Source: Diplocarpon mali
Taxonomy: Eukaryota > Ascomycota > Leotiomycetes > Helotiales > Drepanopezizaceae
DNA length: 64,000 nucleotides
Direction of reading: 5' to 3'
Assembly (NCBI GenBank): GCA_024741835.1
Contig: JAENRP010000094.1
Span: forward strand, 1 to 64,000
In this document: piece after piece, positions 1 through 64,000 of the stretch
Layout: every line of letters starts with the position of its first letter
Numbering within the stretch: position 1 is the first letter of the stretch
Made by a program: the position numbers and the translations under genes
The notes under the pieces: generated by a model
The model's input: only the letters and a program-made list of their open reading frames with translations
The model's database searches: none
Told to the model about the DNA's origin: nothing

Positions 1-2
1 GG

Positions 3-437
3 GCTGGAGGGGGCCCGCAGCCTCGCGCTCGCGGAGAGAGGTCCTACGTAGCTATAACAAGAGCCCTCGGAGCTGCCTCCCCCGCTCCCGGCATACCGTT
101 CCCGTTCGCTCCTGGCCCCTCCGGCTCGGACCCGTTCGCCCCTGCCGTCGCCGCCGCCGCTCCCGTCCCGTCCGCCTCCGCCGTCGCAGCCGCTGCCATG
201 GTCTCCCCCTTCGTCTCCCCCGCCCCCGCCATCGCCGCTCCTGCCGTCGCCACTGCCCCCGCCGTCCTTGCCCCCGTCGCCCCCGCCGCACCCCCCGCCT
301 TCGCCCCTGCTGTCGCTAGTGTGTTCGCCGGCAGGCCTCTGGCCGAGGGAGTGCCTCCGGGCCTCTCTCGGGAGGAGATCCGTGCGGAGCTTGTGGCCGT
401 GGCGTCGCAGCTCCTAGCCTTAGCTAGGAGAATCTAA
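3..437 (+). CDS. 3' end of an Ala/Pro-rich open reading frame, function unknown
   Basis: The frame is open from the left edge of the window to a TAA after ...LALARRI, about 144 codons, so this is probably the C-terminal part of a longer gene. Most of it is low-complexity Ala/Pro/Val. The last ~25 residues look more like a folded amphipathic tail (EEIRAELVAVASQLLALARRI, mixed charge and Leu). An internal ATG at 198 could be a start, but the upstream frame is equally open. The opposite strand is also open, as expected for GC-rich low-complexity DNA, so the strand is not certain. Base composition is wholly unlike the rest of the window and shows no RIP-like TA excess. I do not recognise a family. 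Confidence 0.4.
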   Translation, partial: AGGGPQPRARGERSYVAITRALGAASPAPGIPFPFAPGPSGSDPFAPAVAAAAPVPSASAVAAAAMVSPFVSPAPAIAAPAVATAPAVLAPVAPAAPPAFAPAVASVFAGRPLAEGVPPGLSREEIRAELVAVASQLLALARRI

Positions 438-640
438 GAGAGGGTCGCGCCCTGCAATAGCGGCTTAGGAACGTTACCCATTCTGTATTTTTAAAAAAGG
501 AGAGCTTTTGCAATACGCTTTGCAAGAGAAAACAAATGAATATAACTATAAGAGAGTAGGAGCTTATAAGTACAAGTCTCCTAGTAATAAGTGACTACTC
601 GCTAGCAAGTGCGAGTTGCTAAACGATTGTTTGAAAGCTC
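438..640. other. Composition boundary and 3' flank of decayed copia element X
   Basis: GC-rich sequence ends at about 480 and AT-rich, TA-rich sequence begins. The stretch should hold the 3' end of the minus-strand copia element X, but no LTR copy is recognisable and no second copy lies in the window for comparison. No gene is supported here. Confidence 0.4.
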
Positions 641-1521
641 TAGAGGTTTAATAAACGAACAAAGCTCTTAAACTTCTAGCGGTCCAGGTTCTTAGTAAGC
701 CTATCTGCGTGCATCTCCTTAGTAAGGAGGTAGATTATTTAAAAGCTTCCTCTTTAGTACTCTTAGCAGATCTATATATTGCTGATTTTGATATATCAAA
801 GGCTTATCTTGATCTTCTTATTCTTTATAACAATTAGCCGAATCGTCTATTAGTTATTGTAATATATATTCCATTTAAAGAGGGAGTCTATGCGAATCTC
901 CTTAAAGAGGCATTTTATAGCTATTATCTCCTTTGTAGTAGAAACTATACTATAGAGTTCTGCTTTAGTAGAGGAGAGCGTAACAGTCGCTTAGCAATTC
1001 GCTTTCCAAATAATCGGTCCTTTAAATAGGAAGAAGACGTATCCCTAGGAGGATCTGCGGGTCTCTTAGTCATCTCTAAAAGAAGCATTTAAAGACGCGA
1101 CCAATTGGTATTCCCTAGCTTTAAAGCTATAAGCAATTCCTAAGAAGCGCGTGCCGTATAGGTATCGAAGCGTCCAGTCCGCGGCTAAGAGGTACTTAAA
1201 GCTTGGATTAGTTAGGAAGAAAGACAGTTGGGAGGCTATGAACGCAACGTCCGGGCGTATTATAATCGCCGTATAGAAAATAGAGCCTATTTTCTCTTGG
1301 TACTCCTTTACCCTTTTTAAGGAAGCTTGCCCTAAGTTCTTAATAAACTCCTTCTTTAGCAGTAGAGTACTAGGCACTCTCCTTATATCAGCTCCGAACT
1401 TTTGAGCGATCTTCTCAATATAGGTATCATAAACTAAGGAGATCCTCTTTGCCTTCCTATCCCGAATAATCCTTACTCTAAGGAACTAGGAGATATCTCC
1501 TATAATAGTAAGCTTATATGC
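641..1521 (-). pseudogene. Ty1/copia element X: end of RT, RNase H and C-terminus
   Basis: On the minus strand, 1510 to 1380 encodes the end of a copia reverse transcriptase (LGVRIIRDR-like), followed by the region with RPDVAFIASQLS and LRYLYGTRFLGIAYS. The RNase H part has LSSTKAEXXSI at about 950-1000. The usual copia ending follows (DNQ-like, then PTKEMHADRLTKN) near 680-700. Stops and frameshifts interrupt it, mostly TAG or TAA where Gln or Trp is expected. The element is cut at 1521 by E1; the upstream RT resumes at 13795 on the same strand. The family assignment rests on these motifs and their order. Confidence 0.85.
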
Positions 1522-1716
1522 TATTGAGATGGGTGATACAGCCATCACTCCGATGTATTGTTATATGACCCTACTGCTTAGTCAGTAGGATGTTGATACG
1601 TATATAGCTATAGGGAAGAAAGGGGTAACCTTCCTTCCCTAACTCTTACTAATATATCGACCATCGACCTTTAGAAGTTTCCCTTACCTACTGCGCCGAC
1701 TCACTTAAGCTTAATA
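1522..1716 (+). repeat. 5' LTR of E1
   Basis: This 195 bp repeat matches 13595-13789, 30803-30997 and 42361-42555, all the same length. Differences between copies are mostly C/T and G/A transitions. It contains GGGGTAACCTTCCTTCC and the nearly invariant ATCGACCATCGACC block. Confidence 0.92.
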
Positions 1717-1732
1717 GGTTATAAGCCCCGGC
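1717..1732 (+). promoter_or_regulatory. Primer-binding site of E1, half-tRNA type
   Basis: GGTTATAAGCCCC directly follows the LTR. It resembles the complement of the anticodon arm of initiator tRNA-Met (GGTTATGAGCCC with one G to A change) rather than a tRNA 3' end. Drosophila copia is known to prime from an initiator tRNA-Met half molecule. The same site follows the LTRs of E2, A, B and C. Confidence 0.65.
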
Positions 1733-2126
1733 TAGACCGATAATAGATTATTGACTTCCCTTAGAAAGCACTTGCGCTGCAACTGTTAGTAGGAAGTTGA
1801 ATGAGACTTATAGTAAAAGGCGAGCAATCGGCGAATAGGAGGTATGATTCCCTATTTAGCCAACCCGTATTGCAAAAGGTGTGATTCCTTGCTCTATAAC
1901 CCTTTGGTACTGCAAGAGGTGTGATTCCTTGCTTTACTATGTTTCGTAGGAGGTGTGATTCCCTGCGTTATAGCCTAAAAAAAAAACCCTTTTTAATAAG
2001 AGGACTTCCTCCCCATTTAATACTTCTATAACACCCGCTATTTAATCATTTCAACCTTTCGATAGGAGGAGTGCCCTTAACTATTTAATTTATTTGATTT
2101 TCAACGCAATTCTATTCGAAACGGCA

Positions 2127-3639
2127 ATGGCTTCCGATTCCGATCGAAACACTAAGCCTAGAGACCTCTAACTCTCTCGAAAGAACTGGCAACAATGGTT
2201 TAACGATTTAGAGCTTTACTTTAAGAGCAAAGGCATCGAAATGGCGACTCAAAAGACACTTATTGAATACGTCAGAATAGCCCCTTATACTCCCTCTACC
2301 GATTCGTCTACTTCTACTTCAATAGCTAATATAACTGCTAAAGATTTGCCAGATATATTGAATAAGCTTAGCTTAAGAGCTTTAGTAGATAATAACCGAG
2401 AATCCTAAAGGCAGATTTTAAACGTGGAAAAGGAGAAGGAGTATAGGCTGGCCTTAGCCAAATGCAAGCTTAAGATTAATAGAGGTTTAAGTAATAAAGA
2501 CCGAGATTTTATTCGAGTTTACGATAATGCAAAGATAAGATAGGATACTTTAAAGGCAAAATACTCTTAGACAATTGCCCTTAATACCTAGCATCTGCTA
2601 TAGTAGATCACTTTATTTTAGTATAGAAAAGACAAAGATAGTAAGGATATAGATATAAATATAGACTCTGCTTAGTCTATACTGCGTAAAGTAAGGAGGA
2701 GAGTAAGAGCCGCAGATCCTAGGATAGATATAACTTTTAGGGAAACTCAGCTTTTTAGTTTCCTACTTAATAGCCTTCCTCTTAAGTTCGCTATTGCGAA
2801 ACAATCTCTTCTCGTCTAACCTAACCTTAAGATCTACGAGAAGATCGACCTCCTTTAAACTATTGAGCAAGACCTCGAAGGATGCTCTGAATCGGCAAAT
2901 GCCGCGTTATAGGGCAATGACAAGCCTGAGAAGAGGAAGGAGCGCGGGACGAGCCCTCGAGCTCATTGGGGATGCTACTTCTATAATAGTACTTATAATA
3001 TTACTAATTGTGAAGTTAAAAGGCAACTGATTGATATAGTCGCTAACTTTAATATTAAGAAGCAATCGAAGCAGAAGTTAAGAAGCAAACTGCCCTTATC
3101 CCGCCGAAGGCCGCAACTACTAAGGAAAGGCAAAGGAAAAGGCTATTTAGCCAGAACTTCAGCAGATACCTCTAATAATAATAGTAGGTCATTTGAACCT
3201 GAATCCACTTCTAATAATTTAGACAATAATTATAATAAAGATACTTATATTTTAAAAGCCGATCTCTATAAGATCCTTAAATCCGACTGGTATAGTGATA
3301 CTAATTGTATAGCATATATGACTAATAAACCCTACCTATTTAAAGGCCCGCTTATTAAAATAAAAAGGCGCTCTATTAAGGTTAGTGGTAGAAGGTTATA
3401 TACGGACTTAATAGGTATAGTAGAGATGAATATCGCTAGCGTTTCTTTCCTTTTGCAAAATGTTCTCCTTATATCTAGCTTAGGCATCAATCTTTTATCT
3501 AGCCGCAAGATCTGTATAGAGTTGAATTGTATAGAAGTTTTTAATAATCAATTTATATGGTTTATAAATAACAATTATAAAGTGATCTTTAAGGCCAAAA
3601 TCAAAGATGGACTTTACGTTATCTTAAAGGTGATATCGC
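2127..3639 (+). pseudogene. E1 gag and protease region (copia)
   Basis: The frame starts at ATG 2127 (MASDSD) and can be followed through in-frame TAG/TAA codons where Gln or Trp is expected. The first half is a gag-like domain (NWQQWF, LELYFKSKGIEM). A degraded CCHC knuckle follows at about 2960-3020 (GCYFYNSTYNITNC, with one Cys lost). The protease is near 3280-3330: DWYSDTNCIAYMT stands where DSGATxHMT is expected. The downstream region (LFKGPL, RRSIKVSGRRLY, NLLSSRKIC) is the usual copia protease/linker. It is cut at about 3639 by the chimeric insertion. The catalytic Asp is kept but the Ser-Gly is changed, so it should be inactive. Confidence 0.85.
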
Positions 3640-3808
3640 GGGCTCTCTTAGATAAGATGTTAGGAACAAGTCCTAAGTATGGGGTATATTTAGTACTATG
3701 GCGACACGCGCTGTCTCTATATATAGAGGATGGCCCTTTTATCCTCTTACCGTCTTGCGCCGATCATATGATATATATCACAAGACCTATCTATCTTAGG
3801 TCTCTATA
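3638..3808 (-). repeat. Partial gypsy LTR (first 171 bp, G type)
   Basis: On the minus strand this begins TATAGAGACCTAAG and aligns without length change to the first 171 bp of G's 5' LTR (18047-18217), ending at GAGAGCCCGC. The remaining ~74 bp of the LTR are absent. The block with GGCCATCCTCTATATATAGAGA is shared. Confidence 0.88.
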
Positions 3809-4126
3809 TATGTCCTAAATAATAAAAGTAGTAGCCCCTATTACTATTAGTAAAGAATATAAAACAATATAGGTTAAGGCAATAGCATATCAATTACTAG
3901 CAAACCTTAAGTGCGAGAAAACTAATATATTAAAAAGGCCTAAACTAGGGCTATATCCTTATTAAAGGTAAAAAGAAAAAAAAGAAGAGTTTTTTTTTAT
4001 TTTTTTTTTTATATATATGCGCTTTTACCTACGGGCCGGGCCTAGGAGTTAGAAAACGAAGCTAGCAATACAAACAAACAAACTATAGAATTGTAAAAAC
4101 AATTAAAAATAGAACTAACCTAAGTA
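3809..4126 (-). other. Untranslated stretch between ORF3 stop and partial LTR
   Basis: AT-rich, with a long T/A homopolymer block at about 3980-4012 and one copy of the 23-bp GC motif at about 4027-4050. No coding signal is visible. A purine-rich tract next to the LTR (TAATAGGGGCTA on the minus strand) may be the old polypurine tract. Confidence 0.5.
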
Positions 4127-6770
4127 TCAGTTTTCCTTAGTTCTCTTTAAAGGACAGGGAGAACTATTACCAGATAATACTCTCTTCGCCGAACGACCAC
4201 TTCTTCTTATAGCATCGCTATTAGTGTCCGACGAGATAGGTCTCGGTATGGCGGGAGTCTTAGTGCTTCTTGCTAATGCTAGTATAGTATAACGACTTCG
4301 GCCGACAGGGAGGGAAACTTGTGTCGTAGCATTATCATTGTCTTCGTCATCATCCTTAGGGGAATTGTCGGTGATAGAGGAGAGGGAGGCGGGAGATTCT
4401 ACGGATACTACTTCCTTAGCCTTGCCCTTTGCCAGATCAAGTTGCGGGCCGGGCCTGGGAATTATATCAGGGGTTTTTGCACAAGGCTTCTTAGTGCTAT
4501 ACTTCTTGAGAAGTATCGCCTTATTAATCATATTATCAGCTTCGATATTATTATCTATATCTTTGGTCTTTATCTAAGACTTATCGCTATACAACTATAG
4601 CTCCAGTTATTGAACCAGCTTTTAGGTACTGGCAAAATCTTTGAAAAGTTCTTATTTGTACTTCTTTAGATATGCTATTAGCTAAGACACATCTTTTGCA
4701 AACAATTCCTTTATAGTCATTACCACTAATGGATTATTCTATAGTTGTCTTCCTACGAGAGCTTTTGACAATAGACCACCTTTCGTTATTCCGATCGTTG
4801 CTTAGAATCTTGCGGAAGATTCATAGACCACGCCCCATCTTAACAATTAAGGCTTCTTTATATTAATAGAGTCGATAAGGAAATCCTTTAAATCAGCTCT
4901 ATTCTCAAGTGTATTATTGCCAACAACTTCTGTATAGTTGTTACTAATAGCAAGAAAACCACCCTTCCTAGGCTTTCTATTAGAGTCCAGGTTAACGAAA
5001 GTGCCTTATCTTATAAATACAGAGAATGGAGTAGTCTTATTAGAAATGTACTCCTTTAGAATTATTCTATCCTTAGTATTCAATTCTTTCTATTAAGCTG
5101 CGCTCTATGCCAGATTTAGCGAGATCTATTAAGAGTTCTTAAGACAATAGGGTATAAGTATAGATGACTTATAGGACTTTTCCTATATAGCAAATTCTCT
5201 AGTCGACTATTTAGCAGTAGAGATTATATATTAGTTAATAGTTCTACTATTAAGGGAATTGACCCGCGAGCCAGGCCTAGGAGTCAATCTTATAAATCTT
5301 ATATTAGCGTCAATCTTAGTAGAAATAATTCGCAAATAGTAGTTAATGCTTACAAACTGTATAGGCTTAGGATACGCTACTAGCTTATATAAAGAATTAT
5401 AATAAGTTATTAAAGCATTAAGATATAGACTATAGTATATCCTTAAAGTCTGCTGTATCAAGCTATAAGTCATATTATAGAGGAAGGCAAAGGGGGGGCT
5501 TGGCTTCTTATCTAAGGTCCGGAAATGGTGTCGGTACATTTCTAGCTCCTCTTGTGCTAATGTCAAAAATGAATTCTTTCTACGATTACTATAACCATAC
5601 GTACGCATAGTGCTTAAAAAGGCATAGCTAAGCAACTTAGGCATATTTAAGAAGCCTTTGCTATAGAGCGATATTAAGATATTATTAGTTAGTATAGCGT
5701 TGTACTAGGCCGGGGTCCAGGCGATATTATAGAACAATTTAAGGGCTTCAGGTGCTACTCTGAACTTAAAGAAGCCTAACGACATATCCTTCTTGACTTA
5801 GTTCGCTATTCTATTGCCGGTGGCTATAATAGCATGATTTCCGGGATATAGTAAGAACAATTTCGGGTCTAGAGCTATATAAAACTTATAGATATTAGAT
5901 GATATATCTTTGTTATTAAGGCCGGTTGATGCCAACCTATAGTACTGCGCATATTATCTTTTATAAAGAGTATAAAATTTTTCGTCGTTAGTATCTTTAG
6001 AAATTCCTACTACAAATCTGCCTAGTTGTATCTTTATTTCTAGTGTTACTATAATCTTGAATCTGTTACTATATTATAGTATCATTTTGATATTAAGGGG
6101 AACTTGATAACATTCTATAGAGATAATTGCCGTGCTATCTTCTGGTTTTTCCTTAAGAATATAGTAGTCGCCTTTCATTCTCTTATAATCGATGAAGAAC
6201 TATATAATATTATCTATAGAAAATGCGTCTTATTATAGCTTTATAACTTGTTTAACGGCTCTTGCTATTACCTCTTATGCTAATAAAACATCTCCCCGGT
6301 TTTCCTTCTTTAAACGCTTTATTATAGACTTATAGAATTTCAAAATAAACTTTTGCAGATCTTTAGGAAAAGTCTATACGATATCGGATATATCCTTCTT
6401 AGTATTACTAAAAATTTCTAATACATTAGTGATAGGGCTATCCACTTCATCCGTTAGCTCATCTTCTGAGTTTATATCGTTATATGTTCTAACCTATAGG
6501 CCGGGCCTGCGAGCTAGTTTCTTTGCTACTAGTATATAAGGTATTCTAGGCATTTCTAAGAACGGCGATTCAAACTCATCTGAGTCTAATGAATAAGGGT
6601 CTTAACGGTTAGCAATTTGTGTTCTCGGTATCATAGGCACCTTATGCTCAGGGACCTCCTCTTCACGTGGTACTTCCACCCATAGGCCGGGCCTACGAGT
6701 CAAATTTTCCTTATTAGTTTATTCTGCCGGGGGTGGTAGCAGCTTCGGGGCGGCGGACACAACAAATTCA
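4127..6770 (-). pseudogene. ORF3 family protein, C-terminal ~880 codons
   Basis: Open minus-strand blocks (for example 5644-5231, beginning MPKLLSYAFLS, and 4531-4127, ending PLKRTKEN) join into one frame through TAG/TAA codons. It matches the protein read from 49557-52230: EELEMYRHHFRTL here against QEVEMYLYYFRLI there, and KFILKFYKSIIKRLKKEN against a similarly placed FFISICNRFKND. The N-terminal third is missing. The C-terminus is acidic (DDDEDND) then basic (RRSGRSAKR), which would suit a nuclear or nucleic-acid-binding tail. It carries several 23-bp motif copies, two reading RRPGLxV. I recognise no domain and infer no function. Confidence 0.6.
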
Positions 6771-7051
6771 TAGAAATTGACTCCTAGGCCGGACCTACAA
6801 GTGGATTCCTTTAAGGAAAGTGCACTCTCCGCCCTAATACAATTAAGCGAGGATAAGGAGAATAGATGGACTCCTAAGCTAGGATCGCAAGTGAAATTCG
6901 CGAAAATGACTCTTAAGCCAGGACTATAAGTGGAATGCAATATATCCTCGAAGATGACTCTTAAGCTAGGATTATAAGTGAATTTGGCAGAAATGACTCT
7001 TGGGCTAGGACTGCGAGTGGATTCTGCAGATTCGCCAATGACAACTCTTAG

Positions 7052-7297
7052 TATAAAACAGAGGGGAGACAACACAAGAATAGGCCTACGTGAAGACCAA
7101 AGACAAGAGGGAGGAAGCACCATAAGCGGGCTCTCCGAAGACAAGAACTAGGATAATTCACTAGTTGGAGGTAGAATAGGTAGTTGGCATTGCGCGCTGT
7201 CTCTAAGTACAATAGTAGTCCTATATATACCCCTTTCTTAGTCCTTATCTGACCATATGACCTATGTTACGAGATCCTCCACTTCCAGGTCTTTATA
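7052..7297 (-). repeat. 3' LTR of the gag-only element (minus sense)
   Basis: 246 bp, matching 9700-9945 with mostly transition differences. The shared block includes CATTGCGCGCTGTCTCTAAG. A related copy is 17597-17845. Confidence 0.9.
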
Positions 7298-7954
7298 TAT
7301 GCCCTAACTAACTTAAGTAGCGGCCCCTGCTACTATTAGCAAAGAATACAAGACTCTTGTAAGTCGAGAATACCAATCCCTATTTGCAAAAACAATAAGT
7401 GCAAGTAAGGTTAGTACCTAAAGTCGTAAAGGTAGGGAGAGGAGAGAGGGTTTTTNTTTAACTCGCGGGTCGGGCCCGCGAGTGGATTTCAAAGAAATAT
7501 ATAGAGGGAGAGGGGGAAGGGGAAGGGGGGAGGTGCGGTAGTAAACGAATAAAAATGATAAAAACTCCTTTTCCTCCTTTGGTAATGCGACTCCCGGTCT
7601 AGGACCGCGAGTTAAAAGCTCGAAGTTATTAAAGCTATTAAATCGCAATTTTAAAGAAAATTCGACGACAATTTCAAGTAATCCTATGCCCTAACCAACT
7701 TAAGAGGCGTCCTCGCCGAAGAAAATCCAAGCTTTATATAAAATTAGACTGATAATTTAGGAATTTCTTCGATACGGCCGTGTACGATTATCAAGCCTTT
7801 CTAAGGTGGCAACTCGCTTATTCAACCTAAGGGACGCTGGATTTAAGTATTTAGAGTTCGCGTGCTGGTTTTTGCCTTTTAAAGCCTATCGATTACCAAA
7901 CTAAGGGGCGCGATGAGTTTCCTAAAGAAGGCCTTCAATTGAGGATTCCAAACG
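7298..7954. other. Non-coding 3' part of the gag-only element
   Basis: No ORF is supported. It holds two copies of the 23-bp motif (7461-7483, which is a near-perfect hairpin, and about 7590-7612) and a purine-rich tract at ~7496-7535. The purine tract and flanks recur at 61514-61560. Confidence 0.55.
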
Positions 7955-9118
7955 TTAAATGCGGAGTTTAGAAAACTAGGCTTTGAGTTCCTTGATTTTT
8001 AAGGCAGATTTCACTCTTAGGCTAGGACCGCGAGTAAAAGGAATTACTACTGGATTTCTCTTTACCTCTTTAGTAATCTCTAGAGCCTTCGAATGTTCTT
8101 GCACTAGGCTTTTAAGATCTTTAATAAAGGAGGAGGTAGGCTCTTTCTCCTTTTCTATTGCCTTAATAGTCCTTTCGCTAAGGTCTGCTTTTAAGGCAAA
8201 GGTCGAGAAGTCTTCGAATTGAGCGTATATCATAGGATTACGCTTATCAATTTTAAAATGTTTGATAATCTTATTTTAAAGGCCAATAGGCAATCTAAGT
8301 AAGAATAAGCGTCCTCTTTCAACTTCACTAAGAATCTTCTAATCGATCAAGGTATTCGACACTCGAGTAAAGGTCTAATAGTAGTTTTTAAGTTCCTTAG
8401 GAGTGCGAGTAATAAGAACAAACTCCTTTAGAAAGGCCAGAGTATTGCGAATCTGCTATCTATCAAATTCCCGAAATTCAGCTTTAAGAGCCTTGACGAG
8501 TAGTTCTTAAGACTTGCGAAGCTTCCACTTAAGCAGAGATTTGATAATATCTTTACTAGTTTAGTCGTACTAGCAGGGAAGTCGATTGATCATCTTATTA
8601 TATCTAATGCCGAAATTATAATAAGTCTCCTTATATTATTTAAGGAAATTAGTAATATTAGCTCTAATAAAATAAGGAGCGCTAGAGGAATTAGGAAGGG
8701 GAAAATGATTAGTAATAGCTTTAAAGGCAGCTATTATCGCTTTATTCGTTTCGGTAGGAGGGGGGGAGCTAGGTCAAATATAGGGCTTAAGGTATTCTAA
8801 AGAGTTTTCAGAATTTGAGTCAATCTCAAAGTGACTAGGGCAAGCTTGAAAAGATTCGGGCAAAGGGTCGGTAGGAGGTTTAAAATTGATGTTTTTAAGT
8901 ATCAATATTGAAAAAGCAGGTACAGTTGTCGAAGGGGAAGATGAAGAACTCGAGTTGTGTAAAATCGTATTTTTATATTCCCACTCGCGGGCCCGGCCTA
9001 GGAGTGAAAATCCGGTTTCTATAGAAAGTTTATTTATACTTTGCCAAGACTTCTTTAGTAGGTACAAAGCAGCAAATAAGGGTACTGCAATCACTAGCAG
9101 TAAGTAAAGGTTTATCAA
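7955..9118 (-). pseudogene. Gypsy-type gag, nearly continuous
   Basis: Starting at an ATG at 9118 (MINLYLLLV), the frame can be followed to about 7955 through a few TAG codons. It begins with a hydrophobic stretch, then a Ser-rich linker, then the conserved gag core: PYFIRANITNFLK, TPKELKNYYQTFT, LPIGLQNKIIKHF and YAQFEDFSTFALKADLSERTI. One 23-bp motif is embedded as PFTRGPSLRVKSA at about 8012-8034. The same protein is coded at 18900-20400 (+, in G) and 61960-64000 (-, in H). Below ~7955 to the 3' LTR I see no coding sequence. Confidence 0.75.
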
Positions 9119-9699
9119 GTCAAAGACTAATTTCTAAGATAAAGTTTCTAAGAAAGATTCATCTTAGCTTCTAGGACAATTCCCATTGGTCCTTAGAATA
9201 AAGGGGTCTTCGGAGACGATTCCGGGGCAGTTTTCAGAGTTCTATTGAGCCGAGGCGGCTGAATTATCAGATTCGGATTTCTAAAGATTCTAAGGAGACA
9301 CTTCCAGTTGGAGTTTGCGCTTAGTATTACTTAAGTACTCGAAACTACTGCTATTTAAGACTGCTATTATAAGGTTCGCCAAACTTTTTATACTAGGAAG
9401 CCGAAAATTCCGAAAACCTCGGAGTTGAAGAGGAAAATAAGGGTTTTCGGAGCAGAGCCGAAAAGGGAAAATCTAAGGTTATTAATAGTAAAGAGTGGCA
9501 ATCGATAGTTCCAAATAACTAAGTGATTGCAAGGTCGATAATAGAGGAATGACAACCGACAGTTATAAATAACTAAATGATTGTAGATTTAAGAGAGGTT
9601 TTCAAAGGGTTAATCTCTTATCTGCGAACTAAGAGAATTAAGAGGAGAAGTCGTATAAAGATAAAATCTCAAAGGAATCGTCCCTACGTAGGTCACTAA

Positions 9700-9945
9700 T
9701 ATAAAATAGAGGGGAGACAATACAAGAATAGGCCTACGTAAAGACCAAAGATAAGAGGGAAGAAGCACTATAAGCGGGCTCTCTGAAGACAAGAACTAGG
9801 ACAATTCACTAGTTAGGGGTAGAATAGGTAGTTGGCATTGCGCGCTATCTCTAAGTATAATAGTAGTCCTATATATACCCCTTTCTTAGTCCTCATCTGA
9901 CCATATGACCTATGTCACGAGATCCTCCACTTCCAGGTCTCTATA
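9700..9945 (-). repeat. 5' LTR of the gag-only element (minus sense)
   Basis: 246 bp, partner of 7052-7297, followed on the right by the TSD TTAG and the resumption of the E1 motif array. Confidence 0.9.
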
Positions 9946-10200
9946 TTAGGCCAGGATTGCGAGTGAAATTCGCAGAAATGACTCTTAAGCTAGGACCGCG
10001 AGTGAACTTCGCGGATTCGTTAGAAATGACTCCTAGGCCGGGACCGCAAGTAAACTTCGCGGATTCGTTAGAAACGACTCTTAAGCCGGGACCGCGAGTA
10101 GATCTTGCTATTTCTAAGAAATCGACTCCTGATCTAGGACCGCGAGTAGATCTTGCGGTTTTATTAAAAACGACTCTTAAGCTAGGCTCGCGACTGGAAA

Positions 10201-13200
10201 ACGGTAAAACTTTAAACTACTATTACTAGTCCTTTCTAGCCGCCGATAATAAAGTATCAATTGATAATAGGCTACTAAAGCTATTAGAAGCCGAAAGCCT
10301 ATTAAGGTATTAGCTAATGTATAGAAGATTCGCGCATTTAAGGCTAGAGAAATTAAGGGGCCTATATAAGGTCTTAACCCTAAAACAGAAGATCTAAGTA
10401 CTAAAGGATCGCCTAGTATACCGAATTTGCAAGCTGATAAAACTTCGAAATTAGATGCAAACTAAGCTTAGTCTATAGAAAGATTCGATACTAGCGCTAA
10501 TATCCATCGATATTGCTAGACTATTTACGACCTTAATTAGAGGAAATAATTGGTTTTCTTAAATAGTAGATAACTCTACTCGGCAGATATAGACTATTTG
10601 CGCTAAGACCAAATCTAAGCTTATAGAAAAGCTGGAAACTTGGAAAGTGATAGAGGAACGCTAGACCTAATTAAAGCTAATAGCTATTAGGTCTAATAAC
10701 GCATTAGAGATTAGGGCAAAGCTAAACAAATAGGCAAAATAAGGAGTTTGTTATAAACTAACTATAATATATAAAGGTTCCTATTAGAATAGCATCGCTA
10801 AGCGAAGCATCTAGCAAGCAGAGACTAACTATCGCACTCTATTATAAGATACTGACCTACTACTAGAATTCTAAGACCTTGCGATTAAGGCAGACGTATA
10901 CCTGCGAAATAGAATAGGTAGTAGACTAATAGTTAATAGTACTTGAATATTGCTATATAAGGCATATTTTAAATAGAAACTAAGCCTAGACTATATTTGT
11001 ATTTTTAAAAGCGTTTGCTACTCTTATATTAGCCTAAAGTTCTAGCCCGCGGGTATAAAGAGTAAGAAGCTAATAGACTAAGGTAGAGAGTATATATTTG
11101 TTAGGTATATTAAATAGATAATAAAGTAATAGATAGTATATACGCTAGATTTAGGGCGAGTAATTATATCTTTAGTAGTTAAGTTCGATAAATCTTAAAA
11201 TAGGAGGGAGCTATCCTTAAAGCTTTATATACTTAGAGATTCGCAAGGTATACCACTCGATAGTAATACTATTAAGCCGAACTAATAACCCCTTTTTCTT
11301 AGCTTAAGTATATTAAGCGCACCTGCTAATCGATAACCTATTAGTCGCCTAAAGGCCGAATAGATTATTCCTATCGTTTGCGAACTGCTTAAAGTATAGA
11401 ACAACTTTAATATTATTATCCCTTTAGTTAAAGTACCTATAATAAAGGATATTCCCGAAATAGGTATAAGTAATAATAAGCCTCTACTATTAGAAAGCGG
11501 TTCCTTAGATAATAAGCCTACGGAACCTATAGCCGAACCTACGCCTTTAAAGAGAAATAGAGACTTAGAACCAGAAGATACCTTAAACGAACGCGAGTCT
11601 AAGCGTATTTAGGCTATAATAGTGCATAGGATCTATAAGCTCGAACTTTAATAAAGCTTCGATAAAGATAATGCGTTCCTAGCCGCTAGAGGGATAATGA
11701 AAATCTCTCTTTTAAAGATGTATAATAAAGCTATTAACAATTTGAAGAATAAAGCAGTATAGAATAAGGCAATCTAAGAGAAGATAAGCTCTCTTACTGC
11801 AAATGGCATATAGATAGAGGAACCGATACTAAAGGACGTAAACCTAGTATTAACAAAGTGGGTCTTTATAATTAAGATATATATAAATAGGACCTTAGAA
11901 TATTATAAGGCAAGGCTTATAGCTAAGGGCTTCTTCTAATAGTATAGAGAAGACTATTTTAATACGTTCGCGCCAACAGTTCGCATAGATACCCTTTGTA
12001 TATTTATAGTAATAGTAGCTGCTAAGGACCTTAAATGTAGATAGTATAATATTAAAAATGCATTTACTAAAGCGACTATAAAGGAATGGATTTTTCTCTC
12101 TTGACCTAACGGTATTCTTATATGCGCTAGCCACTCTCTTTATATACTTTGCAGTATCTATAGGCTTAAATAATTAGCTTATGATTAGAACCTCTTATAT
12201 AGCTCTACTTTAGTAAAAATGGGATTCGTTTAAAGCCTAGCTAACCCTTATCTATTTACCTATATTAAGCGTAGAATTAAGTTACTATTATATATCGACA
12301 ATATTGCTATAGCTGCGAAAATAACCACTTAATTAGATTAGTTCTTTATGATTATTCGGAAACGTTTTAATACTAAGGATCTAAAGGGAATTCATAAGAT
12401 CCTTAGTATCTGTATTATAAGGAACCGCTCTATTTAAGAACTCTGGTTAAACTAAGAGTAGTATATTAAGAAGATCCTAGACCGAATAGGACTCTCTACT
12501 TATACTCCCAACTTTAAGCTAAAGCGTACTCTAATTAAAGGAAAGTATAATAAGTTAAAGCCTATTAATAAAAATAAGTAGAGAGGAGATTTGAAGAAGT
12601 ACTAATAGGATATTAGAGCGATTATATATACTATAGTATATATAAGACCAGATATCGCCTTTATTACTAGGCAACTTAGTCAGAACTTAAAGGATCCGAC
12701 GATTTGATATAAGAATACAGTCAAGCGACTTAGAAGGTACCTTCGATTGATAATTATATAAAAGGTAAGATATAGACTAACGAAATATATAAGCGCAAAG
12801 CTTAAGGTATATACCAATTCCAATTAGGTAAATATAAAAGGTCGGAAAAGTATATCTAGAAGTATAGTAGTATTATATAGCAGACCTATATTGTAAGGAA
12901 GTAGGAAGTAGAAATCAATAGCTACTATAAGCACTAAGGCCAAATATATATTAATATTATCAAATTGTAAGCAAGGATTATAGATCGCTTAAGTTCTAAA
13001 AGATATAGGTTTCGCTAAGTATATTAGATAAGATAGGAACTGTATTAATCTCTAAGTAGATAATATAAGGGCGATTGCACTTATAAAGAATCTACACTTA
13101 TATAAGCGATCGAAATATATTAATATTACCTACTACTTTATCCGCGACCTTATTATAAAGAATAAGTTATTAATTACCTATATCCTAACCGATCGAATAG

Positions 13201-13300
13201 TAGTAGATGGATTTATAAAGCTACTAAAGACAGTTGCAAAGTTTAAAGCATTTAAAGATATGCTAGAGTTATAGAAGATAGTAGGGGCTTAGCAGGCTTA
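10201..13300 (+). pseudogene. E1 integrase, reverse transcriptase and RNase H (copia)
   Basis: After the motif array the frame continues through a GAG-pre-integrase-like region (YRRFAHLRLEKLRG), a poorly preserved integrase, and a clear copia RT from about 11690. RT landmarks are KWVFIIKIY, ARLIAKGFFQQY, FAPTVRIDTL and the catalytic segment LLLYIDNIAIAAK near 12280-12320, where YIDN stands for YVDD. RNase H follows, with RPDIAFITRQLSQ and STKAKYILLS-like. Stops are mostly TAG/TAA at expected Gln/Trp sites. The mutated active site and the stops make it inactive. Confidence 0.85.
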
Positions 13301-13303
13301 AGG

Positions 13304-13453
13304 ACGACTCCTAGGCCTACCCTGCGAGTTAGGTCATATAGTCTTATAAAGGAAAGTTTTTAGATCGACTCCTAGGCCTAGACCGCGAGTCAAGTCATAT
13401 AGTCTTATAAAGGAACGCTTTTAAGAAAATTGACTCTTAATCCTACCCTGCGA
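13304..13453 (+). repeat. Three motif copies in the E1 3' region
   Basis: Three 23-bp motif copies at about 13306-13329, 13368-13390 and 13431-13453, separated by a repeated segment containing GTCATATAGTCTTATAAAGG. E2 has the same arrangement at about 42073-42222. Confidence 0.8.
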
Positions 13454-13594
13454 GTAGAGTTTGGTAATTTTAATAAAGGTTATTATTAATTGATTGTTTT
13501 TAATTTAAAGAGATACTTAAGAGTTGGATTAGCGCAAAAGGATAATTATTATTTTCCTAACTATAAGTCAATTAGAGTAAGGTCTAAGTAGGGG

Positions 13595-13789
13595 TATTAA
13601 GATAGGTAATACAGCTATCACTCTAATATATTATCATATAACCCTACTGCTTAATTAGTAGGATATTAATATATATATAGCTATAAGGAAGAAAGGGGTA
13701 ACCTTCCTTCCTTAACTCTTACTAATATATCGACCATCGACCTTTAGAAGTTTCCCTTACCTACTGCGCCGACTTACTTAAGCTCAATA
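13595..13789 (+). repeat. 3' LTR of E1
   Basis: 195 bp, partner of 1522-1716, followed by the TSD TATGC. Confidence 0.92.
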
Positions 13790-13794
13790 TATGC

Positions 13795-16700
13795 CCTCTT
13801 TAGGTCTTCAATTAGATAAGTCGCCCGATCTAGGTTAGAGGCCTTATATAACACTTGAATATTATCGATATAAAACGCTATAAAGATTATGCGATCCTTT
13901 GTTATAAAAATATAAGGCTCCTCGCCTAGTAGCTCAAGTTAAAGGCCCTTGAGCGTTCTTGCAAAGTTCCTATACTATAGCGCCAGAGAGTCTTTTAGCC
14001 TATAGAGCGCGCGGTCCAGTTCTACTACTATACTAGGGCGCTTAAAGCCATCTAATAAGAAGCATATGACTAGAGTACTCCTTAGGTCTCTAAAAGTATT
14101 AACGAACGCATTAATAATATCGAACTACTTTACTTCTATATTAAAGTACGTAGCAAGCGCTATTAGTACCTTGAAAGACCTTACTACAAGCGTAGCTGCG
14201 TAGGTTAAGAAAATTAAAGCTTTATTTTAAAGATCCCTTCGCATAATTAGCTATAATCGGCACTTTAAAAGCTCGCTAAAGCTATTAACCTTATAGGTAA
14301 AAACCCATTTCAATAGTATTAGCAAGGGCTTTGAGTAGTCCTTTTGCATAATTCTCTAGTAACTTTGAGATTCTAAATTCCTAATCTCTTAGCGCCCTCC
14401 TTCCTTAAATCGTTTGCCAAAAGGGTGCTTCTCTAGGTCTAGCTATCCTTTCGAAGGCTTTGGCAAAGAGCCTTAGTGCTATAGGCGGTTAAAAGACTGC
14501 GCTCTATCCTTTGCCCAATTATCAACTGCAGCTTTAATAACTATATAAACCGTCAAATAGTCCTTCTTATCCTCCCTTGTCTATTCGTTCGCTTAAAAGG
14601 TCGATATAAACTCCTGCGTATATAAGGAGTAAGGTAAATCAATATTGCTTTAAGAGAGCATATACTTTAAAGTAGTAGCGTATACTTTTAAAGTCTCCTA
14701 TTGCTTAACGCTTAAGTATCTTATCCTCTTTTGCCTAGGAAGAGGGAGTTCCTCCTTGCGCTTTTCTCTACAAGTCTCCTCCTCTATTTTTATTATTACT
14801 AGAGGTTCCTTTAAGAGTCTAGGTAGCTTTATCTCCTAAGCCTAAAGTCTCTAAGCTAGTATTATAACTTAAGGTATTATATTATTAAGGCCTGCTCCTC
14901 TTATTAGGTCGCTTCTTATAAGACTGTTAAAGCTCCTCCTAGATCTTAGTAGTAATGCCTTTAGCCTTCTACTAAAGTTCACTAAGGCCTGCCTTTATAA
15001 TCGAAGACTCTATCTTAAAGCCCTTAAGCCATCTCCATTCTTACGCAAAATAGCAGCTAAAGATCTGCCGATCGCCTTATAGAACTTGTCTTTAAAGACT
15101 CCTTTAAAGTCGTCTATAGTTCCTTCTTCGGTAGGGCCTCTGTAGGGAATCATTACCCTTAAGCTCTAGTTGCCATTTGCCTTCTTAAAGACTAGCGAAG
15201 TGGCTTTTAGTTCGCTTGCTTCTACCCTTGAGTTTTTAAGCGGGTCTCTTAAAGAATTTGGATTTAAATTAAGGCCTTTTATATCATTGGTTAAAGGTTA
15301 TAAAGCAGCGTCGGTTTATAATATAGGCTCTTCTTATATAGCGGCTTCTTCTACGGCGATTGCATTTGGCCTTGCGATAAGCTCCGATTCTTCGAAAATG
15401 CCTTCGAACTTAGCGTCTTAAGCTCCCTCTCCCTCTTTAATCAATTAGAGGGTTGTCTTAAGTTCCTAGCGTAATATAAGGTTTGCGTACTCAGCTTCTA
15501 AACTATAAAAGAGAGACTCATCGAATTCGATATTATAAGTTATTATTACTCACTAGAGTATAAGAACCCAGATTCTATAAACATTAGAGGTAATATATTT
15601 AATTAAGTATCCTAGGTGCCCTTGTAATTCAATTTTAAAGGTTCGGCGGTCCCTCCCCGCCTCCCTCTCCTTAATTAAAGGGTATATGCAAGCGCTATAT
15701 ATATAAACGCGACTTTAGTCGGGCTTTAAGCTTACTATTATCTGCTTAATAAGCAGCAGCTTATAGAATCGAAAATACTGCTTAAACTAACTATAAAGAG
15801 ACTCGCTTAATAAGATCATCTTCTTCCTAGTAAGTAAGGAGATATTATAGAGGTATATAGCAGCCTTTACAACCTCCGGCCAAAGGCTTGCTAAAAGCCT
15901 AGTATAGATTCTTATTTTAATAGAGCGTTTAATTAACTCCCTTCTTACTCGCTCTACGCCTCTATTAGGTTAGTATATATAGATAGGAGTAAGCTTTAAA
16001 TCAATTCCCTCCTCTTTTACCTATCTCTAGTACTCTATAAGAAAGTCTTCCTTTAAGGAGATCACTAAAGTATTATTATCTTGCCTAATCTTATAAATAG
16101 AAAGCCTATATTAGCGTTTTACCTATACTTTAAAGGCCTAAAGGACTTCTATAACTATATCTCTGCCCTTCGATCTTAGTAGGAACATCTAAAGTATACC
16201 GCTATACTTATCCTTAATTAAAAGAACCTATAAGCAGCTATTATATAAGTTGTTTAAAAAGTTAAAAAGATCCTAAGAGCTCTTGAAGAAGGGCCTTAAA
16301 GATCGGTTCTTAGAGGTAGCGCGAGAGATAACTTGCCTAGCAGACACTACTACGTATACAAGGCACTCTAGCCTCTATATTCCCTTAATCTTCACTCCCC
16401 TAGCGCACTTAACTAGCGCTTAAAGAGCCTCTGCGCCTAGGTGGCTAGCGCGAAGGTACTACGTATACGCGTTATCATCCCGCACCTTAGTAGGCGCATA
16501 GCTAGACTGGAACCTATTATAAAGCGTTATCTTAGCTATAGGGAACGCTATTAAGGCAGAGAAGTCATATTAAAGCATATTTGGAAGATCTAAATAGTTA
16601 ATAAGCTTATATTTAAAGAAAACGAGATTATAGTAACGCTTTAATTAAGCTCGCTTTACAAAATCTGTAATGCTCTTAGAGCGCAAAGTAAGGTCTACCT

Positions 16701-17596
16701 TAAAGTACTAAAAACCCTTGTCCGCGAGGAGCCTCTCTAAGATGATATTAGTAATAAACTCCTTTATAATAGTAATATTATGCAGCATTATCCCTATAGG
16801 AGAGCTATTATGCTATAAAAGAGAGTCTGCTATATATCTATTACCTCTCCTAATAATTGGGAGTCTTAAGGTACCTGCTTTAATATATTACTATAAGTCG
16901 CTAAAAGGCTTAAAGGTGCCTGCGATAAGTGAATCCTTTGAATTAACGATATAAGTAGCCGCGCAATTATTAAAGAGCATACTTAAGGAGAGCAGGTAGC
17001 GTTCTAGCTTAAAGAGGTAGTAGACGTTAAACGATTCTTTAAAAGTATCGAAGGCAAAGGAATCCATTACTATAAAGACTAGTAAGTTCTCCCTTTTGCC
17101 TAAACCATCCTCCTTAAAGGCTAAAGCCTTTCCTTTGAATTTATTAATTGCTATTACCGCAATATTATTCTCCTTAAGCTATGCTTAGAGACCCTTAAAC
17201 TAGTCTCTCGCGTTTAATGCCTTTCGTATTCGTAGGACCTCCTCTCGCAAGGGGAGAACCTTCATATTTTCCTTGCGCCTATCCATAGTATATAATAGTT
17301 TCTAACAGTCTTAGGGCTTCTAATAGTAGTTGGTAGAGCCTTTATAAGGGTACTTAGGCCTGATCTCCCTTTTAGAGCTTATAGAGCGATTTTAAGAGCT
17401 GCTCGCTAGAGCCTGCGAAGGGGTTTCGGCATCTAGGAAAGACTCTCGAGTAGTAAAAACTGCTAGCCCTTTATTATTAATCGCTCTATTGGATTCAATG
17501 CCCGCCAGGGCGCGGCTTAGCTGCATTAGGTCGTGCTTGCATAGGGTTCCTATCTGCTTATTAGTGATTATTTCCTCCTTTAAGCGAGTCGCCTAA
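13795..17596 (-). pseudogene. Ty1/copia element X: gag end, protease, integrase and RT
   Basis: Read right to left on the minus strand. A gag-like piece is at ~17560-17000. A protease relic is near 16960 (YIVNSKDS for the D-S-G-A type site). GAG-pre-integrase lies around 16400-16500 (RASHLGAEAL, KCARGVKIKG). The integrase spans ~16380-15800, with LLIKDKYSG, KIRQDNNTLVISL, TPIYIYxPNRGVERV and SLWPEVVKAAIYLYN. After a linker, RT runs from ~14450 to 13795, with ATYFNIEVKQFDIINAFVN, ELDRALYRLKDS and FIAFYIDNIQVLY. It continues at 1521, because E1 split it at the TSD TATGC. Element H cuts its 5' part at 17596. Confidence 0.85.
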
Positions 17597-17845
17597 TATA
17601 AGAGGGAGTAGGAACAATACCTAAGAATAGGCCTAAGGGAAGACAAAAGACAAAGAGGGAGGAAGCACCATAAGCAGGCTCTCTGAAGATAAGAACTAGG
17701 ACAATTCACTAGTTGGGGGTAGAATAGGTAGTTGGCATTGCGCGCTGTCTCTAAGTATAATAGTGGTCCTATATATACCCCTTTCTTAGTCCTTATCTAA
17801 CTATATGACTTATATTACGAGATCCTCTACTTCTAGGTCTTTATA
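17597..17845 (-). repeat. 3' LTR of H (minus sense)
   Basis: About 249 bp, closely matching 7052-7297. The flank at 17593-17596 is CTAA; the partner TSD lies outside the window. Confidence 0.85.
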
Positions 17846-18006
17846 TATGCCTTAATTAACTTAAGTAGCGGCCCCCGCTACTATTAGCAAAGAATACAAG
17901 ACTCTTGCAAGTCGAGAATACTAATCCTTATTTATAAAAACAATAAGTACAAGTAAGGTTAGTACCTAAAGTCGTAAAGGTAGGGAGAGGAGAGAGGGTT
18001 TTTTAA

Positions 18007-18029
18007 ACTCGCGGGTCGGGCCCGCGAGT
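18007..18029. repeat. 23-bp GC motif forming a near-perfect hairpin
   Basis: The sequence begins ACTCGCGGG and ends CCCGCGAGT, so the 9 bp arms are perfectly complementary around a 5 nt loop (TCGGG). An identical copy is at 7461-7483 in the sister element. This is the most symmetrical form of the motif in the window. Confidence 0.9.
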
Positions 18030-18046
18030 GGATTTCAAAGAAATAT

Positions 18047-18291
18047 TGTAGAGACCTGAGATGGATAGGTCTCGTGACATATATCACATGATCGGCGTAG
18101 GACGGTAGGAGGATAAAAGGGCCATCCTCTATATATAGAGATAGCGCGTGTCGCTATAGTACTAAATATACCCTATACTTAGGACTTATTCCTAATATCT
18201 TATTTAAGAGAGCCCGCTTGTAGTGCTTCCTCTTTTTGTTTTTAAGTCTTCCCTTAGGCCTATTCTTATATTGTCTCCCTTTAGTTTTATA
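18047..18291 (+). repeat. 5' LTR of G
   Basis: 245 bp, starting TGTAGAGACCTGAG and ending TTTAGTTTTATA. The first 171 bp match 3638-3808 (reverse) and the last 69 bp match 61445-61513. The following TTAGTAACCTACGCAAGG is the likely primer-binding site; I could not assign a tRNA. Confidence 0.88.
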
Positions 18292-18899
18292 TTAGTAACC
18301 TACGCAAGGATTGATTTCTTAAGATTTCCGTCTTTATACGACCTTATCGATCTCTTAGTTTGTAAACAAAAGACCGGCCTTTTGAAAAATACATCTTCGA
18401 AACACTTATAGCATTTTAATCAACTTTAAAAACCTTATCCTCAATCGCCCAATTACTTGAAACTATCGATTTTCGTTTAGCAACTATTAATAACCTTAGA
18501 TTTTCCCTTTTCGGCTCTGCTTCGAAAACCCCTATTTTCTTCCTTAACTCTGAGATTTTCGGAATTTTCAGCTTCCTAGTATGAAAAGTTTAGCGAACCT
18601 TATAATAGCAATCTTAAATAGTAGTAGTTTTAAGTACTCAAGTAATACTAAGCGCAAACTCCAACTAGAAGTGCCTCCTTAGAATCTTTAGAAATCCGAA
18701 TCTGATAATTCAGCCGCCTCAACTTAATAGAACTCTAAAAATTGCCTTAGAATCGTCTTCAAAGACCCCTTTATTCTAAGGACTAATGGGAATTGGCCTA
18801 AAGGCTAAGAAGAATCTTAGATATAAACCTTATCTTAGAAATTAGTCCTTAATTAAGTAAACCTTATCTTATTGCGATTAGTTGCAACGCTCCTATTAG
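18292..18899 (+). other. 5' leader and start of gag in G
   Basis: This matches the minus-strand region 9120-9700 of the gag-only element (for example CGAAAACCC and the tract around GGACTAATGGGAATTG). Heavy decay prevents choosing a start codon. Confidence 0.45.
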
Positions 18900-21800
18900 C
18901 TGTTTAGTACCTACTTAGAATCTCTTAGCAAACTCGGATTAAACTTTTAGTAGAATCCAGAATTCCACTCCTAGGCCTAGCCTATAAGTAGGAGGATAAA
19001 AAGACGTCTTTAAATAACTTAAGACTACTACTTACTTTTTCAATATCGATACTAGAAAATACTAAAAACAATATCAATTTTAAACTTTTTATTAACCCTT
19101 TATTTAAATTATTTCAAACTCGTCTTAATTACTTTAAGATTGACTCAGATTCTAAATGTTCTTTAAGCCCTTTTGAATTTCGAAGTACTCCTTCTAGCAA
19201 TCAATCTCGTAATATCAAAGCTTTCCCTTTGCCTTCTATAGATTCTATTAACCCAGACGGTTAGTATAAAACGATAATGGCCGCATTTAAGGCTATTACT
19301 AGTCACTTTCTCCTCTTTAGTTCCTCTGGCGCTCCTTACTTTATAGGCGCTAATATTACTGATTTCCTTAAGCAATATAAGGAAACTTATTACGATTTTA
19401 GTATTATATAAAAGGATATGATTTCTCGACTTCCTTACTACTATAACTATATAAGTAAAGATATTATCAAATCCCTCTTTAAATAGAAAACGCATAGTTT
19501 ATAGGAACTCCTTATTAAGGCTCTTAAGTCTGAATTCCGAGAATTTAATAAATAGTAGATTCGCAATACTCTGGCTTTTTTAAAGGAATTTATTTTAATC
19601 ACTCGAACTCCTAAGGAACTCAAGAACTACTATCGGACTTTTACTTATATATTAAACACTTTGATCAGCTAGAAAATACTTAGCGAAGTTGAAAGAGGCC
19701 GCCTTTTCTTGCTCGGATTACCTATTAGCCTTTGAAATAAGATTATTAAGCATTTTAGGATCGATAAGTAAGACCTTATAACCTTTACCTTATTTGAAGA
19801 ATTCTCGGCCTTTGCTTTAAAATCAGATCTTAATAAGAGAACCATTAATGCTATAGAGTAGGAAAAAGCCCCTACTCCCTCTTATACTAAAGACCTCAAA
19901 AGCCTGGTCTAAGAACACTCGAAGGCTCTGGAAGTCACAGAGGAGGCAAAGAAGAACCTAGTAATCATACCTTTCACTCGCAGGCCCGACCTAAGAGTAA
20001 GATCTAACCTTAGAATTAAAGAACTTAAAACCTAATTTACAAAACTCTAAATCTAAAGCTTAAAAACTAGGATTAATAATCTTTTATAAGAAAAACAATA
20101 TATTCCCTAATTTAGTAATAGGCAAAACTCGACTACTATGAACTAACCTAGTAGTTCCTATTACCAGACTCCTGCCTCTTATTATTCGGAATAACTAGCT
20201 AATATAAGAACTCAATAGTTGACTAAAAAAGGAGATAATAATCTTAACTAGCACTCTGCTAATATTAATGCTATAGGGTACTAAGGAAATGGCAATAGAA
20301 GACGACTAACCTGCAACTTTTGCAATAATAAAGAACCTAACTGCCCTCTATATGAGTATTGCAATAAATATCCTCTTTTCTATTGTTTTATTAACACTAG
20401 GATTATATATATTAATAAGTATAAGATGCTTTGCATTAGAGATCCTAGGCTAGAGGCTATCCCTATTAAAAAGCATTAGAATCGTTTATAGCTATAAACT
20501 GTTCGAATAATAATATATAGTACGAAGTAGGACGAGGATTTGGCCAAACGAAAGCGTATCGTCGAAATAAACTCTAAGGTCCTAACTTATATATATATAA
20601 GTCTAGCTAGCAATCTACTTAAGGGAGTGCTTATTGATCAAACTTCGAATTAGACTGCTACTAAAGTCAGAGGAATCTCTATTTTAAGGTAGGTTAATAA
20701 TAACGTATCTATTGATATTAATGCTACTTCTGTATTTAGAAACCCTTAGAATACTCGGCGCCCTTTTAGGTCTACCACTCCTCTAATACTAATAAAACCA
20801 GCTAAAGTCCAGAAATTAATGCGTATAACTCGGGAATCTTAGTATGGAATTCAAATGCTAAAAGATACCTAATAATCTAGAACCGCAGTAGATAAGGATA
20901 AAGCCGATATAGCAGACGAATTGATTAGAGATATAATAGACAAAGATGGCTTTGAGCTTAAAGATTAAGAAGTTGAAGTTATTACGCGGACCCTTGACCT
21001 TAAGCGAAAGAGATAGATATTAAAACGGGAAAAATTCGTCGACAAATACGCTAGTTCAATTGTAATAGAGAAAGCCATAGAGAATATCATAGCTTAGTAA
21101 ATTAACCTTACGTTTAAAGACCTATTTGGTTTAATTAAACGCTTTAATAAAATGCTAAGAAAGCATATCCTAATTGCTTTTAAAGATTTGAATAATAATA
21201 AGGAAATAGAAATTGTAATATAAAAGAACTCTAAGAAGCACTTAGCCTTAATTAAATGTCTTTAGATTGTAAAAAACAAAGGAACCTAAAGGTACTATAA
21301 TATTATAGTAATAGCCTTAATATCTTAGAATATCAATCGAAATTGTTTAGCAATTGTAATAAAAAGCCCTATTATTGTTTATTTAATAAAAGAATCAGTT
21401 AAAGTAAAGGCTTTAATCGATTATAGTTTAAAAGTTAATATAATAATTAGAAAAGTGGCAGAAATGGCTTAATTAACAATTGTTAGCGATCGACTCCTTA
21501 TTTATTCGACTGTTTCTAGATTAAAATACAATTTTAATAGATAGGTGAAAAATGTAAAGGTTAGAGTTAAAGGGATCGTTAATTATATTGACTTTCTAAT
21601 AATAGAGAATTCTTTAAATAACATTCTTTTAAGAATGCCTTTCATTTTAGAATCTTAGCTAATATTTAACTATCTTAAAGATAGTTTTATAAAAGCTAAT
21701 CTTTAGAATACGGATCGATCTTTAGAAGGACAAATGGTTATTATAAGAGATATAGCCGAATTCTAGAATAAGGTTTTAGGAAATGATTAGCTAGCATAAG

Positions 21801-22415
21801 GACTAGGCTTAATACTAGTAAAGGAAGGCACCTAGTAAGGAGTTATAGTAAAAGGAAGGTAAGTTTGCCGATTTTGAATAATAGCGATTTGACTTATAGT
21901 CTTAGACTAGGAGTCAAATCTGGAATTTTAAAAAATGGTACAATCGGCGTTTTATTAGATTAATAATTAAAAAAAAAGAAAAATAAGGCAAAGAAGAGGG
22001 TTCATTTTATAAATTTCGATAATTCACTAATCATTTTAAAAAACCTAAAAACCACTTATAAGCTGGACCTATAAGTGAAAAATAATAAAATTACTAATAA
22101 TATTTCTATTTACGCACTTTAAATTGACAACTTAGAAAATCTTTTATTTGTTTTTAAAAAGGAAAATTCGGACTGTTTTATAGGATTTGATAAAAAAGGA
22201 AAGAAGTAAAGAAGCATAGTACTAGCCAATATTCAAACTATATATAAAAGCAAGGCCGATAAAGTACGACCAGTAGATTAGGGAATCTCTAATGGCTCGA
22301 AGCCTAGAGGATTAGATAATTAGTTTAAATAAGATAAGAAGCTTCGACTTCTAAAGCCGGGTAGCAAATTCGACAAGTTTATTATAGGCAGATTTTCTAA
22401 TAAACCTATTGGATA
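18900..22415 (+). pseudogene. G gag and protease region (gypsy)
   Basis: The gag core is legible at ~19270-20040: PYFIGANITDFLKQYKETYY, TPKELKNYYRTFTY, FEEFSAFALKSDL and KDLKSLV, with the 23-bp motif as FTRRPDLRVRS. A Cys-rich segment near 20311 (TCNFCNN...C) is a relic of the nucleocapsid zinc knuckle. The aspartic protease is near 21410-21660: ALIDYSLKVNII for ALIDSGSEVNVI, then the later NNILLRMPF block. There are many TAG/TAA stops. Element A interrupts at 22421. Confidence 0.78.
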
Positions 22416-22420
22416 TTAGC

Positions 22421-22667
22421 TGTTGCAGGTATGCCCGTCACATGTTTGTCACATGATCTGTCACATGACACATCATATATATGATATGTCATATGACTTG
22501 CCATATGACTTAGCGCCTTCACTAAGAAGGCCGCTTACCTTAAATAGCTCCTAGTTAGAGAGCTCTTATAAATTAAGACACCTAATATCGTCGTTTGCAC
22601 CTTATACTTCTTCGTACCCTCTTCTAGTTTACTATTAAGTTTACTATCAGAGAACCTCCTTGCTATA
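22421..22667 (+). repeat. 5' LTR of A
   Basis: Starts TGTTGCAGGTATGCCC. The first ~90 bp hold several TCACATGA/CATATGAC words. The half-tRNA-type primer site GGTTATAAGCCC follows at 22668. Confidence 0.9.
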
Positions 22668-22811
22668 GGTTATAAGCCCTGCATGCCTATAAATAGCATT
22701 CGACAAATTCCATTGATTAGAGTCTCCTTTACAAACGAAAAGGCTGATCGATATTTTTGAGTTTTTTACTTAACCAATAACGCATAATAGCGTTATTTTA
22801 ATAATAAAACA

Positions 22812-25800
22812 GTGGCTACTCCCCTTCTAAAGCGCTACGTAATAATCCAAGCTCACGCAAGATTCGTTATCGTAGCTGAATCATTAGGACTAATAGCTGA
22901 GATTACCAGCTTAATTGCTAAAAGTACTCCACTGCCTAAATCACCTAATTTTAAAGGGACTAATATATAGTACCCTAAACTTGAATTTAACAGTTTATCT
23001 CCTCCTCCTCCTCCTTCTCCTCCTTTCGATAACTCTATATATATATATATAAATAAGATGTCGTTATCTTCGGCTGCCCTTAGCCTCCCTAAGTCTTAAA
23101 AGCTTAAAGGCGCAGAGGACTATAGCTAGTAAAGGAATAAGGTTTTGAACCTTGCAAAGTCAAACGCCTTAACTATATATCTCTATACAAAAGCTAGAAT
23201 ATATACTTTACCTAAGGTTGACTTATAAGACCGTTCTATTACACTTAAGGAAAGGGACAATTAGGTTAGATAGGAAGCTAAGGAATCTTAGATAAAGCTT
23301 GCTATTATACTTAATTGCAAACTAGGCCTACTAGCTTATATAAAAGGTGACAAATCTACCTTAGATATATAGGAAGCTCTTTAAAAATAGTATAAAGGAT
23401 CTGGAATAGTGCTTGAATATAATGCTATATAGACCTATATTACTATCAAATATAACGACTTCAACTTACTTAAAGCTTATATCGTCGCCTTTAGGCTTTT
23501 AATCACTAAATTAGAAGCTTTCGACTTTGCCCCTCCCTCTTACTAGTACCCTATTATGTTTATTATTAGCTATTCCAATAGATGGCCCATTTAGGCAGAT
23601 CGATAATACTCTAACCTTCGCTTAGCTATAGCAGCTGGACGAAAATCAAAGATCACCTTTAAAGCTCTTATTAAAGATATCACTAATAAAGCTCAAGCCT
23701 TATAGAGTTTAAAAATAAACGGAACCGTTTTATATAGTAATAAATTAGCTAGTAAGCCGCATTCCTCTAACTATAAGAAGTCAGAAAACAAAGGAGGTTT
23801 TAAAGACTTAAAGAAGAGCACCTTTAGGAATACTACTAACTCCCTTAACTCTCCTAACTCCCCCTATCCTTATTGCAAGCAACTAGAGCCATACTATAAG
23901 GCAGAAGATTGCTTTATAATTAACAAATCGAAAAGAGAGGCCTAAGAGAAGGATTTAAGGAAGAAGTACGTATTCTATCACCTTAAAGGCAAGGACGATA
24001 AGTCCTTGCTATTATTACTAAAAGGCAAGAAGCCTTTTAAGAAGACTTAGAAGGAAGACGAAGAGTCAGATAATGACCTCTTTAGGTATACTATGCTATT
24101 ACTAACCCTGGGGCCAATTCTCACTCGCGAGCCTGGCCTAGGAGTCAATTCCTCACTAGGGTCAATTTCTACTCGCGGGCCGGGACCGGGAGTCAGTTCT
24201 TTTACCTCTTACTTCTTATTAAAATTGAGGAATCGTTAGCTATACGATATAGGTGCTAGTAAGCATATCTCTAATAATCTCTTTAAGTTCACTTCCTATA
24301 TTACTTAAAATAATCTACCCTCCTTAAGTATAGTTAATAGATCTATTCAATCTCTTAATATTAGTACTTATAAAGTCAACGCACTTAAATCCAATAGAAA
24401 GGTATATATTCTTAAGTTAATTAATACTCTTTATATACCTTAATCACCTATCTACCTATACTTAGGTAGCAAACTTAATAAAATCAAAGGCTTCTATCGA
24501 AATAGCAAGCTGTTCTTATCTAATAAGAAGGAAATTTGCACTATCGATAATAATATATATATTAATAAGGAATAGCCTTCTACTAACTCCTTTAGTTATA
24601 TAAGTGGATATGCTCTCCTAGCTGCTATTGAGAATAGACCTTTTAATATTAAGCTCTAGTACTATCGATTAGGCCACGCTGGCCTATAAACGGTTAGAAA
24701 GACCTAATCTGCTATTACTAATATATAAATTAAGGAAATAAAATCAGAGAAGATGCGAATCTGCGCTCCTTATAAGAAAGGCAGACCTCTTTAATAAGTT
24801 AATAAACGTTTAGCTTGCCCTCGACCTATAAAGGCACTTGATAAGCTATACATCGATATTATTCATCTAAAGCCAACTAGCCTTAATAGCTATAAATACG
24901 CTTCTATCTTCACTTGCTTAGCTATAATAGCTAGATAGGAATAGACTTATACAAACAAATCTAATGCTTTTAAAGCAAATAAGAAGATGATCAGCCTCTT
25001 ATAAACTTAGTATAATCGTATAATTAAGTAGTAGAAAACTGATAGAAGTAAGGAGTACTCTCTTATACAGATGCGAATACTTATAGAAAACCTTAGTATG
25101 ATTTTGAAGGAATCTACTCTATATATACTAGAATAAGACGGCAGATTAGAACGATTAATTTGCATACTAATAGAAAAGTTGCAAATAGCTGTAATTAATT
25201 AAAATATTCCCTCCTTTCTTTAGCCTTACCTCCTTCTTTCGGTGATATATATTACCAATCTTACCGCCTCTGATATTCTAAGTAGTAAGACTTTATATAA
25301 GGTCTTTTAGGATAATATCAAGCCTAATAAGCCTTATACTCCCTTAGTTAAGCATCTTTGAGTACTAGGCTATTGCGTCTATATGCTAATTGAGAAAGAA
25401 AAGCGAACTTAGAGTAATAAACTCGCTTTAAAAGCAAAGGTAGGTACTCTTATCGGATTTAATAGCAGAAGTATTTATTAGATCTATATACTATCGCAAA
25501 TAGGTAAAAAGATTATTTGATCATCTTACGTTCGATTCGATAAAGACGGCCTAATTATAAAGCCGCAATTAAAGGGTGATTTGACTCCTAGGCCGGGACC
25601 GCGAGTCAATTCTGACTCTTACGATAATTTCACTCCTAGGCCGGGACCGCGAGTCAATTCTGATTCAAGAGAAGCTAATAAAGCTGAGCTTCCAACTTTA
25701 AGAAAGAGAGGAAGACCTCCTAGTTTAAAGAATAAGGCTTACCCTTAGCCTTTTGAGAAGAGAGCTACTCGCTTAACTTATGCTCTTGGATTCAAAGCTG

Positions 25801-27477
25801 ATAACTCTAATGATAAGGAAGCCTATTTAGGCGCCTTCTATATGGCCTTACTCGACTCTCCTTATCTAAATGACTTGAAAACAGTCGAATAAGCCTTCTC
25901 TCGCGCTAATGCTAATAAATAGCGATCTGCGATCAACTTTAAGTATAATTCCCTCGCTTATAAGGATATATAGGTAGTAGTGAAACGCTTAGAACTCTTT
26001 AAAGACGATAGAGTCCTTAGATCGAGGCTTATCTTTAAAATAAAAAGAGATTAAAATAGGGAAATCTCCTGATAGAAGGTCAGATTTGTTATATAAGGCT
26101 ATATGCAATAATAAGGTCGAGATTATAACTAGACTTTTGCTAGAGTATGCAAATCTGCGGTTTAGAAGATCGCAATTGCGCTCGCAGTGCTATACGACTT
26201 TAAGCTAGATCAGTTCGATATCGAGATAGCTTTCCTTAATTCAGAAGCTAACTCTAATATCTATATCAAGTTACCTCTTAAATATACTTAAGATAAGGTC
26301 GTTCTTTTACCTTAAGACTACTATCTTAAGCTTCTTAAGGCCTTATATAGCTTAAAGTAATCTCTATGACTATAGTAAGAAAAGCTATAGTCTGAGCTGT
26401 AAAAGCTCGATTTTCAACTTCTTAATACTAACAATTGCGTATATATTAACCGCGCCTCTTAGATTCTCATCGTTACCTATATCGACGACTTCCTTATAAT
26501 AGCAAAGAAGGGTAATATATATAATAAGTTTAAAAGAGATCTTCGCAACCTCTTTAAGATTATAGGTAGCGAACCGGCTAACTACTTCTTAAGAGTATAT
26601 ATAATTAGAGATTAATAAAATAGAACGATCTCGCTTTATTAAAACGCCTACGTTAATAAGGTTCTTAAACGTTTTTATATAACTAATTGCAAGAGCGTAC
26701 TAATGCCTTTTGCTAGTAGTTATAAAGTTCATATAATCAAATTTGAAGGCTAAGCCACTCTATAAGAAGTAAAGCTATACTAAGAGATCTATAGTTCTCT
26801 ATAGTACCTTGCGCACTATACGCGTTAGGATATACTATACTATTGCTCTATTCTTAGCAAATTCCTTACTAACCCTTTGCTATAATATATAGCAGCTTTA
26901 AAACGAGTTTTACAATACTTATAAGGAACGCGATTCTATTATACTACCTTCGGAAGTAAAACAACTGACCTAGAGCTTTAGAAATTGTATAGCTACTGCA
27001 ATTCTGACTAAGCAGGTAATAGAGGAAGTAAAGCCTCCTATTCTAAGGCCGTCTTCTTCCTTAATAATAGTATAATTACCGCCTCCTTTAAGTGATAAAC
27101 TATTATCGCTCTCTTATCTATAGAAGTAGAGTATATTGCTATATGCAAATTCGCATAAAAGGCCTCTTAGATACGCCAGGTACTTAAGGAAATGGGCTAT
27201 AGTAGTAACGACGCTACTAAAGTCGAGATGATCTGCGATAACTAAGGAGCCCTTTATCTTACCGAAAACCCCGAATATTATTAGAGAACGAAGCATATCG
27301 ATATTAAGTTTTATTATATTCGGCAAAAGCTTTAGAAAGGCCATTTGGACCTCTAGTATACAAATACCAAAGATAACGCTGCCGATAGACTTACTAAGAG
27401 CTTAAATAGCTCCAACTACGCCGCCTTTATCAAATTGTTAAATATAAAGGTTCTATACCTCGATTAAGGGGTGATTT
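22812..27477 (+). pseudogene. Copia polyprotein of element A
   Basis: Collinear with B from the gag (ATPLLKRYVII) to the C-terminus ending ...YLD before TAA. Landmarks: gag LKGAEDYS, protease LYDIGASKHISNN (24240-24280), integrase TDRSKEYSLIQMR (25030-25070), RT YIDDFLIIAKK (26475-26510) and RNase H SIEVEYIAICKFA (27115-27155). Dozens of TAG/TAA codons replace Gln/Trp. Four 23-bp motifs lie in frame, at about 24123, 24171, 25584 and 25632. Confidence 0.85.
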
Positions 27478-27600
27478 TTTTTTATACCTCTATTATAGGG
27501 TGATTTTTTTTTGCACTTCTATTAAGGGGTGATTTTTTTTACTCCCGGGCTGGGCCCGCGAGTTGTTTTTAATTTACTAAAGGGTGGATTTCCTACTCTA
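27474..27600 (+). repeat. Tandem GGGTGATTTTTTTT units and a motif copy after the stop codon of A
   Basis: Three imperfect ~31 bp units, each ending in GGGTGA followed by 8-9 T, begin at the stop codon. A 23-bp motif copy (27541-27563) follows directly. B (39719-39815) and C (44355-44456, reverse) have the same arrangement. Confidence 0.8.
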
Positions 27601-27740
27601 AAGTAGAGCGCGCTAGCGACCTCTACTCTATTTCCCATATCTGCAGGTTGATTTTTTATACCAAACTGTAAATTATAATAAAAGTTATAACGTTATATAT
27701 ATTGCTGGCGAGTACCTTTAAAGGTCTCCCCAGAGGGGTG

Positions 27741-27987
27741 TATTACAAGTATGCCTATTACATATTTATCATATGATCTATCATATGACATATTATATAT
27801 ATAATATATCATATGACTTGCCATATGACTTAGCGCCTTTATTAAAAAGGCCGCTTACCTTAAATAGCTCCTAGTTAGAGAGCTCTTATGAATTAAGACA
27901 CCTAACATCGTCGTTTGCACCTTATACTTCTTCGTGCCCTCTTCTAGTTCACTATTAAGTTTACTATCAGAGAACCTCCTTGCCACA
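27741..27987 (+). repeat. 3' LTR of A
   Basis: Starts TATTACAAGTATGCC (RIP-altered) and keeps an unmutated end, TTGCCACA, which shows that the family's LTR ends in CA. Confidence 0.9.
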
Positions 27988-27992
27988 TTAGC

Positions 27993-30802
27993 TAATAAAA
28001 GAACGTTTTAATATGCTAAAAATTGGAGATAACTTAATAAAGCAAGAATGCGAACTACTCTATAAAACCTTAATAAATCAAAAGGACGCCTTGGCTTTTG
28101 ACTAAACGGAACTTGGCCAGATTCGAAAAGAGGTCACGCCTTATATTAAGATTAAGACAATACCCTATAAAGCCTAATAAGAGAAAACATTCAAGGTCCT
28201 TAAAGCTCTTTAAGAAAAGGTAATCGAAATATTAAAGGATAGGCTAAAGTAAGGTGTTCTTAAGTTCTATAATAGCCCTTATAGGAATAAATAGTTCTTA
28301 GTTGCTAAGAAAGAAAAGGGATCTTATAGACTAATAATAGCAGTAGTAGAGATAAACCGAGTAACTGTTAAGGACGCCAACGTTCCTCCGAATATAGATG
28401 AGTTCTCAAATGAATTCGCAGGATTAACCTATAGCTCTTTTATTAACTTCTTCTTTAAATACGACTAATTTATTCTTAATATTAAATCGAGAGATATAAT
28501 AGCAATTCAAACCCCTCTTAAGCTACTTTAAATAATAAGATTACCTTAAGAGGCTATAAATTCGATCGCTTAATTTATTTAAGTAATTTATAAGATACTA
28601 ATAGATTATATACCTAATATTACACTCCCTTATATAGACGATATTAGAATAAAAGGATTAAGATTATTCTACAATTATAAAGAAGTTCTCCTTAGCATAT
28701 AACGATTTATAATAGAATACATTTAGAACCTAGACTAAGTACTTATACAATTTAAAAGGGCAAGAGCAACAGTTAGTCCGAAGTTATAATACTATCTTCT
28801 ATCGATAGAAATTATTAGTTTCGTTACTGATTCCAATAGCCGAAGTCCTTAAAGGGCTAAAGTACTTAAAATTGACAAATAAAAGAGGTATAATAATATA
28901 GCAGAAGCTCGCGCGTTTATTAGCGTTATAGTATACTATCGCATTTGGATCAAGGATTTCGCTAAAAAGGCAGTACCTATTTACGCCTTATTTTAAAAAG
29001 GGGCTAAGTTTCAATAGGAGGAACCTTAAATAGAGGCTATAAAACAACTGAAGCAAGCGTTGCTTAAAGCGCTATATCTAATTAAAATAGACTATAAAGC
29101 CGACGCTAGGCCAATTATACTAATAGTTGATATAAGCTTAATCAGATAGGGTACTATCCTTTAATAAGCTAATAGCTAATAGAAAAGACATTTAGCTTAC
29201 TTTAAAAGCGGTCTTTAGAATCCAGCGGAGATAAAGTATAATGCTATTAAATAGGAATATAAAAGAGCCCTAAAGGTAATGAAAAAGATAAAAAGCGACC
29301 TTTATAATACTTACTTCATCTTTGAAACTAATGCTAAAGTGCTAGTAGAACAATTGAATAAGGCCGCAAGCGATCTCCTAAGGGCTTTATTAATAAAATA
29401 GATTACTTAAATAAGACTAATGGACTTTAAAGTCAAACACATTCTAGGAATGAAAAACACTACTGCAGATGGCCTTTTAAAAAGAACTCGTCCCTACCCC
29501 TTTAATTTAATTAAAGAAGATAAAATAGATATTAATAAGTAGGTAGAGAATAAAGTTGGTTATCTATTAATATATCGCCTTAAAGGGACTTGACTCGCGG
29601 TCCTAGCCTACAAGTCAAATAAGAGAATTTTATTACCTAACTACTTAAGTGACTTTAAGGAAATCGCAAAATTTTTAATTACGCTTAGACAACTAAAGAC
29701 AATTCCTCTTAAGGATTTTCAAAAGTTTAAAGCTAAAGCTCTGATTTATCTAATATAAGGACGGCGATTATTTAAAAGGAGCAATAACTTATTTCCTATA
29801 TAGCTCTATTTAAATAATAACAAACTGCGAGCTAAGGCTATTTAAGATATTTATAAGGAGATTGGCTACTAAGGAGCTAAGTCCACTTACTACTAACTCT
29901 TAAGAAAATTCTTTTAGAAAGGCTCTTTTAAGGACTATAAAGCTTTTGTAAAGAGTTGCATCCCCTATTAGAAACGAAAACCTAATTGTAAGGAAAATCC
30001 CTTGTTCCTAACCTAGTTATTAGGCCTTTTCTATAAAGTCAGTTTTAATATTATATAAGTACTAATAATCGAAAATGGGATTATATATTTTATTTTAGCA
30101 AAGGAAGACTTATTAAGATAGCCTAAAGGATAACCTTTAAGATCTACTAACTCTAAATCTATTGCAAAGTTCCTTTAAGAAGACGTAGTCTATTACTATA
30201 GACTTTTTAATAGACTAACTATTAATAGAGGCCTTGAAAATAAAGGAGTAGTTAAAGCTTTTTCGCGAAAATATAGCATTAAATAGGTTCAAATCTTACC
30301 GTATAATTCGAAAGCTAATAGAGTAGTAGAGCGAGGATATTGCGACATTCTTAATAGGCTATTTAAAGTTACTTATAGAAGATTTAAGAATTGAATAAAA
30401 CACTTTTATAGAATACTCTTTGCTTATCAAACGATAATCTATAAACCGACTAGAGTTATACTATTTTTCCTTATCTATAATAGAGAGGCATAGCTCCCTC
30501 TTAAATCCCGATGGCCTATTTAGAGATTATTCGACTATAGTCAAATTTAGAACCGTTCCGATTTACTAGCAATAAAATGCCGATAACTTAAGCTTTAAAA
30601 TATAGATATAGAGGAAATCATTCTGCGAAAGAAACAATATAAGGAAAAAGCTAAAGAAGCATAGGCTGCTTCTAAAGTACTTAAAACGCACCCTATTTAG
30701 AAAGATGATCTTATCTTAGTCTATAACATTATAAGAAGCATTAATATATCGGCAGATACTAAACTTGACTATCGATAGCTTGGCCTATTTAAAGTTAAAT
30801 CT
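27993..30802 (+). pseudogene. G reverse transcriptase, RNase H and integrase (gypsy)
   Basis: The Ty3/gypsy order RT, RNase H, integrase is clear. RT: QGVLKFYNSPYRNxxFLVAKK (28255-28315), YRLIIAVVEINRVT, and the active-site segment TLPYIDDIRIKG near 28620-28655, which keeps the DD. RNase H: ARPIILIVDISL at 29105 and FKVKHILGMKNTTADGLL at 29430-29480. Integrase: an HHCC-like region (~29770-29960), a DDE core (~30020-30500) and SANRVVERGYCDI. A 23-bp motif lies at about 29592-29614. E2 interrupts at 30803 with TSD AATCT. Confidence 0.85.
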
Positions 30803-30997
30803 TATTAAGATGGGTGATATAGCCATCACTCCGATGTATTGTTATATGACCCTACTGCTTAGTTAGTAGGATATTGATACGTATATAGCTATAGGGAAGA
30901 AAGGGGTAACCTTCCTTCCCTAACTCTTATTAATATATCGACTATCGACCTTTAGAAGCCTCCTTTACCTATTGCGCCGACTTACTTAAGCTTAATA
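30803..30997 (+). repeat. 5' LTR of E2
   Basis: 195 bp, matching 1522-1716. GGTTATAAGCC, the half-tRNA-type primer site, follows at 30998. Confidence 0.92.
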
Positions 30998-31401
30998 GGT
31001 TATAAGCCTTAGCTAGACTAATAATAGATTATTAACTTCCCTTAGAAAGCACTTGCGCCGCAACTGTTAGTAGGAAGTTGAACGAGACTTATAGTAAGAG
31101 GCGAGCAATCGGCGAATAGGAGGTATAATTCCCTATTTAGCCAACCTATATTATAAGAGGTATGATTCCTTACTCTATAACCCTTTGGTACTGCAAGAGG
31201 TATAATTCCTTGCTTTACTATATTTCGTAAGAGGTGTGATTCCCTGCGTTATAGCCTAAAAACCCTTTTCGATAAGAGGACTTCCTCCCTATTTAATACT
31301 TCTATAATACCTGCTATTTAATTATTTCGACTTTTCGATAGGAGGAGTGCCTTTAACTATTTAATTTATTTGATTTTAACGCAATTCTATTCGAAACGGC
31401 A

Positions 31402-34400
31402 ATAGCTTCTGATTCCGATCGAAATACTAGACCTAAAGACCTCTAACTCTCTTAAAAGAACTGGCAATAATAGTTCGACGATTTAGAGCTTTACTTTAAG
31501 AGTAAAGGTATTGAAATAGCGATTTAAAAGACACTTATTAAATACGCGAGAATAGCCCCTTATACTCCTTCTACTAATTCGTCTACTTCTACTTTAATAG
31601 CTAATACAATTGCTAAGGATTTGCTAAATATATTAAATAAGCTTAGCTTAAGAGCCTTAGTAGATAATAACTAAGAATCCTAAAGGCAGATTTTAAATAT
31701 AGAAAAGGAAAAGGAGTATAGGCTAGCCTTAGTTAAATGCAAACTTAAGATTAATAGAGGTTTAAGTGATAAAGACCGAGATTTTATTCGAGTTTATAAT
31801 AATATAAAGATAAGATAGGATACTTTAAAGGCAAAATACTCTTAAATAACTACCTTTAATATCTAGCATCTATTATAGCAGATCACTTTATTTTAATATA
31901 GAAAAGATAAAGATAGTAAGAATATAGATATAAATATAGACTCTACTTAATTTATATTATATAAAGTAAGGAGGAGAGTAAGAGCTATAGATCCTAGGAT
32001 AGCTATAACTTTTAAGGAAACTTAGCTTTTTAGTTTTCTACTTAATAGCCTTCCTCTTAAGTTTGCTATTGTAAAACAATCTCTTCTTATCTAACCTAAC
32101 CTTAAGATCTATAAGAAGATCGACCTCCTTTGAACTATTGAGTAAGACTTCGAAGGACGCTTTAAATCGGCAAATGCCGCGTTATAGGATAATAATAAGC
32201 TTAAGAAGAGGAAGGAGCGTAGGATAAGCCCTTAAGCTTATTAGGGATGCTACTTTTATAATAGTACTTATAATATTACTAATTGTAAAGTTAAAAGGCA
32301 ACTGATTAATATAATCGCTAGCTTTAATATTAAGAAGCAATTAAAGCAGAAGTTAAGAAGCAAACTGCCCTTATCCTACCAAAGGCCGCAACTACTAAGG
32401 AAAGGCAAAGGAAAAGGCTATTTAGCCAGAACTTTAGCAGATACCTCTAATAATAATAGTAGGTTATCTAAACCTAAATCCACTTTTAATAATTCAAATA
32501 ATAATTATAATAAAGATGCTTATATTTTAAAAGCCGATCTTTATAAGATCTTTGAATTTGATTAGTATAATAATACTAGTTATATAGCATATATAACTGA
32601 TAAACCTTACCTATTTAAAGGCCTACTTACTAAAATAAAAAGGCGCTTTATTAAGGTTGGTAGTAGAAGGTTATATGCAGATTTAATAGGTATAATAGAG
32701 ATAAATATCGCTAGCGTTTCTTTCCTTTTATAAAATATTCTCCTTATGCCTAGCTTAAGCATTAATCTTTTATCTAGCTATAAGATCTATATAGAGTTGA
32801 ATTATATAAGAGTTTTTAATAATCAATTTATATAGTTTATAAATAACGATTATAAAGTAATTTTTAAGGCTAAAATTAAAGATAGACTTTATATTATCTT
32901 AAAGGTAATATTATAAAAATTGACTCCTAGGCCAGACCTATAAGTAGATTCCTTTAAGGAAAGTGCACTCTTTGCCTTAATACAATTAAGTAAGGATAGG
33001 GAGAATAGATGGACTCTTAAGCTAGGATCGCAAGTGAAATTCGTAAAAATGACTCTTAAGTTAAGACTATAGGTAGATTATAAGGTATTCTTAAAGGTGA
33101 CTCTTAAGCTAGGATTATAAGTGAATTTAGTAGAAATGACTCTTAGGCTAGGACTGCAAGTAGATTCTATAGATTCGCTAATGATAACTCTTAAGCTAGG
33201 ATTGCAAGTGAAATTCGCAGAAATAACTCTTAAGCTAAGACTGCGAGTGAAATTCGCGAATTTGTTAAAAACGACTCTTAAGCTAGGACCGCAAGTAGAT
33301 CTTACTATTTCTAAGAAATCGACTCTTAAGCCAGGACTGCGAGTAGATCTTGCGGTTTTATTAAAAACGACTCTTAAGCCAGGCTTGCAACTGGAAAATA
33401 GAAAAACCTTAAACTGCTATTACTAGTCCTTTTTAGCCGCTAATAATAAAGTATCGACTGACGATAGGCTATTAAAGCTATTAAAAGCCAAAAGCCTATT
33501 AAGGTATTAGCTAATATATAGAAGATTCGCGCATCTAAGGCTAGAGAAATTGAAAGGCCTATATAAGGTCTTAACTTTAAAATAGAAGATCTAAGTACTA
33601 AAGGATCGCCTAATATACCGAATTTGCAAGCTAATAAAACTTTGAAATCGGATATAAATTAAGCTTAATCTATAGAAAGATTCGATATTAGCACTAATAT
33701 CTATTGATACTATTAGACTATTTATAACTTTAATTAAAGGAAATAATTAGTTTTCTTAAATAGTAGATAACTCTACTTAATAAATATAGACTATTTGCGC
33801 TAGGACTAAATCTAAGCTTATAGAAAAGCTGGAAACTTAAAAAGTGATAAAGGAACGCTAGACCTAATTAAAGCTAATAGCTATTAGGTCTAATAACGCA
33901 TTAGAGATTAAGGTAAAGCTTAATAAATAGGTAAAATAAGGAGTTTACTATAAACTAACTATAATATACAAAGGTTCTTACTAGAATAGCATTGCTAAGC
34001 GAAGTATTTAATAAGTAAAGACTGACTATTGCACTCTACTATAAGATGCTAACCTACTATTAGAATTCTAAGACCTTATAGTTAAGGCAGACGCATACTT
34101 ATAAAATAGAATAGGTAGTAGACTAATAGTTAATAGCACTTAAATATTGCTATATAAGGCATATTTTAAATAGAAACTAAGCCTAGACTATATCCGCATC
34201 TTTAAAAGCGTCTATTACTCTTATATTAGCCTGAAGTCTTAGCCCGCGGGTATAAAAAGCAAAAAGCTAATAGACTAAGGTAAAGAGTATATATTTATTG
34301 AGTATATTAAATAGATAATAAAGTAATAGATAGTATATGCGTTAGATCTAAGGCGAGTAATCATATCCTTAATAGTTGAGTTTAATATATTTCGAAATAA

Positions 34401-34677
34401 GAGGGAGCTATCCTTAAAGCTCTATATACCTAGAGATTCGCAAGGTATATTAGTCGACGGTAATACTATTAAGCCGAATTAATAACCCCTCTCTCTTAGC
34501 TTAGGTATATTAAGCGCACTTGCTAATTAATGACCTACTAGTCGCCTAAAGGCCGAATAGACTATTCCTATTATCTATAAACTACTTAAAGTATAAAACA
34601 ACTTTGATATTATCATCCCTTTAATTAAAGCACCTATAGTAAAGGATATTCCTAAAATAAGTATAAGTAATAATAAG
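31402..34677 (+). pseudogene. E2 gag, protease, motif array and integrase start
   Basis: Collinear with E1 2127-3639 plus 10201 onward. The frame is read through TAG/TAA codons: gag (NWQQWFDDLELYFKSKG), a degraded CCHC (GCYFYNSTYNITNC), a protease-like region (IAYITDKPYLFKGPL), the in-frame motif array, then YRRFAHLRLEKLKG and integrase. The start codon is ATA, probably a mutated ATG. B interrupts at 34678. Confidence 0.82.
32923..33392 (+). repeat. In-frame array of ten 23-bp motif copies in E2
   Basis: Copies start at 32923, ~33014, ~33053, ~33101, ~33140, 33187, 33226, 33274, 33322 and 33370. The last four steps are exactly 48 bp (16 codons). The array keeps the polyprotein frame and encodes repeated TLKxGxxV units, with acidic and basic spacers. 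It sits between the protease and GAG-pre-integrase. Confidence 0.87.
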
Positions 34678-34926
34678 TGTTGCAGGTATGCCCGTCACAT
34701 GTTTGTCACATGATCTATCACATGACATATCATACATATAATATGTCATATGACTTGCCATATGACTTAGCGGCTTCGCTAAGAAGCCCGCTTACCTTAA
34801 GTAGCTCGTAGTTAGAGAGCTCTTATAAATCAAGATACTCAATATCGTCGTTTGCACCTCATACTTCTTCGTACCCTCTCTTCTAGTTTACTATCAAGTT
34901 CACTATCTAAGAACCTCCTTGCTATA
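34678..34926 (+). repeat. 5' LTR of B
   Basis: 249 bp. Against the 3' LTR the differences are nearly all transitions (for example CACATG here, TATATG or CATATG there). GGTTATAAGCCCCGCATG follows as primer-binding site. Confidence 0.93.
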
Positions 34927-35068
34927 GGTTATAAGCCCCGCATGCCTATAAATAGCATTCGACAAATTCCATCGATCAGAGTCTCCCTTATAAACGAAAA
35001 GGCTGATTGACATTTTGAGTTTTACTTAACTAACGACGCATAATAAGCGTTATCTCAATAATAAAACA

Positions 35069-38000
35069 GTGGCTACTCCCCTTTCGAAGCGCTACGCAAT
35101 AATCCAAGCTTACGCAAGATTCGTTACTATAGCTGAATCATTAGGACTGATAGCTAAGATTACTAGCTTAATTGCTGAAAGTACTCTACTGCCTGAATCA
35201 CCTATTTTTAAAGGGACTAATATACAATACCCTAAACTCGAATTCAATAGTTCATCTCCTCCTCCTCCTCCTTCTCCTCCTTTCGATAACTCTATATACA
35301 AATATATAAATAAGATGTTGTCGTTATCTTCGGCTGCCCTCAGCCTCCCTAAGTCTCAAAAGCTTAAAGGCGCAGAGGACTATAGCTAGTAGAGGAATAA
35401 GGTTTTGAACCTTGCAAAGTCAAACGCCTTGACTATGCATCTCTATATAAAAGCTAGAATATATGCTCTACCTAAGGTTGACTTATAGGACTGTTTTATT
35501 ACAAATGAGGAAAGGGACAATTGGGTTAAATAGGAAGCTAAGGAATCTTAGATGAAGCTTACTATTACACTTAATTGCAAACCAGGACTACTAGCTCATA
35601 TAGAAGGCGACAAATCTGCCTTGGACATATGGGAAGCTCTTTAAAAACAGTACAAAGGATCTGGAATAGTACTTGAATACAACGCTATATAGACTTACGT
35701 TACTATTAAATATGACGACTTCAATTCACTCGAAGCTTACATCGTCGCCTTTAGGCTTTTAATCACTAAATTGGAAGCTCTCGACTCTGCCCTTCCCTCT
35801 TACTAGCACCCTATTATGTTTATTGCTAGCTGTTCTAATAGATGGCCCATTTGGGCAGATCGATAACGTTCTAACCTTTGCTTAGCTATAGCAGCTGGAC
35901 GAAAATCAGAGATTACGCTCGAAGCTCTTATTAAAGATATTACTAATAAAGCTCGAGCCTTATAGAGTTTAAAAATGAATGGAACCGTCTTATATGGTAA
36001 CAAATCGGCTAGCAAGCCGCATTCCTCTGACTATAAGAAGTTAGAAAACAAGGGAGGTTTTAAAGACTTAAAGAAGAGCACCTCTAGGAATACTACTACC
36101 TCCTTCCCTAACTCCCCCTATCCTTATTGCAAGCAATTAGAGCTATACTATAAGGCAGAAGATTGCTTTGCAATTAATAAATCGAAAAGAGAGGCCTAGG
36201 AGAAGGATTTAGGGAAGAAGTACGTATTCCGTCACCTTAAAGGCAAGGACGATAAGTCCTTGCTATTATTACTAAAAGGCAAGAAGCCTTCTAGGAAGAT
36301 TCAAAAGGAAGACGAAGAGTCAGATAATGACCTCTTTAGGCATACTATGCTATTACTAACCCTAGGGCCAATTCTTATTCGCGAGCCGGGCCTAAGAGTC
36401 AATTCTGACTCCTCCCTAGGGCCAATTTCCACTCGCAGGCCGGGCCTAGGAGTCAGTTCTTCTACCTACTTCTTATTAAAATTGAGGAATCGTTAGCTAT
36501 ACGATATAGGTGCTAGTAAGCATGTCTCTAATAATCTCTTTAAGTTCACTTCCTATACTACTTGAGATAATCTACCCTCCTTAAGTATAGTTAATAGATC
36601 TATTCAACCTCTTAGCGTTAGCATTTGCAAAGTCAACGCACTTAAATCCAATGGAAAGGTATATGTTCTTAAGTTAATTAATACTCTTTATATACCTTAG
36701 TTACCTATCTGCCTATACTTAGGTAGTAAACTTAATAAAATCAAAGGCTTCTACCGAAATGGCAAGCTGTTCCTATCTAATGAGAAGGAAATTTGCACTA
36801 TCGATAACAATATGTATATTAATAAGGAATAGCCTTCTACTGACTCCTTTGGTTACGTAAGTGGATATGCTCTCCTAGCTGCAATTGAGAATGGACCTCT
36901 TGATATTAAGCTCTAGCACCGTTGATTAGGCTACGCTGGCCTATAAACGGTTAGAAAGACCCAATCTGCTGTCACCGATATGCAGATTAAGGAAATAAAA
37001 TCAAGGAAGACGCGAATCTGCGCTCCTTGCGAGAAGGGCAGACCTCTCTGATATATTAATAAACGTTTAGCTCGCCCTCGACCTACGAAGGCACTTAACG
37101 AGCTATACGTTGATGTGGTTCATCTGAAGTCAACTGGCCTTAACGGTTACAAATACGCTTCCATCTTCACTTGCGCAGCTATAATAGCTAAATAGGGATG
37201 GACCTATATAAACAAATCTGATGCCTTTAAGGCAAATAAGAAAATGATCAGCCTTTTACAAACTTAGTACAATTGCACAATTAAGCGTTAGAGAACTGAT
37301 AGAGGCAAGGAGTACTCTCTTATACAGATGCGAATACTTGTAGAAAACCTCGGTATAATTTTGGAAGAATCTACTCTATATACGCCAGAATAAGACAGCA
37401 GATCGGAACGATCAATTCGTATACTAATGGAAAAGTTGCAAACAGCTATAATTAACTAAAATATCCCCTCCTTTCTCTAGCCTTACCTCCTTCTTTCGGT
37501 AATACATATTACTAATCTTACCGCCTTTAATATTCTAGGTGGCAAGACTCTATATAAGGTCTTTTGGGATGATATTGAGCCTAATAAGCCTTATACTCCC
37601 TTAGTTAAGCATCTTCGAGTACTAGGCTATCGCGTCTATGTGCTAATCGAGAAAGAAAAGCGAACTTAGAGTAATAAACTCGCTCTAAGAGCAGAGGTAG
37701 GTACTCTCGTCGGATTTGACGGCAGAAGTATCTATTAGATCTATATACTATCGCGAATAGGGGAAAAGATTATTCGATCATCTTACGTTTAATTCGATAA
37801 AGATAGCCTAATTACAGAGCCGCAATTAAGGGGTGATTTTACTCCTGGGCCGGGACCGCGAGTCAATTCTGACTCTTACGATAATGATGATTTCACTCCT
37901 GGGCCAGGACCGCGAGTCGATTCAGGAGAAGCTAATGAAGCTGAGCTTCTAACTCTAAGAAAGAGAGGAAGACCTCCTAGTTTAAAGAACAAGGCTTACC

Positions 38001-39721
38001 CTTAGCCTTCTAAGAAGAGAGCTACTCGCTCTACTGCTCTTAGATTCAAAGCTGATAACTCTAATGATAAGGAAGCCTATTTAGGCGCCTTCCATATGGC
38101 CTTACTCGACTCTCCTTACCTAAATGACCCGAAAACAGTCGAATAAGCCCTCTCTTGCGCCGACGCTGACAAATGGCGATCTGCGATCAACTCTAAGTAC
38201 AATTCCCTCGCTTATAAGAACATATAGGTAGTGGTGAAACGCTTAGAACTCTCTAAAGACGATAGAGTACTCGGATCGAGACTTATCTTTAAAACCAAAA
38301 GAGATTAAAATAGGGAAATCTCCCGATAGAAGGTCAGATTCGTCGTGCAAGGCTATATACAACGATAAGGTCGAGATTACGACCAGACTTTTGCTAGAGT
38401 ATGCAAATCTGCGGTCTGGAAGATCGCAATCGCGCTCGCAGCGCTATACGACTTCGAGCTAGATCAGTTCGACGTCGAGATAGCTTTCCTTAATTCAGAA
38501 GCTGACTCTAATATCTATATTAAGTTACCTCTTAAATACACTTAAGATAAGGTCGTTCTTTCACCTTAAGACTACTATCTTAAGCTTCTTAAGGCCTTAT
38601 ATAGCTTAAAGCAATCTCTACGACTATAGTAAGAAAAGCTACGGTCCGAGCTATAAAAGCTCGATTTTCAACCTCTTGATACTAATAATTGCATATATAT
38701 TAACCGCGCCTCTCGGATTCTTATTATCACCTACGTCGACGACTTCCTTATAGTAGTAAAGAAGGGTGATATATATGATAAGTTTAAAAGAGATCTTCGC
38801 AACCTCTTCGAAATCATAGGTAGCGAACCGGCTAACTACTTCTTAAGAGTACGTATAGTTAGAGATCGATAAAATAGAACGATCTCACTTTATTAAAATG
38901 CCTACGTTAATAAGGTTCTTAAACGTTTTCATATGACTAATTGCAAGAGCGTACTAACGCCTTTTGCCAGTGGCTATAAAGTTCATATAGTCAAATTTGA
39001 AGGCCAAGCCACTCTATAGGAAGTGAAGCTATATTAAGAGATCTATAGTTCTCTATAGTACCTTGCGCACTATACGCGTTAAGATATACTATACCACTGC
39101 TCTATTCTTAGCAAATTCCTTACCAACCCTTCGCTATAATATATAGTAGCTTTAAAATGAGTTTTACAATACTTGCAAGGAACGCAATTCTATTATACTA
39201 CCTTTGAAAGTAAAACAACTGACTTAAAGCTTTAGAAATTGCATAGCTACTGCGATTCTGACTAGGCAGGTGATAGAGGAAGTAGAGCCTCTTATTCTAG
39301 GGCCGTCTTCTTCCTTAATAATAGCGTAATTACCGCCTCCTTTAAGCGATAAACTATTATCGCTCTCTTATCTATAGAGGCAGAGTATATTGCTATATGC
39401 AAATTCGCATAAGAAGCCTCTTAGATACGCCAGGTACTTAAGGAAATGGGCTACGCTGGCGACGACGCTACTAAAGTCGAGATGATCTGCGACAACTAAG
39501 GAGCCCTTTATCTTATTGAAAATCCCGAATATTATTAGAGAACGAAGCATATCGATATTAAGTTCTATTATATTCGACAGCAGCTTCGGAAAGGCCATTT
39601 AGACCTCTAGTATACAAATACCAAAGACAACGCTGCCGACGGCCTTACTAAGAGCTTAAATAGCTCTAACTACGCCGCCTTTATCAAATTATTAAATATG
39701 AAGGTTCTGCACCTCGATTAA
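35069..39721 (+). pseudogene. Copia polyprotein of element B
   Basis: About 1,550 codons in one frame broken by TAG/TAA at Gln/Trp positions. The frame appears to begin near GTG 35069 (ATPLSKRY); the true start is unresolved, because all three copies read GTG there. Domains: gag of the UBN2 type (~35390-35960), a Pro/Ser-rich N-terminal segment, a Lys-rich linker with no clear CCHC, protease LYDIGASKHVSNN (~36495-36535), GAG-pre-integrase (LGYAGL, ~36930), integrase (TDRGKEYS ~37295, PEQDSRSER ~37385), RT YVDDFLIVVKK (~38732-38765), and RNase H SIEAEYIAICKFAQEA (~39370-39420) with DNQGALYL. Motif copies encode REPGLRV, RRPGLGV and two PGPGPRV. Confidence 0.9.
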
Positions 39722-39993
39722 AGGGTGATTTTTTTTTGCACCCCTATTATAAGGTGATTTTTTTTTGCACTTCTATTAAGGGGTGATTTTTTTACTCCTG
39801 GGCCAGGCCCGCGAGTTGATTTTGACTTACTAAGGGGTGGATTTCCTACTTCAGAGTAGAGCGCGCTAGCGAACTCTACTCTATTTCCAATATCTGCAGG
39901 TTGATTTTTCATGCGAAACTGTAAAATACAACAAAAGTTATGACGTCATATGTGTTGCTGGCGAGTACCTTTAAAGGTCTCCCCAGAGGGGTG

Positions 39994-40242
39994 TGTTGCA
40001 GGTATGCCCGTTATATGTTTATCATATGATCTGTCATATGACATATTATACATATGATATGTCATATGACTTGCCATATGACTTAGCGGCTTCGCTAAGA
40101 AGCCCGCTTACCTTAAGTAGCTCGTAGTTAGAGAGCTCTTATAAATCAAGATACTCAATATCGTTGTTTGCACCTCATACTTCTTCGTGCCCTCTCTTCT
40201 AGTTTACTATCAAGTTCACTATCTGAGAACCTCCTTGCTATA
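39994..40242 (+). repeat. 3' LTR of B
   Basis: 249 bp partner of 34678-34926, starting TGTTGCAGGTATGCCCG. Confidence 0.93.
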
Positions 40243-40247
40243 ATAAG

Positions 40248-42060
40248 CCTATACTATTAGAAAGCGGTTCCTTAGATAATAAGCCTATAAAACCTATAGC
40301 TGAACCTACGTCTTTAAAGAGGAATAGAGACTTAGAATTAGAAGATACCTTAAATGAACGCGAGTTTAAGCGTATCTAAGCTATAATAGTATATAGGATC
40401 TATAAGCTAGAACTTCAATAGAGCTTTAATAAAGATAATGCGTTCTTAGCCGCTAGGAGGATAATGAAAATCTCTTTTCTAAAAATATATAATAAAGCTA
40501 TTAACGATCTGGAAAATAGAGTAGTATAGAATAAGGCAATCTAAAAGGAGATAAGTTCTCTTATTGCAAATGGTATATAAATAGAGGAACCGATACTAAA
40601 GGATATAAACCTAGTTTTAATAAAGTAGGTCTTTATAATTAAGATATATATAGATAGGACTTTAGAATGTTATAAAGTAAGGCTTATAGCTAAGGGCTTC
40701 TTCTAATAGTATAGAGAAGACTACTTTAATACATTTGCGCTAATAGTTCGCATAAATACCCTTTGCATATTCATAGTGATAGTAGCCGCTAAGGACTTTA
40801 AATATAAATAGTACGATATTAAAAATGCATTTACTAAAGCGACTATAAAGGAACGGATTTTTCTTTCCCGACCTAATAGTATTCCTATATATGCTAGCCA
40901 CTCTTTCTATATACTTTATAGTATCTATAGGCTTAAATAATCAGCCTATGATTAGAACCTCTTATATAGCTTTACTCTAGTAGAAATGGGATTCGTTTAA
41001 AGCCTAGCTAACCCTTATCTATTTACCTATACTAAGCGTAGAATTAAGTTGCTACTATATATCGATAATATTACTATAGCTGTAAAAACAACCACTTAAT
41101 TAAATTAGTTCTTTATAATAATTCAAAAGCGTTTTAATACTAAGGATCTAAGGGGAATTCATAAGATCCTTAGCATCTGCATTATAAGGAACTATTCTAC
41201 TTAAGAACTCTAATTAGACTAAGAGCAGTATATTAAGAAGATCCTAGACTAAATAGGACTCTTTACTTATACTTCTAACTTTAAGCTAAAGCGTACTCCA
41301 ATCGAAGGAAAGTATAATAAGTTAGAGCTTATTAATAAAAATAAGTAAAGAGGAGATCTGAAGAAGTATTAATAGGATATTAGAGCAATTATATATACTA
41401 TAGTATATATAAGACTAGATATCGCCTTTATTATTAAGCAACTTAATTAGAACTTAAAGGATCTAACGATTTAATATAAGAATGTAGTTAAGCGACTTAG
41501 AAGGTACCTTCGATCGATAATCATATAAAAGGTAAGATATAGACTAATGAAATATATAAGCGTAAAGCTTAAGATATATACCGATTCCGACTAGGCAAAT
41601 ATAAAAGGTCGAAAAAGTATATCTAAAAGCGTAGTAGTGCTATATAGCAGACCTATATTATAAGGAAGTAGGAAGTAGAAATCAGTAGCTACCGCAAGTA
41701 CTAAGGCCGAATATATATTAATATTATCAAATTATAAATAAGGATTATAGATCGCCTAAGTTCTAAAAGATATAAGTTTCGCTAAGTATATTAAATAAGA
41801 TAGGAACTGTATTAATCTTTAAGTAAATAATATAAGGGCGATTGTACTTGCAAAGAATCTATACTTATATAAGCGATCGAAATATATTAATATTACTTAC
41901 TACTTTATTTGCAACCTTATTATAAAGAATAAGTTATTAATTACCTATATCCTAACCGATCGAATAGTAGTAGATGGATTTATAAAGCTACTAAAGATAG
42001 TTGCAAAGTTCGAAGCATTTAAAGATATACTAAGGTTATAGAAGATAGTAGGGGCTTAGT
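40248..42060 (+). pseudogene. E2 integrase end, RT and RNase H
   Basis: Continues E2 after B. RT landmarks: FIIKIYIDRTLECYKVRLIAKGF (40630-40700) and LLLYIDNITIAVK near 41045-41085. RNase H: RLDIAFIIKQLNQN (41410-41450) and STKAEYILILS (~41700). It matches E1 11820-13300 closely, with additional transitions. The catalytic YVDD reads YIDN as in E1. Confidence 0.82.
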
Positions 42061-42072
42061 AGGCTTAAGGAC

Positions 42073-42222
42073 GACTCCTAGGCCCGCCTTATAAGTTAGG
42101 TCATATAGTCTTATAAAGGAAAGTTTTTAAATCGACTCCTAGGCCTAGACTGCAAGTCAAGTTATATAGTCTTATAAAGGAATGCTTTTAGGAAATTTGA
42201 CTCCTAGTCCTACCTTACGAGT
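42073..42222 (+). repeat. Three motif copies in the E2 3' region
   Basis: Same layout as 13304-13453 in E1, more mutated. Confidence 0.75.
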
Positions 42223-42360
42223 AAGGTTAGTGATTTTAATAGAGGTTACTATTAATTGATTGTTTTTAATTTAAAGAGATACCTAAGAGTTAGATTAGCG
42301 CAAAAGGATAGTTGTTATTTTCCTAACTATAGGTCAATCGGAGTAAGGTCTAAGTAAGGG

Positions 42361-42555
42361 TATTAAGATAGGTAATATAGCTATTACTCTAATATATTAT
42401 TATATAATCCTACTGCTTAGTTAGTAGGATATTAATATATATATAGCTATAGGGAAGAAAGGGGTAACCTTCCTTCCCTAACTCTTACTAATATATCGAC
42501 CATCGACCTCTAGAAGCCTCCTTTACCTACTGCGCCGACTCACTTAAGCTTAATA
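42361..42555 (+). repeat. 3' LTR of E2
   Basis: 195 bp partner of 30803-30997, followed by the TSD AATCT. Confidence 0.92.
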
Positions 42556-42560
42556 AATCT

Positions 42561-42900
42561 AAGCAAAAAGAAAAAGGATACTATTCTCTTTAAGAACTTA
42601 ATAGAGTCGATATTAAAGGGACCTTTGCAGCCAACCGATTGAAACGCTTTTATTAATACGACCAGACCTTATTCCCTTTAGAAGACGAATTAGAAATTGA
42701 TACAACCTCCGAATCTTTTATAAGAACCGATGGCAATATAAGCAATTTTAAACCCTCGGACGAAGACTAAGATTTTTCCAACTTAACCTATAAGCCGGTC
42801 TTATAAGTAAAGAATATTAAAATACCCAACTAATCGCAACCTTAAGTTATTATTCTTAAAATATCTAAAGAATGCAAATGGGAATATTAAACAATTTCCT
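42561..42900 (+). pseudogene. G integrase C-terminal end
   Basis: Resumes G's pol after E2: GYYSLxELxRVDIKGTFAANRLKRFY, a typical end of fungal gypsy integrase, then an acidic tail (EDELEIDTTSE) and one degraded 23-bp motif at about 42786. No chromodomain is recognisable. Confidence 0.75.
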
Positions 42901-43223
42901 AGCCTATCAATTATCTTACCTTCCTCTAATCCTTATTTTTACATTTTTAGCAAGGTCGCCTCCTTTATTATTTAAGATATAGATCTCTTAGGATTATCTT
43001 AAATTCTTGCCTACTCTAACTTATTTTACATTCTTAATATTGGCCTTTAATTATAGTATTCCTATTACTTTCTTTAAATAATAAATAAAAAGTCCAATTT
43101 CCTTAATATATATATAGCAAACCTATTGCAGCTTATATGCCCTTTTAATTCTTATACCCTATTGAACTCTCTTATTTATACTCCCTATCTTTTATAAGCA
43201 ATATACCTTTAAAGAACTCACAA
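42901..43223 (+). other. Spacer between G pol and ORF3a
   Basis: AT- and pyrimidine-rich, no coding signal. A separate promoter or a translational coupling signal for ORF3a could lie here, but nothing specific is visible. Confidence 0.4.
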
Positions 43224-43957
43224 ATGGTTTTATTTATTGCAATAGGGGATAAACAAATACTAGTTATAAACTTCTCTTAAGATAATAGAGCTATTATATC
43301 GTTAAAGAGCTTTAAATCGACCTACGCAGCCTTAGGAGATATAGAGTAATAAAAACTCCTTTTAGCTTATGCGAATGCTATTAATAACCTTTCAACCTAA
43401 GTGGCCCTTGGAATTCTCTAATTTAACGACTTCCTAACTGAAGAATTAAGATTGAAGGGAATCTTTAAAGAGGAATTCTTAGCCGACGCAGATTAATATA
43501 TAACCTTGGCTAATACTTTTAGAATAGACTAAGATAAAAGGGAAGAATCTATTTAATAATTGGATAATTCAGCTACTAATAAGAGAGGACTCCTATTTCA
43601 TTCGCGCTTCTTAATAAATATTGATTCTAATAATAGAAGGCGAGTGTTATTAAAAATTCTTAAGGAAAACACTCTTATAACTAGAGCTATTTAGATTCTC
43701 AATTTCTTTATTATTTAAGAAGGAGTAGTAAAATTCCAAGGCAATCGAATTCGCGGTCGCAGATTTATAGGCCTATCTAATGCAGTACTTATAGCAGCTG
43801 ATAGGGTTATAAAAAGATCAAATTAGGCTGCAGATATTACCCTACCTAATAGTACTATTATTAATATACTAAGGCTCTGCGCTTTTGCTTATAGTTTGCT
43901 TATTTTAAGAGAAAACTGGACTCTTATGCTAAGGTTTAGACGAGATTTCTTTAATAA

Positions 43958-44197
43958 TGTAGTAATGAGGTTCTCTGATAGTGAACTTGATAGTAAACTA
44001 GAAGAGGGCATAAAGAAGTATGAGGTGCAAATGACGATATTGGGTGTCTTATGTCTTGATTCATAAGAGCTCTTTAACTACGAGCTATTTAACAAGGGCT
44101 GCCACTAAGTCATATGGCAAGTCATATAATATATCATATATATGATATATTATATAACAGATTATATGACAAATATATGACGGGCATTCCTATAATA
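43958..44197 (-). repeat. 3' LTR of C (minus sense)
   Basis: 240 bp, beginning TGTAGTAATGAGG on the plus strand. Confidence 0.9.
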
Positions 44198-44453
44198 CAC
44201 CCCTCTAGGGAGACCTTTAAAGGTACTCGCCAGCAATACATATGATATTATAACTTTTGTTATAATCTATAGTTTCGTATGAAAAATCAACCTATAGATA
44301 TAGGAAATAGAGTAGAGTTTGCTAGCGCGAAATCCACCCCTTAGTAAGTCAAAATCAACTCGCGGGCCCGGCCTGGGAGTAAAAAAAATCACCCCTTAAT
44401 AGAAGTGCAAAAAAAAATCACCTTATAATAGAGGTATAAAAAAAAATCACCCC

Positions 44454-47400
44454 TTAATTAAGGTGCAGAACCTTTATATTTAACAATTTGATAAAGGCGG
44501 TATAGTTAGAGCTATTTAAGCTCTTAGTAAGGCCGTCGGCAGCGTTATCTTTGGTATTTGTATACTAGAGGTCCAAATGGCCTTTCCGAAGCTCTTGCCG
44601 AATATAATAGAACTTGATATTAATATGCTTTGTTCTCTAATGATATTCGGGGTTTTCAGTAAGATGAAGGGCTCTTTAGTTGTCGCAGATCATCTCGACT
44701 TTAATAGCATTGTCGCTGATATAGCCTATTTCCTTAAGTACCTAGCGTATTTAAGAGGCCTCTTATGCGAATTTGCATATAGCGATATACTCTGCTTCTA
44801 TAAATAAGAGAGCGATAATAGTCTATCGCTTAAAGGAGGTAGTAATTACGCTATTATTAAGGAAAAAGACGGCCTTAGAATAAGAGGCCCTAGTTCCTCT
44901 ATTACCTGCTTAGTCAGAATCGTAATAGCTATGCAATTTCTAAAGCTCTAGGTCAGTTGTTTTGCTTTTAAAGGTAGTATAATAGAATCGCATTCCTTGC
45001 AAGTATTATAAAACTCGTTTTAAAGCTACTATATATTATAGCAAAGGGTTAGTAAGGAATTTGCTAAGAATGAAGCAGTAGTATAGTATATCCTAACGCG
45101 TATAGTGCGCAAGGTACTATAGAGAACTATAGATCTCTTAATACAGCTTCACTTCTTATAGAGTGGCTTAGCCTTCAAATTTGACTATATGAACTTTATA
45201 GTTACTAGCAAAAGGAGTTGGTACGCTTTTGCAATTAGTTATATAAAAACGTTTAAGAACCTTATTAACGTAGGCATTTTAATAAAGTGAGATCGTTCTA
45301 TTTTATCGATCTTAGACTATACGTACTCTTAAGAAGTAGTTAGCCGGTTTGCTATTTATAATCTTAAAGAGGTTGCGAAGATCTCTTTTAAACTTGTCAT
45401 ATATATTACCTTTCTTAGCTACTATAAAGAAGTCGTCGATATAAGTGATAATAAGAATCCGAGAGGCGCGGTTGATATATATACAATTATTAGTATCAAG
45501 AGGTTGAAAATCGAGCTTTTGCAGCTTGGACCGTAGCTTTTCTTACTATAGTCGTAGAGATTACTTTAAGCTATATAAGGCCTTAAAAAGCTTAAGATAG
45601 TATTCTTAAGGTAAAAGAACAACCTTATCTTAAGTATATCTAAGAGGTAACTTGATATAGATATTAAAGTCAGCTTTTGAATTAAGGAAAGCTATCTCGA
45701 CGTCGAACTGATTTAGCTCAAAGTCGTATAGCGCTATAAGCGCAATTGCGATCTTTTAAACCGCAGATTTATATACTTTAGCAAAAGTCTAGTTGTAATC
45801 TCGACCTTATTATTATATATAGCCTTATATAACGAATCTGACCTTCTATTAGGAGATTTCCCTATTTTAGTCTTTTTTAGTTTTAAAGATAAGCCTTAAT
45901 CCGAGTACTCTATCGTCTTTAGAGAGTTTTAAGCGTTTCACTACTACTTATATATTCTTATAAGCAAGGGAATTATACTTAGAGTTGATCGCAGATTGCT
46001 ATTTGTTAGCATTAGCGCAAGAGAGGGCTTATTCGACTGTTTTCAAGTCATTTAAGTATAGAGAGTTAAGTAGGACTATATGGAAGGCGCCTAAATAGGC
46101 TTCCTTATTATTAAAGTTGTCAGCTTTGAATTTAAGAGCAGTAGAGTAAGTAGCTCTCTTCTCAAAAGGCTAAGGGTAAGCCTTATTCTTTAAACTAAGA
46201 GGTCTTCCTCTCTTTCTTAGAGTTAGAAGCTCAGCTTTATTAGCTTCTCTTAAATCGACTCGCGGTCCTGGCCTAAGAGTAAAATCATTATTATTATAAG
46301 AGTCAGAATTGACTCGCGGTCCCGGCCTAGGAGTGAAATCACTATTATTATAAGAGTCAGAATTGACTCGCGGTCCTGGCCTAGGAGTGAAATCACCTTT
46401 TAATTGCAGCTTTATAATTAGGCCGTCTTTATCAAATCGAACTTAAGATAATTAAATAATCTTTTTACCTATTTGCGATAGCATATAGATTTGATAAATA
46501 CTTCTACTATCAAATCCGATAAGAGTATCTACCTCTGCTCTTAGAGCGAGTTTGTTACTTTAAGTTCGCTTTTCTTTCTCGATTAGCATATAAACGCAAT
46601 AGCCTAGTACTTAAAGATGCTTGACTAAGGGAGTATAAGGCTTATTAGGCTTAATATCATCCTAAAAAACCTTATATAGAGTCTTGCTGCCGAGAATATC
46701 AAAGGCGGTAAGATTAGTGATATATATTATTAAAAGAAGGAGGTAAGGCTAGAGAAAGGAGGGGATATTTTAGTCAATTATAGCTATTTGCAACTTTTCT
46801 ATTAGTATATGAATTAATTGTTCTAATCTGCCGTCTTATTCTAGTATATATAGAGTAGATTCTTTTAAAATTATGCTAAGGTTTTCTATAAGTATTCGCA
46901 TTTATATAAGAGAGTACTCCTTGCCTCTATTAGTTCTCTAACGCTTAATTATACGATTATACTAAGTTTGTAAGAGGCTGATCATTTTCTTATTTGCCTT
47001 AAAGGCATTAGATTTATTTATATAAGTCTATCCCTATTTAGCTATTATAGCTAGGCAAGTGAAGATAGAGGCGTATTTATAGCCGTTTAGGCCAATTGGC
47101 TTTAGATGAACTACGTCGACGTATAGCTTATTAAGTGCCTTCGTAGGTCGAGGGCAAGCTAAACGTTTATTAATATATTAGAGAGGTCTGCCTTTCTTAT
47201 AAGGAGCGCAGATTCGCGTCTTCCTTGATTTTATTTCCTTAATCTATATATTAGTGATAGTAGATTGGGTCTTTTTAACCATTTATAGGCTAGCGTGGCT
47301 TAATCGATAGTACTATAGCTTAATATTAAGAGGTCCATTCTTAATAGCAGCTAAGAGAGCATATCTACTTATATAACCAAAGGAGTTAGTAGAAGGCTAT

Positions 47401-49169
47401 TTCTTATTAATATATATATTATCGTCGATAATGCAAATTTCCTTCTTATTAGATAGGAATAGCTTGCTATTTCGATAGAAGCCTTTTATTTTATTAAGTT
47501 TACCACTTGAGTATAGGCAGATAGGTGATTAAGGTATATAAAGAGTATTAATTAACTTAAGAATATATACCTTTCTATTGGATTTAAGTGTATTAACTTT
47601 GCAAGTGCTAACGCTAAGAGGTTGAATAGATCTATTAACTGTACTTAAGGAGGGTAGATTGTCTTAAGCAGTATAAGAAGTGAACTTAGAGAGATTATTA
47701 AAGATGTGCTTATTAGCACCTATATCGTATAGCTAACGATTCCTTAATTTTAATAAGAAGTAGGTAGAAGAACTGACTCCTAGGCCTAGCCCGCGAGTGG
47801 AAATTGGCCCTAGGGAGGAGTCGGAATTGACTCCTAGGCCTAGCTCGCAAGTGAGAATTGGCCCTAGGGTTAGTAATAGCATAGTATGCCTAAAGAGGTT
47901 ATTATCTGACTCTTCGTCTTCCTTCTAAGTCTTCCTTAAAGGCTTCTTGCCTTTTGGTGATAATAATGATAATAATGAGGACTTATCGTCCTTGCCTTTG
48001 AGGTGACGAAATACGTACTTCTTCCCTAAGTCCTTCTCCTAAGCCTCTCTTTTCGATTTATTAATTGCAAAGCAATCTTCTGCCTTATGGTATGGCTCTA
48101 GTTGCTTATAATAAGGACAGGGGGAGTTAGGGAAGGAGGTAGTATTCCTAGAGGTACTCTTCTTTAAGTCTTTAAAACCTCCCTTGTTTTCTGACTTCTT
48201 ATCAGAGGAATGCGGCTTGCTAGCCGATTTATTACTGTATAAAACGGTTCCGTTTATCTTTGAACTTTATAAGGCTCGAGCTTTGTTAGTAATATCTTTA
48301 ATAAGAGCTTTAAGCGTAATCTCTGATTTTCGTCTAGCTGCTATAGCTAAGCAAAGGTTAGAGCGTTATCGATCTGCTTAAATAGGCTATCTATTAGAAT
48401 AGCTAGTAATAAATATAATAAGGTACTAGTAAAAGGGAGGGGCAGAGTTGAGAGCTTCCAATTTAGTAATTAAAAGCCTAAAGGCGACGACATAAGCTTT
48501 GAGTGAATTAAAGTTGTTATATTTGATAGTAACGTAGGTCTGTATAACGTTATATTCAAGCACTATTCCAGATCCTTTATACTGTTTTTAAAGAGCTTCC
48601 TATATATCTAAGGCAGATTTATCGCCTTTTGTATAAGCTAGTAGGCCTGGTTTACAATTAAATATAATAGTAAGCTTTATCTAAGATTCCTTAGCTTCCT
48701 ATCTAACCCAATTGTCCCTTTCCTTATTTGTAATAGAACGGTCCTATAAGTCAACCTTAGGTAGAGCATATGTTTTAGCTTTTGTATAGAGATATATGAT
48801 TAAAGCGTTTAACTTTGCAAGGTTTAAAACCTTATTCCTTTATTAGCTATAGTCTTTTGCGCCTTTAAGCTTTTAAGACTTAGGGAGGCTAAGGGCAGCC
48901 GAAGATAACGATGACATCTTATTTGTATATTTGTATATAGAGTTATCGAAAGGAGAAGGTAGAGAAGGAGGAGGAGGAGGAGATGAACTATTGAATTCGA
49001 GTTTAGGGTACTATATATTAGTCCCTTTAAAAATAGGTGATTCAGGCAATAGAGTACTTTTAGCAATTAAGCTGGTAATCTCAGCTATTAGTCCTAATGA
49101 TTTAGCTATAGTAACGAATCTTGCGTAAGCTTAGATTATTGCATAGCGCTCTAGAAGGGGAGTAGCCAC
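44454..49169 (-). pseudogene. Copia polyprotein of element C
   Basis: Minus-strand frame collinear with B. The gag N-terminus has a Pro/Ser-rich tract (opposite ~48950-49020). Then come the protease LYDIGANKH region (~47730), integrase (~47000-46700), RT YIDDFFIVAKK (~45410-45445) and RNase H (~44790-44830). Decay is intermediate between A and B. It carries three motif copies in a ~53 bp tandem (46257-46395) where A and B carry two, and two more at ~47775 and ~47831. Confidence 0.85.
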
Positions 49170-49311
49170 TGTTTTATTATTGAAATGACGCTTGTTATAT
49201 ATCGTTGGTTAAGTAAAACTTAAAATATCGATCAGCCTTTTCATTTGTAAAGGAGACTCTAATCAATGGAATTTGTCGAATGCTATTTATAGGCATGCAG
49301 GGCTTATAACC

Positions 49312-49551
49312 TATAGTAATAAGGTTCTCTAATAGTGAACTTGATAGTAAACTAGAAGAGGGCACGAAGAAGTATGAGGTGCAAACGACGATGTTAGGTG
49401 TCTTATATCTTGATTCATAAGAGCTCTCTAACTACAAGCTATTTAACAAGGGCTGCCACTAAGTCATATGGCAAGTCATATGACATATTATGTGTATAAT
49501 ATGTCATGTGACAGATCATGTGACAAACATGTGACGGGCATTCCTGCAACA
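49312..49551 (-). repeat. 5' LTR of C (minus sense)
   Basis: 240 bp, ending ATTCCTGCAACA on the plus strand. The reverse complement of the primer site (GGCTTATAACC) abuts it at 49301-49311. Confidence 0.9.
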
Positions 49552-52230
49552 AATAATAAAAAGGGGAATTAGTTATTTGTAATTAAGCTTACTTTGAAAT
49601 TCGCTTCTTAGCTTAAAGATATAATAAATGCTAAACTATATGATTTGACTCGCGATCCTAGACTAAGAGTCAGAATTGAGAATTCTAAAAGGGGATCTAA
49701 CCTAACCTTTGCTAAAATAACCTTAGAGACTATAGCTAAATAGACTGCTCGAACCTTTAGCGCTGCCTTATTAAACTTTTCAAAGTCTTTAAAGGACTCT
49801 CCTTTAGCTGGATAACCTATTTTAGTGCAACCTTAAAGAATAATAAATCGTTCGATAGCCACCTTAGCTAACTTGCAATTTAAAACCAAAGGATTATACG
49901 CCTATTTAAACTCCTTCTTTAATAACTTAAAAGAGCTAGTTCTTGACTTCTTTATATCTATATGCAACCGCTTTAAAAACGATAATATAAGGGAAGACCC
50001 TATTCCTACTGCTTTAGAAACAACTAAAAGAGCTATTAAATAGATTCAATAGCTTACCTTAAACGAATTTGCCCTTGCGGATATTATTTAATTCTTTAAT
50101 AATTATAGAAGTTAAGAACCTAGTCTTGCGGATGCTAAGTGAGACTATTTTATCTTGCAAAAAAGAGAACGCAAAGAGGAATCTATTAATTAAGATATTT
50201 GTAATTATAGCAATATGCTTCAATCGGTCATTCTTAACCTTAAGCTTAAAGAACGATATGATATTCAAGTGTCTTCTATAATAAAAACTCGCTTTCGATA
50301 GTATCTTCTTAGCGCAAGAATCGAAGGGAGAAGACTTTGCAACCTTTATATTCGCTCTCTTTCGGTTTACTATAGTCTTAATTATAAAGGATTTAATATT
50401 AATAAAACTATTGAATACCTCGAACTTCTTTATATAGTAGAAGATATCGATCTTTTTCTAATCCACTTTAATAATCAATTCTTCGTCTCTTTAAGGATAT
50501 GCAAATCCAACCTATTAATAATAGAGGCAACTCTAGGTACTATAAAATTTAGGGCTGATCTTAAAGCCTTAAAGGCATTAGAGCTAATTAAATAGAACAA
50601 TTCTTTCTTTTCGATATTATTAAATAATAAATAGCAAAAGGAAATAGAAGAAGAAGGGTCAATTGTGATGCTTAAACCCTTTAGATGCCACTTCCTAATC
50701 GACAATTTTACTACTAATAATAGTACTATTATAAGTACATTCCTCTCTATTATAAGATAAGAAGTAGAGATGTACCTTTATTACTTCCGCCTTATAAATA
50801 ACGCGACTTCTATACTTTCTTATTTTCTCTATAATATGATATTTAATCTTACTTAATAAGTCCTTCGGATGCATTATAGACTCTACCTCTTAGCTATAAT
50901 AGCGAAAAGTAGAGGAGCCTATTAGCTTATAGCTTACCTCGAACCTCTCTAATTGATTGGTCTTAGTCTTTACAATTAAGTAGTTTTAATAAAGAGAGAT
51001 ATAAGTGCTACTAATAAAGAAAATCCGATTATTACTTATAGTCTTAGCCTGCGAGTCAATTTTGCTAATAAGCAATTCTTAAATTATCAGATCCTATTAA
51101 TTAGACAAGGCCTTGCTTTAGGAAGCCTTAATAGGTAGATCGGCTCTTAGTCGAATGTGAAACTTACTCTATCTATAAAGAAGATAAGTCGATAGACTTC
51201 TTAAGCACTTAGTTCAAAATCTCAACTAGCTCGAATGACTATAAAAATAAAGCGAAAGGAGATCTTGCGACCTATTACTAATAATAGTAATCCAATTATA
51301 GTAATAACGAAATAGGGACAACTTTTTAAAATGCTTTCGGACAATTCTTATAGAACTAGTAGTTTTATAGCCTTTTATAATAACTATATAGCTATCTGCA
51401 ATAAGAATACCTTAGAAAATGAGACTCGAATCTCTAATCTTATCTTTTCAATCTCTACTCTAAAGTAACCTCTATTACCTTAATAGATTAACGTAAGTAG
51501 AACTATTGAACTTTTTAAAGTAGCTTTTCATCTTAAGAACTGCAGCAGCCTCTTTAAAGCCATTATTAGTCGACGCTCTTAAATAGACCCCTTGGTTATA
51601 ATTGAAGTACGGAAGTTATTTCTTCTTAATAAAGACGAATTAAAAATCCACTTTATAGAATATAATTAAAAACTCTTTAATACTCTTATTAATACCTAAA
51701 CGAATATTATAAATACTAAGTCGCTTCTTTATAGACTTAAGTCTTAGGGATAACGTAATGAAATAAATGCTATCTAAGAGCCTAATGCACTAATTAATAA
51801 AGATATTATTATAAGAAAATTCGGAAAAGAGATAAGCCGAGATACTAGTATAATGCTAGACCCTAATTTGGGAACCAATTCCCTATTTTTACCCTTAAGC
51901 TTAGAAACGCCAAGACTGACTTACAAGCCTGGCCCGCGAGTAAGGTTGGACTCGGCTAGCTTTAGCCTATAAGATAGTTCGGATGAACTTTAGCTACTAA
52001 ACCTAAGGGTATAAATAGAGGTTCCTTTAATAGAGGCACCTGAATTAGAGAAATCGCTAAGAGGTAAGAACTAACGCAAGAGAAGAAGACTCCGAAGTGA
52101 CGATAGAACCGATAATTAAGTCGAGCAATCTAGAGAATCTAGCCTATTACTCTTAGAGAAAACCATTTAGAGAACTTACAAATTCGAATTGAATCTTTTT
52201 TTTTAGATTATCTACTTTCTATATACTAGC

Positions 52231-52374
52231 ACCTCTTTATTCTCTATTTATTATTCTATTCTATATATATTCTTTACTCTACTTTGTTCTTTATATAATC
52301 CATCCTTTGATTATTTCCTTTATATGCAACTTTCTAACGCTCACCTTTGAAATATCATCCTTACCTTTGATAAT
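52231..52374 (+). other. 3' flank of ORF3a up to element D
   Basis: T-rich, AT-rich sequence without coding signal. It is contiguous with 60379 once D and one TSD copy are removed. Confidence 0.5.
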
Positions 52375-52673
52375 TATTGGTACGCAGATTCCTATGCAGG
52401 AGGCAAGCTGCCCTTGTTCCTAGGGTCATCTCATATAGCTGTACCATATGCGATATAAGGGGTTTTATATGTATTTCGGACGGCTATTCAGCCGGAGGAC
52501 CTTAGAAGGATATCTATATACGGCTAAGAGGGACTATAGGAGAGAGGACATTTATAAGTATAAAGGTACTATCTCAGTTATATAAAGATAAACAGATATT
52601 ATAATAGATTCTTTTTAATAATAAGTACTTAACTATATTTATATGAATATCGATTACTAGTATAGAACCTATA
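52375..52673 (+). repeat. 5' LTR of D
   Basis: 299 bp starting TATTGGTACGCAGATTCC and ending GAACCTATA. Confidence 0.92.
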
Positions 52674-53049
52674 CTAATTAGTAATAGTACCTTTACTATA
52701 GATAGTAAGGTTATTAAACTGAAGAATTCTTTCTTAATTTTAAAGAGTACTTAATTGTATTTCTAGCTTACCTTAAATACTAACCCAAATGTATAAAGTA
52801 ATATCAGTTACTATTAGAGGGGAGAAGGCGAAAGGTATGCGAATTAAGCTAGAGTTATTACTTTAAAGGTAGATACTATCCTCTTCTACCTGTATTCTAT
52901 TACGTATTATAATTAAGGCAAAACCGGAGTGCAATTGGTATCCCGATCACAACTAAACAATAGCGTAACGATACGTAAAATATAATTATATCGGACTTCT
53001 TTCGGATCCTATTAGGGCGTAGAGCAATATCTAGATAATATTAGGAAAT
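52674..53049 (+). other. 5' leader of D
   Basis: AT-rich leader between the LTR and the first legible gag sequence. The primer site is not obvious; it is not the half-tRNA type seen in E1/E2/A/B/C. Confidence 0.45.
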
Positions 53050-56000
53050 AACCAAAGGGGGACTATTAATGCCGCTTAATCCAAGGCAACCTCAGATACT
53101 AAGGGGCTTCGAAAGGGATATAAGACCTTAAGAGGATTAACCTAGCGAAGAGGCACTTAAACCGAAAGACCTTTATATAGAGAACTTCCGAAAGATATTA
53201 TAAGATGGCAAAAGGAGAGGGTTATACCTTGCTAAGGACTTTTAAAAGGAGTTCTAAGATTAGATAGTTAGCGATTTTAAATCGCTAGATAAGGACATTT
53301 GATAACGCCTAAGGGACGACCTTTAGTATTATAGAGTATACGTTTAGTATAAGAAGGGCGTTTCGATCGGCTAGGCACTTTTCGATATAGTATACTAAGA
53401 AGGAAATGAGTAGCTAGAAGATCAGCTAGAGTTATAGACCTAAGAAGTACTAAACTCGGTTATAGCACAATCTCCGAGATATAAAACAAGGTCTACTTTA
53501 GAATTTGCCGAATCTATGCAAATAAGCGAGCCACCCGCTTAAAGGGTTACTATAGCTGAATAGGAGATACTACGCTAAGACTCGCTTCGGCAAGGATACC
53601 TTAGATATAATAATAACACTTTGTAAGACAACTTATATAAAGCAGACACTCTAAGATAAATAATTAAATGATATAACTTTAAAAGAATACTTTATCAACC
53701 CCGATTAGGACGAACCTTAGTTATATAATACCTAAAGATCCCGAATCCGATACCGATGCCGCCGATCCAATTGAAAGACGGATTATTGCCACCCTTTACT
53801 ATAGGAAAGGGTTTAAAAGCGCTTCTAGACCTAAACTAAAGCGATGCTTAACTATCCTAGTAAATTATAAAACCTTTGACTTCAGATTAGGCTAAAACTC
53901 TTATAAATTTAAGTAAGATATATATTAAGGAAACTTAGTACTTAAGCGGGAAAGATCACCTTGATAAGAAGCTTTATATATTCGCCGATTTATGCTAAAG
54001 AGCCTTTATAAACTAAAGTATATAGTATAGAGCCTTTCTATTTATACTATAAGACTCGGCCTCGACGTACTACTATCGGTACCTATAAAATAAGAACTTC
54101 AAGTTCGCTAAGCTAGTAGAGGCTATTTAGGCCAATTATAAGACCGAAGAGAGAAGTAGCAGATTCCTAAGGAGGTGGTTTCGGCTAACATTTGACCTAT
54201 TCCGATAAGAAGACTATTAGAGAGGGAAACTAATCCTAACCTAACTTAAGAACTATATTAAAGAGCTGCAAAACTTGCAATTAGGCCTATATGCTAGTAT
54301 AAGGAACGATCGATCGATTAGAGATAGACTTATATAAGGTGTTTCTAGGAATCGACTATTTCAAATGGCACTTTTTAAGCTACTAGCGACGTTCCTAGCT
54401 CTATTAGATAGCTTATAGGCTTGCGCAGGAGTAGTTGCCTAAGATAGACTATCCAAACCCTAGCACCCTAGTTCAGCTACTAATAGACCCTAATATCATT
54501 TGGCTAAGGAGCAAGGGCAATCTATAGTATACTTTTCGAATAGAAAGATGAAGTTTACCTAAGGTAATAAGAGAAGAATAACCTTCTAACTAAAACCTGG
54601 CTATATAGGGTGCATTATATATTAGAAAAAGGACTACTATAATAGCAAGCACTTAAAAGAAGAAAGAGCCGCCTAGAAGTCTCGCTATATAGTAAGCCGA
54701 TAAGCCGAAGGGTATAAGCTAATAGATAAATCATATAAGGCATACTTAGCTTAAGAAGATAATAGAGCATATTCGGAAGGTAATAGGACCGATAAGGATA
54801 AATAGGAAACCTTTTTAAAAGAGGAGGACTAAGCAATTAGCGACCCTAAGGATAGTAATATTAACTTTACTATAGTATTCCTAGCTTCTAAGAAGGAATA
54901 TGACTTAAGAACTATGCTTAACCAGCTTGAAAAGTAAAAGGCTAAATACCTTTTAATAATAAGGGTTAATAAACCGATACAAACGGACCCTAAGGTGTTT
55001 ATAACCTAGTAGATAGATCAATTCTTCTAAGGATTCCTGATCGATACTAGCGCCTTAAATAAAATTGTAAGAGGAATAAACTAATTCAAAGCCTTGTAAA
55101 ATATATAGGACGCAGTTCTAGCTTCACTTAGCGCTGAAAAGTATAAAATTACCTTTAAGGCAGGTTTATAAAATGCAATCGGCAAGACAACTGTTCGAAT
55201 ACCAGCAGGCCTTATAGAGTTCTTAATTATAAAGGCAGATATACCATTTTTAATCTACTTGCAATAACTCGATAAAATGGGTGCTAAATACGATAATCTG
55301 CGCAATTTGCTTATAATTAGCAAGGAGAAATACTTAATTATTAGAAAACACAGGCACCTATAGCTCTTATTTAATATAATAAAGCAACTTCTAATAACTT
55401 TAAAGGGTACAATCAATATATGCCACTTAATAGAAATAGAGATCCGAAGGCTATATAAAAGATTCGGATATCCTTTAGTAAAACGCCTTAAATACCTCTT
55501 AAACTAAGCTAGTTATAATATAGACTCTAGTATTATAGTAAGAGTAAGGGAAATATGCCGATATTATCAACTCTACGCTAACGCCCCTTATAGATTCCGA
55601 TTTAAGCTATAAGACGATATCGACTTCAATTATACTATATATATCAATATTGCTTAGTTTAATAGAAGGAATGCCCTCTATATAGTTAATAAAGCAATAG
55701 GATTTAAAGCCGCAAGGTTCTTATAAAAGGGAATAGGAGCATATTCGGCCGACGCAGTATTTCGAGCCCTTAAATTGGCTTAGTTAAATACCTATATTAG
55801 ACCTCCTGATTTTATAGTATACAACTATAGCACTAACTTTAACTTAGCAGAGTTCAGAAGCTCTTTAAGATCTATAGGAATAACCCTTAAACTGGTTCCT
55901 ATAGAGGCGCACTACTCTATTAGTAAGGTCGAATAGTATTATCGCCCTCTAAGACGTGCCTTTGAGATAATAACGGCTAAACACCCTTAATTAAGCGATA

Positions 56001-58312
56001 ATAAGAGGCTGCAAATGGCTATTAAAGCAGTTAATAATATAGCAAGGCCTAATAGGATGATTCCTACCCTACTCGTTTTCAAGGCATATCTGAGGCTAAT
56101 TGAATTAGATCTATTAAATCTATTAATAGAATAGAGGGCAGCAATAATCAAAAAGGCTATAAAGGAAGTTAGGAAGATCTATACTACTTGCAAGGTTAAT
56201 AACACTTTAAGCATAAGGAATAGCCTTAGAACCACTTATATCTATAATTTAAGGCTAAAAGATCTAGTATTAGTATATTAGGAGAAGGGAGGATAGATAG
56301 GCCCATTTGAGTTCCTAAGCTTAGAGAACGAAACCTATATAGTTAATATTAGCAGTAGAATAAAGCACTTTAGGTCGATAAGCGTACGCCTATTCAAAAT
56401 CGATAAGAAAGAAAACTACTTAAAGGAAACTAAAGGAACTAAACCTAAGGATCGAACAACTACCGAAAGGGAGTAGAATGCAACCGATGTCGATAAAGAA
56501 GTAGAGCCCTTTTGCTTAATTAAGCCGCAACTTAATAGCTGCAAGCAATCGCTAAGAGTAGAGGTTCCCTTTATTAAGCCTATTTCTAGCCTTCTTACAA
56601 TTGATAATAACTATAATACTAAGATATAAATATCCTTTAAAGCAGACGATAAGCTATACGTAGCCAAATCGGAGGTATTCCTAATAGAGAAGGAGAATAA
56701 GGACTAAGAACTATCGCAGAAGCTATAGGCAGAAGGCAAGATCACTACCCTTAGGCGCCCTTTTTAGCAATCTCGCCTAAAGGAGTATTAAGGGCTAATA
56801 AACAAAGGGGTATTTATGCTAATAAATAAAAATGACCCTGCTATAAAAGGCAAGAGGATCTTTAAATCGAGAATAGTTGATAAGATAAAGGGGAAGGAGA
56901 TAGATTACCTATTCAAGAAATCACGCCTAGTTATATAGGCCTAGAACGATACTAGTAAGAAGGAGGAAGGCATAATTACTTAATCCCCAACTATCTAATA
57001 AGTAAGCCAACGCCTTTTAATATCACTTTTAGCATTAATCTAAGAACACTTTAAAGAATAGGGCAAGGAGGGCATTCTTAGCTTATAGGATATTATATAA
57101 GCATACACTTAAGCAGCTTTAAAGCTATTACGCGATATATTTGTATTTTCCTTATAAGATATTGCTAAGCTGTTTCCTATAGGTATAGTCTTTAAAGTAG
57201 TGCTACCGCTCTATAGCATTCCCAAATTAGGAAATCATTAGTTTAGCACCTACTATAAGTACTATTGCAGCAATCTTAGTATAGCCAACTCAACTTATAA
57301 CCCTTATCTATTATTAACCTTAAGTACTTCTCCCCTTTTTAGCATAGTAGGAATACAAACAGACGATACTTTAATACTTAGAGAAGTAGACTTCTTAAAA
57401 AAGGAGGAGGACAAGATCAAAAGGGTAGGATTTCTTATAAAGCTAATACAATACCTATTGAGAATCGAATCACTAGCTTTTAATAGGTATATTTTTTCCT
57501 AAGAAGGGGATATAATATATATATAATAAAAGGGCTAAGGCTAAAGGCTGGAACTAGTCGATACTTCTTAAGAGGGCTATAAGTAATAATACCTAGAGTA
57601 GAGAGCAAGAGGAGCTTATTTAGCTATAATCTGCCAGCTAGAAGCTTCCTTCGATTTATTAGCTATAGTCTAATATTAGGATCCGATAGTTTAAGATATA
57701 GAGAATCTAAATAAGCGACTTAAATAGATTCGAAATAACCTTAAAAGAGGCCTAACCTACCTTACTATTAATTTGCAAAACGCTAAGCTATTCGCATTTA
57801 TCGATAGATCTTTTGCTAATAATAAGGATTTAAGCTCGCAGATCGGCTATATTATTATACTTACTATTAAAGAGGAAGGAGAATTGCAGTTTACTCTAAA
57901 AGGCAATATTCTATACTATAGCTTAACGAAGTATAAGAGAGTGATAAGAGCTATACTGGCCTCCGAACTATACGCTATAGTAGCAGGTATTAATATACTA
58001 GTTTCTATAGCTATAATAATCGATATAGTAATAGCTAAGCTAAGTCTACCCTGCCTCCTTACTATTATATATATAGATTCCCTCTCCTTATATAAGTATA
58101 TTATTAAATTAGGCACTATAAAGGAGAAGCGATTGATAATCGATATAATAGCTATTCGACAATTGTATAAGAATAGGGAGCTTATAGAAATACGTTAAAT
58201 CGATAGCGCTAGCAACCCCGCCGATGTAATAATAAAAGCCAATCTAAATCAGGCCCTTTAGCAACTGGTAAATACTAATTCGATAACTATTAAGAAGGAG
58301 GGATAGGTATAA
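53050..58312 (+). pseudogene. Copia polyprotein of element D
   Basis: The start is not resolved; the end is taken at TAA 58312. Gag: IFADLCxRAFINxSIQYRAF and SRFLRRWFRLTFDLF (~53970-54200). Zinc knuckle relic CIIYQKKDYYNSKH (54611-54652). Protease LIDTSALNKIVRG (~55035-55075) where a D-S/T-G-A site is expected. GAG-pre-integrase LYKRFGYPLVKRLKYLL (~55450-55500). Integrase SKVEQYYRPLRRAF (~55920-55965) and NLRLKDLVLVYxEKGG. RT ~56800-57500, badly preserved. RNase H KLFAFIDRSFANNKDLSSQIGY (57780-57850), LASELYAIVAG (57955-57990), IYIDSLSLY and IDSASNPADVII at the end. The frame is broken by TAG/TAA throughout. Confidence 0.85.
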
Positions 58313-60074
58313 AGGCCTATTAGGGCATAACTAGACTTGAAAAGGTCTTAGATTAATAATATCTAATATTTTTAATTGCAAGCTATTAGCAATTTTTTTT
58401 ATTTTTTATTTTACTGCAAGATATATTCCTACACTTGCTATTATTACCTTCTTTTTATCTTTTCTTACTTACCTACGCGTACTTGCATTTTTTTATCACT
58501 TAAGTAGTACTTAAGAAGGAGGTTATAGTAAAGTAGCGATTATTATATTACTAAAGATAATGATCTACTAACGATTCTACCCTTGATAAGCACCTATCCT
58601 AAGCACTAGGATTTCTAAGGCGTAGATCCCTAAACCCCTAAGGCCTAGAAGCCTTATTACCCGAAATAGCAACCAAGTTGGCCTACTCCTCTTAAGCTTA
58701 TACTTAAGCAAGAGCGGCTGCAATCTCCTTTGGATTCGGTTTATTTAAATTACTAAGATCTAGATCCCTGCCTTTTAAAGAGCTCTTAAAAGGGACCTAT
58801 CTGCCCTTGCCCTTTTAGCGGCAGATATTATTAAAGGGAGCTTAAGAGCGGCCTTTAGCTAAGCTAGATAGCCCCTCTATACGTTAAAGGGAGCCGAGCA
58901 CCTTAGCGCCTTAAGTCTTAAGACGCCCGAGGGCAGTATTGCTGCCTCGGACGGCGCGCAATAGATCTTGCGAATAGTTAGTTATTAATATCAAATGGAT
59001 TTAAAGGCACTTATAGCCTACCGGGTATTCGCAAGGTCGATACTATAGCAAAAGGTATAAGCTTCGTTTAGCTAGGCTAGTTAAAGGGCATCTCGAGTCT
59101 TCGGGACTATAAAGATTTGTATCTAAGTCTCTTTAAATAGGATTCAGGCCGCCTCTTAAATCGCTTTAATATTGCCGCTAACCTAAGTATCCTAGAGGAT
59201 AATATACTTATCCTAAGCTTAGATAGGTATTTAAAATAGATATCTATCAAAGGTCGTTAAAGCAAAAGGATATTAGAGGGCACTTATTAAAATACACTTT
59301 GCCTACTATATAATATAGTAGTTATACTTCTTAAAAGTAAGAGTATTAAATGCGTATATATAGCTAGTATTATTCTTATTAGCCTCCTTTCTTAATATCA
59401 TATATATATAATATATGCATAGCACCCGAAAGGCCTTAAGCAAGTCCTTTAGATTGCATTTAAGTACTATTTAAGTTAGTAATATATATATTAAAGGGGA
59501 TTGGCTAATAATCGGGGCACTTACTAATAATAATAATATTAGTAATAAGATAATATAGGATAAGATCTACTATAGGGTTAATTAACTTAAAAGCAAGAGG
59601 GGGAAATCGACCTATTTATAAGAAGTAGGAGTTAGAGTTGAGAGATCAAGGGAAGAGGGAAGCTCGATATATATGCCTTCTTAAAGGCCCCTCTTTTCCT
59701 TTCTATAGATTATTGTAATTTATAGCTATAGTGGATTACAACTCCAGATGACTCTTTAATAAAGAATCTCGAACCTATTAGAACGCAACTGGACTATAAT
59801 CGTACTACTATAAGGCTTGAATAAAGATTGCTTCTATCACTTGGACACCTTTCCTTTCCCTCTTTACTATTTACCTTTATCTTTGCTATTCTACTTCCTA
59901 TATACTATCCTTATTACCTATTATACCTGCCTTTGCTATTAAGCTATTTATCTTTGCTATTTTATTCTTTATTGCCATTTGATTATTTATTACTAATATG
60001 CCTCCTTTATGCACCTATTCTGCGTACTTCCTTAGGCGAGTTGAAAAGGTCTTTTCAAAAGAGAGTACTGCTAG
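58313..60074 (+). other. Long apparently non-coding 3' region of D
   Basis: About 1.8 kb with no recognisable coding frame. A less decayed patch at ~58590-59130 is richer in GC (for example CGGACGGCGCGC near 58950). A ~155-codon open stretch at 59828-60295 overlaps the LTR, is mostly Leu/Tyr/Pro and is not convincing as a gene. Confidence 0.5.
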
Positions 60075-60373
60075 TATTAGTACGCAGATTCCTATATAGG
60101 AGGCAAGCTGCCCTTATTCCTAGGATCATCCTATATAGCTGTACTATATGCGATATAAAGGGTTTCGTATATATTTCGAACAGCTATTCAGCCGGAGGAC
60201 CTCGGAAGGATATCTATATGCGGCTAGGAGGGACTATAGGAGGGAGGACATTTATAAGTATAAAGGTACTATCTCGGTTATATAAAGATAGATAGATATT
60301 ATAATAGATTCTTTTTAATAATAAGTACTTAACTATATTCATATAAATATCGATTACCGGTATAGAACCTATA
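60075..60373 (+). repeat. 3' LTR of D
   Basis: 299 bp starting TATTAGTACGCAGATTCC. Differences from the 5' copy are almost all transitions. Confidence 0.92.
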
Positions 60374-60378
60374 ATAAT

Positions 60379-60712
60379 TGTCATTTACCAATTGTGGGTC
60401 CTTGTATGCGTCACACCCCACTTTTGTTCCCACTTCGGCCTCTTTATGCCCACTTTTCCTTTGCGCGCTAATGCGATTCCCATCTCTATAAATAAACCTC
60501 TTCCCGCACTACGATCATACTTTTTTTTACCTTTTTTACAACCCTACTAAACCCTAGCACTAGCACCAATAATACTACTAGTATTATCTCTCTATTGTCA
60601 ATCTTTTCTAATCAAAGCTTCTAGTCTCGATAAATTCTTTCTAGAGGATTTATTCTTCTACCAGTTGAACCCTATCCCTTTTATCAAATAATTCATTATA
60701 GCACCACTAAGC
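60379..60712 (+). promoter_or_regulatory. Promoter-like region upstream of ORF3b
   Basis: Less decayed than its surroundings (TGTGGGTCCTTG, CACACCCCACTTTTG). It has a TATA-like CTCTATAAATAAACC at 60494-60508, then a pyrimidine-rich tract at ~60529-60547 and CCCTACTAAACCCTAGCAC, about 200 bp before the ORF3b start. That layout resembles a fungal core promoter, but this is inference from appearance only. Confidence 0.35.
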
Positions 60713-61444
60713 ATAAGCAAAAAGGCCACACCTAAGAAGAGCATAGCTGTCATCGCATCGGGCAGCAAGACCTTAATCGCCCCTAGCAACGAACTAATAT
60801 TAGAGGGAGGATTCTCTTAGGATAGCAAAACTTTAAGATTATTAGAAGATATTATAAGCACTTATAGAACGTTAGGTGAAATAGAATAGCAAGTATTCCT
60901 AAACTTATCTATAGAAGTGTTAAACTATAGAATTTCTACTATAGAAGAAGGATTTCTAGGATTTGATGACTTCCTTGAAAATGAATTGAAAACCAAAGGT
61001 ATTAATCGGGAGAAGTTTTTGCAAGAATATTAGGGTTATGCCAACTCTATAGACTTGTTTCGGAAGAATAGAGACAAAAAGGAGGAGTATACCAAAAGAC
61101 TATTGCAGTTTACCGGCAGCACCTATAGCATATTGTTCCAGACCCACTTTATAATAGACATCACCGCCAACAACGCCCTATAGGGGCTTGGCAAAATTTT
61201 TAAAACGTACCAACCTATAGCAAAAGCTATATAAGTATTGAATTACTTCACTATCTAAGAAGGCATAAAAAAGCTAAAAGGAAACAATGCGCGAAGCAGG
61301 AAGTTTATTAGGTTCTCAAGCACTATTGTGCACTCCGCCATTCAAACTATGAAAGATGACCCCTTATAGTACGACAACTTGGCGCTCCCTGACCAAACAG
61401 TTCTGGATACACTCGGACTATAGCAGTCATAATGCGGTCTACTG
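60713..61444 (+). pseudogene. ORF3b: N-terminal ~244 codons of an ORF3-family protein, truncated
   Basis: The frame starts at ATA 60713 (probably a mutated ATG) as xSKKATPKKS, a basic N-terminus, and runs with only a few TAG/TAA codons to the junction at 61444. Shared with ORF3a: GEIEQQ/GDIEQQ, FDDFLENELKTKGI/FNDFLTEELRLKGI, RKNRDKKEE/RIDQDKREE and HFIIDITANN/RFLINIDSNN. It is clearly diverged from ORF3a, so it is a paralogue, not a recent duplicate. It stops where it meets the last 69 bp of an LTR. The missing C-terminal part matches the segment inserted in E1 in size and break point. Function unknown. Confidence 0.65.
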
Positions 61445-61513
61445 GTGCTTCCTCCTTTTGTTTTTAGGTCTTCCCTTAGGCCTATTCTTGTGTTGTCTCC
61501 CCTCAGTTTTATA
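61445..61513 (+). repeat. 3' LTR remnant of G (last 69 bp)
   Basis: Matches 18223-18291, from GTGCTTCCTC to TTTTATA, and is followed by the TSD ATAT and H sequence. The first ~176 bp of the LTR are missing here. Confidence 0.88.
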
Positions 61514-61959
61514 ATATATAGAGGGAGAGGGGGAAGGGGGGGAGGTGCAGTAGTAAACGAATAAAAATGATAAAAAACTCCTTTTCCTCCTTTAGTAATA
61601 CGACTCCTAGGCCGGGCCCGCGAGTTAAAAGCTTGAAGTTATTAAAGCTATCAAATCGCAATTTCAAAGAAAATTCGAAGATAATTTTAAGTAATCCTAA
61701 GTATATATGCCCTAACCAACTTAAGAGGCGTCCTCGCTAAAGAAAATCTAGGCTTTGCATAAAATTCGACTAATAATCTAGGAATTTCTTTAATACGACT
61801 ATATACGATTATCAAGCCTTTTTAAGGTGGCAACTCGCTTATTTAACCTAAGGGAAGTCGGATTTAGGTACTTAGAGTTCGCATACTGGTTTTTACCTTC
61901 TAAAGCCTATCGATTTCCAAACTAAAGGGTATAATGAGTTTTCTAAAGAAGGCCTTCGA
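61514..61959. other. Non-coding 3' part of H
   Basis: Matches 7487-7955 of the sister element: a purine-rich tract, then a 23-bp motif copy at about 61609-61631 (ACTCCTAGG...GAGT). No coding signal. Confidence 0.6.
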
Positions 61960-62334
61960 TTGAGGTTTCCAAATGTTAAATGTAGAGTTTAGAAAACTGG
62001 GCTTCGAGTTCCTTGATTTTTAAGGCAGATTTCACTCTTAGGCCGGGACCGCAAGTAAAGGGAATTACCACTAGATTTCTCTTTGCCTCTTTAATAACCT
62101 TTAAAGCCTTCGAATGTTCTTGCACTAGGCTTTTAAGATCTTTAGTAAAGGAGGAGTTAGGCTCTTTTTCCTTTTCTATTGCCTCAATAGTCCTTTCGCT
62201 AAGGTCTGATTTTAAGGCAAAGGCTAAGAAGTCTTCGAATTGAGCGTATATTATAGGATCACGCTTATCAATCCTAAAATGCTTGATAATCTTGTTTCGA
62301 AGGCTAGTAGGCAATCCAAGTAAGAATAGGCGTC

Positions 62335-62566
62335 TGTGACGGTTGTCACCTGATTAGGGATCACGTGCTTCGATCACCTGATTAGGGATCATGTGCTTCG
62401 ATCACCTGATTGGGCGTGCGCTTAGACTAGCGCCCTCGCTTAGCGCACACACATATATATACTATAGATTCTTCGTACCTTGGAGCTTCCCTCCTTAATT
62501 GAATATTCTAAGGATGAATCGGGCCCCTTGTATTGCGCTATACTGTATTATGCTTGTGCCGTCACA
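62335..62566 (+). repeat. Left LTR of the TRIM element (232 bp)
   Basis: It differs from the right copy by one extra 28 bp unit containing GATCACCTGATTAGGGATCA, so the word GATCACCTGATT is repeated. The remaining differences are few and mostly transitions. Confidence 0.9.
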
Positions 62567-63363
62567 TTATATTCAATTCCTCAGTCTTTAAATGCAGACT
62601 GTAGTATACGTACGTACGTTTGTTTGTTTGTTTGATACGTTTGTCTATAATATGTTTGGATCGGTGAATAAGTCGTTGACCTCTGTTCCGATCACCTACG
62701 TTTGTTCGTTCGTTCGTTTGCCCCTTAATACTCGAATACGCCTCCTTCTCCTGCTTCGACCTACTCTTGCTCGAATCGCCCTACTCAAGCAAACAAACCT
62801 TTTTCACTTTAAACCGACTTCCTTTTACGCCAGCTCGAATACGCCATACTTCGAGCACTACTATTACTACGCTACCCTCTTGGCTGCTATAGCCTCTCTA
62901 TTCGAATACGTCATACTTCGAATACTCTACCTTACGATTCGTCAGCTACTACAGCTTCTTCTTTTCGAATCGACCTCCTTCGAAAAAATCTTTTATACGA
63001 CTTCTTCTTCTTCGGCATCTTCGGAAGCTGTATCGACCTCGACTTAGGCCGTCACCCCTGAGCTACCTTTACCTCTACGGCATGCCGACCTCCTTGCCGT
63101 ACAACGGCTCTTTAGCATTTGTTTTTCGCAATAAACCTTAGGATTTTTCGACTGGGGGGCATAAGGGCTATATAAATGGGGGTTATACAGGCCAGCTGGC
63201 ACGGCAGCTGCAAGAGGATCCGGACATATGGGCTGAAGTATACTAGCGCTATAAAGTGTATAGGAAGGTATATGGATCTGCGATCCGGATAAAGGACCTG
63301 GGAATGACCTTTGGGAGTTCTTTAAGAAAGCTGGAGGCCAGTTTTTTTCAAAGGGGGGGATGA
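62567..63363 (+). other. Interior of the TRIM element
   Basis: Contains short microsatellite-like runs (CGTACGTACGT, (TTTG)n at ~62618-62635 and (GTTC)n near 62702) and repeated TCGAATACG words. A 151-codon open stretch (62592-63047) is Ser/Tyr/Leu-rich and matches no family I know; I treat it as chance. The polypurine tract is at ~63350-63360. Confidence 0.6.
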
Positions 63364-63567
63364 TGTGACGGTTGTCACCTGATTAGGGATCACGTGCTTC
63401 GATCACCTGATTGGGCGTGCGCTTAGACTAGCGCCCTCGCTTAGCGCACACATATATATATACCGTAGATTCTTCGTACCTTGGAGCTTCCCTCCTTAAT
63501 TGAATATTCTAAGGATGAATCGGGCCCCTTGTATTGCGCTGTGCTGTATTATGCTTGTGCCGTCACA
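63364..63567 (+). repeat. Right LTR of the TRIM element (204 bp)
   Basis: Partner of 62335-62566 without the extra 28 bp unit. It contains CACGTG and a (TA)n run before GATTCTTCGTACC. Confidence 0.9.
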
Positions 63568-64000
63568 GCGTCCTCTTTCAACTTCACTAAGAATCTTCTA
63601 GTCGATTAAGGTATTTAACACTCAAGTGAAGGTCCGATAGTAGTTTTTAAGTTCCTTAGGAGTGCGAGTAATAAGAACAAACTCCTTTAGAAAGGCCAGA
63701 GTGTCGCGAATCTGCTGTCTATCAAATTCCCGGAATTCAGACTTAAGAGCCTTAATAAGTAGTTCCTAGGACTCGCGAAGCTTCTACTTAAGCAGAGATT
63801 TGATAATATCTTTGCTAGTTTGGTCGCAATAGCAGGGAAGTCGATTGATCATCTTATTATATCCAATGCCGAAATTATAATAAGTCTCTTTGTATTATTT
63901 AAGGAAATCAGTAATATTAGCTCTAGTGAAATAAGGAGCGCTAGGGGAACTAGGAAGGGGAAAATGATTAGTAATGGCTTTGAAGGCAGCTGTAGAGTGC

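What the first reader, a model, noticed from the sequence alone, without database searches (positions are those of the whole stretch)
4027..62054. A dispersed 23-bp GC-rich near-palindrome in several unrelated retrotransposon families
A 23-nt motif starting ACTC, with core AGGCCGGGACCG (or its complement), and ending GAGT occurs roughly 60 times by eye. Clear copies start at 7461, 18007, 25584, 25632, 27541, 46314 and 61609. It is in copia E1/E2, copia A/B/C, gypsy G, the gag-only elements and ORF3, in coding and non-coding DNA. It is absent from copia D, copia X, the TRIM and ORF3b. Shared ancestry of the families cannot explain the pattern; a small mobile or recombinogenic sequence spreading between elements could. 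It stays GC-rich in strongly AT-shifted DNA. Bacterial palindromic elements such as the Rickettsia RPE behave similarly; I know of no fungal nuclear counterpart.
Basis: partly seen in the sequence, partly recalled or inferred. Interest (0 to 1): 0.88.

Follow-up and report, generated by a model that had tools for sequence, protein, structure and literature searches.

The report
Shared palindromic site in fungal retrotransposons
Several unrelated retrotransposon families in one fungus carry many near-identical copies of one short palindromic DNA site, both inside their genes and in the non-coding stretch before their 3' end, as if they depended on a common, still unknown binding factor.

Summary
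A profile finds 63 copies in the window (3 hits in 20 shuffles), and 1,112-2,223 sites match in the 49.4-Mb genome (reversed-pattern control 0). The unit is longer than reported: a 35-bp dyad, rc(H)-N-H with H = GGMCYRSGAGTNRAWTY. Hairpin pairing is not what is conserved. Inside ORFs it reads as T(R/P)GPGPRV or a close variant, and database proteins of Diplocarpon coronariae keep this peptide. Non-coding copies lie 138-216 bp before the 3' LTR in the motif-bearing lineages whose 3' LTR I placed.

Within families the sites are inherited: no empty site was recognised, only tandem copy-number change. Two sites are at homologous codons of ORF3 and ORF3b, which share 27.5% amino-acid identity, so some selection maintains them. 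GC retention needs no special cause. A free 'mobile palindrome' is not shown; integration targeting was tested and rejected for one LTR family. Best reading: a selected cis-acting site for a dimeric DNA-binding factor, copied between LTR retroelements. The factor is unidentified, and a peptide-level role in ORFs remains open.

The parts
4027..4049 (-). motif, non-coding, about 216 bp before the 3' LTR-like region of the ORF3 element
   Evidence: profile; LTR homology 3638-3920 / 7126-7408
4440..4462 (-). degenerate motif in ORF3 (peptide IPRPGPQL)
5262..5284 (-). motif in ORF3, homologous codons to L014:1501
6492..6514 (+). motif in ORF3 (gene on - strand); no counterpart seen in ORF3b
6678..6700 (+). 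motif in ORF3 (gene on - strand), homologous codons to L014:115
6780..7018 (+). array of 5 motifs (6780, 6870, 6909, 6957, 6996), fragment of copia E1
7049..9946 (-). gag-only LTR element (LTRs 7049-7298 and 9697-9946) nested inside a motif of copia E1
7461..7483 (+). near-perfect palindrome, 162 bp before the 3' LTR of the gag-only element
7590..7612 (+). motif in the gag-only element (peptide TRGPRPGV on - strand)
8013..8035 (+). motif at end of the conserved gag region (VVIPFTRGP...)
8983..9005 (-). motif upstream of the Met at which 4 of 6 database relatives of the gag begin
9942..10195 (+). array of 6 motifs (9942, 9981, 10029, 10077, 10125, 10173), copia E1
13307..13455 (+). 3 motifs, last one 139 bp before the 3' LTR of copia E1 (13595-13789)
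18007..18029 (+). near-perfect palindrome, 160 bp from an LTR (17594-17846)
18967..18989 (+). motif, relative of 8983
19976..19998 (-). motif, relative of 8013
21892..21914 (-). motif in a repeated family (40 copies scored)
22054..22076 (+). weak motif
24123..24193 (-). 2 motifs (24123, 24171), copia A, place of the copia B Gag-PR linker sites
   Evidence: domains by homology to copia B
25584..25654 (+). 2 motifs (25584, 25632), copia A, place of the copia B IN-RT linker sites
27541..27563 (+). motif, non-coding, copia A, 179 bp before the 3' LTR (27743)
29593..29615 (-). motif of the L047 family
32923..33392 (+). array of 10 motifs in a broken ORF segment of copia E2
36377..36453 (-). 2 motifs (36377, 36431), copia B, between Retrotran_gag_2 and a sub-threshold Pol_BBD match
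37841..37917 (+). 2 motifs (37841, 37895), copia B, between SH3_retrovirus and RVT_2
39794..39816 (+). motif, non-coding, copia B, 177 bp before the 3' LTR (39994)
42074..42222 (+). 3 motifs, last one 138 bp before the 3' LTR of copia E2 (42361)
44358..44380 (-). motif, non-coding, copia C, 166 bp before the 3' LTR (43960-44191)
46258..46388 (-). 3 motifs at 54-bp spacing, copia C, place of the IN-RT linker sites
47776..47852 (+). 2 motifs (47776, 47830), copia C, place of the Gag-PR linker sites
49648..49670 (-). motif of ORF3b (= L014:115)
51034..51056 (+). decayed motif of ORF3b (= L014:1501)
51919..51941 (+). motif of ORF3b (= L014:2386)
61603..61625 (+). motif, gag-only element copy (= 7590)
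62034..62056 (+). motif, gag-only element copy (= 8013)

Best explanation
It is a cis-acting nucleic-acid element of LTR retroelements: a 35-bp dyad, rc(H)-N-H with H = GGMCYRSGAGTNRAWTY. Most likely it is the recognition site of a dimeric, sequence-specific DNA-binding factor that helps these elements (expression, escape from silencing, or chromatin placement).

Shown: the dyad; half-sites found in pairs; several LTR lineages; non-coding copies 138-216 bp before the 3' LTR in the lineages that could be measured; further copies in stretches between protein domains; vertical inheritance within families; array growth and loss by tandem duplication; two sites kept at homologous ORF3/ORF3b codons through deep divergence.

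Inferred: that a protein binds it; that the binding benefits the element; and that copies moved between families during reverse transcription of co-packaged RNAs or by gene conversion. Inside ORFs its GGN/CCN codon structure makes it open in frame on both strands, which would let linkers tolerate it.
For: In the 36 flank clusters that I classed (array members counted apart) positions 1-4, 6-8, 11, 13, 16-21 and 23 show no transversions. At positions 0 to 27, 66 of 80 minority-class letters fall at 0, 9, 12, 15, 24 and 27; position 5 has 8, 14 has 3, 22 has 2, 10 has 1. The pairs 0/24 and 9/15 and the centre are dyad-symmetric; 5 varies while its partner 19 does not. Flank bases that were not in the profile follow the half-site: 38 of 39 pyrimidine two bases left of the 23-mer, 39 of 39 purine at +25 and at +26.

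Hairpin pairs are not kept: 5-19 in 6 of 39, 7-17 in 19 of 39, 9-15 in 23 of 39. Half-sites with a partner 299, orphans 12, which look like unrelated words by eye. The ten clusters that I class as non-coding (about five independent positions) show the same consensus as the 26 coding ones, apart from C at position 14 in three of them, so a peptide alone does not explain it. Distance to the 3' LTR: 179, 177, 166 (copia A, B, C), 139, 138 (copia E1, E2), 162, 160 (gag-only), about 216 (ORF3).

ORF3/ORF3b: third codon positions 32.5% identical, yet the motif is at homologous codons twice; first and second codon positions there are 27 of 32 identical against a 49% background (binomial 4e-5). Arrays: 1 or 2 units of 54 bp, 2 or 3 units of about 61 bp, 1 or 2 units of 45 bp.
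Against: No binding factor is identified. The ORF3/ORF3b conservation is equally well explained by selection on the peptide (wobble positions 6 of 16 identical, at background). As a whole the motif mutates as fast as its flanks within families, as expected of dead copies. The 3'-LTR-proximal position could simply be the main non-coding space that tolerates an insertion; the gag-only and ORF3 3' ends are themselves related, so there are about three independent lineages. In 11 gag-only copies the nearest detected motif inside the 3' LTR is 161-208 bp away in 7 but 284-622 bp in 4. Some stretches of LTR elements in the window have no copy. Position 5 breaks the symmetry.
Confidence: 0.4

Rival explanations
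1. Selfish palindromic insertion (like Rickettsia palindromic elements): a short palindrome once inserted, in either orientation, into tolerant places of several LTR elements and has been inherited since without function.
For: Both orientations occur inside one ORF (copia B 36377 - and 37841 +). Copia B sites lie between domains. The same sequence is in unrelated families. The palindrome is open and gives nearly the same peptide on both strands.
Against: No empty allele was recognised. Two sites are at homologous codons where ORF3/ORF3b are 27.5% identical, which a neutral insert would not be. The ends are less mutated than like words (with ascertainment caveats). No clear host-gene copy appeared in the sampled loci, which are a small part of the genome.
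Confidence: 0.27
2. The peptide T(R/P)GPGPRV is the selected unit (for example a polyprotein processing or docking motif), and GC-richness and palindromy are by-products of GGN/CCN/CGN codons.
For: The coding sites whose frame I read use one frame. D. coronariae ORF3 proteins keep the peptide or a variant (S for T, Q for R, L for V) at 4 of 4 sites in three proteins and 3 of 4 in P0004. Gag relatives keep VVIPFTRGP in 6 of 6. First and second codon positions are conserved between ORF3 and ORF3b while wobble positions are at background. Copia B sites lie at inter-domain boundaries.
Against: Ten clusters classed as non-coding have the same consensus. Wobble positions 3, 6, 18 and 21 show 0 transversions in 36 clusters, which amino acids do not require; the profile itself favours such copies. 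No peptide copy was found off the DNA motif in the window: 63 of 63 peptide matches, both strands counted, lie on motif sites.
Confidence: 0.2
3. Integration target: LTR elements insert into or beside the motif, which is kept as a safe landing site.
For: The gag-only element 7049-9946 sits inside a motif of copia E1 with an apparent TTAG duplication; two other insertions start 10-20 bp from a motif.
Against: Of 19 outer flanks of that LTR family (30 loci, the other 11 being inner LTR ends), 1 is inside a motif, 3 are 72-157 bp from one, and 15 are 780 bp or more away or have none in the locus; 17 of 19 flanks begin NTA (one search had read 22 of the 30 loci, 1 of 13).
Confidence: 0.04
4. RNA hairpin or dimerisation signal in the genomic RNA.
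For: The palindrome is near the 3' end of the RNA in several families; Ty1 RNA is described as dimerising through kissing loops (PMC5454406, title and start of abstract in a listing).
Against: Pairs 5-19, 7-17 and 9-15 are not kept across clusters.
Confidence: 0.06

Closest known systems
Rickettsia / Wolbachia palindromic elements (RPE, WPE; features recalled, papers seen in listings only)
   Same: Short palindromes in frame inside unrelated proteins as well as in non-coding DNA.
   Different: Eukaryotic nuclear LTR retroelements; 23-35 bp (RPEs are longer, recalled); no empty orthologues recognised; dyad rather than hairpin conserved.
PARCEL repeats (PMC2996958, passages seen)
   Same: Palindromic DNA that encodes tandemly repeated protein segments, in many ORFs of microbes.
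   Different: PARCELs are 75-nt tandem coding repeats with varying palindromes and an amphipathic protein domain; here one dyad, also in non-coding DNA.
VANC-binding motifs of Arabidopsis VANDAL elements (PMC5735166, passages seen)
   Same: A short sequence-specific site repeated within transposons, spreading by tandem duplication with copy-number change between element copies.
   Different: The VANC21 motif is 9 bp, mainly non-coding and enriched in one transposon family; here 35-bp dyads in several LTR lineages, also in ORFs; no cognate protein known.
Su(Hw) insulator array of Drosophila gypsy; internal enhancers of yeast Ty1/Ty2 (both recalled)
   Same: Multiple binding sites for a host DNA-binding protein carried inside an LTR retroelement.
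   Different: Those belong to one element family each; here one site is shared by unrelated families.

Membership tests
RPE-like palindromic insertion element (features recalled) | same palindrome in unrelated genes, in frame | tested here: met
RPE-like palindromic insertion element (features recalled) | orthologous or sibling copies lacking the insert (empty sites) | tested here: not met
   none recognised in the copies held or in 2 x 40 best genomic copies, which favour full-length ones
RPE-like palindromic insertion element (features recalled) | stable stem-loop | tested here: not met
   pairs 5-19, 7-17, 9-15 not kept
MITE | terminal inverted repeats with target-site duplication | tested here: inconclusive
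   the unit is itself an inverted repeat; flanks were printed and their inverse pairing counted, direct repeats were only looked at by eye
MITE | source transposon with the same single terminal repeats | tested here: not met
   no orphan half-site that looks related in about 310 kb held
VANC-type anti-silencing target | tandem arrays that vary between element copies | tested here: met
VANC-type anti-silencing target | mainly in non-coding parts of one TE family | tested here: not met
VANC-type anti-silencing target | cognate TE-encoded DNA-binding protein | not testable with these tools
   ORF3/ORF3b pieces have no Pfam match
PARCEL | 75-nt tandem coding repeat with amphipathic domain | tested here: not met
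   spacings 39-65 and 87-90 bp; tested pieces match no such domain in Pfam
LTR retroelement component | lies inside elements with LTRs and, where recognised, Gag/Pol domains | tested here: met
   not shown for every flank cluster

The most novel reading that the evidence does not exclude
One trans-acting, sequence-specific system serves copia-type, gypsy-type and non-autonomous (ORF3, gag-only) LTR retroelements of this fungus at once: a dimeric DNA-binding protein, possibly encoded by one of them (for example the ORF3 family), that recognises the 35-bp dyad and counters silencing or drives expression. The elements would have converged on a common cis code, including copies hidden in protein linkers.
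Probability: 0.18. Interest if true: 0.85.

Novelty: new variant of a known kind. Interest (0 to 1): 0.6.

Why it matters
A 35-bp site shared by unrelated retrotransposon families, between protein domains and before 3' LTRs, suggests that retroelements in one genome can share a cis code. The dyad gives a concrete bait for finding its protein. If bound, it would be a fungal counterpart, across families, of sequence-specific transposon regulation known from plants and flies; if not, it is a eukaryotic nuclear example of palindromic sequence embedded in genes.

Tried and rejected
Integration-target idea: raised by nested insertions, tested on one LTR family and rejected (1 of 19 outer flanks, which completes). 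RNA/DNA hairpin: pairing not kept. Source transposon with single half-sites: none seen. Replacement of one motif variant by another (conversion) at the 7590 context: by eye the flank tree shows two changes to G9, one of them also with C15; suggestive only, not used. RIP resistance as a special property: not needed, since transitions equal expectation. Presence elsewhere: 0 exact matches in viral contigs and prokaryote genomes. Homology of the copia E ORF segment to copia B by BLASTP was too weak to use (one search was out of frame). Paper searches listed, by title and start of abstract, none that I recognised as a fungal nuclear counterpart; only PMC2996958, PMC5735166, PMC7864672 and PMC11527701 were opened, as passages. 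I did not fold ORF3: an X-masked, shallow alignment would give a poor model.

Full report
WHAT IS THERE. The window lies in a 49.4-Mb, 676-contig genome. It is fungal: 59 Zn2Cys6 domain matches. The protein relatives found for two of its elements are all Diplocarpon coronariae proteins, at 50-80% identity although the window copies carry stops (4 hits, 6). Published D. coronariae assemblies are 50.3 Mb with 43.96% GC (PMC7864672, passages) and 51.2 Mb with about 21% LTR/Copia (PMC11527701, passages). So D. coronariae or a near relative is likely; that is inference. Neither paper's main text contains 'palindrom'.

OBSERVATION. Genome-wide, the consensus with up to 2 mismatches gives 1,112 forward and 1,111 reverse matches and 0 for the reversed control. 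Held sequence (window plus 89 partly overlapping loci, 312,571 letters) has 309 hits, 218 with distinct flanks, in 39 flank clusters. Array members form separate clusters, so I count about 18-21 distinct positions. Thirty of the 39 clusters have two or more members in the sample. Of the nine singletons, two (5262, 21892) were shown to be repeats genome-wide; the other seven were not checked, and L072:2474 is unassigned. I sampled 59 motif-centred loci, some overlapping (8 of 102 sites; 30; 15 new; 6). I recognised no host gene among them, but did not annotate each; this is not a genome-wide test.

ANATOMY. Position by position, the site is a dyad around a free centre base: rc(H)-N-H with H = GGMCYRSGAGTNRAWTY. 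The outer parts were not in the search profile, yet the second base left of the 23-mer is a pyrimidine in 38 of 39 clusters, and positions +25 and +26 are purines in 39 of 39. Half-sites occur in pairs (299; the 12 orphans look unrelated by eye). Base pairing between the halves is not kept at three positions (6, 19 and 23 of 39), so a hairpin is not the conserved feature. Of 80 minority-class (transversion) letters at positions 0 to 27 in 36 classified clusters, 66 fall at multiples of three from the centre; position 5 has 8, and base -2 outside has 11 more. These multiples of three are both dyad-symmetric and codon-wobble positions, because the 23-mer reads T(R/P)GPGPRV in the same phase on both strands. 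Positions 3, 6, 18 and 21 are wobble positions too but show no transversions in the 36 clusters (26 coding, 10 non-coding, by my own assignment; 3 left out). The non-coding clusters, about five independent positions, follow the same consensus, apart from C at position 14 in three of them.

WHERE IT SITS. In copia B the paired sites lie between the Gag domain (Retrotran_gag_2) and Pol_BBD (a sub-threshold match), and between SH3_retrovirus and RVT_2. A metagenome relative (P0001, the only hit) has no such repeat in its SH3-RT stretch by eye. Copia E2 has a ten-copy array in a broken ORF segment. ORF3, a protein family without Pfam match, has four sites; D. coronariae proteins keep the peptide or a variant at four sites (three in P0004, which lacks a longer stretch). 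The gag-only element has a site just after the conserved Gag region, present in all six database relatives. The 8983 site lies upstream of the Met at which four of the six (P0007-P0010) begin; P0006 begins further upstream and P0011 does not reach it. Non-coding sites lie 138-216 bp before the 3' LTR in copia A, B, C, copia E1, E2, two gag-only copies and, by LTR homology, the ORF3 element. In 11 gag-only copies the nearest detected motif is 161-208 bp from that LTR end in 7 and 284-622 bp in 4. It rests on about three independent lineages, and this is also the main non-coding space of such elements.

HISTORY. Within families the site is inherited. Flank-to-flank distance is 23 bp apart from what I read as array-size changes, the variable poly-T next to two contexts, and alignment shifts. 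The 40 best genomic copies of the 5262 and 21892 contexts, the window's own included, span the site at full length (only 40 of 230 and 264 candidates were scored, which favours full-length copies). Arrays differ: one or two 54-bp units (L089 against copia A and B), two or three units (L084 against L085), one or two 45-bp units (L087 against L060). Between ORF3 and ORF3b (27.5% amino-acid and 32.5% third-position identity over 874 codons) two sites are at homologous codons; 4440 and L014:2386 do not line up and are only possibly homologous; 6492 is only in ORF3. In the two shared sites first and second codon positions are 27 of 32 identical and wobble positions 6 of 16. Most of these differences are also allowed by the dyad consensus, so this comparison cannot separate peptide from DNA selection, but it does show maintenance.

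DECAY. Transitions in the motif equal the expectation from flank rates (229 against 229.1 in 11 contexts; 122 against 110.6 in 49 flank-chosen sites of three contexts). The persistence of GC therefore needs no protection. The ACTC end is an exception (0 against 14.7), letters 21-23 less so (3 against 11.4), letter 20 not (13 against 10.5). Motif ends mutate at 59 of 1,364 letters against 311 of 3,196 for the same words elsewhere (partly motif-ascertained, overlapping contexts).

INTERPRETATION. Retention, pairing of half-sites, shared non-coding positions and fixed wobble letters favour a selected nucleic-acid element, most simply a dimer-binding site in the DNA. Linker copies add an in-frame peptide that may itself be selected. 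How copies passed between families is inferred: the families whose ends I mapped are LTR elements, so exchange during reverse transcription or gene conversion is plausible. Free mobility is not shown, and insertion targeting was rejected for one LTR family (1 of 19 flanks). The closest functional precedent is the VANC/VANDAL system (PMC5735166, passages); the closest formal likeness is RPE (recalled) and PARCEL repeats (PMC2996958, passages). Membership in each fails at least one tested feature.

Noticed in passing
7049-9946 within copia E1 (intact site 33187 in copia E2): A gag-only LTR element has inserted inside one motif, leaving an apparent TTAG duplication; 17 of 19 outer flanks of its LTR family begin NTA.
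   Followed up: yes
4000-6769 (-) and L014:1-2604: ORF3/ORF3b: an LTR-associated family whose relatives in D. coronariae are proteins of 1,071-1,157 aa with no Pfam match; 40 genomic copies of one part were scored of 230 candidates.
   Followed up: partly
27454-27540, 39708-39793, 44381-44458: A 29-bp tandem repeat with a T run directly precedes the 3' non-coding motif in copia A, B and C.
   Followed up: no
L042, L043, L081 next to the 7461-type motif: Runs of N (assembly gaps) lie at or next to the T run beside this motif in several copies.
   Followed up: no
18049: A second, diverged LTR element starts about 20 bp from the 18007 motif in inverted orientation.
   Followed up: partly
61603-61625: This copy differs from most siblings of its context by transversions at positions 9 and 15 and equals a variant found in other families; possible conversion.
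   Followed up: partly
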